Below are positions 1-64,000 of a DNA stretch of 64,000 bases, in pieces. Both the position numbers and the translations under genes were made by a program. This DNA is from Dysidea avara (taxonomy: Eukaryota > Porifera > Demospongiae > Dictyoceratida > Dysideidae). Numbering within the stretch: the first letter of the stretch is position 1; every line of letters begins with the position of its first letter. The stretch is taken from assembly GCF_963678975.1 (NCBI RefSeq), contig NC_089281.1, positions 22,249,375 to 22,313,374 of the forward strand, written 5' to 3'. The notes below the pieces were generated by a model, which saw only the letters and a list, made by a program, of their open reading frames with translations, made no database searches and was not told the origin of the DNA.

Positions 1-911
1 ATGAGGAAGTGCAGAAATGATTTTAGTATTAATTTCTCCTAGTTTTTTACTTTAGGTACTACACCTACCAAACCACCGCCCAATCGTTTGACCAAGTGCT
101 AACATCCTCCAGAGGCTATCTATAATTTCCAAACACGGTGGTGCTGAAACTACCGGAAGGCTAAGTTTCATTGCTATTGGTCAGAGTTTCCCACCATTTG
201 TAATTTTATTTGCCATGATTTATTTCTAATGCAGACAATTTCAACGTTGATGGACTAAAGGGAGACCTCTGTATGGCCAGATAGATATATACTAGTATTC
301 AAAATGTTTTTGATCATATGTTAAATCCAACCAGGGAAACTTTTATAACTGGATGGCCACAGTTCATGCACACTATAATTTGAATGCTGTTGCAATGAAA
401 AGTGAATGATGTTATCATTTATGTCCTAATACCCACACATCATGCAAAAAATGCAGCTACTATAAAGATACATCTCTGAAATACATTTGTAATTGCCAAG
501 AGGGTTGTTAAGGCATACCTTTTCAGTGTAATCCCTTCAACGTAATTAGTAATTGTAAACAAGTTACACAGCCCTACACATGGGAGAACAAAATGTGAAG
601 CTAATGTAGAGATCCATTTGCTTACTTCAACTCTTGGAGGTGTGGTGTGAAGATTATGGACAATTTTATTCTTATGAAATAGATGACACTCAGAACCATT
701 GACTTTCTACCATAAATTAAGTCTTCACATTGCAAGCAAAATGAAATGGGATGCAAAGGAAGACAAAGGTATCTGTGGTTTGGAAATTATAGATAGCCTC
801 TGGAGGATGTTAGCACTTGGTCAAACGATTGGGCGGTGGTTTGGTAGGTGTAGTACCTAAAGTAAAAAACTAGGAGAAATTAATACTAAAATCATTTCTG
901 CACTTCCTCAT
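1..911. repeat. Foldback element with ~134-bp perfect arms
   Basis: Bases 1-134 and 778-911 are exact reverse complements by eye, with a spacer of about 640 bp. The left arm touches the window edge, so the element may extend further left. The spacer holds a fragment (about 715-780) of another repeat that recurs at 11.34-11.46 kb. A diverged arm-like sequence occurs at 5045-5200 and, inverted, at 26.85-27.05 kb, so the arm belongs to a dispersed family. No coding sequence is visible. Confidence 0.8.
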
Positions 912-1745
912 GAATTGCCCTAGGACAACTGATATCCATAAAGCTTGGTCAGCTGGAAGCTGTTTACCATAACTGAAATTACTAAGCTTGCCTTGTACTT
1001 AAGTGTGCCTTATCTTATGCCACTACAAAAGAAGCACGTACTGTGGTTTGTAAAAATATCATTAAATGTGAACATTCGCTTATAGGTAGCTAGCCCATAT
1101 AGTTGTATATTCAAATTATAGAACTGAGTGTGTGCTTAGTCATGCACATTTGTGCATGAGAAGTGTTTTGTATATTATATATGTATATCTCCATTTAGCA
1201 CTGATTGCAATTGTTTTCATAATAGATCTCGTGTAATACCTGTGGTTGTGTAAAGCAATAAAACTGGAAGGGATTCGCTGTACATTTATGGTTAAGCCAG
1301 AGCATAGTGGGTTTCATAAGGTTGTTCCCCTTTTGTCCAGGTGCATGTATGTAGTTACATACTGAAACTGCTTTGCTCAGTTCATTGCATTCTGTTGTTG
1401 ATCATCCTTTGTGTTTCCAGATGCCGTTTGCCTCCCATAGTTAGGAATCCATGAAATCACATGAAAAGTTTTTTCTCTTTTTTCAGTTTGTAAACATGAT
1501 AGCTGGGCTGTACACACATCTGCTATAGAGAAATGCAAACATGCATGCTTCATTAAGTGAGAGTCTATTGTCCATTTCTTTCTCTCTCTCTCTCTTTTTT
1601 TTTGAAAATCTACATATATTCTTCTGCATGCAGATTTTTGTCTTATTCTAATTGTATAGCTAGAGTTCCCCAATACTTTGAAATATATGATGGACCAGAA
1701 TCGCATATAGGGATGTTCACATGTACAGTACACACATGAATGAGC
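905..1745 (+). repeat. Dispersed repeat, copy 1 of a ~0.8-1.3 kb family
   Basis: This stretch aligns with 5215-6000 in the same orientation and in part with 26.46-26.86 kb in the opposite orientation. Shared landmarks are the acttaagtgtgcc stretch and the aagccagagca stretch. It contains a pyrimidine-rich microsatellite (1578-1612). The open frames inside it are not conserved between copies and look non-coding. Confidence 0.65.
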
Positions 1746-3069
1746 ACATTGAATCACACTTGGGTCGTACTGTCGTAGTGATGGAAATTTAAGAATGGAA
1801 TGAACTATATGTATTCGGTATGAAGGATAACAATTAAGGTGTAAAGGAGAAAAAAAAGGAACTTAAAAATATTTAGATCTGCACATAGCACACGGATACA
1901 TTTAATGTAGGCACAGTGGAATGAGATGGAGATATTCCAGCTGCAGCATAAATGTGAGAAGTGAAAAAGAACTACTTTAACTACCCAAATTTCTTCCATT
2001 GCAAGTTTGTGGGTTTTAGGTGTATACTAGATCATAATCACTTTTGAAACATCTAGCAAAGCAAGCGAACTTCTTCTGTAGTGAAAGACTTCTGATACTA
2101 CACTGTAACTATTGTCCTATTCACAATGTATGCACTAAAGTGCTGGATGGACTCAACACTGCTGGTTTGAGGCATACAAGGATCATTGTCTAACAAAGGA
2201 CTGAATACCAGGATATATTGCACATGTTTGTTAAAATGATGATGACTAAAATTATGTAATTATAAAAATGCTGACACATAATTTCACTTTACTAAATAGA
2301 TAACAAGAAGCAGTATTAAGTGTTAGCTTAATACCATCACTGCATGTGACTAGCATGTGGTTGACATTCTTGGATAGGCTGCTAAAATGAATATGCACCC
2401 AAAAATATCTACACAGTAAATTAAATCATTTTACAGAGATGGCTGCCTATGTATCAGCAAGCAGATCAGACATTTGAAAAAATAACCTTAACAACAAGTG
2501 ACACTAAAGACTTGATTATTGCATTTACTCTTGTTTGGTAATTTTCTTTGTTAGATTTCTTTAACTTGAAATGTCCAGATTCCTTGGTGGTAGATTTTGC
2601 TATTAAATAATCATTGAAATTAGAACTAGAGTTATGATGACAAACTTATTTGAGCCCTAGCATACAACTATTGCATATACAGCATTTGTCTGACATGTAT
2701 AAAACTGAAACTATAGTATCACATGTGCATTTTTATGCATATGGGTGCATTGTTGCTTAGGTTATATATATAATATAGTTTAATTTAATTGCAAAATACT
2801 GTGTATAGCTAGTTAGATAGCTTCTTCCTTCTTCATATATATGAGTCAGACAATTAAGTTAGTAGAACCTTAGGTGATATGTTAAGTCCCTAGTACTGAA
2901 TGCAGTGGTGCCATTGGAGTTACAGTGGAATACAACGGAATGCTGTAACTACCTAAAGTTAAAATATATTATTTTTACCTGGGCGTATTATACTATTATA
3001 TAATTACAGTGTAATCCATAAATGTGCAGAGAATTTCTACAAATGATAATACTACTAAGTATACATGAA
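1746..3069. other. Intergenic AT-rich DNA, part of an inverted block pair
   Basis: No gene is visible. About 2240-2960 resembles the reverse complement of 11.88-12.68 kb, including the segment around the aagacttgattattgc and gatagcttcttcc stretches. Gene copy A lies between the two blocks. Confidence 0.5.
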
Positions 3070-3300
3070 ATTGCCAAGGAGAAAACATCCTGACCACCTG
3101 GCAGACTCCTGTAAGTGTTCGAGCGTTAATCGGATGGTTGCAGGTTCGAGGCTGCCTAGGTCCAATCATGGATTTTTTCTCCTTTCTCCACCTTTTCAAA
3201 CACAGTTTCTGTAACAACGTTAAACAGGCTGTAGGACCAGGTGTCCTACAGACCTTCAGCACTTGTGCTGTAGAACCTTAATAAATAAATAAATAAATAT
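3070..3300 (+). repeat. tRNA-derived SINE (family 1), copy 1
   Basis: A tRNA-like head carries a B-box-like ggttcgaggctgc (about 3143-3155) preceded by an A-box-like tggcagactcctg. A body follows, with a 3' end reading gaccttcagcacttgtgctg and then a short (taaa)n tail. Other copies are at 13.11-13.34 kb (+) and 34.76-34.97 kb (-). The internal Pol III-type boxes and simple-repeat tail are what define a tRNA SINE. The family name is unknown to me. Confidence 0.75.
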
Positions 3301-3379
3301 GTCACTACAGGTGTGACAAAACAAATGATTCCCAGTTATGCAACAAAAGTGAACACTTGCATATCACTTATATAATCAT

Positions 3380-3815
3380 ATACAGTGCGATAGTACTGTA
3401 TAGTAGGGACAGTGAAGGTTCACACTTCAGTTCCCATGAAAAGAATTGACCAAAAACCAGCCTCATGATACCTTTATGGCTCCTTGCCAGTATTTTTAGA
3501 CATGATCAAACCCTAATTAGGTGATACAAAACACTTTCAGTAAGTTGTTATGAAATCTTAATTTTTTTATTGATAACTGACTTATGCCTTCAGACAAGCA
3601 TAACACAATAAGGGTTAAGGTTGTGGGCTTGATTGCTTCAGGTGCTTTTTGGTACACTGCAGTATGTGTACAATGCACACACTACAGATACATTCTCTTC
3701 CTTTGTGACCCATTTCATTTTGCTTGCAGAGCGAAGATGTGATAGTCAATGGCTTTGTGTGTTGTCTATCCCATAAGAATAAATGGAAACTGTCCATAAT
3801 TTGCACACCAAAGTT
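3380..3815 (+). repeat. Dispersed repeat (family R), copy
   Basis: This stretch resembles 55.25-55.64 kb in order and wording: the gatagtactgtatagtaggga stretch, then ccaaaaaccagc, then gccttcagacaag, then gggcttgatt. Rearranged pieces are at 715-780 and 11.30-11.66 kb. No conserved reading frame was found. Confidence 0.6.
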
Positions 3816-4730
3816 GAAGTTTTCAACACATATTGTACTTTGTGTCTAGGACAGTGTCTGACTGAATATAAATGAAACATCTACACTGTTGATTTGGAAT
3901 TAGTATGAAGAGCATGCATGTTTTGTTCGCTGATATAGTCTTGTAGGTCTGGCACCATTGTTTCCTTTGATGCAGTGTTTAATAATGAATTATGTTATAA
4001 AAATGTAAGGAAAAAAGAAATCTTACAAACTAGTCCAGTGTGAACACAAAATAGCCCGCACAACTCAAGGCCTCTGCTACAATTTTCTCAGCACCCTAGT
4101 TCAGCTTTGTGACTACTGAATACACACATCAAACATCAGCTGATTGGCCCAGTGGTATACTACTGGTGGAGCAGTAGATGTCTGGGCTGGGCCAGTTTGG
4201 ATCAGAGCTGAAATACTCATTAAAAACAATACATAATGTATTTTTTGAGGCTATGAATTGTTACAAAAAAAGCTAGTTATGATAACATGCACCTATTCTT
4301 TCCCTTGATGTACATATCACCTATTCTTTCCCACTATGAAGGCTTTAAGTAACAGTTGTATCATGGGCTTGAGTGATTTGCCTGATATGTACACCCAAGC
4401 TCGAGGGTTGTCAGGCCCGACAGCATGGGTTTACGTATCAGGCAAATCACAAGGGCACGTGATACAACTGATATGTGACATGCCAATTGCAGGCTAAGAG
4501 CTCTCGGGTGATTAATCACCCAAACCAATATGGGACCGACCACTGAATTTCCATCTAACAAAGCAAACCCTTTCTTCAGCTTCTGTTACAATACTATCAC
4601 TGTTCTCTGTATTTCTCTGTTCACATTGTATGCTGGCACTGCACAGCTGGTCCATACTGAACAGTATACTTGTTTGTGGTATTGATTGCACAAGGATCAT
4701 GGTCTTAACCTTGGAATTGATATACTACAA
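3816..4730. other. Intergenic DNA with a small foldback
   Basis: No gene is visible. A roughly 40-bp inverted repeat lies at about 4357-4400 and 4429-4470, sharing the tgatttgcctgata core and enclosing a short spacer. It is likely a small MITE. Confidence 0.5.
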
Positions 4731-6005
4731 CATGTTATACAATTGAAGAGTTACACTAGAAAGGACTAATTATAATAAGCCTTTGTAGTTATTGATAACT
4801 CTTCCAGTGTACCATTAAATACAGTCAGAACAAACCTTTTGATAAATTACAAGTGCATTTCAGATGCTTGGGCCAAATAGATGTATCTATATATAGTAGC
4901 TGCATTTCATGTGTGGTGTGCGGGTATGAGAACCTAAATGATAACATCATTCACTTTCCATTGCAACACCATCCAAATTACAGTGTGAGCTGTGACAATA
5001 TAGTTATAATAGTTAATTTTACATGATATAAGAAATGGTAGGTAGAACCACCTGTACACCTACCAAACTGCTGCCCAACCATTTGACCAAGTACAAACAT
5101 CCTCCAGAGACTACCTAATGTCCAAACACAGTGGTGCTGGAAAGCAAAAAAAAAAGGAGAAATTAATGTTAACAATTCATTTCTGCATTTTCTCCTTTGA
5201 CAATTGAAGCTTAGTCAGCTGGAACAAATATATAACAAAATCAATTTGTTTACCATAACTAAAATCCTTGTACTTAAGTGTGCTGCCATTGTATACCATT
5301 ACAAAGGAAGAAAATTCTATGATTTGTAAATATCACTATATGCAGGTGAACAGTCACCTAGAGCTAGCCCGTAACTGTATAATCAAATTATAAAACTGAA
5401 TTCTATAAAGTGTGCTTAGTCATGTACAAATGTGCATGATAAGCGTATTTTATACTTTTGTATGTATATTACATGTGTATATTTCTCCATTTGGTACTGT
5501 TTTCATAATAGATCTTGTGTAATATTTGTGGTCGTGTACAGCAATAAAACTTGAAGGGATTCACTGTACATTTATGGTTAAGCCAGAGCACAGTGGGTTT
5601 CAAAAGGTTGTCCCCCTTTTCCCCAGATGCATGCATGTAGTTACATACTGAAACTGCTTTGCTCAGTTCATTGCATTCTGTGTTGACCATACTTTGTGTT
5701 AGCAGATGCCATTTACCTCCCGTAATATTATTTAGAATCACACGAAAAGTTTTTTTACAGTTTGTTAACATGATATGGCTGGGCCATACATGTATCTACT
5801 AGAGAAATCCAAGCATGTTTTTAACATGCTTCATCAAGTGTGAGTTCACTGATTTTGCATTTTCTTTTTAAAAAATCTATAAATTCTTCTGCAGATCTTT
5901 TGTCTTATTGTATAGCTAGAGTTCGATGTTTTCCACCAAATATTTTGTAATATATGAGAGAATTGCGTATAGGGATGTACACAGTACACACATGAATGAG
6001 TGCAA
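4731..6005 (+). repeat. Dispersed repeat, copy 2 of the 0.8-1.3 kb family
   Basis: The right part (5215-6000) aligns with 905-1740. The left part (about 4735-5400) aligns in reverse with about 26.65-27.32 kb. That reverse copy was later interrupted at 27.33 kb by another transposon. No conserved protein is present. Confidence 0.65.
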
Positions 6006-7836
6006 TAAAGAGGGTTAGCTATCCTGACAAGCCACATGTAGCACATATCTTCAAGTGTCTCACAGTGCAATTAAAATAATATGACAGTGCATGCATGATG
6101 CAAGCAAGAAACTCTTATATTATTGTTGAGGTGTGCCACACAAAGTGCAATAGCCCCTTTATATTTATTTACCATTCCTGCATGGCTAGCACATTTTTTT
6201 TGTAATAACAATGCCACACACTGAATCATCACCAAGATCTACAAATAGTTTCAATTTCATAAACCTTACATGTTCTTGCACAACAAGTGTGATTAATTAC
6301 AATGTCTAATACAAATAATGTTGATTCAGATGATAAACAGTGTACTACCATAATGATCAATACATAATTATAATCATGCTTACACCATTTTATTGTTCAA
6401 ACTCAACGTACAAAGTGGGCCATGTATTAAAGCAATGATACAATATTGGACGGGAAAATGCATGTATTCTAAGGGAGCCAACTGTATTCATCTTAAATAT
6501 GTCACTTTCCAATCCACTTCAAATAGCTTCAGATATTGAACATAGTCTAGTGTCAATTTGTCAAACACAATTTTTATGTAGATATTGTCCAAGCTTAGAC
6601 TGGATTACAAACCTAGATAACAACAGAAATGATGTACTGCTGAAATTACTTATGAGGTAGCTATACAGTTACTTCTATTCTACACACTAATGCATTCCAG
6701 TGCATATAGTAAATGTGATGAGACAATATTCACAATTTGTATTGCAATTAGCCATATGATGGTTTGGGCACATGTGACTGATTGCTACTGATACAATTTT
6801 TTTTTCTGTGTATCAACTGTAATAGCCATTGAGCAGCAAATTAGCAAAAACAACAATTAATGTACAGTGAATTAGTGTTTCAGTGATTCTTTTACAAATT
6901 TGAATACTTCACATAAACAACCATGACAATGCCTCCAATTAAACTGCCAGAATGCTAATTTATTGATTAAAATCAATAAGAGTTTATTATTAATTTTGGC
7001 AAAAAATGTTATACTTTTAGTCTTCCACCTAAACACAATGCACATGTGCAATATTGTTTAAGGGAATTTTATGCAGACTTAGCTATACTATTGTTGCACA
7101 TATTAGAGCACCCTAATAACACCAGAAGTGTATTTATAAGGTAATGCATATACCTGCAATGAGTGCACATGACCACTATACTATATTATGTATATTTATG
7201 AAATCTTGAGCTGTAACAGCTATCCTGTCATTCATCTGGTAAACACATGCTCAAACACATGCTGGCAGTCAAAAAATGAACAGATCATTAACTATTCTTT
7301 TAAATAGGCTTGTATTCCATTGAATGTGTGCTTTTCAAGGTAGCATTAGCCTGTTCTCTAGATATATTAGCTATGTAATATACTTGCTGTCTATACAATT
7401 AGTTCAAAGTAACATATAATTACAAATCTGCTGCATGTGATATTACAAGTGAGAATATGTGCACTATGCTGTCAGCAAATTTTAAAATATATGCACATAA
7501 CTTTGTATACCTATGCGTAATCTCAGAAAAATGTCTAATTTAATTACTTGGTGCCACAAATCTGTTTCGTTAGCAAATCTGTTGTGTTTTCATCGAGTTA
7601 CAACGAATCTTAAAAACTTTGTTTGCATGCAGTAATGTAATCAGGTAGTAGCTATATATGTATGGCTCAGACACGTATGTATGGTCCAGACACATATGTA
7701 TGGCTCAGACACATATGTATGGTCCAGACACATATATATGGCTCAGACACAATTAGTCAGCTAGTGCCCTTATATAGGGATATAAAAAGAACACCTTTAT
7801 ATAGCCAAGCATGTGACAGGCATATTGTGTGGCATG

Positions 7837-7874
<38 letters not shown>

Positions 7875-8300
7875 TATAAATACAGTATAAGAACATGTGT
7901 ATATACAATAAGCATACAGCATTGCCATACAGTTGCGCTTTTGAAATTTGGTGATGCACATATTTACTATAATTATAATTATCTCTATGGTAGATTTTAT
8001 AATAGAATTGTGCTGACTAGACTTGACTAGCATATTATATAGTTGTGCTTGATTTGGTCAATCATTTGGTAGTGACAGTGTTGCTGGTTTTTTGATGTAG
8101 CTTAGCATTTCATTTATGGACTTTTAGTGGTACTCTTTTGGGTCCCAATCAAGTTTGCTTTTGTCTTTTCATCCCTTTCATCCATGGCTAAGGACTTAGA
8201 GCCATTCAAACCTTTCATCCTTCTAATGGCTTTACATGTTGTACATTAAATACTTGAGCTATAAGTGCAGACTAATTAACATTAATTTTTATAAACCCAT
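6006..8300. other. AT-rich intergenic DNA with simple repeats
   Basis: I see no gene here. Visible structures are a minisatellite of about five 19-20-bp units at 7653-7751, built on tatggctcagacaca with a tatggtccagacaca variant, and a (TA)n tract at about 7840-7866. The open frames that run through these tracts are repeat artefacts. Confidence 0.7.
7653..7751. repeat. Minisatellite, ~20-bp unit, about 5 copies
   Basis: The unit alternates between tatggctcagacaca and tatggtccagacaca separated by tatgtatg-like spacers, about five units in all. The alternation suggests a 40-bp higher-order unit. Confidence 0.75.
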
Positions 8301-8312
8301 TCATCAAATCTG

Positions 8313-8320
8313 TATAAATA
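8313..8320 (+). promoter_or_regulatory. TATA box of gene copy A
   Basis: TATAAATA lies 70 bp upstream of the copy A start codon. The same octamer sits 54-61 bp upstream of copy B's start (19411-19418, minus strand) and 75 bp upstream of copy C's start (33622-33629, minus strand). Conservation in all three copies supports a core promoter. Confidence 0.65.
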
Positions 8321-8382
8321 ACACGTGATATGTAGTACTATACAAACATCACCAATATTGGAGAGAGCAGTTTGAGGTGAAA

Positions 8383-10372
8383 ATGCTTTGCTTTGCTTTG
8401 TGCATAGTTGCTATTACTTCTACTCAAGTCTGGGTAAACAAGATTCTGCCTGTCTGTGCAATAGTGAAATTTATTTATGTTGGTTTAATATTAGGGAGCA
8501 CCTAGTCAAGAGCTGAGTACTAATTCAACAGCAAGTACCATAGATAGAGAAGCATTTCAGCAAAAGTATTCACTTGGTATGTAAGTTACTGTTGGTATAA
8601 ATAAGTAAAATCATGCATCTCTTCAGATGATGAAGATGTGATCAGATATTTGACAGAGATTGAAAATGCAAACAAATCTGGTGCTGGTGTGACATAAGTT
8701 GGTGATTCATTTGTGCCAATTGGCTTCAAAAACTGTGAAGATGGTCCTGTGCCATCAATACATCAACAGCATGTCAGCATGCTCCACTGGCCTCCCTTTC
8801 ATAAATATACTTGTAAAGGATTATCCTGCAATGATCCATGGTGTCTGGCAGTTAAAACAGCAACAATATGTGCATGGGCTCTACATTACACCATTGACTA
8901 TTATGAAGATGGTGAGCCATACGCCAAGTTGCATGGAATTTGGCAGGTATGCTATGAGACACATCTTCAATGTGATTGCAGGAAATGTGAACACATCACA
9001 AGTTCCTCTGAATGTGTTCAAACTGAACCATGTCCAAATGGTGTTGTCCCAAATACAGGCTTTTGTTATTGGAGACAGCCATCTGTCATAAGTAGCGATC
9101 CATCTGATGTGATAGCTGCTGCTAATGGCAATGGACTAACAGGAGTAACAGGAGCTTGCAATTGCTGCCACCCAAAATCCTGTATCGAGCCACTGGAGTT
9201 TAATCCTGATACCTGTCAATGTGCATGCAAGCAGCTGTATTGTAAAATTTCACAAGTATTTAATGAAGCTACTTGCATGTGTGAATGTGACAACATCCAG
9301 CTTTGTGACAGTCTACACATTTGGAATCCCGATACATGTGAATGTGATTGCAAGTCAACATGCCTGCCACCCAAAACAGCACAAGATCTGGTCACATGCA
9401 AATGTGAATGTCCACCAATTGTTTGCACTGATCCTCCTCGTACAGTGCTAAATGATAATACATGTGAGTGTGAATGCCCACCAACACACTGTACAGATCC
9501 TTTAATATTAAATCCAACTACTTGTGAGTGTGAATGTCCTGACTGCCCCCCTGGTAGTACCCTAGACAGTGATACATGTGACTGTATTGGTGTCTGTAAC
9601 CAGCAGCAGTACCATGGCTCTGATTATTGTGAAATGGTACACTGTATAGAAGACCCATCCAGAATGTGTGCCCTGACTGCTGGTGCAATATGTGAATGTC
9701 CTCCAGGTGAAAGCTCTAGATCTCGCAGAGAAATAACAGATCCTGGTGAATGTAACAACACTGCATGCCCAGACAACAACTCATTAAGATGCAAGTAAGT
9801 AGTATAAACGACTTATTATTATACCATAAGATTCTGTTAGGTTTTATCATTATCATAACCCATCTACTGGACAAGAAGGGTGTCAGTGTGATGATATCGA
9901 TACTGCTACCAATACTGATGAAGATTGCTGCATTGAAAAACCATCTGCCCCATTAGGAGTGGACTGTAGTATCTATAATGCCCATGGATCTGATGACTGC
10001 AATAGTGTCTCAAATAGGGAGGCTTGTGAGTGGAAGTGCGATTGCTCTGAAATTGATGACCACGAAGCATGCATCAGAAGCACTTGTAAAGATTTCCCCA
10101 CTGTTAGTTGTGAATATAGTCAAGTAACTGGCTGCTCTTGTCCGAGATGTTGTAGAGATCACCCAAACAAATCTGCTGTCTTTGATTGTTCTACACTTGA
10201 CTCATTTGGCTCAGAAAGATGCAATCAAGTGTTAGGAGGGAATACCTGTCAGTGGACATGTCCTTGCAATGAGATAAACAGCCAAGATGCTTGTGACATG
10301 AGTACATGCATTGATGACCCAAACAGAAGGTGTCAATTTGATACTGCTGTAGGTGCATGCTTCTGCACATAA
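8383..10372 (+). pseudogene. Secreted CXCXC-repeat protein, copy A (in-frame stop)
   Basis: Four exons are seen: 8383-8433, 8495-8576, 8627-9794 and 9841-10372. All introns are GT-AG (61, 50 and 46 nt) and their phases (0,1,2) match copies B and C. The deduced 610-residue product has a hydrophobic signal peptide (first 17 codons), an N-terminal Cys domain ending in a CDCRKC motif, about seven CXCXC repeats of the form TCECEC (about residues 215-360), and two Cys-rich C-terminal modules. A single substitution makes codon 8695-8697 TAA where B and C read CAA and CGA (Gln, Arg). The following ~1.6 kb stays open with all splice sites intact. Initiation at the downstream ATG (8713) would lose the signal peptide. 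It may be a very young pseudogene, a null allele, a readthrough gene or an assembly error. The VEGF-C/D-like reading is explained under copy C. Confidence 0.75.
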
Positions 10373-11180
10373 ATCATTATTGTAAGCACCGAAACTGACT
10401 AAGCATATATATAATATTGCACACAAGCATTTTTATTCATGCCAGACTACTGTTTCACACTCGAAATAGTTTATATACACAACGATACACATATATTATT
10501 GATTGTGTATGGCATTAGGCCACTCCAAATAAATTCTCTGTTTCCCGTCCACCGCCCGCATCTGGTTACTGCCAGCTCTAAATATTCCATTATTCCGTAT
10601 TCTTCCATTATTTTCCGGTTATTCTTGCATACTGATAGGCTCAATAAAAGCTATCTTGAAACAGTGTCAGCTCACGTGTCAGTAGTGCTATCAAGTCAGT
10701 ACAAACTCCATGTTTGTGTTATTTTTGCAACTTACAAAGGAAGGAACAAACTTAAGCATGCTATTATGCAGCCTTTTTGGCAGTTCCAGGCAAATAATGG
10801 CTTGAAAAGCTAACCAATCTTATAATGAAATAATGGAAATGGACCACCCGCATACAAATATGCTTGAGTCCAGGATGGGAAACAGAGAATTTATTTGGAG
10901 TGGCCTTATATGAGCCATGGAAAATAGAAAGGGACCTTAGGGTGAGAAGTGGGAATTTATTATATCCCTAAAATATCTGAATAAGTGTAAAATTTTCACT
11001 GTTACAAAATACGTCATTACTCATGTTCTGTCCATTATATTCAAAAAAAATTTTCAGTATATTGCTAATGCATCAATGTATTTTTTTTAAATTACAGGAG
11101 TGGATAGTTACATATTTTAAATAATTGTGGCATTCTAATTAATGCACACTGCTTAGATGCTACATCCAATTTAAATAGTG
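10373..11180. other. Downstream flank of copy A with a Harbinger-type MITE
   Basis: No gene is visible. The main content is the MITE at 10518-10905. The rest is AT-rich and unremarkable. Confidence 0.6.
10518..10905. mobile_element. PIF/Harbinger-type MITE, 388 bp
   Basis: Terminal inverted repeats of about 30 bp begin with ggccactccaaataaatt and end with its complement. The element is flanked on both sides by TTA (10515-10517 and 10906-10908), the 3-bp duplication typical of PIF/Harbinger. It has no coding capacity. A related left end (ggccattccaa) occurs near 44.12 kb. Confidence 0.75.
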
Positions 11181-11192
11181 CTGTTCATAGCT

Positions 11193-11290
11193 AGGGCTGC
11201 ACCGATTCCACTTTTTACCGATACTTCAAATACCAAGTACTCAGCTGGGAAGTATCTGCCAGTACAAGTACCGATACCAAGTATCTTAAA
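11193..11290. mobile_element. hAT end fragment
   Basis: The sequence starts with tagggctgcaccgattcc, a terminal repeat form widespread in animal hAT elements. No matching right end was found nearby, so this looks truncated. Confidence 0.5.
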
Positions 11291-13105
11291 GTAGCTACTT
11301 CTTATTGGATGACACTCAGAACCATTGACTTGCTACCATAAATTAATGTCTTCACATTGCAAGCAAAATGAAATGGGATGCAAAGGAAGACAAAGGTATC
11401 TGTGGTGTACATATACTGCAGTATGCCAAAAGACACCTGTTAGGCTGGAGCAATGTCTAACTGAAACAATCAAGTGCATAATATTAGCAGTTATTGCAAT
11501 ACATTAGTCTGACAACATGAGTCAGTCAGTCCAGTAGAAAGACCAGAAACCAGCCTCACAATCCACCTTCATGGTGCCTTGCTAGTATAAGATTTCTTGG
11601 CACCATCAAGCCCAAAAGTGCCTTCAGTGACCCAAAACACATCAATTTTGTCATGGAAAAGTGTAAACTTTAATTGTCCATAATATATAGTACTACTGGA
11701 TTGTTTGATATATATATGTAAGTCACATGCAACTGTTCTGTTACATCATTGAATATCATTTGTTTGTCACACCTGTAGTGACAGAAGTTCTCTGCACATT
11801 TATACCATAATAGTACCATATAAGGTCTCCTAGTAATATATATATATATTTCACAGCTTGGCTGTTTTTGTGTGGATATATATATAAGCTATATTTTTCC
11901 TTAACTTCACCAGTTGTACCATTCCATTGTATTCTATTGTTACTCCAATGGCACACTAAATTCAGTACCTGGACAGCTGACTTAACTATCACCTACAACA
12001 TTTTAGGTTCAGTTGTCTTATATACTAAGTGTGAAGAAGGAAGAAGCTACATATCTAACTATGTAGCTATGTATAACACTGCTTGAAGGTTCTTAGTTTA
12101 CTAATTTTTAAGCTGCTTTGCTGTAGTTGTACCCAGTTATACTGATAGTAAAATGTCAGTAACTTTAAGTATATGGAACATAATTGTTTTACTAAGTTTT
12201 AAACTCTCAGTAAAACATCAGTGAATGTGGGTTTACTGAAAAACTACTAAAATAGCAAACAATTAATTGTTCCACATACTGGGGATATACCACTCTAATA
12301 AACTAAGAAACTTCAAGCAGTGTGCACACACATGCAACAAATATTCAGGAGTAAAATCTATCACCAAGTTTTACTGAATTATCAGGAATTGGCATTTCAA
12401 GTGAAATTCCAACAAAGAAAATCAACAAAATTAATGTGAATAAATGCAGTCTTTAGTGTCAGTTGTTAAGGACATGCATGCATAATTTTTCAAAATGTAC
12501 TGGTTACTGATGCATTCATACAAGATGCTCTAATTACTGTGTGGATGCTGTTGGGTGCAATTTCATGGCTTGTGGTCATATAGCCCATCCAGGAAAACAC
12601 ACCACATGCAAGTCACATGCAGTGATGATAACACTGTTTATTAAGCTACTACTTCTATTATGAAATTATGTGTCAGTCTAGACACAGAATTTCTATTAGT
12701 GACAACCAATTATCAGGATTTAGCTCCCTTACTGTAGTTCAGATACTATATAGTAGCTCTTGTGACTGTCATAATGTACTTTTCATCATCATCATTAGCT
12801 AGCTACACTGTATATTTTTTTGTAGTACAAATATCTGCACCATGATTCTTCTCAGTTCCACAGTGCCATATATTGCCACTTACACTGTCTAACCACCTAT
12901 TTATATTTTTCCAGTGTTGATATATGTACATTTCACAATTTTAACACAAATTAGAAACAAAATTTACACAAATAATACAACCAATTAATGTTACAGCATA
13001 GTCATTGGCAATCATTCATCATTATGATTATCCATTTGGTTTCACATGGGGTACTTTGAGATAATAAGTCACTCTCTAGAGTTCCTATGGATACATATGC
13101 ATTAA
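11291..13105. other. Intergenic repeats, inverted partner of the 2.2-3.0 kb block
   Basis: No gene is visible. About 11.30-11.66 kb holds rearranged pieces of the repeat also seen at 3.4-3.8 and 55.25-55.64 kb. About 11.88-12.68 kb resembles the reverse complement of 2.24-2.96 kb. Simple (TA)n tracts occur at about 11.84 kb. Confidence 0.5.
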
Positions 13106-13107
13106 AT

Positions 13108-13340
13108 TGACAAGGAGAAAATTTCCTGACCACCTGGCAGACTCCTGTAAACGTTTGAGCATTAATTGGTTGGCTGCAGGTTCAAGGCTGCCCAGGTCCA
13201 GTCACAGATTTCTTTTTCTCCATTCTCCACCTTTTCCAAACACACTTTCTGTAACAACTTTACATGGGATGTAGGACCAGGTGTCCTACAGGTCCTACAG
13301 ACCTTCAGCACTTGTGCTGTATAGCCTTAATAAATGAATG
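13108..13340 (+). repeat. tRNA-derived SINE (family 1), copy 2
   Basis: It aligns over its length with 3070-3300. It has the same gaccacctggcagactcctg start region, a diverged B box (ggttcaaggctgc), the same 3' motif and an aataaatga tail. A short internal duplication (about ggtcctaca) distinguishes this copy. Confidence 0.75.
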
Positions 13341-16300
13341 CTTATCAATGTTTTTTGAGATCATAAACCAGTTTAGCCATATTTAGCAGTATGAACAAAT
13401 GACACCATAATGACACCAATGGTTCAGGTTTTCAATTTTCAGTGGTAGTTGGCAAATTGTATTTGAAGGCTTTAACATGTGACTTCCCTTAGTTTTTCTT
13501 TCTTTTTTTTCCTACTCTTTCTTCAAATTATTTTGCTCTATTCTTGTACAACTACATAGCATTCTGCACTTGGTTGAAACTGTTGATCTTGTTGCTCTAG
13601 TATTTGTAGCTTCGTTTCATGTTGGTGATGAAAATTGTACTTTATTCAGCATTAGGTCTTTCTATACTTAGCTACAGACTATAAGTTTATCAAAGAATTG
13701 GTAAGGGGGACACAACAAGAAATGCACTTGGTACAAGAAACAGGAGTGAGGATTTTCAACTTCATAAGCTAAATAGAATAATTAAATACAATTCTGAAAG
13801 TAGTGACAGCTTTATAGATCACTTGATTGTTCTATTAAAGTATCTGAGATACACCAATGCTATTGACATTACCAAAGAAAAAAGTTGAATCTTTACTACA
13901 ATAAGTTTTTCTCAGCTGCTAAAATAGATTGTAAAACTGGCTTGTGACAGTGTTAGTAGTATAATGGCATATCAGCATCAATGACACATTTAAACATGAG
14001 CACTGAAGCTGCCAAACACCCTGATTCCCAAGGCCATTCCTTAGGCTTGGATTATCACAAATATCAATAAAGCTGAGGGATCCCCACAGCCATCACAGCA
14101 GAAAGACAGCAATGCACAGGATGTCAATGCAACAATAGACAACCCAATTTGAAAATCTAGAAGGGTCACATTAGAGAGTAGGATTGACAACCAGTGTAAA
14201 AGGCTCATCCATTTATAGCCCAGTATTAGCCCACTTATGATTTTTACATTGATTGACATTTATGTGCTAGTCAAAAGACCAAAAATTACTACATGCATGG
14301 TGAATTACAACTTTTTTGCTATGGTTTAAAGATCCTCACTATCATGTATGAACTGAATGATGTAAACGTGCTTGTAACTCAATAAGTATAATTTTATCAG
14401 CTATACACCTATACATTTAAAACTGATGCCTGAAGCCAGGATTATCATGATGCAACAAATTAAAATATTGTTTTGAGTCAGTTACTATATACCACCAACA
14501 ATCCTTAAGTTTAAAATTATTCACATACCACAGCTACAAAAAAAAGCTATTTGGCTAAACTATTCTAGTGAGGATCAAGTAAGAACAGATACTTACTATT
14601 TATGAAATTTAACTTTCCCACAGACTAAACCTCCTGTGAACAGTTACTGTTACTGAATATTATTTTGATTACATTTTCCTGACAGTAAATTATGAATGAT
14701 CAAGTTATATACATAACATTTAAGGGTATGTACATGATGTATATACTACATGCTCTGAAACCCTATATTACTATCATGGTTAACACTCCACAGTAACAGC
14801 AGGTGAATTGACTACAGTGGCATTTCCTTAAGTGGAAAGGTATTTTTGGGGGAATGCTTTTCTGTGGCAGGATGACACCCAAGCATTGGTTTGTTGCCAT
14901 TGTTATCACGACAGATCATTTGAGCTAGCTATGAGATATAAAAAGATTAGCTTGCAAGGTATATAATTAAAGCGTAATTTGATGTGGTTTGCGAAACTGC
15001 CCATTAGGCTTCTCCAGGCAGACGGAGCCCTCATACACCATTCTTTTCTTCCAATTCCAATCACAATTACATGTGCAGATGTTGACACATGATTTGCTTA
15101 TTTATCGCTTCAACACACATAGCCGAATGGACTATTCTTGTTTTTTATCCTATCATGCCCTTGTGTAAATAAAGGGATAGTTCTCAGCATATGGTCAAGC
15201 AAGTTTAATTAATTTAGCTTATTAAATAGCTATGCAGCAGGTGTCATGCATTTTATGGAAAAGGGTAACTTGGGGAAGGTAGTCAATGTATACATGTATG
15301 GGATTATATTATATGAAGTATACATCCTTGTGTACATATGTGTTGTAATGTATGCGTATTTTTTGTCTTGGCATAACTAATAACATGAGTACATGAGTAG
15401 CTAATGATATGTAAAGTCTTTGTTTTAATATAGAATGTTGTTGCAGTTTACATTTAGCATTATAGTAGCTATACCATTCTTCATGGACCATCCTCACATG
15501 TTGTGAATTGCATCCTTTGAAACTATTTCTATATACAGTTAGTTACATATGTATAAGAACTCAGCTCAGTCAAATAGACTTTCAGTAGTTATTGTTATAG
15601 CTACAGGAGTCTCAGGAACCTTAATTAATGGTAGCTGAGACACTTGCAGGGCTGCACTAAAAGACATGTGGATGTACCACCAATCCAAATATTGCAAAGC
15701 TTTAGCATCATGATATTATGAACTACTTCCCGTGAAATGTCAGAATAATGCAATGAAAAATTCTGCCCAATTTAGTTATATTATATTATTGTCACATCAT
15801 TTTAAACTACTGTTTACAACTTCTAAAATGCTATATAGCATTTAGTTGGCATTGTTAGAAAAATGGTAGACAGGAAGCTGCATGATTTTGTTAATCGGTG
15901 GTAAGCCGCAAGTTTTTATTGTCATCTCAAGCATCTTAACTGCCTCTAACCCATACCAGTAAAAGGCTCCCTTTTGTATACTACAATACCAATATAGCTA
16001 GCAGAGGTTGATTTTATGTCAGTGTGTGTCTCTCAGTTGAGTTGAGTTTAAGTCTATTATAGAGGCTTTTGAATTTAGCTACCCATTAACTCAGCACATT
16101 CAGCCTACTGTGCTAGTTTTAATGCTTTTCATTTCCTTTATGACAGTTAACACTGTGCCAAAACTACAATTAGTTATTATGGAAATAAATCTCATGAATG
16201 ATATGAAGAATTGCTCTATTATGTGGTACACATATAACTTAAACCATGATTTTCCTTACTTTGGCCCCTTTTCTGTTACACCTTTTCAGCTATAAGTCAC

Positions 16301-17290
16301 TAAGTCTAAGTCCCTGCAATTAGGTTAGGTAATCCTAAGGTTGCAGCACATGTTGCTGTCAGACCTTCAGTGCTGGTCACTGTAAAGCGCTAATAACAAT
16401 AACAATAACTGAACTTTAGTAATCATCACAACAGTTGTACTCAGTTCTGACCATTTCCCTCCATTGGCATATGTACAATAGCTCAAATGGACAATTTTTT
16501 GGGACTTTATTTTTTGTAGAGGAGCTTCTACAAGATTCTGTCAGTTTTTCTCTGAAATTCTACCTATTGCGCTAGCAATTATTATATGCTGGATGCCTTT
16601 TGCCTTCCTGCTATGTACTAAAATTATGCAAGCATGTAGACTCAAGCCTATTGTGTGTCTGACTCTGAAACATGTAATTAGTTATGCGAAAATAATGAAG
16701 GGGAAGTATTAATTTACTAGTTTTCAATGTCTATAGTTGGACTGTATACAGTCATGGCATTTTAGCAATCTATTCAATCTTAAAAATTGCAGCCAATGAA
16801 TTTTGTGATGATATTATGAGCAATATAGTTCCCTTCCTGCTTATGACATAATTCCCCCATTTTTCCAAATTAAAGTTTATGTTACAGTTTTCGCACATTC
16901 CTTCTTTTGACTTCCTAAACCCTGCAACAATGAGTATGTGAAGTTGTGTATGAATCAATTGCAATTTTTGCTGTGCTTATAATTTTACATATGATATGGC
17001 TTTACGTTACTTGGGCTCAACTTTTATTTTATTTGTTTATTAAGGCTTTACACAGTTTACAGCATTAATTGTGCTGTAGGTCTGTAACTGAATATACAAA
17101 TCATGTTGTCTTTCATATCAACACCTTCTGAGGTTTAACTTCCATTTCCGAGGTTTAACTACTACCTTTTACTTTGATGTGGGATAGGAAGGTTACTTGT
17201 ATATAGAATATGCAATCAATGATAAATCTGTACAGTTATGTAAATGTATATAAACTGTTCCAAGTGTGGAACAGTGGTCATAAATACAAA
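13341..17290. other. Long intergenic stretch
   Basis: I see no supportable gene. Identified items are the SINE family 2 copy at about 16.29-16.41 kb, a fragment at about 17.03-17.09 kb resembling the 3' end of SINE family 1, and an (AT)n tract at about 17.31 kb. About 13.98-14.25 kb shares phrases with 38.77-38.99 kb (the gctgccaaacaccctga stretch), so it is a further dispersed repeat. Confidence 0.55.
16288..16412 (+). repeat. SINE-like repeat (family 2), copy 1
   Basis: It is nearly identical to 24.67-24.80 kb, with reverse-strand fragments at 23.81-23.88, 25.30-25.40 and 35.81-35.89 kb. Its 3' end reads agaccttcagtgctggtca and continues to a (aataac)n tail. That end resembles the 3' end of SINE family 1, so both may depend on the same LINE partner. 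Confidence 0.65.
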
Positions 17291-17372
17291 TGTTTTTGTG
17301 TGTTATTCATATATATATATATATATATTATGTCACATAATGCATCATTTATGGTTATGATTATGTCACAGT

Positions 17373-19357
17373 TTATTTGCAGAAGCAAGCACCTGCAGTG
17401 GTATCAAATTGACACTGTCTGTTTGGGTCATCAATGCATGTACTCATGTCGCAAGCATCTTTGTCACTTATCTCATTGCAAGGACATGTCCACTGACATG
17501 TATCCCCTCCTTTCACTCGATTGCATCTTTTTGAACCAAATGACTCAAGTGTAGAACAATCAAAGACAGCAGATTTGTTTGGATGATCTCTACAACATCT
17601 CGGACAAGAACAGCCAGTTTCTTGACCATATTCACACCTAACTGTGGGAAAATCTCTACAGGTACTTCTGATGCATACTTCACGGTCATCAATTTCAGAG
17701 CAATCACACCTCCACACACAAGCTGTTCCATTCAAGACGGCATTACACTCATCAGATCCATGGGCATTATAGACACTACAGTCCATTCCTAATGGGGCAG
17801 ATGGTTGTTCAGTACAGCAATCTTCATCAGTACTGGTAGCAGTATCATCACACTGACATCCTTCTTGTCCAGTAGATGGATTATGATAATGATAAAACCT
17901 AACAGCATCAAATTTAAGTACCATGACAATACTGTTAATGCTACTTACTGGCATCTTAATGAGTTATCCTCTGGGCATGTTGTACTATTGCATTTACTAG
18001 GAACTGTAATTTCCCTGCAAGAACTGCCTCCTGGAGGACATTCACATTTTTATCAGCATTCAGGGCACACATTCTGGATGAGTCTTCTTTACAGTGTACC
18101 ATTTCACAATAATCAGAGCCATGGTACTGCTGCTGGTTACAGACACCAATACAGTCACATGTATCACTGTCTAGGGTACTACCAGGGGGACACTCAGGAC
18201 ATTCACACTCACAAGTGGTTTGGTTTAGTATCAAAGGATCTGTACATTGTGTTGGTGGGCATTCACACTCACATGTATCATTATTCAGTACTGTATGAGG
18301 ATCAGTACAGAATATCAAAGGACACTTGCATTCGCATGTGACCAGATCCTGTACTGTTTGGGGTGGCAAACAAGTTGAATTGCATTCACATTCACATGTA
18401 TCTGGATTCCAAACATGTGGACTGTCACAATCCCAGATTTCCTTGCATTCACACATACAAGTTTCTTTATTAAATATTTGTGGATCTTCACATATCTGCT
18501 GCTGGCATTCACATCGGCAAGTATCAGAATTAAACTCCAGTGGCTCAATACAAGGTACTGAGTTACAGCAATCACAAACTCCTTTTAGTCCAATTCCTTT
18601 AGCAGCTACTACATTTGATGGATTGCTACTTGTGACTGATGGGTTTCTCCAATAGCAAAAGCCTATATTTGGTATGATGCCATTTGGACATGGCTTAGTT
18701 TGAACACACTCAGAAAATTTTGTAATGTGTTCACACTTCCTGCAATCACATTCAAGATGTGTCTCATAGCACACCTGCCAAGTTCCATGTAGCTTAGCAT
18801 ATGGCTGGCCACCTTTGCCATATTCAGTTGTACAATGTAGAGCCCATTGACAAATTGTTTTTGTTTTAATTGCCAGGCACCATGGGTCACTGAAAAATAA
18901 ACCTTTACAAGTATGCTTATACAAAGGAGGCCAATGGAGCATGTTGGGGTACTGTTGATGCATTGATGGCACAGGACCGTCTTCACATTTTTTGAACCCA
19001 ATTGGCACAAATGAATCACCAACTTGTGTCACACCAACACCAGATTTGTTTGCATTTTCAATCTCTGTCAAATATCTGATCACATCTTCATCATCTGTAA
19101 CATTCGAAGAATTGGTTACTTATTTGTAGCAATAATAACTTTCATACCAAGTGAATACTTTTGCTGAAATGCTCCTCTGCCTATGGTACCTGCTGCTGGG
19201 TTAGTGTTCTGTCTTTGATTGGGTGCTCCTTAAATTATATTAAACCAGCATAACTTCATATGTAACGCAGATCCACACTTACCCAAACTTGAGTAGAAGC
19301 AATAATTACCACACACAAAGCAAAGCAAAGTAATTTTATCCGAAACTGCATCTCCAT
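17373..19357 (-). CDS. Secreted CXCXC-repeat protein, copy B (two one-base lesions)
   Basis: Minus-strand exons are 19357-19283, 19229-19148 (in register), 19094-17949 and 17898-17373, with the same intron phases as copies A and C. I chose the first of two in-frame ATGs (ATG-GAG-ATG). Domain order matches the paralogues: signal peptide, N-terminal Cys domain, CXCXC repeats, two C-terminal Cys modules, about 609 residues. Two defects are visible. The exon 2 acceptor reads taaggagc where copy A has ttagggagc, so the only AG would shift the frame by one. Near 18048, exon 3 lacks one base in an A run, shifting the last ~36 codons. Both would be repaired by one extra base in a homopolymer, so assembly error is a serious alternative to pseudogenisation. 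A cysteine conserved in A and C (GLSC, GLFC) is replaced here (GLFF). Confidence 0.65.
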
Positions 19358-20059
19358 CTGATACTCACAGATGATGCTTGTATTGCATGTACTACAAATA
19401 AATTAAACATTATTTATACTGATTTTCATTGCACACAGATGGGTTTATATAAAGTACTAATATGTTTGCACTTTTAACTTAAGTGTCTATATGATGAACC
19501 ATATAAGGATGACACATGTATTAAGCATACAAAGCCATAAGAGCAGGGTGATGGCTTGATTAGTTCTCAATCCTTTGCCATGAATTAAAATGATGAAAAG
19601 ACCAAAACAAACTGGATTGAAACTATCTTTAACAACCAAGATGAAACCTAGTGTTGCAGGGATACTTCTGAAAAGCAATTAAGTTATTGACCCAACCCGG
19701 TGTTTACAGTTAGTGAAGTGTCTCTCTATTAGCAGGCTATAGAACAACATCAACCAGTAGAGTTAACACTGTGAGTGTCACTATCATAAACTAAACTACC
19801 AAACCCAACACAATCACAGTTGCTAGTTAGCTAAGTAAAGACAGCAAGTTTTTCACTATGAATTATGATGGTGTAAATTCTGCTCTTGGTGTGCATAACT
19901 GAAGCATCATTTGATAACGATATATTATGCAATGCAAAGTAGCATATATACTATAGTTGCCAATTGCCAATTACAATCCTATATAAAGAAAGGTTGAGGT
20001 GCTAAAAATTAACAGTGCACAGGCATGTCTTGATATAATGTAGTAACTATACAACTTTT

Positions 20060-20091
<32 letters not shown>

Positions 20092-21270
20092 ATCTACACA
20101 AAGACATAAAGATGTTCTAAAAGCGTGCACATAGTTATACATATTACACATGTTCTTGTGCTACAAATATGAATAAATTATACATGTAAAAATAATGTGA
20201 CTTGTCATTAGCTGCAGGTGTCATACTTGGCTTTTTATAGGTATTCTTCAAAATTCCTATTCTGCAGCAGGTCACCACTATAGCTACTTTATAACTGTAT
20301 TTGAGCCATACAAATGTTAGTTACATCATGCTAGAGATTTACAGTTAGTGCAGATAACCCAACAACAGCATGACAGATTTGCCCACATAACCGACTGTGG
20401 CACCAAGTGATCTAAAATTATGGAAAACAGTAGAGTGTACTTTAACTATTATGTGACTGGATTAGTTAACAATATCACACTCGTACATTATATATGTAAC
20501 AAATTTGTAGTTATATTACCGAATCTGTTAACATGTATATAGACAAAAAAGTAATACTCTATCAAGGTATATGCTAGAGGTGTCATACACACATTACACT
20601 ACACCACACACACATGCACACACACAGAGTAAACTTTGCCATGCATGTTTAGTTTTGATGCTTATGAATTTCATCCTGTGTGTGGTTGGATCATATTCTT
20701 AATCTAACTCCTTTATTATAGGACTTGCCAATGGTAACATAAAAGGGTTTAAGACATATCTATACACAAGTGTGCCTAGACATGGCTGCCAACTCACCTT
20801 TCAGTGAACGGTTGTGAGATTCTTCACAACAAGCATCATTGATATCTGTTGAATAGCTCTCTTCCAAGTCAAGTGTGTATGTGTTTGTGTGTGTTCTTCA
20901 TTAAAGACTGTCTGTGTTTCACCATACGTACTGTAGCACCTCAGGGCTTGGTAAATATTATTATAGCTGGGTGCATTCAGTGTGGGTAAAATGTCATATA
21001 GTAGTCATTATGTAGTATAAGCACAGTGTATGTACCATAATGTAATAATGTTGTACCAATAATTAAGAGATGTAAGGTTTGCTGTATTCATTGTATTGAT
21101 CACGTTGAGTGTCTATGGGTTGTTATTTGCTGAATCACCGATAACACATGGTGACAAGAGTGATTTCTCAGGCTATGTATCTGTTCTGGAATTACCAGAA
21201 CACTCACTAACACTAACATTTTTTTGTGCATGTAAAGGCATGCTACCCTGTGTTGCACTATTTCTGGTGG
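19358..21270. other. Upstream flank of copy B and intergenic DNA
   Basis: The TATA box of copy B lies at 19411-19418 on the minus strand. No other gene is visible. Simple repeats include a (CTGT)n tract at about 20060-20090 and CA-rich DNA at about 20.60 kb. Confidence 0.55.
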
Positions 21271-21458
21271 AGTATAAAGAGATCTGGGGGCATACATGAC
21301 CATCTTAGAAATTAATTTTTATCGGCATAGTAAATTTAATGCTAAAACACTAATAGTAGCTACCATCTATAAGATCAACATATCAATCCATGTTGTAACG
21401 GTTCTCATTAAATTGTATTTTTACCAAGAAAGAGCAATATTTTTTTAAAGAATTGTTA

Positions 21459-22119
21459 CAGGGGTGGATCCAGACTTAAAAATGGGGGTTCCACTCTGGA
21501 ATTGCAACTTCAGCCTATAGTATGTTCACGTTGAGCTGAACCCTGAAAAACAGCTAAAAATTATAAGTGGATTTTTTCTCAACAGAGTTAACATTTCTGC
21601 CAACCAGATGATTATTGGTAACAGCAAAGGTGTCAACAACAGACATGTACGGTTTGGCTCCATGACAAGTTCGGGAAAGGGCTCTAATGGACACTGTACT
21701 TATATGGCTTCTCCATAGGAAATGTATTGCAAAAATTTTGATTGGCCGTAAATATTATGTCAAACATTTGAACAACAAGATTTTGAAATATTTTTAACGG
21801 ATCAAGCAGTACTACAAATGAGCCAAATTTAAAGATCATGTGTAATTGCATCCATGAGTTATTAAATGTTTTTGAGGATTCAGCTCAACGTGAACATACT
21901 ATAGTTGTAAGTCGAAAACCACAAAAAAATGTCATCACCTGCTGACCCCTCGTCATAGATGTCCACTATATTTCCTTATTTATAGCTATATACATAGCCT
22001 GCTACACTGCTCCTCTTAAGACTACTGTGACTGCTCTATTAGAGTATCTCGAGTAAGAAAGGCTTTTTCAAAAGGGGGGTTCCATGGAACCCTTTGAACC
22101 CCCCCTGGATCCGCCCCTG
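21459..22119. mobile_element. MITE with CAGGGGYGGATCCAG ends, 661 bp
   Basis: The left end reads caggggtggatccag and the right end ctggatccgcccctg. The flanks are tgtta on both sides (21454-21458 and 22120-22124). The empty site is preserved in the duplicated block near 28.09 kb. Two further insertions of the same family, at 29860 and 57865, also have 5-bp duplications. It has no coding capacity. It contains a copy of the ctctattagagtatctcga motif near its right end. Confidence 0.8.
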
Positions 22120-22570
22120 TGTTATATGTAGGGATTTCATTTATACTGTGCTTATTCTATATAGAAGATCTCCTTTAGGAGTTTGGAATTTGAAGGGTTG
22201 GTGTACATTTATATGATGATAAAGAACTCACGTAAACCTACAGCCCCTCAAATGCAATATGCAAGTGGAAAGTGGTCACATTTTGTTTAAAAGTTATCAG
22301 GAAGATTAATTGGATATAAGTGTAGAGTTTGATCAAGTGTAAAAACTCTGGTATAGCCCCAGATGTTGTAGCTCTTTTAACTTTACGGATGTTTCAAATT
22401 TCAGTAGTTTGGATGTTCTATTAGGGTAGATTAGAGTATTTTAATTTTTTCAGCTTCAATGCCTCGAGCCCAAAATATAATTTTGGCCATGTCTCAGTGA
22501 TTTTAGCTCTTTTCTCTCTGTCCTTTCTACCTTTTCATTGTCTATGCATATGCTTCTATTAGTTTCCTAG

Positions 22571-22975
22571 AGGTGGGGATCCCCTAAATCTGCCCTTGAA
22601 ACAGAGGAGCTGGCCAAGAAAATGATGAAGACAGTGCAAAAACAGAAGAAACAGCCAAAGCATTATGGTACATGACTAGTTACTGGAAACAAATTACTAT
22701 CATCATCCATGCACATACATGCATAATTTACCTATGTACTACCATTGCAAACAGGCCTATGGTGTCACTGTACACAGTACCATAAGTCATACTAGTAATG
22801 CGGCAATGCAACATCATCTACAGGTTTCAGCCATAGTGGAACCACCTGCACCACTACCATATATGATTATGGCTATACTTCTAAATGCTGTGAATGCTTT
22901 GAAACACTAGAAGAAGATATTGCAAGAGCACTTGAGGAAAAATGGATGGATAAAGATGTCAGTTTAACTTATTGA
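22571..22975 (+). CDS. Unknown two-exon coding unit, copy 1 (partial gene)
   Basis: Exon a (22571-22667) follows a polypyrimidine tract and TAG and ends at a GT donor. Exon b (22824-22975) follows CTACAG and ends in TGA. Joined, they read as one frame of 82 codons. The product has a lysine-rich helix-like start (ELAKKMMKTVQKQKK), a Thr/Ser/Cys-rich middle with TSKCCECFETL, and an acidic/basic end (ALEEKWMDKD). The duplicate at 28.5-30.3 kb keeps the frame and splice sites apart from insertions, which supports real coding. I found no upstream exon with a convincing start. An internal ATG-ATG lies in exon a. I do not recognise the family. Confidence 0.5.
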
Positions 22976-24667
22976 TACAAACAAAAAACTTAGAGCCCAT
23001 ATTGTGCAACCTTTATTACATATAGGCGATTGTACAACTTGTGTGCTTGCACATGCTTTGAAGTCCTTGATGATATACTTGTTTTCAATTTTTCAAATGG
23101 GAAGTGTATCAGTATTGGGAAAATTTAGAGTCTAACAAAAACATGATAGTATACAGGATGCAAGCAAGAAACCTTATAACCAAGAAGCCATGCTACACAA
23201 AGTACAAGCCTCCCTTAGTATTATGTTGCTTTGCATTCCCTACACAAAAACACATTAACATCATCATGCATGCTTACTAGCTCAGTTTTTAAGTGGCAAA
23301 TTTTGTTCTTGGCCATGCTGTAATAAGGAGGGGAGTTTTAAGTTCAAGATGATCTAATAGAGCAGTCAACTATATTCTAATAGAGTAGTCAAGTATACTG
23401 CTGTAATGTAAATAAGAGTTTCATTGCTGAAAATGATGACCATACAATATAAACCATACAATATACATTATGGCTACATGCCATATAATGTGGCCATCAC
23501 GCTTCACCTGTGCTAAGTGTTCTTTATAGTAATTAGTTGACAACCTACAACAGAGCCATACAAGCACAGCCTCTCCCTAGATGCAACAATTAGGAAGACA
23601 GGTAAACTGTAGACAAAGTTTGCAAGATCCATATGTAATTATTGCTGCTCATTTGTGGCAATGAAATCTAAAATGTACATACAACCAAATGTAGAAAAGT
23701 TACGTGTGTGATAATCCTAAACTATAAGCAGAAATTTAGTGTACCATTTAGTTAATAGAAACATGTTCATTAATTACATGTATGCTGTTATGACCAATGA
23801 CTACTTTACAGTGTCCAGCACTGAAGGTCTGACAGCAACTTGTGCTGCAGCCTTTGAGTTACCTAACCTAGCAAGCAGGAAAGACTTTGACTTACTTGAC
23901 ACAGCTAACAAGGCAAAACTGAAAACGGCATTGTTTGTACATGCTAAGACTTACTTACATTTGCAGTTATACATCATACACTGTAGTTATACACTGTTAT
24001 CTGTTACTGGTATGAAAGTTATAAATAGGAAATGGTCATTTTTGGCCATGATATTGTAGATTATACACATAATTACAGGCTACATGTTGTCTCTTCTGGT
24101 TCACATCAGGGTATGGGCTATGGTCCACAGGACATGCGTATCTAAGATCGGTATGTGGTTAGATATGATACATGTCAACAATACAATGCATGTGCAATTC
24201 TTTCTACCCTGCACGCAACAGTAAGTTGCTCCAACTATATGCTATGTATATATAGCTCAATTTATAATTGTTATTGTAGCATAAGCATTTTAGCAACATG
24301 CAAGAATTGCTTCATGTTGAAATTGTACGTAGACTATGTATACTTGAGGCACCTTAACAACTTCAAGTTTTGTGCAGTTCAATCACCAGGCTCAGTATCC
24401 ATGATGATACCAACAATACACATGAAATCAGTTATATAATAATGCCAATCAAGTCATATTTACAGTCTATCTGTTTGCAAACAGTTTAAACTGGAAATAC
24501 AACCGAAATGAAATTATTATGCAATTGAAAAGTGAAATACAAAACAACGAACAGTACACATTTTTTATGTTACTTGATGTTCCTGCTTGATGATTAAGTA
24601 AAAACACCTAAAGTACCAATTAGAATAAAACTTTGCATATTATATGTAAGAACAACATGACAAAGCT

Positions 24668-24803
24668 TTTCAGCTATAAGCCACTAAGTCTAAGTCCTTG
24701 CAATTAGGTTAGGTAATCCTAAGGCTGCAGCACATGTTGCTGTCAGACCTTCAGTGCTGGTCACTGTAAAGTGCTAATAACAATAACAATAATAACAAAA
24801 GCC
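24668..24803 (+). repeat. SINE-like repeat (family 2), copy 2
   Basis: It is nearly identical to 16.29-16.41 kb, ending in an (aataac)n tail. It is absent from the duplicated block at 36.6-36.8 kb, so it inserted after the segmental duplication. Confidence 0.65.
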
Positions 24804-25299
24804 ACCAAGGAAATAAACAGGATGCTAGTTGTTCCATAAAATTTAGTGAAACAATTTATCATAGAGACCCAGCTTTTAAGATAAAGCATAACAAACAACA
24901 TTAAGACATCTATAGGGGAGTGGTCATGTAAACACAACTTTGTGATGTAAAATTTTGACATAAATTATCTTCACCTGTACGGATGATGGTAAAGGCACAT
25001 TCTTGAAGATATGTCAAAACCAAAATGTCATGTAAATAATAATTTGGTTTTTTTCACTTCACCTACAGTATAATATTATATAGTTAGATAGCTTCTTCAC
25101 ACCTTGTGATGTAAGTCAGATAATTGAGTTAACAGAACCCTAATATTGTAGATGAAGGGTATGTGTATGTCCTAATACTAACTAGCTATGTGGTGATGTT
25201 TGAGGAACAGAACACAATGAAATGCCCCAGCTGTATAAAGCAAACCATAAGGGTTATTTAACTGTAAAGGAGGGGGCTTATGAAAACCATGTATTATTT

Positions 25300-25400
25300 T
25301 TTATTATTATTATTATTAGCACTTTACAGTGACCAGCACTGAAGGTCTGACAGCAACATGTGCTGCAGCCTTAGGATTACCTAACCTAATTGCAAGGTTA
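25300..25400 (-). repeat. SINE-like repeat (family 2), reverse copy
   Basis: A (TTA)n tract at about 25.29-25.32 kb is followed by the reverse complement of the family 2 3' half (agcactttacagtgaccagc onward). It is also absent from the matching position near 37.09 kb, marking a second post-duplication insertion. Confidence 0.6.
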
Positions 25401-25692
25401 TATTCTCTAGCTTTGTCATAAATACTACCAAGGATACTATATGTGTGGCAAAGAAATTGCATGATGGTAAATGATGTATCAAAGTAATTGAATATTAAAA
25501 GTAAGAAAAAAATCACTAGCACGCTGTATAAAGATTTGTTTAGCAAGCTAAGGATCTTACAAGTGCCCAAAAGTATGTACTAAGTCACATATAGCTAGGT
25601 TTACAATATAATGGTATTGAAAAGAAATCTACTATTTGTCGCCATTAGTATGTAGATTATGATACAGATATTATAATTATTGTCTATTATTA

Positions 25693-25823
25693 TTACAAGA
25701 TTGAATCTTCTTGTAACTCCAACAGTTTATACTGATCATCATACCTGTGTCCAAGTGACCACAACTTCTCAAGTTCCAATATGTCTCGCTTGGCTTGCAA
25801 CATAAAATGTACTACAATATCTC
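25693..25823 (-). CDS. Duplicate MALSU1-type terminal exon
   Basis: A 131-nt exon with an AG acceptor (25825-25824) and an in-frame TAA. It encodes 42 residues beginning DIVVHFMLQAKRD, the C-terminal part of the RsfS/Iojap fold. It is a near copy of the exon at 37521-37388 and keeps the same splice phase. Here the split codon gives GD, the residue pair usual in the family, while the nearer copy reads GN. It could serve as an alternative distal last exon for the gene starting at 41115, or be a non-functional duplicate. No upstream exons of this gene were found close to it. Confidence 0.65.
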
Positions 25824-26454
25824 CTATATGGTAAAAACATTTCATTTTTATGATACACACATGTTTTTGTAACAAGTAAACAGGTAGGTATAAACAGTGG
25901 ACCTGGGACCCAACTTTTCGTTATATACTTCACAATGCTTATATATTCTATACTTGTACCAGATACCTTTGTAAGTCACACAGTTGCTAGTTTTGCATAG
26001 TCAAGCCTCCATCACAGTGCCTCACACATTGCCTAGGTACTAGATGCCTATATTATCTTCATAAGTACCTACTCTGAAATGGGTCTGGACTGATTAACAT
26101 AAGTCTTCCATTATTCACACCAGCAACTGGTGGTATTAATTACAAGTCTTCACCTTGATGCTCCACATGATGTACGAAGTTTGTTTGTTGAGGTGATGGG
26201 TTAACTTGCAGTGATTGCTTCACTGAAGCTATTTCTAAGGAACATTTGTTTGCTCAAAGTTGATGAACTACAGTAGCTACAGGCAACATATTAGTATACA
26301 TGTGCTCATCATACAGCACGAGTGGCCAAATGCAGTCAGCTACAGACCCTTTTTCAGAGGTGCCTATAATTTCTCATTCATGTGAGGCATTATGACTAAG
26401 TAATAATGGATTGGCCATGTAAGACTACAAGCAGTTTCAGTATGTAACTACATA

Positions 26455-27330
26455 CATGTACCTGGACAAAAGAGGGACAACCTTTTGAACCCACTGTGCT
26501 CTGGCTTAACCATAAATGCCGTACAGCAAATCCCTTCCAGTTTTATTCCTTTACATGACCACAGGTATTACACAAGACCAAATGGAGATATGTAATATAC
26601 ATACAAAGGTATGATATATGCTATTATGCTTATCATGCACACTTGTACATGACTATAAGCACACTTCATAGAATTCAGTTGAATATACAACTATAGCTGT
26701 ACCTCTAGGTGACTGTTCACATGCATATAGTGATATTTACAAATCATAGAATTTTCTTCCTTTGTAATGGCTTGCAATGGCAGCACACTTATTGAGAAGG
26801 ATTTTAGTTATGGTAAACAAATTGATTTTGTTATATATCTGTTCCAGCTGACTCAAAAGAGAAAACGCAGAAATGAATTGTTAATATTAATTTCTCGTTG
26901 TTTTTGCTTTCCAGCACCACTGTGTTTGGACAGCATTAGGTATAGCCTCTGGAGGATGCTAGCATTTGGTCAAATGGTTGAGCAGCAGTTTGGTAGGTGT
27001 ACAGGCGGTTCTACCTACCATTCCTTATATCATGTAAAATTAACTATTATAACTAGCTAGATGGCCACAGCTCACACTATAATTTGGATGCTGTTACAAT
27101 GGAGAGTGAATGATGTTATCATTCGGGTCCTCATACCCGCACACCACTCGTGAAATGCAGCTACTATATATAGATGCATCTATTTGGGCATCTGAAATAC
27201 ACTTGTAATTTACCAAAAGGTTTGTTATGACTGTATTTAATGGCACACTGGAAAAGTTATCAATAACTACAAATGTTTATTATAATTAGTCTTTTCTAAT
27301 GTAATTCTTCAATTGTATAACATGTTGCAT
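26455..27330 (-). repeat. Reverse copy of the 4.7-5.8 kb dispersed repeat
   Basis: Read on the minus strand this resembles 4735-5660, including the ccttgtacttaagtgtgc-type segment and the ccagcaccactgtg segment. It is interrupted at about 27332 by another transposon. Confidence 0.6.
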
Positions 27331-27331
27331 A

Positions 27332-27620
27332 GGCAGCGGAAGAGGGGTGCTGGAGCACCCCCAACTATTTTACTGGGGTTGCTGAGCACCCCCAATTCAA
27401 AGCTGTATTGCGCAATAGTCACCTGAACTTCCAGAAACTTGTCAATCACGATCGAAATACTCTAATAGAGAGGTCACCCTAATACAACAGTCAAGCATAT
27501 ATTAAAAAGTACTAGTATTTGATTAACAGCTAAAACCACCGAAAATGCCTCCAAATTCAATCTCCTGACACCTAATTTTTAAAATTTTCCTGGGGTGGCA
27601 TGCCCCCAGACCCCTCTAGA
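27332..27620. mobile_element. DNA-transposon fragment (gcagcggaag... gagcaccccc type)
   Basis: It begins ggcagcggaagaggggtgct and contains gagcacccccaa repeats and a cctggggtggcatgccccc stretch. Insertion is shown by the uninterrupted partner near 4.73 kb. It carries one copy of the aatactctaatagag motif (27455-27476). Superfamily is undetermined. Confidence 0.5.
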
Positions 27621-28766
27621 ATTTAGTATGTACTAATACAGTAACACTATAGTGACGGGATGAAGAGTAATGCTATAAAAGTTCCAGAGGACTAAGCAAT
27701 TTTTTTTTACAAATAAACATTCAAAATAGAGGGGGGCTAAGAAAAGAGGAAAAGCATTGATACATCAAGTATAGTGTGCAAATAACATTCAACATGTGGA
27801 GCATGCTCCATCTAAAGAGGTCCGGGGCATACATGACCATCATCACATTCTCTATAGCAGTAGCATAAAGCAAAGAGAACATTGTTTTATGTTTAAGTTC
27901 ACTTTCAAGGTGATCTTATGTTGTAGCCTCCAAATCTGAATCATAATTAGAAATTAATTTTTTAACAGCTTAGTAAATTTGATGCTAAAACACTAATAGT
28001 ACTATCTATAGGATCAACAATATCAATCCATGTTGTAATGGTTCTCAATAATTTGTATTTTTACCAAGAAAGAGCAATGCTTTTTTAAGAATTGCTATAT
28101 GTAGGGATTTCATTTGTACTGTGCTTATTCTATATAGAACATCTCCTTTGGAAGTTTGGAATTTGAAGGGTTGGTGTACATTTATATGTTGATAAAGAAC
28201 TCACGTAAGCCTACAGCCCCTCAAATGTAATATACGAGTGGAGAGTGGTCACATTTTGTTTGAAAGTTATTTACTTAAACAGGAAGATTAATTAGATATA
28301 AGCGTAGAGCTTGATCAAGTATAAAAACTCTGGTATAGCCCCAGATGCTGTAACTCTTTTAACTTTAAGGATGCTTCGGATTTCAGTAGTTTGGATGTTC
28401 TATTAGGGTAGATTAGAGTATTTTAATTTTATCAGCTTCAATGCCTCGAGCCCAAAATATAATTTTGGCCACTGACATCTCAGCTCTTTTCTCTCTGTCC
28501 TTTCTACCTTTTCATTGTCTATGCATATGCTTCTATTAGTTTCCTAGAGGTGGGGATCCCCTAAATCTGCCCTTGAAATAGAGGAGCTGGCCAAGAAAAT
28601 GATGAAGACAGTGCAAAAACAGAAGAAACAGCCAAAGCATTATGGTACATGACTAGTTACTTACTATCATCATCCATGCACATACATGCATAATTTACCT
28701 ATGTACTACCATTGCAAACAGGCCTATGGTGTCACTGTACACAGTACTATAAGTCATACTAGCAAT

Positions 28767-29792
28767 CAGCGTTGAAACCGGGTCGGGTCATCCGGGTCAT
28801 CCTGGTCACATTTTCTCCGGGTCATCCGGGTCTGACCTGGTTTACAATTTATCCGGGTCTGACCCGGATTGGATCACGTGAGAAACGAAATTGTTCGTTT
28901 GACGACGTGGAACTTATAAACGCTATCGCGTAGCTCTTTCGTGAGCCACGCCCACTTATCGCATTACCAACATATGCTTAGTCACGCCCATTTGTTAGTA
29001 AGTGCAGTATGTAGCACGAAACTGAGGGTGAGGGGTAGCTATTGTCAGTAGGTGAAGACCATTTTTTTTTATTATTATTATTATTTTTTTTTTTGGTCTT
29101 CAACCTACAGCTAGGCTGAAGTTGCAATATTTACTCAACACGATTCGAACGTTCAAAATGTAGACTCGTTCGCTCGCTCGAGACTAGCCGACGGGTCACA
29201 TCCAGGTCAATCCGGGTCACATCTAGTCTGGCGGCGCCCGCCCCTTCGCATAGAGTAAGGGTCTGGTATGCTTAGTATAGTGGAGTTGTACCGGATTACC
29301 AAAAACTGGTGCAACCAATCAGAACGCTCCACGTTTAATCAGCGAATTTTTGTGTATGTTACGTCAAAAGAATGAATCAAATTCCCTAACAGAACTGAAG
29401 AAACAAAACGAGTTAGCTAATAAAGAACAAAGAGAAGAAAGTGTTATATCGGGAAGAGCTTTTCGCCTTGTTTGATACACGAAAAACCCATGTTACGCTC
29501 TGATTTCCTAGGTAGGGAGACATGTGTATTTTATGAAAAGTAGACCAATCCACTTTCGCCTGTGTAAAGGCGAAGAAAGTTCAATATCTCTGCCACAGTT
29601 TTGGGTGAGGCACTTCCGTTAAGGCCATTTTCGTTACGTCATTACATTCAAATTAAATTCCTCCATAACAACTAGGTGATACTAAGCGTACCAGACCCTT
29701 ACTTTATGCGAAGGGGCCGGCGCCGCCAGACTAGGTCACATCCGGGTCAGTGGGTCATCCGGGTCAGCAGTAGTGACCCGGTTTCAACGTTG
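28767..29792. mobile_element. hAT-like non-autonomous element, 1,026 bp
   Basis: Ends are cagcgttgaaaccgggtc and its near-complement gacccggtttcaacgttg. The flanks carry the 8-bp duplication ctagcaat (28759-28766, 29793-29800), matching the hAT mode of insertion. The subterminal DNA is built of many ccgggtcatc / ccgggtctgacc repeats in both orientations. The matching site near 22795 in the duplicated block is empty. A degenerate relative lies at 54865-55000. It holds a nested element (29223-29734). Confidence 0.8.
29223..29734. mobile_element. Nested foldback element, 512 bp
   Basis: It lies inside the hAT-like element. The ends ctagtctggcggcgcc and ggcgccgccagactag extend to about 57-bp inverted repeats with a few mismatches. 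The flanking gtcacat (29216-29222 and 29735-29741) may be a 7-bp duplication, although the host repeats contain this word often. It contains no convincing open frame. Confidence 0.65.
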
Positions 29793-29859
29793 CTAGCAAT
29801 GCGACATCATCTACAGGCTTCAGCCATAGTGGAACCACCTGTGCCACTACCATATTATG

Positions 29860-30184
29860 CAGGGGCGGATCCAGAGTTTGGAAAGAGGGGGGGCACCTTG
29901 CTGAAAAACAGTTGAAGACAAAAAAAAAAAAAAAAAAAAGGTCACAACAATAATAGCTAGTGATCCTTTACCAAATATATCACGTCTGTTATGTAAAATA
30001 AAATCCTATTTATAGCTTCATAGGTAAGCTACACAGCCTACACTGCCTCATGAACATTGTGACTGCTTTATTAGAGTAACTGACTGCTCTATTAGAGTAT
30101 CTCGATCTTGTATGCAATTTCTTGAAGGGGGGGGGGGGGGGGGGGGGCATTTGCCCCAAATGCCCCATCCTGGATCCGCCATTG
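29860..30184. mobile_element. MITE with CAGGGGCGGATCCAG end, 325 bp
   Basis: The left end is caggggcggatccag and the right end ctggatccgccattg. The flanks are ttatg on both sides (29855-29859 and 30185-30189). It interrupts exon b of the unknown gene copy. Inside are a poly-A tract (about 29920-29939), a run of about 20 G (about 30127-30147), and two copies of the tattagagta motif (30061-30109). Confidence 0.8.
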
Positions 30185-30754
30185 TTATGCATATATGATT
30201 ACGACTATACTTCTAAATGCTGTGAATGCTTTGAAACACTTGGAGAAGATATTGCAAGAGCGCTTGAGGAAAAATGGATGCATAAAGACGTCAGTTTAAC
30301 TTATTGATACAAAAAAAAAGCTTAGAATCCATATCGTGCACCCTTTATTACGTAGGCGATTGTACAACTTGTGTGCTTGCACATGCTTTGAAGTCTTTGA
30401 TGACATACTTGTTTTCAAATTTTCAAATGGGGAGTGTACTGATATATCAACATTGGGAAAATTTAGAGTCTGACAAAAACATGACAGTATACAGGATGCA
30501 AGCAAGAAACCTTATAACCAAGAAGCCATGCTACACAAAGTACAAGCCTCCCTTAGTATTATGTTGCTTTGCATTCCTACACAAAAACACATTAACATCA
30601 TCATGCATGTTTACTAGTTCAGTTTAAGCAGCAAATTTTGTTCTTGGCAATGTTGTAATAAGGAGGGGAGTTTTAAGTTCAAGATAATCTAATAGAGCAG
30701 TCAACCTAATAGAGTAGTCAAGTGTGAATAAGAGTGTCATTGCTGACAATGATG

Positions 30755-31602
30755 TAGAGCCTTGAATTTTTAGGTGTTTTCATTGAAGAAGGGATATTTC
30801 TAGACCAGACATTGTAGCATAATGGATGTGGGTGATGTAAAGCTGAATATAATGCTAGTCTACAGTTTTTCGTCACAGACCTCTTGTTTTATACCATTCA
30901 CTTGGATGTTCAAGATACATACTTGATACACTTAAGATAATGTTTTACTGTTGCTTGACAAGCCATTCAGTGGATTCATGTCAGGTATGTACAGCTCCAC
31001 TAGCTAGAATGAGTTATACAGCTACAACCAATTCACTCTCACTTTCATTCATGAAATAATACCAACCCGTTGACTAATCATTAAAGTTTTAAGTCTCTCA
31101 GCAGCATATATAGCAATCTGTTGAGTTTAGGACCATTAAAATATTTACAGCCTCTCGGTAGCTGGGGGCTGTACACCCAGACCATTGCTGCTGGTGACTT
31201 AGCATTATGGAATATTCAAACCTTGTGATCCCATCTATCACAGCCCCAGAGTTGAGCTGTTCAGTTGTAAAATTTTCAATTTTTGTGTTGATTTGAAGAG
31301 ATTCACCTTCAGAAAATTGTGGCTGTCAAAATTTCTGGATATAGCTACCCTTGTGCATTTTAATTCACAATACCCCACACATCATTTCCAAATTTCATAT
31401 GGCAACTTACGTTGCAATACCATTGCACGCATAGCTTGCTAAAACAATCAACAGTTCAATGTAAATGTACATCATTATGTATCTGTTTAATCAACATATC
31501 AATAATATTTATTATGCTGTTTCAAATGTGACACAGTGGTTGTGATTACAAACAGGATGTTGCATATAAAAGATTATGCATTTATTGTGTGATGTTAACA
31601 GT
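30755..31602. other. Downstream flank of gene C
   Basis: No gene is visible. A polyadenylation signal for copy C (AATAAA, minus strand) is at 31586-31581, 17 nt past the stop codon. The rest is AT-rich. This is the left part of the 4.7 kb block that separates the two halves of the duplicated unit. Confidence 0.55.
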
Positions 31603-33547
31603 TTAGTTGCAGAAGCATGCATTTTCACGAGTATTGAATCGGCAACTTCTTCTATCTAGGCCATCAATACATGAACTCTGGATACAAGCCTCTCGGTTGC
31701 TTATCGCATTGCATGGGCATGACCACTGGCAGACATTAGGTCCTAATGCTGTATTACAACTTTTTTCACCAAAAGCATCAAATACAGAACAGTCAATACT
31801 GAAACTGGACACTGGACGATTTGGGTGATCAGAGCAGCATCTTGGACAAACACAGCCAGTTGCATTGCTGTATGTACACCTAGCTCCTGGAAAGTTTATA
31901 CAGCTGCTTCTGAGGCATATGTCAGGGTCATCAATATCAGAACAATCACATCTCCATACACAAGCACTCCCATTCAAGGCAAAATTGCAAGAATCAGCTC
32001 CACGGACGTCATGAATACTGCAGTCTGTTCCTTCTGGTGCGGATGGTTGTTCTTTGCAACATCCATCATTACACTGACATCCATCTCGTCCAGTAATTGG
32101 ATTAACATCATGATAAAACCTATATAAGTGTGACAAAGCATATATTATATGACTTCATAGAATTTATTCACCTGCACTGAAGTGAGTTGTTGTCTGGACA
32201 TGCTGTGTTATTACATCTACAAGGATCTGTTATTTCTTCACATGAGTTTGGGGAACATTCGCATCTTCCTTCAACAGTCAGGGTACACATTCTGGATGGG
32301 TCATCTTTACAGTGCACCATTTCACAATAATCAGAGCCATGAAACAGTGTACAGTTACCAATACAATTACACATATTGTCTGGTATGCTACCAAGAGGAC
32401 AATCGGGACATTCACATTGACAAGTGGTTGGATTTTGTAGTTTAGGGTCCGTACAATTTATTGATGGACATTCACATTCACAATTATCATAATTTAGTAC
32501 TGTATGAGGGGGGATATTACAAAGCATTTCTTCTGAACAGTTACATTCGCATGTCACTGGATCCTGTACTTTGGGTGGCAAGCATGTAGAGTTGCATTCA
32601 CACATACATGTATCAGGATTCCAAACAAGTGGTCTGGGACAATCCCGGATCTCTCTACAATCACACATACATGTCCTAGGGTTGAACACTTGTGGAGGTC
32701 TACATACTCGTGGTATGCATTCACATTGGCAAGTGGCACGATTAAACCTTCGTGGCTCAATACAAGATACTGGGTAACAACAATCACAACCCCTTCTTAG
32801 TGCAATTCTGTTTGCAACTACCACACCTGTACCTGGTTCAGCACTAATAATTGGTAGTCTAGATCTTCTCCAATAACAAAAGCCTCCATTTAGTAGATTG
32901 CCATTTGGACATGGCTTAGTTTGAATGCACTGAAAAATATTTCTAATGTGTTCACATTTCCTGCAATCACATTGAAAATGTGTCACATAGCATACTCGCC
33001 ACATCCCAAGAAACTTTACTATGCCATACTCAATGGTATAATGTATAGCCCATCGGCATATTGTTTTTCTTCTTAATGCCAAGCACCATGGATCTCTGCA
33101 GAACAAGCCTGTACAAGTACGCCCATACAAGGGAGGCCATGGGAGAACATTACGATATTGTTGATGTATTGCTAGTACAGGACCATCCTCACATCTTGAA
33201 AGGTTAAACCTGATTGGCACAAATGATTCGCCAACTCTTGTCACACCACCCCCAGTCTCATTTGCATTTTCAATTTCAGTCAAATATCTGATCACATCTG
33301 CATCAGCTATAAATATACAAAGCCTATATCACATATTTTACCAATAAATTTCCTACTTACCAAGTGAATATCTTTGCTTAAAAGCTTGTTTATCGATAAT
33401 CTCTGATGCAGGATTGGTATTCCGTCTTTGACTGGAAGCATCCTAATGTTAACCAAGCATGAAGGAACTCATTGCATTAATTTCACTTACCCGGACTTGA
33501 GTGAGAGTAAGAATCACTATGCATAAAGCAAAGTACAGTGTTTTCAT
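31603..33547 (-). CDS. Secreted CXCXC-repeat protein, copy C (intact; VEGF-C/D-like architecture)
   Basis: Exons are 33547-33491, 33442-33361, 33306-32172 and 32119-31603, all GT-AG with phases 0, 1 and 2. The product has 596 residues. Residues 1-19 form a signal peptide (MKTLYFALCIVILTLTQ). About 85-165 is a Cys-rich domain with RTCTGLFCRDPWC and, at its end, CDCRKC. The spacing recalls the PDGF/VEGF cystine knot (CxGxC core, then CxC) but not its exact motif. About 215-355 holds seven repeats of C-x(n)-TCxCxC form, as in the tails of VEGF-C/D and in Balbiani-ring 3 protein. The last 170 residues hold two modules with CNxxxxxxxCxWxCDC and CPRCC motifs, plus a partial third at the end of exon 3. 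A diffusible growth factor or a matrix protein are both possible. The growth-factor reading is my inference. Confidence 0.85.
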
Positions 33548-33621
33548 CTTTCAGTCGTAGATGATACACCACTCTTTCCAATATTGAGTCACAACATGGC
33601 AAAGCACTACAAACTGTGCAT

Positions 33622-33629
33622 TATTTATA
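33622..33629 (-). promoter_or_regulatory. TATA box of gene copy C
   Basis: TATAAATA on the minus strand lies 75 bp upstream of the start codon, at the equivalent place in copies A and B. Confidence 0.6.
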
Positions 33630-33639
33630 TACATTTTCA

Positions 33640-34755
33640 GTGCACATTTATGGATTTATATATGGAATTATTATATTAAATTTGTCTGCACTTGCTAAGC
33701 CAAATATTTTAATGTAATATTGTACTAATTATACAAACCTTGACAAAGTAAGCATTTTATAGCACAGTTTAGTCAAATGTAACATGATATAGGAAAAACA
33801 TCAAGTTCTTTTGTTAATCATTTTAGTAGTTCTCAGTCTGTTGAAAACAATCTCTTAGCTATATACTAGCTGTGATGATTCACGCATGGAACAGCCTAAG
33901 GGTGAAACTTGTTCCTTTACCACGTGCACTATCTCTACACATATGCCCACTAAATTTATTCCACAAGTTTATAAACTCTGACACCACATGGTGTGAAGTA
34001 AATTCATTTTTTTATTCTGTTGCCATGAATCAAAGCTATGAAGGACTTGAGAATGCTCCTACATGTCGGTTGTTTTTACAACACTGGGTTGGGTTGTTAG
34101 TTCTCTTTTTACTTCAGTAGAAATAACATTGCAGTGTTCTCCACTGCTTCTTATAGCATGCATGTCTATATGTAATCTAAATGGATGGTAGAGAATAATC
34201 AGTAGCAGCGGACAAACACGGAGCTTAGGTTACACTATATAGATTCCGTATTATACACTTTGGCTCTAACTACTATATCATATTTTAGTAGAAATCATTA
34301 TATCTGTTGAATGCATGCTAAAATGATGAACAATTGATTGTATGCATATATGATTATAATGAACCTACTTTTAGAAAAAGTAGGACAGTCGGTAAGCAGT
34401 GTGTACCCAAGTTAATTGCATCTGCATGTACAGTTGTATTTTACGTGAGCAGTGATTGGTACAAATGAAGCTAGTATTGAAACTATGAATGCCGGTGAAG
34501 CTGTGGTTTGTGCAAGCCACAAACTTACAGGGTGTTGAATTGAGTAGGTTTGACTGGCATCTATTTGTGCTTGGTTTGGTGAATAGTTGTTATGATGATG
34601 CTATACTGCATGGCTTCTTAACATAACAGCAATTTATTTTTACAAAATCCACCTTGAAGATACTCTGTAAACATTAACAGCTCAGAATTACCATAAGCAT
34701 GCCCGTTCAATAAAAATAGGACCATGGTCAAATTTTTAATACCAGCAATATTTTT
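33640..34755. other. Upstream flank of gene C
   Basis: No gene is supported. An open frame at 33872-34120 has a WNSL phrase reminiscent of LINE tails but is too weak to call. The rest is AT-rich. Confidence 0.45.
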
Positions 34756-34970
34756 TTATTTTATTAAGGCTTTACAGCACAAGTGCTGAAGGTCTGTAGG
34801 CCACCTAGTCTTACAGCCTGTTTAAAGTTGTTACATAAGTGTGTTTGAAAAGGTGAAGAAAGGAGAAAAATCCATGACTGGACCTCGAACCTGCAGCTAT
34901 CCGATTAACGCTCGAACGCTTACAGGAGTCTGCCAGACGGTCAGGATGTTTTCTCCTTGTCAATGTCAAG
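34756..34970 (-). repeat. tRNA-derived SINE (family 1), copy 3
   Basis: The reverse complement matches 3070-3300. The tRNA head lies at the right (cctcgaacctgcag is the B box complement) and the aaggctttacagcacaagtg end at the left, preceded by a T-rich tail complement. Confidence 0.75.
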
Positions 34971-35441
34971 TATATGTATCCATAGGAACTCTAGTGAGTG
35001 ACTTATTATCTCAAAGTACCTCTTGTGGAACCAAATGGACATTAGTTCATTTATTAAGGCTTTACAACAAAAATAGTCCTACATCATCGAATGGTTATTC
35101 TGTACAACTATTTCTGGGAACAAACTCCTAGTATAGATTGGAACATACTACATATGTATGCTAATGCAGAAACACTGTTTTTCACATTGTGCCTTAATTT
35201 CAGGTATATTTATATTTCCAGTAATGGAAAGCAGCATCCAGTCTGATGTTTGGTGATGTTACACATCTGATAAGTTCTCCATCAACAAAGGAGTGTCTTT
35301 TAACAGAGAAGTATCCATATAAGGACACAGGGATGCAAACAAATGCTTACATAATACTAACAAGAATACATAGTAATTTTAAAATGTAGCCACAAGTAAT
35401 ATATACTTGTACTGTAACTTCTATGTATTTCTATTTAAAGC

Positions 35442-38115
35442 TGACCGTACAATATAAATTATGACTACACTGATACCATATAATGTGGCCGTCACACTTT
35501 GTCTGTGCCAAGTGTTTTTTATAGTCACTAGTTGACTACCTACAACAGAGCCATACATTTACAGCCTCTCCCTAGATGCAACAATTAGGAAGACAAGTAA
35601 ACTGTAAACAAAGTTTGCAAGATTCACAATATTATTGCTAAACCACCTTGTGGCAATGAAATCTAAAATGTGCATACAACAAAGTTATGTGCGAGATCAT
35701 CCTGAACTATAAGCAGAAATTTAGTGCACCATTTAGTTAACAGAAACATGTTCATTACACGTATGCTGTTATGACCTTAAGTCTTCACCAGTACGAGATG
35801 ACTACTTTACAATGTCCAGCACTGAAGGTCTGACAGCAACTTGTGCTGCAACCTTTGAGTTGCCTAACCTAGTAAACAGGAAAGACTTTGACATTACTTA
35901 ACACAGCTAATAAGGCAAAACACAAAATGGCATTATTTGTATACGCTAAGATTTACTTACATTTGTAGGCATACATCATACACTGTAGTTATACACTGTC
36001 ATCTGTTACTGGTATGAAAATTATAAATAGGAAATAGTCATTTTTGGCCAGGATATTGTAGATTATACACATAATTACAGGTTACATGTTTCTTCTGGTT
36101 CACGTCAGGGTATGGGCTATGATCCACAGGACATAATTTGGCATGAGTTTATACACATGCATATCTAATATTGGTATGTGGTTAGATATGATACATGTCA
36201 ACAATACAATGCATGTGCACTACTTTCTACCCTGCATACAACAGTAAGTTGCACCAACTATATGCTATGTATATAGCTCAATTTATAATTGTTATTGTAA
36301 TGTAAGCATTTTAGCAACATGCAAGCATTGCTTTACATTAAACTTTGAAATTGTATGTAGCTTGAGGCACCTTAACAACTTCAAGCTTTTGTGCAGTGTA
36401 ATCACCGGGCTCAGTATCAACGATGATACCAACAATACACGTGAAAAATGTGAATCAGCAAAGCCAATCAAATCACACTTTTATTATGTACCAGTCCATC
36501 TGTTTGAAAACAGTTTAAACTGGACTATACATACATATCTACCGAAATGAAATCATATTATTTAAGCAATTGAAAAGTGAAATGCAAAACAACGAACAGT
36601 ACACATTTTTTATGTTACTTGACGTTCTTGCTTAACAATCAAGTAACGACACCACATACTTTGCTAAAGTAGCATAACATCATATTAGCAAACAACATCA
36701 AGACATCTATAGGGGAGTGGTTGTGTAAACATAACTTTGTGATGTAAAATTTTGACAAAGAATTTTTCTTCACCTATATGGATGATGGTAAAGGCACATT
36801 CTTGACGATACATCAAAACTAAAATGTCATGTAAATAATAATCTGATTTTTTTCACTTCACCTACAGTATAATATTATATAGTTAGATAGCTTCTTCACA
36901 CCTTATGATGTAAGTCAGATAATTGAGTTAGCAGAACCCTAATATTGTAGATGAGGGGTATGTCCTAGCTAATACTAAATATGTGGCGATCAACAGAACA
37001 CAATGAAATACCCCAGCTGCATAAAGCAAACCATAAGAGTTATTAAATTTTATTTACCTGTAAAGGAGGGGAGTGGGCTTATGAAAACCATATATTCTCT
37101 AGCTACTACCACAGATACTATATGTGTGTCAAAGAATTTGCATGATGGTAAATGATGTATCAAAGTAATTGCATATTAAAAGTAGGAAAAAAATCACCAG
37201 CATGTTGTATAAAGATTTGTTATTAACTTAGCAGCAAACACTAGTAGCTAATGATCTTACAAGTGCCCAAAAGTATGTACTAAGTCACATATAGCTAGGT
37301 TTGCAATATAATGGTATTGAAAAGAAATCTACTATTTGTCACTATTAGTATGTGTTCACATAGATTATGATACAGATATTATAATTATTACAAGACTGAA
37401 TCTTCTCCTTGTAACTCCAACAGTTTATACTGATCATCATACTCATGTCCAAGTGACCACAACTTCTCAAGTTCCAATATGTCTCGCTTGGCTTGCAACA
37501 TAAAATGTACTACAATATTTCCTATATGGTAAAAACATTTTTTAATGATACACACAGTTTTGTAACAATGTGTAAACAGGTAGGTATAAACAGTGGACCC
37601 GGGACCCAACTTTTCTTTATATACTTCACAATGCTTATACATTCTATACTTGTACCAGATACCTTTGTAAGTCACACAGTTACTAGCCAGGCCTCTGTCA
37701 CAGTGCCTCACACATTGCCTAGGTACTAGATGCCTATCTTCATAAGTACCTACTCTGAAATGTGTCTGGACTGATTATCATTATTCACACCAGCAACTGG
37801 TGGTATTAATTAAGGTCTAACAAGTCTTCAACTTGATGCTCCACATGATGTATGAAGTCTGTTTGTTGAGCTGGTGGATTAACTTGCAGTGATTGCTTCA
37901 TTGAAGCTATTTCTAAGGAACATTTGTTTGCTCAAAGTTCATGAACTATAGTAGCTATAGGCAACATGATACATTATATTAGCGTACATGTGCTCATCAT
38001 GCAGCATGAGTGGCCTAATGCAGTCAGCTACAGACCATTTTCAGAGGAGCCTATAATTTCTCATTAATATAAACATCATTTGAGGCCTTATGACCAAGAA
38101 AGGATGGATTGGCCA
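35442..38115 (+). repeat. Segmental duplication, right half, copy 2
   Basis: This is the partner of 23443-26420. The block holds the terminal exon of the MALSU1-like gene on the minus strand. It is joined at its left end to the gene C block rather than to the left half of the unit. Confidence 0.75.
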
Positions 38116-41115
38116 TGCAAGACTACAAGCTATAACTTGTAAAGGGTATCTAGACCAAGTATAGAATGTATATACATTGTGAAGTATATGAAATTTTGGA
38201 TCCTCATGCGTCCCCAGATCCACTGTTGATACCTACTCTGTGTAAACAATAACAGAGTGCACCCAGTGAAGTAAACATGTTTACAGGAAATAGATATTGA
38301 TGCAGTAGAAATTTAGTCACGTTCATATACAGTTCAAAGAAGAGAGTTTGTTGCTATGCAAATCAGTAAAGTATTCCTCGTTAAGAAATTGAAATTTAGT
38401 AATCATATTTCATGGTTGCAGTTATTTGCCTTTTTCTATTCGGTTCCCTAGTAGCAAGCATTCCCTTCCATCCTCATGTCTCTATGAATATAAAACAACA
38501 TATCTATAGAGGAGAGCCTATGCATATGAGGAATGTGTGTGCTACTACAAGAGAACACAAGCTGGGACTGCATCACCTACGTAGTCCACTCCTCTACTTA
38601 TCATAAGCCCACAGTTTACTGGTGGTGAAGTAAAAAACAAGACTGCATAAATTGTGTGGTCTGACAGGCCTTGTGTGGTTGTCACCTCTTCTCAGCTGCC
38701 AGAACTGCCTTGGCAGAACATTGGCAGTAAGGTTGAATGTCAGTGTCAATGAAATGAACTTCATACAATCATACCAGGCTGCCAAACACCCTGAATTCCA
38801 CAAAAAGGCCGGAATCAGCCTTTCCAATAACAGGCTCCTAAATGATACGAGGCTATACTACACTTCTTCATAATACAGTTATCATCTTAGCTACTAGATC
38901 ACCCACTCTCCCTTGTATATAAGTAAAAAGGGATCCCAGTATCCCACAACCAACAGAACGAGAAAATAACTGCACAGGATGTCCATTGTGAGTCTGAAAA
39001 ACAGAGAAAGAAACAGTCAAGTAGAATGTTCCTTTTGCTGTACCTTAAAGATGTTCAATATTGTGTACACACTACTTAACAAGTGAAAGAAAAAGTGAAA
39101 GAATTTTACAAGCTAGTGGGGATCATTACGACAAATAGTGCTCAAACAAGGGGGAGGAAGTTTAGCCCTCCATAAGCAATAAATCACCATGACCAATCAG
39201 GTGATAACCCTCTCTGTTAATGATCCCTGCTTGGTTGTAATTTTTTGTTTATTAACACAATCCATACTTCTGTAACCACATCAAAGGAAAGAATGATGAC
39301 AGATATACAACGCTAATGACAAAAGGTACACCCTTTTCTAACTACTAAGCAATGTAGTTGTTTTCTACTGTGATCTGTCCTGTTTCACAGCCGTACACAT
39401 GGAGAATGATATGTGAAGCTAGCCTACAACCAATTTGCTTACCTTGACTCTTTGGAGCATAGTGTGAAAATTACAGACACCTTCTTACGTGATAGGCAAC
39501 ATGAAGCCATGGTGGAACCTGTCTTAACAGTCACTTGTATAGAAAGGTCACTTCTCCAAAAGACCACCTTTAAATCCCCTGACATTCCACCTGTCTAAAG
39601 CAGCTACCTGGGTAGGCTGGGATGAAGCTTCAAATGTTTCGTGGGTTTGGAGAAGTGACCTCATACACTCGTAGTCTATGAAAGAAATACAAATAAACGT
39701 TGTTATCTTTATTGTAGCTGCTATTCATCTTGCACGATCGATGTTCGTCTTTTCACATCAATCTTTGTGTGCCACACCCACTTTTAAACCATCGCAGTTT
39801 AGCTTGCTACCATAGTTGTAGCCTTAAAACACCTTATAAAGTGATAGATAACGCATGGAAAATGTCCTTTTAGCCATTAGTTGGTGTTTACCTATGCATG
39901 ATTGCAGTATAGCGGACACGCCCATTTGCAATCAATGGATTACGTCATTCAATACTGCTGCTATGCACTTTCCAAATGCTTACAAACTTATTCAATAGGA
40001 TTAGAAGATAAAACTTAAGAAAGATGTGCATAAACACAAGAAAACCTGTAACTTGAAAGCTAACACCAAAGCGTCGAACATTCAAACATTTTATTAGTGA
40101 ATGTTTGAAGGTAAATTTCAATACTCATCCCAGCCCTACTGCCTATTATGGTCAAGAAAATCTTGGCCTGAAAGCAATTGGCTAAGACAGGTTCCACTGT
40201 AATGACTGTATACCTGTAAGGCACTGTGATGGTACAGTGAAGCTGGGTTTTGGTCAATTTTTTTTGTGAGAAAGTGCAAACCCCCATGATCTCTACAGTA
40301 CAGTATTATAGTACTGTATGATACAGTAACTCAACTATATTTTGTACTAACATTTAAATTTATCTTATTTGCACCTTTCATATCATGGAACAAATTAAAT
40401 TATTTCAAGTTGGTAAGCCTGTAAAATTTCTTCAGAAATGCTAAGTTAGAGACTTGGTGATAAGAATACAAGCAAATGTCCAGGGAATCCTACTACATTA
40501 AAAACTGATTCTACTGATACACACATGCACACCTACAAACAAAAGACTTACCAAGACTGAAAACCATCCAATCTTCGCACTCAATCCCTTCAACATGCAC
40601 TCCTTTATCAGCCTTCAACGATGGTATGTGTTTACACTACACAATGTAATTACTACAGGTAGTAATGAATCTCTAAACCATACCTCATAGGCCAGACTCT
40701 TTGCCATTGATAGAAGGTGTCTTGTTGACAATCCTGTGACAGTTACAAGGTATTTAACATAATTTAAATCAGGGTTAACATTGATCACACAGATATCTAT
40801 TCCATTGAGGTCTGTCAAGAAATCAACAAGTTCTTCAATAGTCATAAGTTCTGTTCTACGTTGTTCAATTCTGACCCGATGCTTCTTCTTCCCAACATAA
40901 ATGTCCTTACTATCACCATCACCACCTCCTTCTAACTTCAACTTACGAATGTTTTCTAGCATTTCATCAAAGTCAACTAAGTCATTGCTGGAAAAGGAAT
41001 CCTCCTTCTCAGAATCATTTTCATTCTTAGCTGTAGAATCATCACTACTGTGTCTACAACATATTAACAGCTGGTGCTTCAGCAACAAGCGAGACTGGCA
41101 TACTGCAGTAGACAT
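37388..41115 (-). CDS. MALSU1: Mitochondrial ribosome assembly/silencing factor (MALSU1, RsfS/Iojap family)
   Basis: Exons are 41115-40684, 40612-40552 and 37521-37388, with GT-AG borders. Joined length is 208 residues (human protein about 234). The first ~25 residues are rich in Arg, Ser and hydrophobics with no acids, as in a mitochondrial presequence. An acidic linker follows. The RsfS domain starts near TIEELVDFLTDLNG and runs through YLVTVTGLSTRHL, HVEGIECEDWMVFSLGN and IVVHFMLQAKRD to LELEKLWSLG. These are family landmarks. The family binds uL14 on the large ribosomal subunit and prevents premature subunit joining during assembly. The exon 3 split codon gives GN where the family normally has GD. 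The duplicate exon at 25.7 kb has GD. The 3 kb second intron contains part of the duplicated block. Confidence 0.85.
38116..40550. other. Intron 2 of the MALSU1-like gene
   Basis: This is repeat-derived DNA. A 64-codon frame at 38412-38606 has a signal-peptide-like start but no support. About 38.77-38.99 kb resembles 13.98-14.25 kb. About 40.28-40.34 kb carries the gtactgtatgatacagta type motif that is amplified at 63 kb. Confidence 0.45.
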
Positions 41116-42250
41116 GATGTGATTTTGTCTGGCAATTTCTGTAACATGAAACTTAGATAACCGACTAATGAATGGTCTAGATCCATAACAAATTGTATGT
41201 GAGAACTGCTTCAGCAGCCTGCAAAAATATACGTATGCTCCAATTACATGAATCAGTTATTGACAGTTAATGGAATATCAGAGTGGGTATAATCACTGTG
41301 CTGGAACCAATATAACAAACTACATTAGTTCACAGATTCACCCTGACCTAAATGACTTGACCCTGATATATATCCAACCATGAGCACAAACAAGGAGGTA
41401 ATTTGAATGAAATTCATGTACAGTACAGAAACTTAGGAGCAGGCAACTACAACGGTAAATAAGTTTTATCTTGTTTCACCGGCATATTAAAGTGATTGAC
41501 TTATCTTACTGTAGCATGTGCTTTTTTCTTGTGTTTCAATACCTTAAATTAGCACAAAAATGCAAACATGATTTCACTTAGCCAGTCACATTTCACAGTG
41601 GTAACTATAGTAACAATAGACATAACACATTTTGCTGTTAAAAAGCAACTTCTTATTCAATACTATCAAACAGTATGGTAGTACTAAAATGACAATGTAA
41701 AAGGAAAGGCAAAGTGTAGAAGGCAGACACGTGTTGGAACCAGAAAGGTCACATGTCACCAGTGAGTTCACCAGTGAGTTTGTAGTTGCGGTGCGAAATG
41801 GTAGCTGTGCGCTGCTTTGCTTGGCCTCTAGGCTTGTGACTGGTCTGGCAGGCAGACAGACCAAAATTCAGGTTTAGGCATTTTTTAAACAAAAAAAAAT
41901 TAATATCCGGCCATCCGTCAGTGTTTTCTTGTTTTTAATGCTGGGTTTAATGTTTGATGGAGTAAATAAAGGTGAGTTTCGTTGTGTATGTTTTCATGAT
42001 TATTTTTAGAGGCAGTATTTTGGACAGTGCCGGTCATTTTCTTCTTCACACAAGGAAACCATACCGAGGCATTAATTTTCTGCACCAACACTTTCCTTAG
42101 AGGAGTGTATTTAGAAGCTACAAAACTATTTGAAGCACTATAGCAACTGTAAGTGGAGTAGATATGTATAGCTGCACTTACAAAATAATTGCCTGGATCA
42201 ACCACGTCCCTTAAACAATCACAACATCCTGCCATGTTCTTAACGATCAG
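41116..42250. other. Upstream of MALSU1-like gene, dispersed repeats
   Basis: No other gene is visible. The stretch near 41.75-41.88 kb (ggcaggcagacagaccaaaa) recurs at 50.25-50.31 kb and, diverged, at 54.77-54.83 kb. The tcacatttcacagtggtaa phrase recurs near 42.55 kb. Confidence 0.45.
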
Positions 42251-42254
42251 AGTA

Positions 42255-43465
42255 TGCCATGCCCTTTAATGATCTAGCTGCAACAAGCCGTGGTTTTGCT
42301 CTGTAAAAAACTAGACATGGCAAACCACATCCCTTAATTAATCACTAAAGACAATCCGGGAGATCGAAATACTCTAATAAAGCAGTCACAGCCACATGTG
42401 TATACATATAGCTATGCCAGTTAACGTTCACATAGCCAAAATGCACCAATAAGAGAAAACTAAACTCTGTACTTCCCCATTTCAAGAAAGGGACACATGC
42501 ACAACAAGAATATTGCATTAAAAATTCAAACATGATTTTGCTTAGCTGGTCACATTTCACGGTGGTAATTAACTAGTACAATTAATTAAAATGAAGTAGG
42601 ATTCCAGTGATAAAAATAGTGAAACAAGATATATGAATGATCGTAGCTATTACAACATAGCTATTAGGGAAAATAACTTACTTTGGCATTGAACAGATGG
42701 TAGTAACAGACCAAAGTAGGGAGTTTCCCACATACAGTAGCTATGTATGCTGTAATAACTACCATCATTCATATACTGTATCTTGTTTCACAACTTTTTA
42801 TCGCTGGAATCCTACCGCATTTTTAGTTTGTTAACTGTTTTGCTATAGCATAGCTATATATATATATACACACGTGGTTGTGAATGCTTTATTAGAGTAT
42901 CTTGATCTTGATGATTGTCTCAAGTGAGTTACGTCATACATATACTAGGGCTGAGCGATTATGAAATTTTGCTACTTTCACGATTGTAAGTAAGATGCAA
43001 CATAATCACAATTATGATAACTATCACGATGTTATACTTCACATGCATTAAAGGCTATTATGTGCACAACTTTGCATGTATGATTTATTCAAACAAATCA
43101 TGGTGAAATTGTATGCACTGACAATTAAGGCCACTTCCATACAAACAGTATAATGAATATTAATATCCTTAGAAATTCAATGGTTTGTAACAGGTAAGCT
43201 TTTTAAGCAGTAAAATTTTTTCATACAATGAACTGTCTCAGAAGTGGCTTGTTTACCAGAAAAGTTCTTCCACAACAGTATGACAATACCATTTTGAATT
43301 TACTAATACACATTTATATGTGATGTCACAACATCACGATGTCCATATACCACATATTCACAAACAATCACGATTAATCCAATAATCGATATAATCTCCC
43401 AGCCCTAACATATACATATATTAAGGAGTGTGGTTTGCCATGTCTAGTTTTCTAGAGCAAAAAGT
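42255..43465. mobile_element. Large foldback element interrupted by a hAT
   Basis: The outer arms share gttttgctctgtaaaaaact / aactagacatggcaaaccac with the right arm at about 43.42-43.46 kb. The inner arms of about 75 bp lie at 42.595-42.665 kb and 42.75-42.83 kb. The right arm is split by a 462-bp hAT (42946-43407). Two copies of the tattagagta motif sit symmetrically (42361-42388, 42881-42909). No protein is encoded. Confidence 0.65.
42946..43407. mobile_element. hAT-type MITE, 462 bp
   Basis: Ends are tagggctgagcgat and cagcccta. An exact 8-bp target duplication acatatac lies at 42938-42945 and 43408-43415. The TAGGGCTGnGCGAT end is common to hAT elements of many animals. It is non-coding. 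Confidence 0.8.
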
Positions 43466-44530
43466 CACAGTCCTACCAACCCTATTCTTTCATGAAGCAA
43501 AGAAACCGCATACTACACAAAACACCTGATCATCAAAGTTATTTTGCGTATAATCTATGGACATTATCCAAATTGATGTCACACTAAAATTGGCAGCGAT
43601 AATACAGAGGGGTATCAGGAGGGGTGGTGTTTTGCTATGACAATGTTGTTTTTTCTAACAGGGGTGGAGGTGATACTTACTTACTTACAATACAAATACA
43701 CACTACTTTGTATCCAAGTCTAGTCTTGTTTCGCCAGATGGGTCTATTTCGATAAAGTCACATCATCACAACTGGCAGATAGCCTTTTACTTTCATTACC
43801 CGGTTACTCAACGGTTCCATGTCGTAAAGCCACAAACACAGTTCATTTTTGTTACTGCGTGATGAAGTCCACAGCCATTCCTTGAAAAAGCAAGCCATGC
43901 AAATGGCCAATGTACAAATATATTGTTAAAGGGTTTAGTACAAAAAGTCTCCAGACTGAAGCATATGCAAAGCAAGCTCAATATTTCTCATGGATGAAGT
44001 ACACTTAATTGAGCTTTCCTAAACACCAAGTAGTCTTTAATTACGCTAACTCCCAACCTTCAATTATTGTCAAACCCAACTATAATAGCAAGAGTTAATA
44101 ACAGTGATAATAGCTGTTAGGCCATTCCAATTTTTTTTTATGTTTCTGGTCATTTGAAGTTGAGTTTTAGATGCGGCGCTCATTTAGCAGCAAAGCAACA
44201 ATGAAGTGACTGCTCAGTTAGAGTATTTTTGTGACTGTTCTATTAGAGTATATCGATCTGTACTATGCACTATGCCCATTTCTTGCAGGTTTTCACTGAT
44301 AAAAGGCAAATTATGATACTTAAGCAGCATCTTTGTTGCAGCCCAATATTTCTTTCTGAAATCTGGTTTTTTTTAAAAATCTGATGTGGACATTTTCCCA
44401 ATGTATTTCTCAAATTTCACATTCTCCAAAAAACTATTTCTAAAGTCTTGGTAGAAACCCAAACTTCCAGACTTCTAACATGTTTTTCGTGGGTTGGGCT
44501 TTCCACAGCTAAAATTCATAGCCCTTATTA
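43466..44530. other. Intergenic DNA
   Basis: No gene is visible. Two adjacent copies of the tattagagta motif lie at 44206-44258. A Harbinger-like end occurs near 44.12 kb. Confidence 0.5.
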
Positions 44531-44534
44531 TCAC

Positions 44535-44811
44535 ACAAGGGGGTGACACACAGGCACTCACTGTAGGTAGATCTGTGACCGCAGTCAAAGTCTTGACCCA
44601 CTGAAATTTTGCTTTGACCTATGACTTAGAGCCTTTTTCAACCTTTGACCGGTGACCTAGCGACGATATTTCAGTACTTTTCGATTGTGGGTTGGAAATT
44701 TCACCCCTGACCGTTGACTTGGCACGAATTAGGTAGCCTTGACCTTTGACTTAGACTTTGTCCGCGGTCACAGATCTACCTACAGTGAGTGCCTGTGTGT
44801 CACCCCCTTGT
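44535..44811. mobile_element. MITE with ~57-bp terminal inverted repeats
   Basis: The left arm starts acaagggggtgacacacagg and the right arm ends with its complement. The arms run from 44535 to about 44592 and from about 44754 to 44811. CAC flanks both sides, which could be a 3-bp duplication. It is non-coding. Confidence 0.65.
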
Positions 44812-44888
44812 CACGACTGTAGGTGAGCCAGTATATAGGACCTCGAGTAGGACGTTTTTAAGGAAGAGATTAATGTGACGCAATCACA

Positions 44889-44973
44889 CTAGTCTCGCGT
44901 AGTCAGACCGCTTTCTTTTTGAATGATGGAAATCCGCCGACCATCACGCGGTCGGTCTGGCCACGCGAGACTA
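44889..44973. mobile_element. Short hairpin MITE, ~85 bp
   Basis: Ends are ctagtctcgcg and cgcgagacta, and a second inverted pair (gtcagaccg / cggtctgg) makes nearly the whole element a hairpin. The flanks caatcaca and caatcaga look like an imperfect target duplication. The ctagtct start resembles the nested element at 29223. Confidence 0.65.
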
Positions 44974-45244
44974 CAATCAGATTTTCTGGAACAATAATTA
45001 TACCCACTACTGTGTGCAAAAAGGTTTATACAGTAGACTTACTGCACACTGTCCATCCTTCTTAGCATAACGTAGCCTGGCTGATAAAAAAGAACTTCAG
45101 GTAAACCGACTCCCACAATCAATACTATAAACCGAATTTAAAATAAACCCACAATCGAAATTTTCCAAAGGTTATGTAAATATTTAGATTCTCTGTACAC
45201 ACTAGGTCAACTGCTGACTCCCTTAAGATTGATGATGGTATCAT

Positions 45245-45293
45245 CAGGGGTTCTAGGTCATCATACCAATGGTATGATGACCTAGAACCCCTT
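45245..45293. repeat. Perfect short palindrome
   Basis: Two arms of about 22-23 bp, beginning aggggttctaggtcatcat, are exact complements around a 1-3-bp centre. It lies about 190 bp downstream of the DNAJC9 stop codon. It may be a tiny MITE or a transcript-end hairpin. Confidence 0.7.
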
Positions 45294-45481
45294 AGGTAAG
45301 TTATTGTTGAGCGGAGTAAAGAAAGTCAACTTACACCTCAGCCAGTGAAGTGTTTTAAGAGCTTGACAGCAAAGTAGCAATGCACTTGTAAACTACCATA
45401 TCCATTAGACCCATTCCTTCTGTAAATGAAAAAAGAAATGCATTACGTAATGATCGATCTGATACATCATATGGTATACAT

Positions 45482-46285
45482 TTAACGTTTAGTCTTTCTT
45501 CTTGCTTTAGCTTTAGATTGACTTGCTCCATTATCTCCTTTTAATTTTTTAGTTTTAGGGGCATATTTCTTTTCCAATGAATCTAAAAAGCTTTCAGCCT
45601 CTTTTGCACGGCTCTGTTGCCTAGCCTGAATTAGTGCAGTAAGACTGGCATCATTGCTAACATTCAGTTCTGATTTAGCTTCTGCAGCTTCCCTGGCCTC
45701 CTTCTCATAGGCACGCTTTCGTTTCTGTCGTGTCTTGGTAGTTTCTGCTTCAAATGCAGGAAACTTTGGAACTTCTTTTGACTTTATCCAACCAGCAATT
45801 AAATCATGAAATCTTGGCTCATCATCAATAGTAGAGCACAATACAGTGTCCAATATTTTATCCATGTCACCCTCAAACTCCAAATAGGCCGACCTTAAAT
45901 CTTCTAACTCTTGCTCAGAGCCCTTGTAATGCTTTTCATACGCCTTAATGTCATCTACTGTTATCTTATTAAACAGCAATCTCCAGTATTCTTCCCAATT
46001 TCTATCTTGGGCAATAATGTCGTCTTCATCGTCTACTATGCCTTGCTCGTCGTACAAAGCTCGCTTCTCTTTGTCAGTCAGGATACCGTATAGTTTCCCT
46101 AAGACTTGAAATTTTTTCGTTGCTTCGTCTTTCTCTGAGGAGTCCACTCTATCGGGGTGTACTTTCAGCGATAACTTGTGGTAAGCTCTACGAAGTTCAC
46201 CATCTTTCGCGGTCTTGTTCACTCCTAATGTTTGGTACAAATCAGAAGTACCGAAAAGGTCCTTTACCTGCTCAATCAAGCCCAT
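45482..46285 (-). CDS. DNAJC9: DnaJ homologue subfamily C member 9
   Basis: A single exon of 267 codons (human about 260). The J domain occupies about residues 15-82, with the HPD triad at 43-45 (LKVHPDRV), preceded by LYQTLGVNKTA. The rest matches the DNAJC9 layout: an RNWEEYWRLLF segment, an acidic helical middle (YKGSEQELEDLRSAYLEFEG), and a Lys/Arg-rich tail typical of a nuclear protein. DNAJC9 is known as a co-chaperone of HSP70 and a histone H3-H4 chaperone. Its start lies only 102 bp after the stop of KANSL2 on the same strand, so its promoter and the KANSL2 3' UTR share that space. The lack of introns is notable beside the spliced neighbours. Confidence 0.93.
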   Translation of the reverse strand: MGLIEQVKDLFGTSDLYQTLGVNKTAKDGELRRAYHKLSLKVHPDRVDSSEKDEATKKFQVLGKLYGILTDKEKRALYDEQGIVDDEDDIIAQDRNWEEYWRLLFNKITVDDIKAYEKHYKGSEQELEDLRSAYLEFEGDMDKILDTVLCSTIDDEPRFHDLIAGWIKSKEVPKFPAFEAETTKTRQKRKRAYEKEAREAAEAKSELNVSNDASLTALIQARQQSRAKEAESFLDSLEKKYAPKTKKLKGDNGASQSKAKARRKTKR

Positions 46286-46387
46286 CTAAAAATCAAGCGC
46301 CACAACACTCAAAACACGCGCTTTTCAAATTATAGCGCACGCGCGATATAGACTAAATAAATGAGTATTACGTAAAATACAAAAAAG

Positions 46388-48983
46388 TTATTTATGCTGT
46401 ACATTGTTTGATAATGAATGTTTACCATTCCACGTTTGATTGCTGTGTCCTTGTCCATTCGTAATAGTACTAGCTGCTGTAGTTGTCGCCTTCCCTGGTG
46501 TATTCTTCATGCCTTTTAGCCTCTGCTCTTGTAGTTTAGCTTCAAACTGTTTCAATTCTTCTGGCTCACTGGCATTGTCACTCTTCTGAAGCTTGAGTGG
46601 TGAGAAGTTCAATGACAGTAGGTTGTCTGGAAGTGGACAACTTTCAGTCCTTAAGTCACTCAGCATGCTTGTATCAATGTCTGCAGGTAGTGGTAGATTG
46701 TCTAACTGTTGTAACTGATTGTCATCTGACTTCTGCGATGAAGATCCTGCTCGGTTATTATTACTGTTGCTGTCAAGTTTACCAAACACATCTTCTTGTT
46801 TCTCTCCTGGAAGATTTTGGTCAATATCTGGCAGGCTAACCATATCAAGTATACTCTGAAAGTCTTCACTGCGAAGTTCTTTTTCCACAAGTGGCATCAA
46901 GCCTTCAGCAATGTCTGCAGGTAACAAAGCATCATCTTGAAGAGGCCTTACTGATTCCATCGAAGGTAACGTGTCATCAATCATGCTGTATGCTGGCTCG
47001 TTCTTTATCTTATTAACAACTTGACTGCTAGGGACCAAAGCTTCTCTCTGCAAGTGGGAATAACTGGTCCTTTCTTTAATCATACTTTGGTGATAATGTA
47101 GGAAACAGTATGAAGGATTGATATACTTTGGTACTGGGTTAATGCACTTCTCTCTAGAAGGAAAGCGGTGTGCACATTGTGTAAACAAGTGTTGCTTTGG
47201 ATCATACAAGATGTCTAGCAGTCTGAGTTAAGGGCATGCACAATCCCCAATACACAACAGTACATTACTGTTCAACTAAGGGACACCCTCTGTGACAATA
47301 CTAACAAGCTTCCATACTGTGCTACAACAAAAACACCTTGTTGCAAGAGCATGTCAAAAGATTTCCCAGGCCATAAATAATACTTTTTGGAAGAAGCCAC
47401 ATACAAACTGGTAACACCAAACCTTATTATTACCAGGTCATTACCAAATCAAATGACATTTTCAATGTTGAAAATAACAGGATATTAACAGATATTAGGG
47501 CCACACCTTTAGCTATGGATGGCACACACGCTCACACGTACACACTCACACAGAGCCTTCAAAACAAAACCTTCAGTTACTGCTAATGCTATCATGCCTA
47601 CACCCATTACTGGGACACCTGTGCGCTACCCAGGTGCCAGGAGTCAGTGCAGGGAAATCCTTCTGAGCAGGACTGGTAACCTACAGGAGGATAAGCCATG
47701 TCTCACAGGTGAAGTTGTGGGCACCCAAGCTTCCACCTGGTCTTTCACACACTATGCAAGACATGGACAGTTGGCATTTGCTTCCCCAGTTAACACCAGG
47801 TATCCATTGATGTTATACCTGGGTGGGCTGCTTCCCCAGTTGACACCAGGTCATCAGGTTCCCATGGGTAGACTGGAGCAATGTGAAGAAAAGTTTCTTG
47901 CTCAAGAAAGAAACAACACCAACTTGGCATAACTGTACATCAAACCTGGAACCTTCAGTTATCAGGCTGATGCTCTAGATAGCCACTTGGTTTTGCCATC
48001 TCTCTCTCACACACACACGCACATGCATGCAACCATACACACACACAGTGATTGCGTAAAGGATACGCTTATAACAGTAGCCTGAATGTGGTAAACTCTC
48101 TGTACCACAGTCAGGAACATAACAGTCTGCATATGGTAGAAATTCTTCCCTTTGTTCTAGTTTAGAAATAAACTGCAAATGTTTAGCATTGTATGCTGGA
48201 TCTCTTCCACTCTCTATCAACCGGACAGTGGTAGCTACCCGCTTCTTCTTTCTCTTCCAAGCTAAAAGGGCTTCTTCTCCATGCCTCTTGTTGTAACAGC
48301 GATAAGCTATGTCCATCTTTGAGTTTCCAGTAGATGGGGCTTGTGCTGTAAAAATATTACAGAAGCATACCAATTAATAATGTGAATCCTAACAGCTACA
48401 CATTGAAGATTAAGAGGTAAGAAAAATGACAAATGCAAGGCTGAATATTCACACAAAAGTATTTCCCACTGGTTTCATTGAATTTAATACTATGGCCATC
48501 GTTACTGACAGCAGGCTTGCTATAACTGTAATAAAAGTCTGATTGTACTCATAGTGATTATGGTTATATACCTTGTAATTTAGAGCCTCCTTCACGCTGC
48601 CATTGAATCAAGAAAGCTCTTCGACGTTCTCGGAATACATGCCTTAATCTGATCATTTGTCCTTTGTAGAGTGAAAGCAACTGCATCAACTTCCTGTGAT
48701 ACAAGTTTGTTGCCTCCTTTTCAGTCCAACAGCCAGCAGAGCTAGTTACAAAATGAAACACAAGTGTAACCAAAATGTACAACCCTATGTATAGTATTTA
48801 TACAACACAAAACTTCACAATTGCGCGGCCTTACTCGAGTAGCTCTGTATTTTCTATGTGCATGAATTCAGCATCTGGTTCGTTTTCGCCCTTCCAGAGA
48901 TCACGTACACACACGTTTCCTTCCATAGTGTCTACTTCATTCCTATTAGAAAGCGTCTCTGGTCGCTTTTCTTCCTCAGCCAT
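46388..48983 (-). CDS. KANSL2: KAT8 regulatory NSL complex subunit 2 homologue
   Basis: Exons are 48983-48835, 48741-48572, 48345-48067 and 47214-46388, all GT-AG, giving 474 residues (human 492). Landmarks are a helical segment (TEKEATNLYHRKLMQLLSLY onward, about 55-100) and a basic segment (ALLAWKRKKKR). A Cys/His cluster across the exon 3-4 junction follows: CYVPDC, then YCYKHILYDPKQHLFTQC, then KCINPVP and CFLHYH (C3HC3H-type fingers of the KANSL2/INO80D family). The C-terminal half is acidic and low in order. The human protein is a scaffold of the NSL histone acetyltransferase complex. INO80D is the other family member. The length and single finger block favour KANSL2. It shares a 65-bp promoter gap with GGACT. 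Confidence 0.88.
47510..48005 (-). repeat. tRNA-derived SINE inside KANSL2 intron 3
   Basis: On the minus strand a tRNA-like head at about 47997-47935 reads aagtggctatctagagcatc and then a B-box-like ggttccaggtttga. A body follows with ttcttgagcaagaaactttt and attgctccagtctaccca, phrases I associate with widely spread invertebrate SINE/LINE 3' regions. (CA)n-type tracts border both ends. The plus-strand open frame over it is incidental. Confidence 0.55.
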
Positions 48984-49048
48984 TTGTTGTGACCTGGTCC
49001 GCGTGTCAGATCACGTGTCGTGTCACGTGTAAGGTTGCAAAATACAAA
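48984..49048. promoter_or_regulatory. Bidirectional promoter, KANSL2 / GGACT
   Basis: Only 65 bp separate the two divergent start codons. Two CACGTG boxes (49012-49017 and 49024-49029) lie 12 bp apart, centre to centre, nearer GGACT. No TATA box is seen. 5' UTRs must be very short or overlap. Confidence 0.65.
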
Positions 49049-52000
49049 ATGGAGGACGCGCCAATATTCGTATATGGCACTTTAAAGAAAGGAGAACCCA
49101 ACCATTACTTGTTAAACGACAAAACAATAGGGAATTCTAAGTTTCTTGGTAAAGCAAAGTTGATTGATGAGTACCCGCTCGTGATTTCTCCAAACTCCAA
49201 TGTACCGATCCTGCTACCAAAAAAAGGAACAGGAAAGGTTAGTAATTTGTAAGTAAAAAGACGGTCCTTGTAAACGACGGGTATATTTCACACCTCTACC
49301 TAGCTCTCAATCTGAAGAGTGAGAGCAACATGTAGAGTGTATCCTGCACTGCCATAAATTAAATCCCATGCAACCTGATAGAGAGAACAAACGCAGCATA
49401 TACATAATGTGGTTGTGCACCTATGTATTCTGTATTGCTATTTATACAGCTTAATCTATATTATCGTGTCTGTGCGCTCACTATCAGCTATGTGGAATTA
49501 TATACTTGTGCAAACTGATATATTGTAGGCACTGGAATTTTTCACAGTGAACGGCCATTAAAAATATAACTTAGTAGGTGAGACAGAAACACTGTTTTTA
49601 TCTCACTGTGGTCTGTTCTTGGCAACTCCTGAGTCCAGCCTTGTCTTAATCCAGCATTCTGATCCAGTGCCATTTCCTTGTTTAAACATCCGGTATCACG
49701 TGAGAAAGATCACGTGACACAAACTGTGCCAAGGTACACAACTAACAGACTAAATCGAGCATTTGTTGAAACTTTTCAATGCTTGTAGGTGTGAGATTCA
49801 AAACCTTGGGCACAAGAGCGTGAGATTGTACCTCAAATCATGAGAATCACTTCAAAGGCATGACAGTTCAGGGATATGCCTCTACTTCTAGTCCCATTGC
49901 TGTAACAAGGAGTTAATGTAAACCGAGTAATTGTAAACCCCATGTATAATGTTTTTTGATTAACTAAATGTTACACTAACATGTACTCTGTACATCCTGT
50001 TTGTATAGTCTTTTCACTAGTTTCAGTTCTCCATCTTTCAATTCAGGACACTCAGAAATGAGGTACCTGGCAAAGGTATCATATAAGGGAAAACACGGTC
50101 AGGGGGAGGCTGTAAGCATTAAACTTTTTTGTGTGCTTTTTGCATCATGTTTGAGGCGATTGCTATGTGTTTTTGTATCTCGAACTTGAATTGAGAATGT
50201 AGGAGACTCACAGTATAACCTTGAGAGTTAGCAGACCTAAACAGTGGCTTTGTTTGGCCCCCGGCCTTATGACTGTGGTCAGGCAGCAGACAGACCAAAA
50301 TTTGAGTTCCTTAAAAGGCCACCTGTAAGTATTTTCATGCTGTATTTGGACTAATATTATTCTATAATGGTGGTTTCCATGTCCCTAGGATGATTTTTAA
50401 AAGCAACATTTTAGGTGGTGTGTGTCACTTTAGGGGCAATCCCTACTTTAACAGTACTACCCTGTACTGTTTGATAATTAAAGATGTTGGCTGAATTAAA
50501 AATCACTTAACATCCACGACTGTACAGGCAACTTGCACAGAACTAATCACTTCAACTTTGCCATTGCCAACGGAGATATTTTATTGGGTTTTCCAAGGAG
50601 TTTTTTCCTAAATTGTGGCACCACTTATGTATAGTAATAAATAGAAGTGAGATCGTATGATTATATGCTACAACATTGTAACATGGACAGTGAGTCCATT
50701 AGTGCAGTATTTGGATTTGTAATAGGAAGCTGAGTTTTAGGGAGAAGAAGAGTATGAATTTGACTATACAAGGTAAAACGCTAATAGGTCGAGATACTCT
50801 AATAGAGCAATCAAAAGTACTCACATTCATAACAGATTTTTATTAAAGAACAAGGTAAATGCAAGACTAGCTTGAGACATTAAATTTTGAATTTTAAACT
50901 GGAGAATTTGGATATAGCTATTTAGATAAGCATATATTAATGGTTTGTTTATCCATAGAGCATGAACTAGTAAACTTTAAAGCATTTGATGTTCAAGCGT
51001 GTATTAATTTTGTCATCAATAGTGAAGAGTACTGTGAAGGAAAGTTATGAAATTTGTTGTTTTGGCAGATAGTGATATCGTACCTTTTAGTACAGTCGTT
51101 ATGTGAGTCAACCTCACACTAATTGCAACAAAACCAAACTCAACAGATTTTGTTTCCTTATTATGTCCTCAATCACAGAAAAAAAGTCCTAAGGAATCCT
51201 CATGGGGGAACAGTGTGAAAATCACTGAAATAAAAATCCACTTTTTTGCTCCTTAACGGTTTGATATTTTCACGGTGTTTATAGTGATATCTCAGCTAGG
51301 ACACTACTTATATTATACCATTAAAAAGCTCTCGCAAAGATGAATCTTTTGGCACTAAAATTATCACCTTAGGGAAAATGTGTTAATGAGTTATAAGCAA
51401 ATATAATTAATAATATACAGGTGATATCAAAGAGACTGTAGCAAATGCCCTTGTATGATATCATTGTCATGAGATATGTAGTGCAGCCAGTTCCCTTGCA
51501 GTTACCACAAGTGGGAGTGCACTCAAAGTTGTGCTTCTTGTATAAGCATCTTAGTGTTCTGGCAGATGCATCTGATCACCCGTAGCAGATGTTTAGGAGC
51601 AAAAGGTACAGATGTTTGAAGTGGCACAAACCCTTCTCTTCACGTTCCTGCCATCCCCAGTCTCTGGAATGAAGTTCTGAAGCTGATCCTTTCCATTCTT
51701 GAACTTGAAGGTGCACACAAAGGATGTGGTACTTTGCTGCTACTGAAGTTGGTGGTAAGGATTGTGGTTTTACATGGGATGTTTTTGAAGCCACCTTTTC
51801 ACAGAATCGTTTATGTCAGAGGGAATCTAGTGTGTCAGTTAACATTCCATTGTAGACTAGTTCTAGAACTTTCTCTCCTGCATCTATCACATTATGTGTG
51901 GAGGCTGAATCACCTTTGCCTGCTCACGGAACATACTGCTTGCTTTGAACTTGCTAAGGGATGTCACCTTTCCACTCCCATGTAGAGACGTAATGTTATG

Positions 52001-55000
52001 TCATCACACCCAAGAATAGCATGGATGAAGATGTTGTAGCAGATGTCTTGACCAAGCTTTTTTTTTTTGTGGCCTGATGTTCTAGACGTGAAGCTTTTCT
52101 TTGGCTCAGAAGAGGCCATGGGAGTTGAGACTTGCATGGTAGCAGAGCAGAACAATGAGGTCATGTCTTCACCAACTAGCACAGTGGTACTGGTGGTAGC
52201 AGATTGAACAGCCTTCTGAACAATCAAAAGATCAGCATCTCCTGGTGCATGGTAAGTTTTACAGTTGCTTTTCTCCAGTTCTGTACTCAGCATGAAAATA
52301 AATTGCTGCTAAAAACTGGTCCTTCTTCATTGTGATGGTGATATTAGCAGCAGCTGTCACATTTGCACCAGCGTTTCCATTTGACCGCCTCTGATGTGTC
52401 ATATCTTTTGTGTTCATATTTTCATAGCCATCAAATACAACTGTGGCATCTTTGTACTTTTGTGCTGCATATTCTGTGTACTGGTGGCAGATGTCTCCAT
52501 ATCTAGAACCGCGAAATCATGGGATGCATTGTAGAAGTGCTCCACCATCCAGGGCATATATACTGTATACCATTAACACCACTTTCATATTGCATCAGCA
52601 AGTGCTGGCTTGTCTGCTTCATGAAGCAAAAGAGAGGAATCAAACAGAGCAGGTGGATAGTTGCACAGCTCATGCTGGAGGCTAACTCCAGATCATCTTA
52701 TGATTGCATGACAGTAGTAAGTCTCTGAAGAGGAGCAGTGGATCGATCTGAATCTTTCCTCTGATGACCAAAGATGACTGAAAATCCCTCCTCAGATGAC
52801 CGAAGTACAGGTCTGCCATTGCTTGATGTGCTTGGCAATGGCTCCTCTTGGTTGGTGTCTTGCTATTGGTGTGGGTTACAGTATTTGCGGCCACATTGCT
52901 GATGTACTACATCCACAAGCATAGTACAAATGCTGTTGGTCCAGGCAATACTGACCTGGTTGATGGTTGAACTACCCTTTGCTGTTAGAATAGAAGATGG
53001 GACACCTGTGTCTGTAGAAGTCTTGCAGATGGCACACAATACAGGTAGTACATGTATTGCTGAAAGAAGAATTGAGAATATTTGAGTGAGCTGAAACACT
53101 GAATAATCAACTTACCTTTATCTAAAGGTCCCTGGTTTATTCCCAGGTTTCAGCACCTAATGTCAAGATTGACAAAGTTTGCCCTAGTTAAAGCCTTGTT
53201 CAGTTAGTTAGTAGGTACTCTTCTCAAGTTATTACCAGCATTAAAAAACCACTACAACTACTTTGCCTTATATACCATACAATGTTGTGCCTCAGGCAGA
53301 TCATTCTCGCGATATTTCACACATCCACAACATAACCTGGTTGAAAACTCTCAAGCTCACTATACTACTCTGTATGCATGCAAAAACATGCATAAAGGCA
53401 TTACTACAGTAGTTACAGTTGCTAAGCATTACAAAGAATAAGCAAATCCAGGATATACTATAACTCGTTAACACATTTTCCTAAGGTGATAGTTCTAGCA
53501 CCAAAAGATTCATCTTTGCGAGAGCTTTTTAATGGAATATTAAGCTTTGATAAAATAAGTATCCTAGCTGAGATATGACTATAAACAATCAAACCATTAA
53601 GGAGCAAAAAAGTGGGTTTTTAATTCAGTGATTTTCACACTGTTCCCCCATGAGGATTCCTTAGGACTTTTTTTTCTGTCATTGAGGACATGATAAGGAA
53701 ACAAAATCTGTTGAGTTTGCTTTTGTTGCAATTAGTGTGAGGTTGACCCTTGATAAAATGGCTGTACTATTTAATTTAGTATTAGGGATTTGCAAGAAGT
53801 TTTTGGCAAAAAGTGATTTGTAATGAGATTGAATGTGAGATTTAAAGTCAAAAATCCCGATATCAAGTGATCTAGTTATGGGTAATTTGAATCTATGTGC
53901 CCATGTAGGGGAGGAATGAACCGGTGGTTGTGACAAAAACCTCGGATGTCCTATAATTAGGGGTGAAAGGCCAATCGAACTTGAGTAGCTGGTTTTCTAC
54001 GAAATTCATTTTAGTGATAACGTGCCACATACCCCTGCATCAAACTCACAACCAAATCTGGAACCCCCTTGGAAAAAGCCCCCGTATACAATGCAAGAAA
54101 ATGTTGATCACAAATAAATGGCACAGCAAAAAAGGTTTGCACTCCACCACAAGTACGCACAACACCCGAACTCCTTCAACTATACTGTAATTTCAATATG
54201 TTTGGTTTCATTTCAAGCCTCAAATTTAGTGCTATGGCTTCTTTATTGCCTTTGTATGGCTACTTTAGGTATCAAAATACCTCAATTATCAGCATACCAA
54301 AAGTGACTGCTCAATTAGAGTGTTTGGCCATGTGTGTTCTATTAGAGTAGTTGAACATTGCTCTGTATATAAATAAATCAATAGGCTATCGAACAAATTC
54401 ACTTATCTGACAAGCATTGGAAACTAGGGTGTTTGGATAATTCTACCAGTAGCTAAAGTAAGTATTTTTCCACAGAATGTAATGCTATCATGTCTTTTGT
54501 TTCATTACTTTTTAACAAGTAGATCCCTAAGTTTAAAATCTTTGTTTTTAGCATAGCTAGCTAGATACACAAGTTTGACTGTTGTTTTAGAAATATCCAT
54601 ACAAAAAGGTAAACTGTAAAAAAAAATTAAAATAGCTGTTACATTAGGGTGACTGCTTTATTAGAGTATCTCAATCCGGCTGTTTGCGATGGTTGAGAGA
54701 TATCCCAATGAAATTCTTGTCGTACATGTGTAGTACATACCCCCCACCTCAAGGAAATGGAGTTTGGTATGATGCATTGGTTGGCCTTTAGGCTTTTGAC
54801 TGGTCAAGCAAGCATGCTAGCCAAAATTAGGACTCACACATGGAATGTGCCTGTTGAGGTTGCAACCAGCATTGTGAGTGGGTCAAGTCATCCGGATTAT
54901 CCGAGTTATTTGGATTGCATTTTGTCTGGGTCATGTGGGTCTCATCCACTTTATTGAATATCTGGGTCTGACCCAGATAAGATCATGTGTGATTATAGTT

Positions 55001-58000
55001 TAACAAGTTCAATTGTAAGTACAGTTGTATGTACTCAAAAACTCTCACAGAGCCATTCCCACTATTCAGGAACGTGTTTTGCAGTCTGTAAGATGCATAT
55101 GGCCATGCCCACTTATCAGGAAAGTATGTTACTGTCTGTGGGCATAACAACTCTAGTTCAGACACCAGCTTGCCAACTGTTTGTTCAAGACAGAGTGTGA
55201 TCTGCGTAGTCTTAATTATTGTTGTTTGCACAGAGTGTGCAGTGCTACAGAGCTCTGGTATACCATCATACAGTATGATAGTACTGTATAGTAGGGACCA
55301 CAAAGGAGTAGGCATGGCCCACGGGATAACATCACCCAAAAACCAGCTGCGATTTTCCCTGACGATGATGAGGGTATTGGTTAGGTAAAACTAAGCCCAA
55401 ACAAGCTTTCAGATTGACCCAAAATGCTTTCAACAAGTTGCTATGGAATTTTAAAAACAATTTATTTAACGGAATTTTCTACTGACTGAGCAACTGACTG
55501 ACTGATGCCTTCAGACAAGTGTGATTTGATAACAGCTAAGGCTACGGGCTTGATTTTTTTACTGTTCGGCGTCGCTTCGGCCTGACAGGTGCCTTTTGGC
55601 ATACCGCAGTACGTACAGTGCATCCTTCATGGACTTACCAGTGTCCTCTTTTGTGTCCCATTCATCTTTGCTGACAGCGAAAAGTGTTAATTTTGTGGTA
55701 GCACGTGATGGCTTTCCTTTGTAATGGAAATTGTCCGTATTTTTCATAGTGGCTATTTTGATAGCAGAAGTGCTTTTCAAGTAGTTCTTGATTCGTACTG
55801 CTGTGTAACGGGTTGAACATAGCCGACAAAAAAAGCATAATGGACAAGGTAATGGATACTTCACTTTCAGATGATAATTGATATAACTGGGGTGCGCAGC
55901 ACCATTTCTTACTTTCGGTATGCATGGATTGCAGAGGTGCTTTTTGAACAGTTCTTGATTTGAAATGCTGCGTAACGCATTGAACATAGCTGACAACAAA
56001 GCGTAATGGATACTTCACTTTTCAGACGATAATTGGGGAGCGTGGCAATTTTAGATGCGGTATGCGTGGGTTCACCAGTCATAATAATTATTTACAAAAA
56101 AAGTTAACAAACAAGTACACAGAAAAATTTGGAATTTTCAACTAGAGTAGGGACCATAGCACATCAATAAAAAGTACTGAAACAAGCTGGAGTAGTGTAC
56201 CATATTAAATCACAGTAAAACAATAAGAAGTGTTATATCCCTACTGTGCTCAAGATACCATAATGGAAATGCACAGTAGGGATATAACAATTCTTATTGT
56301 TTTACTGTGATTTAATATGGTACACTACTCCAGCTTGTTTCAGTACTTTTTATGGATGTGCTATGGTCCCTATTCTAGTTGAAAATTCCACATTTTTCTG
56401 TGTACTTGTGATATATTGATCTCAACTAGCGTTATAGCTATGATGTAACTTTATTCTGTGTAGCTATTTGGGTGGGTGAGTGCTATTCAATTGTGACACT
56501 GTGCAAACAAAACGAGGATTTCCAAACCTCAATCGCACTTTTAATACGTTACATTCCGGTCCACCATTCCATTCCACTGAATCCAGACTCCCCTGCACTT
56601 TGGTGGTTGTGCTGCCAAATAGCCTAGTGTTGGTCACAGCTGCAAAACTGCTATTTAGCTACTTCTTCAGTACTGCAGAGGGATTGGCATTGGTATATTT
56701 GTGGTCCCTCCCTTGGTTTGCAAGAAAGTAGCATCTCCTAGCAACCAACTGGTAGTTAACTGTATATATATATAGCTGAAAAGCTGTCTGACCGTCTGTC
56801 TGTCTCACCGCTTACTCACCAAACTTAGTGCAAATTGACACAATCACCACTGACAATGAAGCAGTCATCATCCTAAGATTATTTCATGCATGCTTCTGTT
56901 CATACTAAGATGTTGAGAAAACTTGAACAACATTCCTTTGAAAACCACAGTGCATACTGTTCAAGTGATGAAACACCTGACTAGCGTGTAGGAGGTCGTG
57001 GGTTCAAATCCATGTGTTGGCACATTTAAACAGTACCTTCTTATGCACACCTTTTAAAACTCAACTTTAGCTCATAGTATCTTGGCATGCAAAGCATGTA
57101 TCGATGCAGGATTTTAGCAAAATTAAACACCCATCATCTGGCTACTTGAGTATTATAGCAAATCAATACATACTTTTGTTTGTTCTTTATAGGGCGGTGA
57201 ATGCACTGGTCTAGGGAAAGATCACTGAAACGTTGAGCAACATTCCTGTGTGAAACCACAGACAAACAACTGTGGTGATTTGCACACCTCCCTTAAGTGA
57301 TTTTAACCAACCTTGGTTCAATCTCCGCCTAGGTCATAATTTTTTTTTCCACTTTTGGGACCTTTTTGATGCATTTTTTTTGTTCTATCTGTTCCATGCA
57401 ATTGTTTATCCACAAACTCTTATGCTCACAGTTTTTCATCACTGACACTTACATCATAGGGACTCTTGTAACACTTTTGTGGTAAGGCAGACAAATTACC
57501 AACAAATTGTGTGTTTATCCGGTGATAAAAGCTTCTTTCCACTTAATCTGTACAACACTTTGTTCAGATTTACCTCATTACTGCTGTAGAAAATAAGCAA
57601 CTTGGATGATTACGCAGGTACTACTACTGTGCATCTGAAAAATCATATTACTGGCACCATGCAGAAACCATAATTCACACTGAGGATCTGTGTGTGCAAT
57701 TGCTTGACCTGGCACAACTATTTCACTAATCCTTTTACTCTACATCAGCTTGGAGGATCATACATTAATATTAATGATGAGGTTTAAACACCTACATGTG
57801 GTTTTGTATAGCAAGAGGTATATGCATCACTACAACATTAAAACAGAAAGTGCATAGCATAGTACAATGGCGGATCCAGCATATGGCATTTGGGGCAAAT
57901 GCCCCCCTCCCCTTTCCCCCAGTCACTCCCTTTGTGGAGGAGCCATACTTCTTTTGATTGAAATACTAAGACCAAATCACAACTTATTTAGGAATATGTT

Positions 58001-59674
58001 GCAAACTCACCTGAAACCAAATTCAAAGCAACTGTCACCATATGCTGTCACCCAGCACCTAGCTCCGTGTGTAGTAAATGCCTCTAAAATAATTATCGTG
58101 CTGGTGGTGTTTGAGACATTCATAGCCTTTTAAACAGCTTTTAGGCCAAAATCGCAAAAATCAACGGTGAAATACTATTAAGAGGTGATTATTTGCTGCT
58201 TCAAAATACAGCAACTAACAAGAGAATCTGCTTTCCCCTACAACCTATACAACTTTAATAGCCTGTTTGTGTGCCTCTCCTTGCCAGCTCCTGGATCTGC
58301 CCCTGTAGTAAGGGAAGTAATTGCGAACCTTTGATTGCCATGCAGTAACTATAATTGCAAATTGTGTTGGCTTTAAATGCACAATTTCATTTCTTTCTCT
58401 TGACAGTAAGGTATTTCTCTTTGTTGAACATCATGTATAGAAACTGAAGCTGTGCTATGTGTGCACCACCTGTCATGTAGGTATATAATTATACAATTGC
58501 CTTAGCTTGCATGTAGTTAACTAACCCTACGTGTTCATTGTTTTACTACATGCTTAAAAGATGGCAAGTACTTTAAAGCACTATCAACATGCATGCTACA
58601 CAGCAATATAGGACACTAATCAGATTAGTTGACATGAGGTTTCCTTATGCCATCCTGTAATGATGCAAAACACCAAAGTTGTTTGTCTGTGGTTTTGACA
58701 GGAATGTAGCTCAATTATTTAGTGATTCTTCCCTACCAGTGCCTTCAACGTACTATAAAGAACAAACAAAAGCACCTGCTTTACGTGCAGGACAGCTCAG
58801 ACAGTAGGCTTCTCTTCCCCTTACACTTTGAAACAACGTAATGTCCTGCCAAATCCATTTATGATCGGAAAATGGGAAATTTGTCACTCTGTTGTCTAAC
58901 CATTATCATAAGCCATGTAGAAGTGCGTACGCTACTGTAATTTGAAGCACTTGCGTACTGAGTATGAGCCCTCAAGCCATTTTAGAGAACCTCTCCAGAG
59001 GTCTCTTCATGGATTTTAAAGAGCTCATTATCTCCCAAAGACCAAAGGATTTTATGCTTACCATTTTCTAATTTAGGTTGTATTTGTTATCTTAAGTAAG
59101 CAACATAGCTAGCTTCATAAGTCTACAGAGATTATTTTTGAGGTTTGGTTACTAAGTAGTTTAGCATACATTACATTATGGGTAATGCTATCCTAGGAAA
59201 TTCAGTGAGATCCATGTTGTCCACCTAAAAACCATGACTGGGTTAAGTGCTTTAAAACTAAACCAGTATTCACCAAAGGTTTTTATATACTTATCCATTA
59301 GTATCTAATAAAAAAATGTAGTGCAGCTGGACATTGGATTTTAAATTTATTAATTCTCTTTTTGCTAGATAGTAGAGGGGGAGTTGTATCAAGTAGATGG
59401 TGCCATGTTGAGCCGTTTGGATCAACTTGAAGGCCACCCAGAGATATACGTAAGAACTGACATTGATTGCTGCTTACTGGTAACTAATGATACTGAACAT
59501 CCTGTGGGTGATGCTATCAAAGTGAAGTGTCAAATATACTTCTTAACTGACTTCAAGCCAACTTTGCTTGATTTGCCGTACATCAATGATTACAGAGATT
59601 CTGTTGAGAAACCTTTCCTTCCAGATGGTACAGAAAGCTTATTCATTGAAGAAGTAAAATTATCCCAGACTTGA
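49049..59674 (+). CDS. GGACT: Gamma-glutamylaminecyclotransferase
   Basis: Two exons, 49049-49237 and 59369-59674, join in phase 0 to give 164 residues (human about 153). The substrate-loop motif VYGTLKKGEPNH is at 8-19. The segment VEGELYQVD, then MLSRLDQLEGHP, places the probable catalytic acid at Glu84 (equivalent to the active glutamate of the GGCT-like fold). The enzyme releases 5-oxoproline from gamma-glutamyl-lysine left after transglutaminase crosslink breakdown. The intron is 10,131 nt and filled with transposons. A polyadenylation signal AATAAA is at 60048-60053. A second copy of exon 2 lies 4.2 kb downstream. Confidence 0.88.
49238..51085 (+). other. GGACT intron, first part
   Basis: No gene is visible. 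One copy of the actctaatagag motif is at 50791-50812. The cagacagaccaaaa repeat at 50.25-50.31 kb is shared with 41.75-41.88 kb. Confidence 0.5.
51087..53772 (-). mobile_element. Long-TIR DNA transposon, ~2.7 kb, with decayed protein
   Basis: Terminal arms of about 320 bp (51087-51405 and 53452-53772) are diverged reverse complements. The interior on the minus strand encodes a broken protein in several frames, with KTYHAPGDADLLIVQKAVQS (near 52.25 kb), LGQDICYNIFIHAILGCDD and RDWGWQEREEKG. A frame-shifted Cys-rich end reads FECTPTCGNCKGTGC. I recognise these phrases from uncharacterised proteins repeated in invertebrate genomes, so a transposon origin is likely. No superfamily is assigned. 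Stops and shifts show the copy is dead. Confidence 0.65.
53773..54864 (+). other. GGACT intron, second part
   Basis: No gene is visible. Three copies of the tattagagta motif lie at 54303-54352 (a pair) and 54650-54673. The ggcctttaggcttttgactg repeat at 54.77 kb has relatives at 41.8 and 50.25 kb. Confidence 0.5.
54865..55000. mobile_element. Degenerate end of the hAT-like element
   Basis: It starts cagcattgtgagtgggtc and continues with diverged tcatccggattatcc and gggtctgacccagataag stretches. This is the same order as the left end of the element at 28767, at lower identity. Confidence 0.55.
55210..55640 (+). repeat. Dispersed repeat (family R), copy
   Basis: It aligns with 3380-3815. It contains the atgatagtactgtatagtag stretch (about 55268) related to the 63 kb minisatellite unit. 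The minus-strand open frames at 55559-56018 arise from this repeat and a tandem-like relative and are not supported as genes. Confidence 0.55.
56109..56411. mobile_element. Foldback element, ~134-bp arms
   Basis: The left arm (56109-56242) and right arm (about 56272-56411) are near-perfect complements. The ends read caagtacacagaaaaat. The centre is about 30 bp. Transcribed, it would form one long hairpin within the GGACT intron. It is non-coding. Confidence 0.8.
56955..57025 (+). repeat. tRNA-like SINE head
   Basis: The sequence ctagcgtgtaggaggtcg followed by tgggttcaaatcc resembles an anticodon-stem to T-loop region, with an exact Pol III B box (ggttcaaatcc). It is followed by an unrelated body. 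A functional tRNA cannot be folded from it, so a SINE remnant is preferred. Confidence 0.5.
57160..58775. mobile_element. Foldback element of ~1.6 kb carrying a MITE
   Basis: Arms of roughly 100-120 bp lie at about 57165-57285 and 58670-58775 and are diverged reverse complements (for example tttgtttgttctttatag and its complement, and ctgtggttt phrases). The MITE at 57865-58305 lies inside. No open frame is convincing. Confidence 0.6.
57865..58305. mobile_element. MITE of the CAGGGGCGGATCCAG family, 441 bp
   Basis: Ends are caatggcggatccag and ctggatctgcccctg. The 5-bp duplication tagta lies on both sides (57860-57864, 58306-58310). The ggcatttggggcaaatgcccc stretch near the left end is also near the right end of the 29860 copy, so the two are related internally, in opposite orientation. 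Confidence 0.75.
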
Positions 59675-60255
59675 TTTTTTTTTTTTAATCCTGTGCATAC
59701 ATATTACACTGAATTTACTTGTATGGCTCGTATTAATGGAACTATTGCTACTAATTTTTGTAGTTTTGTGATGATATTACGAAGACATTTTTACTGCATG
59801 GAGTATAGTATTCTAATGGTGTTGGGTTGCAGTTGTGAATTTTTTTACAAATGTCTAACCATTTGAGGATGTTTACTCCATTACAAGCTAATGGTCTTCC
59901 CTAAGGAGTGGCAGCCTCTATTGTTCTTAGATTTCTTTTGATATAGTTAAAGGAATTGATATAATTTGTAAAATTGCTTTGACATTGGTATAGCAAATTA
60001 CCATTGGTAGCGAAATATAATTTTATGGGGTAACATCCTGATACAAGAATAAATTATTTGGTTATGTGTGGACTTTTTTTGTTGTTTTTTTACACAGTAA
60101 CATCTACAATGGCATTCGACATACAGATTGCTGCAACAGTTTCATAATACTTGACCACCCTTCTTCTGCACCCCTCTGCCTGATTTTCATTGAAGCAAGA
60201 GTATATAATGTGGAGGGTACTCTTGATTGAAGTAAGTTCCCAGATACCAGGAATA

Positions 60256-60697
60256 CCGTAGACTCCGGTTATTAAGCGCATATTGCCTGTTAAGCGTATA
60301 TGGTAGACTTGTGGTAGACACCTGTTTGTAAAGCACATATGGTCAAAATCGCCTCTGCCACCTCGTACTACATAGAATTGTTGTCAGAATGAATCAGACA
60401 TGTCACAGCACACTCGATGCCTCGCCAGGCCCGTGTCTAGCAGATACTGCCGTCGGCATGTAATAACGATAGCTGTAGCTGCTACCTCGCTTCTAAGGAT
60501 TTCCGTTTCCACGACTGAAGCAAACCATTAACTGGTGTTCAAATCGCTTAAAAACTGTAGTGGGTACAATTAATTCCCTCCTAGCAAAAATTTCTTACCG
60601 TAATTTATAAGCGCATGCGCTTAACAAGCATAATAAATTTCACAATTAATTCCTCTGAAAATTCTAAGCGCATGTGCCTAATAACCAGAGTCTACGG
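60256..60697. mobile_element. Mariner-type MITE, 442 bp
   Basis: Ends are ccgtagactccggttattaa and the complement ttaataaccagagtctacgg (in part). The flanks are TA on both sides (60254-60255, 60698-60699), as in Tc1/mariner insertions. aagcgcat-type repeats fill both ends. It is non-coding and lies 3' of GGACT. Confidence 0.7.
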
Positions 60698-60754
60698 TAG
60701 CACCTGTAAAACTTCTCCTAAATTAGTCTAAATTGAATAGTAGAGCTTAACAAC

Positions 60755-62190
60755 AGTGAGTCTTCACAACCCATGTGAATGAGTAGTAGGAGCAGTAAAG
60801 GTTGGACAATAAGATCCATGACCACGGAAATCCAATATTTTAAGAGTAATTAGCACTAGCTGCACAGCTAGAATGCAGTGTTCACGCAATCTTTCAGCCG
60901 TCTTCTGTACCATATCAAACTTGGACAAATGGTCCTGGAGCTGAAGCACCCATAAAAGCAGCACTGTCATACTCACATACAGGTCTTACAAAAGACTTGA
61001 AGCAATAGCAAGGCCCTTTGGACCTTCACACGATACAGAGTTCCCACAATGAGTAGATAATTGGTCGATTATAGTGCTCCTTATGGTCGAAATGGAATCC
61101 TAATATTTTCAAACTCTCGACTTCCTTGATAGGAAGAGAAGCCATAAGTAAAGGATGATGACAATCAGTATCATGCTTCAGTGACAGTGAGTGACATTTA
61201 GCAGGCTCGAAATTATGTACCCCATAAGTATACATGATTCAAATCAGCATTTATCTCTTCAACAGCCTTAATCCATTCCTCCTTTGTTCTAACCACCTTC
61301 ATTTGTGACGTGTCATTAGCATATTGGAATAAATCACAATGTAAAACCTGATTACTAAGGTGGCAGATGTACAAATTAAATTATGTAGGAGACCAAACAT
61401 CTCTGGGAAACACCAGCAGTAAATTCCTGACAAGAAGATGTGTTGCCATTATTAGCCACTACTAAACTCCTATCAGATAGATAGGAACACAACAAACAGC
61501 ATGCCTTACTTCTCATTCCAATACTCCAAAGATAGCTCAGCAAGCCACTCCACCACACACTATCAAATACTCCACGGATGTCTAAGGATATACAATTCGA
61601 CACTCAATGTTCTAATGCTTGAATAATGGTGAGTGCCATTGCAGTACCACACCCCTGAGCTCCAGTGCCTTTAGTTAAACCAAACTGAGAAGATGGAATA
61701 TAAGGAAAAATAATTGTGAATGTATGACTTGTTCAAACACCACTGCTAAGTACAGCAATTGGACGATAAAATAAAGATCAGCAGCACCTTTTTGTTTGTA
61801 CACACTGGAGTAACACGTGATACTTTCCATGATAGTAAAATCTCTCCAGATCTACATACACGTGTAAATAATATGGTCAGTGGAAGACCAAACTCATTAC
61901 AACAATATTTCAACATGTAAGGACTAATACCGTCCAGTCCCACTGCTTTTTTTACATCAAGCGAATCCAGCACATCACGAACGTTTGACAACTTCACCTG
62001 CCATGATTTTTTTATGAACAACTGTAGAAGTTTTGGGGGGAAGAGTGGGTGGGGTAGGGTCAAAGTCAGTAGGTAGTGATAACTTGGCAGCAAAATAGGT
62101 GGCAAGAGTATCAGCATCAGAGACAATCTTGTGCGGAACTTACAAAGTCCACTGATATGTTTGGTAAGGCTCCACCACAATTGATCATTA
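60755..62190 (-). mobile_element. Decayed LINE reverse transcriptase
   Basis: Minus-strand fragments in order are VKKAVGLDGISPYMLK (about 61.95 kb), then SWKVSRVTPV, then SLDIRGVFDSVWWSGLLSYL (about 61.58 kb) and FTAGVSQRC. An active-site segment QYANDTS (about 61.33 kb) replaces the usual YADD type, followed by a thumb-like NFEPAKCHSLSL and LKILGF. Stops and frame changes occur throughout. The set fits a non-LTR retrotransposon reverse transcriptase of the Jockey/CR1-like kind. It is a dead fragment without endonuclease. Confidence 0.75.
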
Positions 62191-62983
62191 TATCCAGACT
62201 TTTGGTGCTAAAGAAATTCCTTAAGAAGAGTATCTCACATATTTTACTCTTTTCCAGCCATTCTTATTCTATCAATAGAAACCACTGACTGACACTATAT
62301 CTACACTGAAGCACTTGCGCTGACACTATATCCACTGAAGCACTTGTGCTTTTGTAGATGTCAGGTAGTATAGTTCTTGCACAATGCTGAGATGTATATG
62401 TAATAGTTGTAGCAGATGTGTGAGGTTTGTAAATGCAATGTCCGATGGCACAGTGTTTAATAGCCGGATGGATGAGCTGTCATGGTTAGAAAGGTATCAA
62501 GCTATGGCCATTTGCTGTATACTGTATCCAAGAAGTGATTTACTACATGTATCTTGATGGTTAGCTAATACGTTGATGTAACCAGTTTTGTATGAACGAG
62601 CGCATGGAAATTCATTCAGCCCAGTCATTGTTCTGCTTCTCATTCAGATGTGTACATGCAAAGCAATAGATATTCATTGCTTGGTAAAATAGTAACATAC
62701 AAGCCTGTATTGGTTGGTTTTGTAAGTTCGTGTGGTGGTGTAGTGTATAGTTACTTTGATATCTTTGAGTGGTCAGGCTGTGAGACTTAAATTGTTGTCA
62801 TAGCAGCCCTTAATCCACCCTTGCAATATACTACAATTGAAGTGTGTTTACAGCAGCAGCTGCACATGGCGCAACATAGTACACTCAAGTAAGCATTTAA
62901 GCTAATATTACTTGATAAATGTGTGCCTTCATACTGAACAAAGTGGTAATTTCACTTAGTTTTTAGCTGTCCATTACTCACCA
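62191..62983. other. Intergenic DNA
   Basis: No gene is visible. A short tandem duplication (ctgacactatatc with gaagcacttg) occurs at about 62289-62350. Confidence 0.5.
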
Positions 62984-63329
62984 TACAATACTACTGTACT
63001 GTATGATACAATACTACTCTACTGTATGATACAATACTACTCTACTGTATGATGCAATACTACTCTACTGTATGATACAATACTACTCTACTGTATGATG
63101 CAATACTACTCTACTGTATGATACAATACTACTCTACTGTATGATACAATACTACTCTACTGTATGATACAATACTACTCTACTGTATGATGCAATACTA
63201 CTCTACTGTATGATACAATACTACTCTACTGTATGATACAATACTACTCTACTGTATGATGCAATACTACTCTACTGTATGATGCAATACTACTCTACTG
63301 TATGATACAATACTACTGTATGATACAAT
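62984..63329. repeat. Minisatellite, 23-bp unit, about 15 copies
   Basis: The unit contains gatacaatactactctactg and continues to a total of 23 bp. Units differ mainly at one position (gata or gatg). Single unamplified relatives of the atactgtatgata core are at 40.30-40.34, 55.26 and 3.39 kb. Confidence 0.9.
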
Positions 63330-63841
63330 GTTTGGATAATAATTTACAAGCCAATCGTTAAAGTGAGACCCTTTCAAATTTATTAGTTGTTTCACAGGTC
63401 TGACCGACCCGCTTTTTTCACATTATATGGAATTAAAAATTAATTTTGAAGAACCAACCTATATTACTGCTATAGCTAAACTCTGAGCCCAAGCCTCATG
63501 TACTTCCAATGCTATTTTACCTGCAAACATCTTCTGTAGTTAAAAAACACACTATGGCTGCAAACAAGTTGCCATTTCGTCTAGACAGCGCCCCTTAGCT
63601 TAGCTATATTTGTATTAATTTTTTTGCACTTGTTTTGTTCTGATTTCTGTTAATGTTTATATTTATATGCCAACCTACTGACCATATACTTGCCCATGGA
63701 ACAACTAATCAAGTTGAAGTGGTCTGATTATAATGTAGTATATAAAGTTGTGTCAGTTGCTTTTATCAAGGGTAAATACTATAGAGGTATATAGTACCAA
63801 TCAATCTTAATTCACAACTGTTTTCTTTGTGCATTCATTAG

Positions 63842-64000
63842 ATAGTGGAAGGGGAGTTGTATCAAGTAGACACTGCCATGTTAAATCGTTTGGACCAACT
63901 TGAGTGCCATCCTGTGGTGTATGTAAGAACTGACATTACCTGCATACTGGTAACTGATAGTTCAGAACATCTTTTAAGTGATGCTACCATGATGAAGTGT
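63842..64000 (+). CDS. Second copy of GGACT exon 2 (partial, runs off window)
   Basis: It follows an ATTAG acceptor (AG at 63840-63841) in the same phase as 59369. It reads IVEGELYQVDTAMLNRLDQL and stays open for 53 codons to the window end. The probable catalytic glutamate is kept but the following Gly becomes Cys (LECHP). One codon is missing in the DITC segment. The intron DNA before it also begins a similar context. It may be an alternative last exon of GGACT, part of a tandem gene whose first exon lies elsewhere, or a decaying duplicate. Confidence 0.7.
   Translation, partial: MVEGELYQVDTAMLNRLDQLECHPVVYVRTDITCILVTDSSEHLLSDATMMKC

Follow-up and report, generated by a model that had tools for sequence, protein, structure and literature searches.

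This locus raises the question of whether a group of cysteine-rich genes in the sponge Dysidea avara encodes members of the PDGF/VEGF growth factor family, and what this would say about the age of that family. The window is the whole stretch of 64,000 nucleotides analysed here (contig NC_089281.1, positions 22,249,375 to 22,313,374 of the forward strand), and judging from sequence comparisons we give a probability of roughly 0.8 to the reading that its genes code for secreted proteins of the PDGF/VEGF family whose layout is like that of VEGF-C and VEGF-D. The proteins should then consist of a signal peptide, a short pro-region, a PDGF/VEGF-type cystine knot, a tail of BR3P ("silk homology") repeats and a C-terminal Cys repeat.

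Gene copies and their layout

Three related four-exon genes, named A, B and C, are present in the window as the preliminary description had proposed, but A has a stop codon and B has frameshifts, so that only C is intact within the window, and there are more than three copies, a fourth (D) being located just beyond the window. Positions below are those of the window, except where preceded by C10.

778..11311, no strand: inverted-duplication arm holding copy A, 10.58 kb, 98.97% identical to the other arm
8313..8319, + strand: TATA box of copy A, TATAAAT
8383..10372, + strand: copy A, four exons with one in-frame TAA, by splicing and translation
8383-8433, 8495-8576, 8627-9794, 9841-10372, + strand: exons of copy A
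8734..8997, + strand: putative knot domain of copy A
17373..19351, - strand: copy B, layout as in A and C with two frameshifts, by frames and splicing
18733..18999, - strand: putative knot domain of copy B, with Phe in place of a knot Cys
19412..19418, - strand: TATA box of copy B, TATAAAT
31603..33547, - strand: copy C, four exons, intact, encoding 596 aa, by splicing and translation
33547-33491, 33442-33361, 33306-32172, 32119-31603, - strand: exons of copy C, by splicing and translation
31606..32119, - strand: Cys module at the C terminus of copy C, encoded in exon 4 as two units in tandem, each about 62 aa
32408..32764, - strand: BR3P/CXCXC tail of copy C, built of six full CX10-12CXCXC units, coordinates hand-derived from the exon model
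32947..33196, - strand: putative PDGF/VEGF-type cystine-knot domain of copy C, by profile comparisons
33625..33631, - strand: TATA box of copy C, TATATAA
C10:22238228-22248792: other arm of the duplication, with copy D
C10:22239742-22240926, - strand: copy D

The exons of copy C are 57, 82, 1135 and 517 nt long, with intron phases 0, 1 and 2, and are open throughout. The exon set of copy A matches these four exons, its in-frame TAA being located at about position 8696 within exon 3, and copy B has two frameshifts, one at the acceptor of exon 2 and one shortly before exon 3 ends. The exons of copy D read so far, singly and not as a spliced whole, are open. Promoter TATA boxes had been described, and in all four copies, D included, a TATAAAT or TATATAA motif indeed starts 67–84 nt before the ATG; the hydrophobic first exon probably encodes a signal peptide. 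Exon 3 has a dN/dS of 0.33–0.39 in five of the six copy pairs (329–338 codons) and zero synonymous changes in the sixth, A-D, while the two pairs computed for exon 4 gave 0.33 (A-B) and 0.40 (A-C). Substitution among the copies is purifying, and because of the exon 3 ratios the genes of the window are not a product of chance.

Seven CXCXC repeats were first described; A, B and C all have six complete ones (CX8-12CXCXC) and a seventh that is partial and stops at CXC. Both exon 3 frames scanned exceed the 15-bit cut-off of Pfam CXCXC, with 37 bits for A and 18.6 for C, which agrees with the proposed VEGF-C/D-type tail following an N-terminal Cys domain. A genome search with the same model gave nothing at threshold and its controls were silent; because the repeat is present in the window, this outcome is uninformative. 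The C-terminal Cys array, first described as new, has no match in a Pfam scan of the exon 4 module, and its repeat is also found in gene E (2e-10). Compared with the C-terminal Cys exons of BR3P-like neighbours, this repeat showed no convincing likeness, the best value being about 0.04, to a gene E-related fragment, and a common origin is not proposed.

The N-terminal cysteine domain

At least 19 knot loci are found in the genome, and 16 of these 19 were aligned (alignment A9), leaving out copy D (near-identical to A), L046 (internal stop) and L049 (near-identical to L048). Since L005 and gene F were both found by way of a PDGF model, alignment A10 omits them as well; the other C12 rows of A10 entered via L005, except two that were also found with copy C. 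The independent test is profile A3, in which the three window copies are joined by three relatives that copy C had retrieved, with no PDGF model used, and the larger profiles are less independent. Compared with PDB, A3 gave nine matches at E <= 10, eight of them PDGF/VEGF with PDGF-A at the top (2.6e-4), and the only other match was one antibody chain (E 0.64). No PDGF/VEGF chain was found among the four matches of a column-shuffled A3 (best E 0.072) or the four of a reversed A3 (best E 0.26), and the larger profiles had PDGF/VEGF in 39/40 and 14/14 matches. With hhalign, the probability against PDGF/VEGF is 92.6% for A3 and 95.9% for A10, compared with 0.1% for one shuffled A3, and the real score was reached by none of 150 Cys-preserving shuffles for each of A3, A10 and the window-only A4; the latter gives just 11%, though above its 150 shuffles. 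The suggested PDGF/VEGF-type knot in the N-terminal domain is thus upheld at the level of sequence, by the PDGF-A match and by this profile-profile check. Pfam PDGF matches five of the 16 trimmed members (best 3.3e-5), 13/16 score higher on a PDGF/VEGF profile than any of the Cys-preserving decoys (320 in all, 312 of them scored), and the likeness extends past the cysteines to NxLxWPP ahead of CxG.

The family similarity of the window copies is reached only through their relatives, since no single copy is recognised. A Pfam PDGF scan of copy C gave no match, and phmmer with its N-terminal part against PDB gave one unrelated match (1.3). On the PDGF/VEGF profile C scores 0.7 bits, lower than at least eight decoys, and A (6.4 bits) and B (7.2 bits) are both under the best decoy (8.3). 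The 27-bit cut-off of PF00341 is reached by no member (best 24.5 bits), the longer untrimmed frames match Pfam PDGF in 1/10 C12 members (E 0.039), and for L005 the long frame gives no match. Four other Pfam families each match one trimmed member (E 0.02–0.43), and scanning the genome with Pfam PDGF yielded two matches below the cut-off, with 1/14 microbial controls also matched. AlphaFold, given alignments of only three window sequences, gave models with pLDDT of 40.8 and 50.8, and Foldseek with the better, low-confidence one gave 36 matches, none at E <= 0.001.

The PDGF family has an exact signature around CxGCC. All six knot cysteines are present in order (CxG...C, CxC) in 13 of the 16 aligned members, including A and C; one is missing in each of B, L047 and L051, and CxD replaces CxG in L048. 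CxGCC is replaced by CxGxxC in 12/16, the others having CxGSC, CxDxxC or, in two cases, a lost second Cys, and 11/16 have an additional cysteine pair. Both VEGF inter-chain cysteines are absent in all 16. With these losses and the prevailing CxGxxC, the domain lacks the exact signature, as the preliminary description had stated.

Relatives, function and alternative readings

Gene F is a minimal gene with a putative signal peptide and the knot but no tail, suggesting that the knot is sufficient by itself. Its intron phases, 0 and 1, equal the first two of copy C; the first two of human VEGFA would also be 0 and 1, which a literature search did not confirm and which is not counted as evidence. 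Gene F has six matches in PDB, the best three being VEGF-C and VEGF-A, and leads to gene E at 1.3e-8 in a genome-wide search, with gene E leading to copy C at 1.6e-20. An AG fitting a phase-1 acceptor is located ahead of the knot exon in 13/13 C12 loci, and a 48-nt signal-peptide-like exon was found in 12/13 by a scan run without shuffled control.

The knot domain may fold as in VEGF, with chains that would pair without the two inter-chain disulfides, while the BR3P tail and C-terminal repeat might anchor the ligand in the matrix or on cell surfaces, from which proteolysis may free a short form. The ligand would act on a receptor that guides cells in the sponge, with a receptor tyrosine kinase as the most likely candidate. 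We infer such a signalling role with confidence only a little above even. A tentative and less probable reading keeps the PDGF/VEGF homology, with which it is compatible, and competes with the signalling part only: the long C10 proteins would be BR3P-like components of a matrix or coat that no longer signal and use the knot for assembly. Frames composed almost entirely of CXCXC units are located upstream on the same contig and on the same strand as B, C, D and E, among them a frame of 1841 aa counted as two pieces with 59 and 24 units; most of the protein consists of the tail and the C-terminal repeat; and a recent duplication with two broken copies would suit a non-essential structural family. 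However, the six knot cysteines are kept in A and C and exon 3 is under the constraint given above, VEGF-C signals with the same type of tail, and gene F has the knot with the tail absent. The BR3P-like frames seen have no knot domain, and the window genes differ from proteins of CXCXC repeats alone in having a knot before the repeats and a different Cys repeat after them.

Membership of the domain in a different cystine-knot family, such as noggin or the sponge GPH/bursicon/BMP-antagonist-like "CKH", or an independent origin is improbable. Passages of PMC4079206 report from sponges a secreted cystine-knot hormone (CKH) of the GPH/BMP-antagonist group, Pfam Noggin matches 1/16 members (E 0.43), and the 36 Foldseek matches of the poor AlphaFold model include PRDC, Gremlin-1 and IL-17AF, all at E of 7 or more. 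PRDC and gremlin chains were thereby confirmed to be present in the searched structures. PDB includes GPH, gremlin, noggin, TGF-beta and NGF chains, yet no chain of the rival families is found at E <= 10, neither GPH nor BMP-antagonist chains occurring in the 9, 40 and 14 profile matches dominated by PDGF/VEGF, and the likeness beyond the cysteines, together with the failure of Cys-preserving shuffles to give a match, also argues against this origin. The sponge CKH is likewise a secreted cystine-knot protein and is set apart here by comparison with PDB chains of its group. Finally, the window as a set of decaying copies without function is very unlikely, since despite the stop in A, the two frameshifts in B, the internal stop in L046 and the split of L047 across two frames, C is open throughout, the exons of D read so far are open and the substitution is purifying.

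Comparison with known ligands and age of the family

The putative PDGF/VEGF-family genes share with VEGF-C, VEGF-D and the cnidarian VEGFs a secreted layout of a PDGF/VEGF-type knot followed by CX10CXCXC (BR3P) repeats, a layout that excerpts of PMC10328876 describe as likely ancestral. They differ in lacking both inter-chain cysteines, in falling below the Pfam cut-off, in having CxGxxC for CxGCC and the extra Cys pair in most members, and, for the window genes, in carrying six BR3P units followed by a Cys repeat outside Pfam. One or both inter-chain cysteines are, however, frequently missing in cnidarian VEGFs according to the same excerpts, which also report fly and worm members without one or both. 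PDGF-A and PDGF-B are the top PDB matches of the sponge profiles, with similar NFLxWPP...CxG and HLxCxC stretches, whereas the aligned PDGF chains hold cysteines missing from the sponge domains. BR3P motifs, present in the window genes, are absent from mammalian PDGFs according to PMC10328876, parts of which also report BR3P-like proteins from sponges; these share the CXCXC repeats with the window genes.

In the passages available from the two surveys, all 11 poriferan PDGF/VEGF matches are judged false positives (PMC10328876) and the PDGF family is dated to the cnidarian-bilaterian ancestor (PMC4079206), and our literature search for a sponge PDGF/VEGF ligand found none. If the present reading is true, the family is older than both surveys conclude, and the VEGF-C-like layout proposed as ancestral occurs in a sponge. 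PDGF/VEGF ligands then probably predate the sponge split, as a VEGF-C-like form and a minimal knot, with radiation into at least 19 loci here. Since a kinome study places the origin of the FGFR/PDGFR/VEGFR group after sponges (PMC8662651, in part), the ligand would predate its known receptors; a VEGF-R1 transcript is reported in Halichondria in a portion of PMC9798719, and a ligand whose receptor is in question could thus be tested directly in animals that have no vessels. One group of loci is located near BR3P-only genes and could show how the tail was gained.

Apart from the knot loci, two nuclear mitochondrial copies that point to a sponge were observed, one on C5, where an 80-aa frame matching ATP-synthase-c is located about 310 bases upstream of a cox1 match, and one on C8 with cox1 followed by nad1. 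A mitochondrial atp9 and the cox1-nad1 order are features that we take to be marks of Porifera.

Copies of the gene and their surroundings

The genome searched comprises 551 Mb and the window lies within a contig of 30.7 Mb, here called C10. The copies of the secreted gene and their neighbours are listed below, with positions in the window unless preceded by C10.

8383-10372, plus strand, copy A, exons as in copy C, one in-frame TAA in exon 3
19351-17373, minus strand, copy B, reading frame broken at the acceptor of exon 2 and a second time close to the exon 3 end
33547-31603, minus strand, copy C, four exons, phases 0, 1 and 2, spliced product of 596 aa
C10:22239742-22240926, fourth copy, D, from the genome search, exons read are open
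778-11311 and C10:22238228-22248792, recent inverted duplication, centre near the window's left end
C10:22154-22214 kb, upstream of the window genes, L027-L030, long, almost pure CXCXC frames, like the Balbiani ring 3 protein (BR3P)
40615-41256, minus strand, RsfS-like protein (Pfam)
45485-46285, minus strand, DNAJC9 (Pfam)
46391-47227, minus strand, C3Hc3H zinc-finger protein (Pfam)
48950-49252 and 59369-59674, plus strand, GGACT-like gene in two distant pieces (Pfam)

The preliminary description of three four-exon genes with common phases was right as to the relatedness of the genes and the four exons common to A and C, but A has a stop and B two frame breaks, and the supposed triplication has to be extended by copy D. 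The promoter TATA boxes were correctly recognized, and start 67-84 nt 5' of the ATG in all four copies. Copy A, with its stop, and copy D are located on opposite arms of the 10.58 kb inverted duplication (98.97% identity). The exon 3 dN/dS is 0.33-0.39 in five of the six copy pairs, while the A-D pair shows no synonymous change. Copy C is flanked by direct repeats of about 1 kb (23453-26432 and 35444-38130, 82-85% identical), perhaps mobile-element remains, and the DNAJC9, C3Hc3H, RsfS-like and GGACT-like genes are ordinary genes beside the cluster.

The first exon is hydrophobic and by inspection encodes a signal peptide. Exon 2 is short, whereas exon 3 is long and carries the Cys-rich domain and then the CXCXC tail. 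Seven repeats had been proposed for this tail; six complete CX8-12CXCXC units are present, but the seventh is partial and ends in CXC. CXCXC is the only family detected by Pfam in the layout scan. Exon 4 encodes two tandem units, each of about 62 aa, with no match in a Pfam search.

The N-terminal Cys-rich domain

Judged from sequence, the reading of the Dysidea avara genes as PDGF/VEGF-like with a VEGF-C-like tail stands. For the N-terminal domain of the window genes the support comes through the profiles of relatives; copy C alone shows no PDGF in Pfam and no VEGF/PDGF among its PDB matches. Searched against the genome, exon 3 of copy C retrieves gene E (C10:22228131-22229090, E 1.6e-20) and, via the Cys domain, two loci on contig C12 (E 6.5e-5 and 3.1e-4). 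A profile of A, B, C, gene E and the two C12 loci (A3), selected without any PDGF model, gave nine matches among all PDB sequences at E <= 10, eight of them PDGF/VEGF with PDGF-A at the top (2.6e-4) and the ninth an antibody chain (E 0.64). The match spans the NxLxWPP stretch, CxG and the final HxxCxC. Controls with permuted non-Cys columns or with the profile reversed gave four PDB matches each and no PDGF/VEGF, with best E-values of 0.072 and 0.26.

Alignment A9 contains 16 of the 19 knot loci, and all six cysteines of the presumptive cystine knot are kept in 13 members, B, L047 and L051 each lacking one. At the two VEGF inter-chain positions none of the 16 has a Cys. Of these domains in trimmed form, 5 of 16 are matched by Pfam PDGF, the best with 3.3e-5 and 24.5 bits and none reaching the cut-off of 27 bits, as is one of ten longer C12 frames (E 0.039); four other Pfam families match one trimmed domain each (E 0.02-0.43). 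Profile A10, which excludes the relatives L005 and gene F, matched only PDGF/VEGF in the PDB (14/14, best 1.2e-4), and A1, which includes both, did so in 39 of 40 cases (best 2.2e-5).

The profile-profile comparison envisaged in the preliminary description, made against five PDGF/VEGF segments (A7), agrees with a PDGF/VEGF-type domain, with 92.6% for A3, 95.9% for A10 and 11% for the window-only profile A4; for each of the three profiles, all 150 column shuffles that preserved the cysteines stayed below the real score. On the PDGF/VEGF profile the best Cys-preserving decoy (8.3 bits; 320 decoys, 312 scored) is surpassed by 13 of the 16 sponge domains. Since B (7.2 bits), A (6.4) and C (0.7) are below it, the window copies lie further from PDGF/VEGF than all other members; they are assigned through the chain of relatives.

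Two AlphaFold runs, on the three window sequences only, gave pLDDT of 40.8 and 50.8. The second model, too uncertain to serve as evidence, shows a long hairpin and two short strands, as expected of a knot factor; Foldseek on an AlphaFold model of low pLDDT gave no match at E <= 0.001.

The wider family of putative knot loci

In a Pfam PDGF scan of the genome, with a model that also gave a match in 1 of 14 microbial controls, L005 on C12 and gene F at 18.03 Mb of C10 were matched weakly (E 0.033 and 0.57), neither reaching the cut-off. L005 has three PDB matches, every one a VEGF and VEGF-B the best (0.014), and the best three of six for gene F are VEGF-C and VEGF-A (top 0.029), the remaining three being unrelated (E > 1). 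L005 gives 21 genome matches at E <= 1: 13 C12 loci (E 9e-63 to 1.6e-15; 14.93, 15.10-15.21 and 17.97 Mb), gene E (6e-4) and seven others (E 0.03-0.8). Gene F retrieves gene E (1.3e-8) and one C12 locus (0.005), and all locus groups are thereby linked, with at least 19 knot loci in the genome, 13 on C12 and A to F on C10.

Gene F, read from the sequence, has three exons (51, 34 and 347 nt) that together encode a complete protein of 143 aa. It has a TATA box and a stop just past the last CxC of the knot, and its intron phases, 0 and 1, are those of the first two introns in the window genes. An AG compatible with a phase-1 acceptor precedes the knot exon in all 13 C12 loci, and 12 have an upstream 48-nt frame encoding a hydrophobic peptide, with a GTAAG-like donor at its end, and a TATA box. 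This fits a putative order of signal exon, short exon and knot exon common to the whole family, the exon models of gene F and C12 being made by eye and script with the C12 short exon unplaced.

L034-L038 and L041-L053 (C12:14.93-15.21 and 17.97 Mb) form an array of short genes with a signal-peptide-like exon, the knot and, in most of them, one or two CXC units; a stop interrupts L046, and L047 is split across two frames. Two short frames at L031 (1604-2017, minus strand) resemble the C-terminal part of gene E and may be a broken relative of it.

Comparison with known factors and minor observations

By sequence the tail of the window genes is like that of VEGF-C. In the excerpted text of one study (PMC10328876) all 11 poriferan BLAST hits are called false positives, five being BR3P or BR3P-like, and cnidarian VEGFs are described as VEGF-C-like with inter-chain cysteines frequently missing. 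The C10 frames at about 22.154-22.214 Mb, almost wholly CXCXC repeat, are like such sponge proteins, with 32 units in 723 aa, 31 in 655 aa and 8 in 216 aa, and a longest frame of 1841 aa counted as two pieces (59 and 24 units). Genes with knot and tail thus lie close to tail-only genes on a single contig. The FGFR/PDGFR/VEGFR group is stated in an excerpt to have arisen after sponge divergence (PMC8662651), and VEGF-R1 is reported from Halichondria panicea in text that mentions no ligand in the part consulted (PMC9798719). A report of a sponge PDGF/VEGF ligand was not found in the parts of the literature searched, which held no preprints and few subscription papers.

L059 (C8:25954000-25957400) is a nuclear mitochondrial copy with cox1 followed by nad1, open with TGA as Trp. 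Mitochondrial atp9 and the cox1-nad1 order are marks of sponges among animals. In another nuclear copy of mitochondrial DNA, at C5:7206799-7208111, an 80-aa frame matches ATP synthase c and lies upstream of a cox1 match, some 310 bases away.
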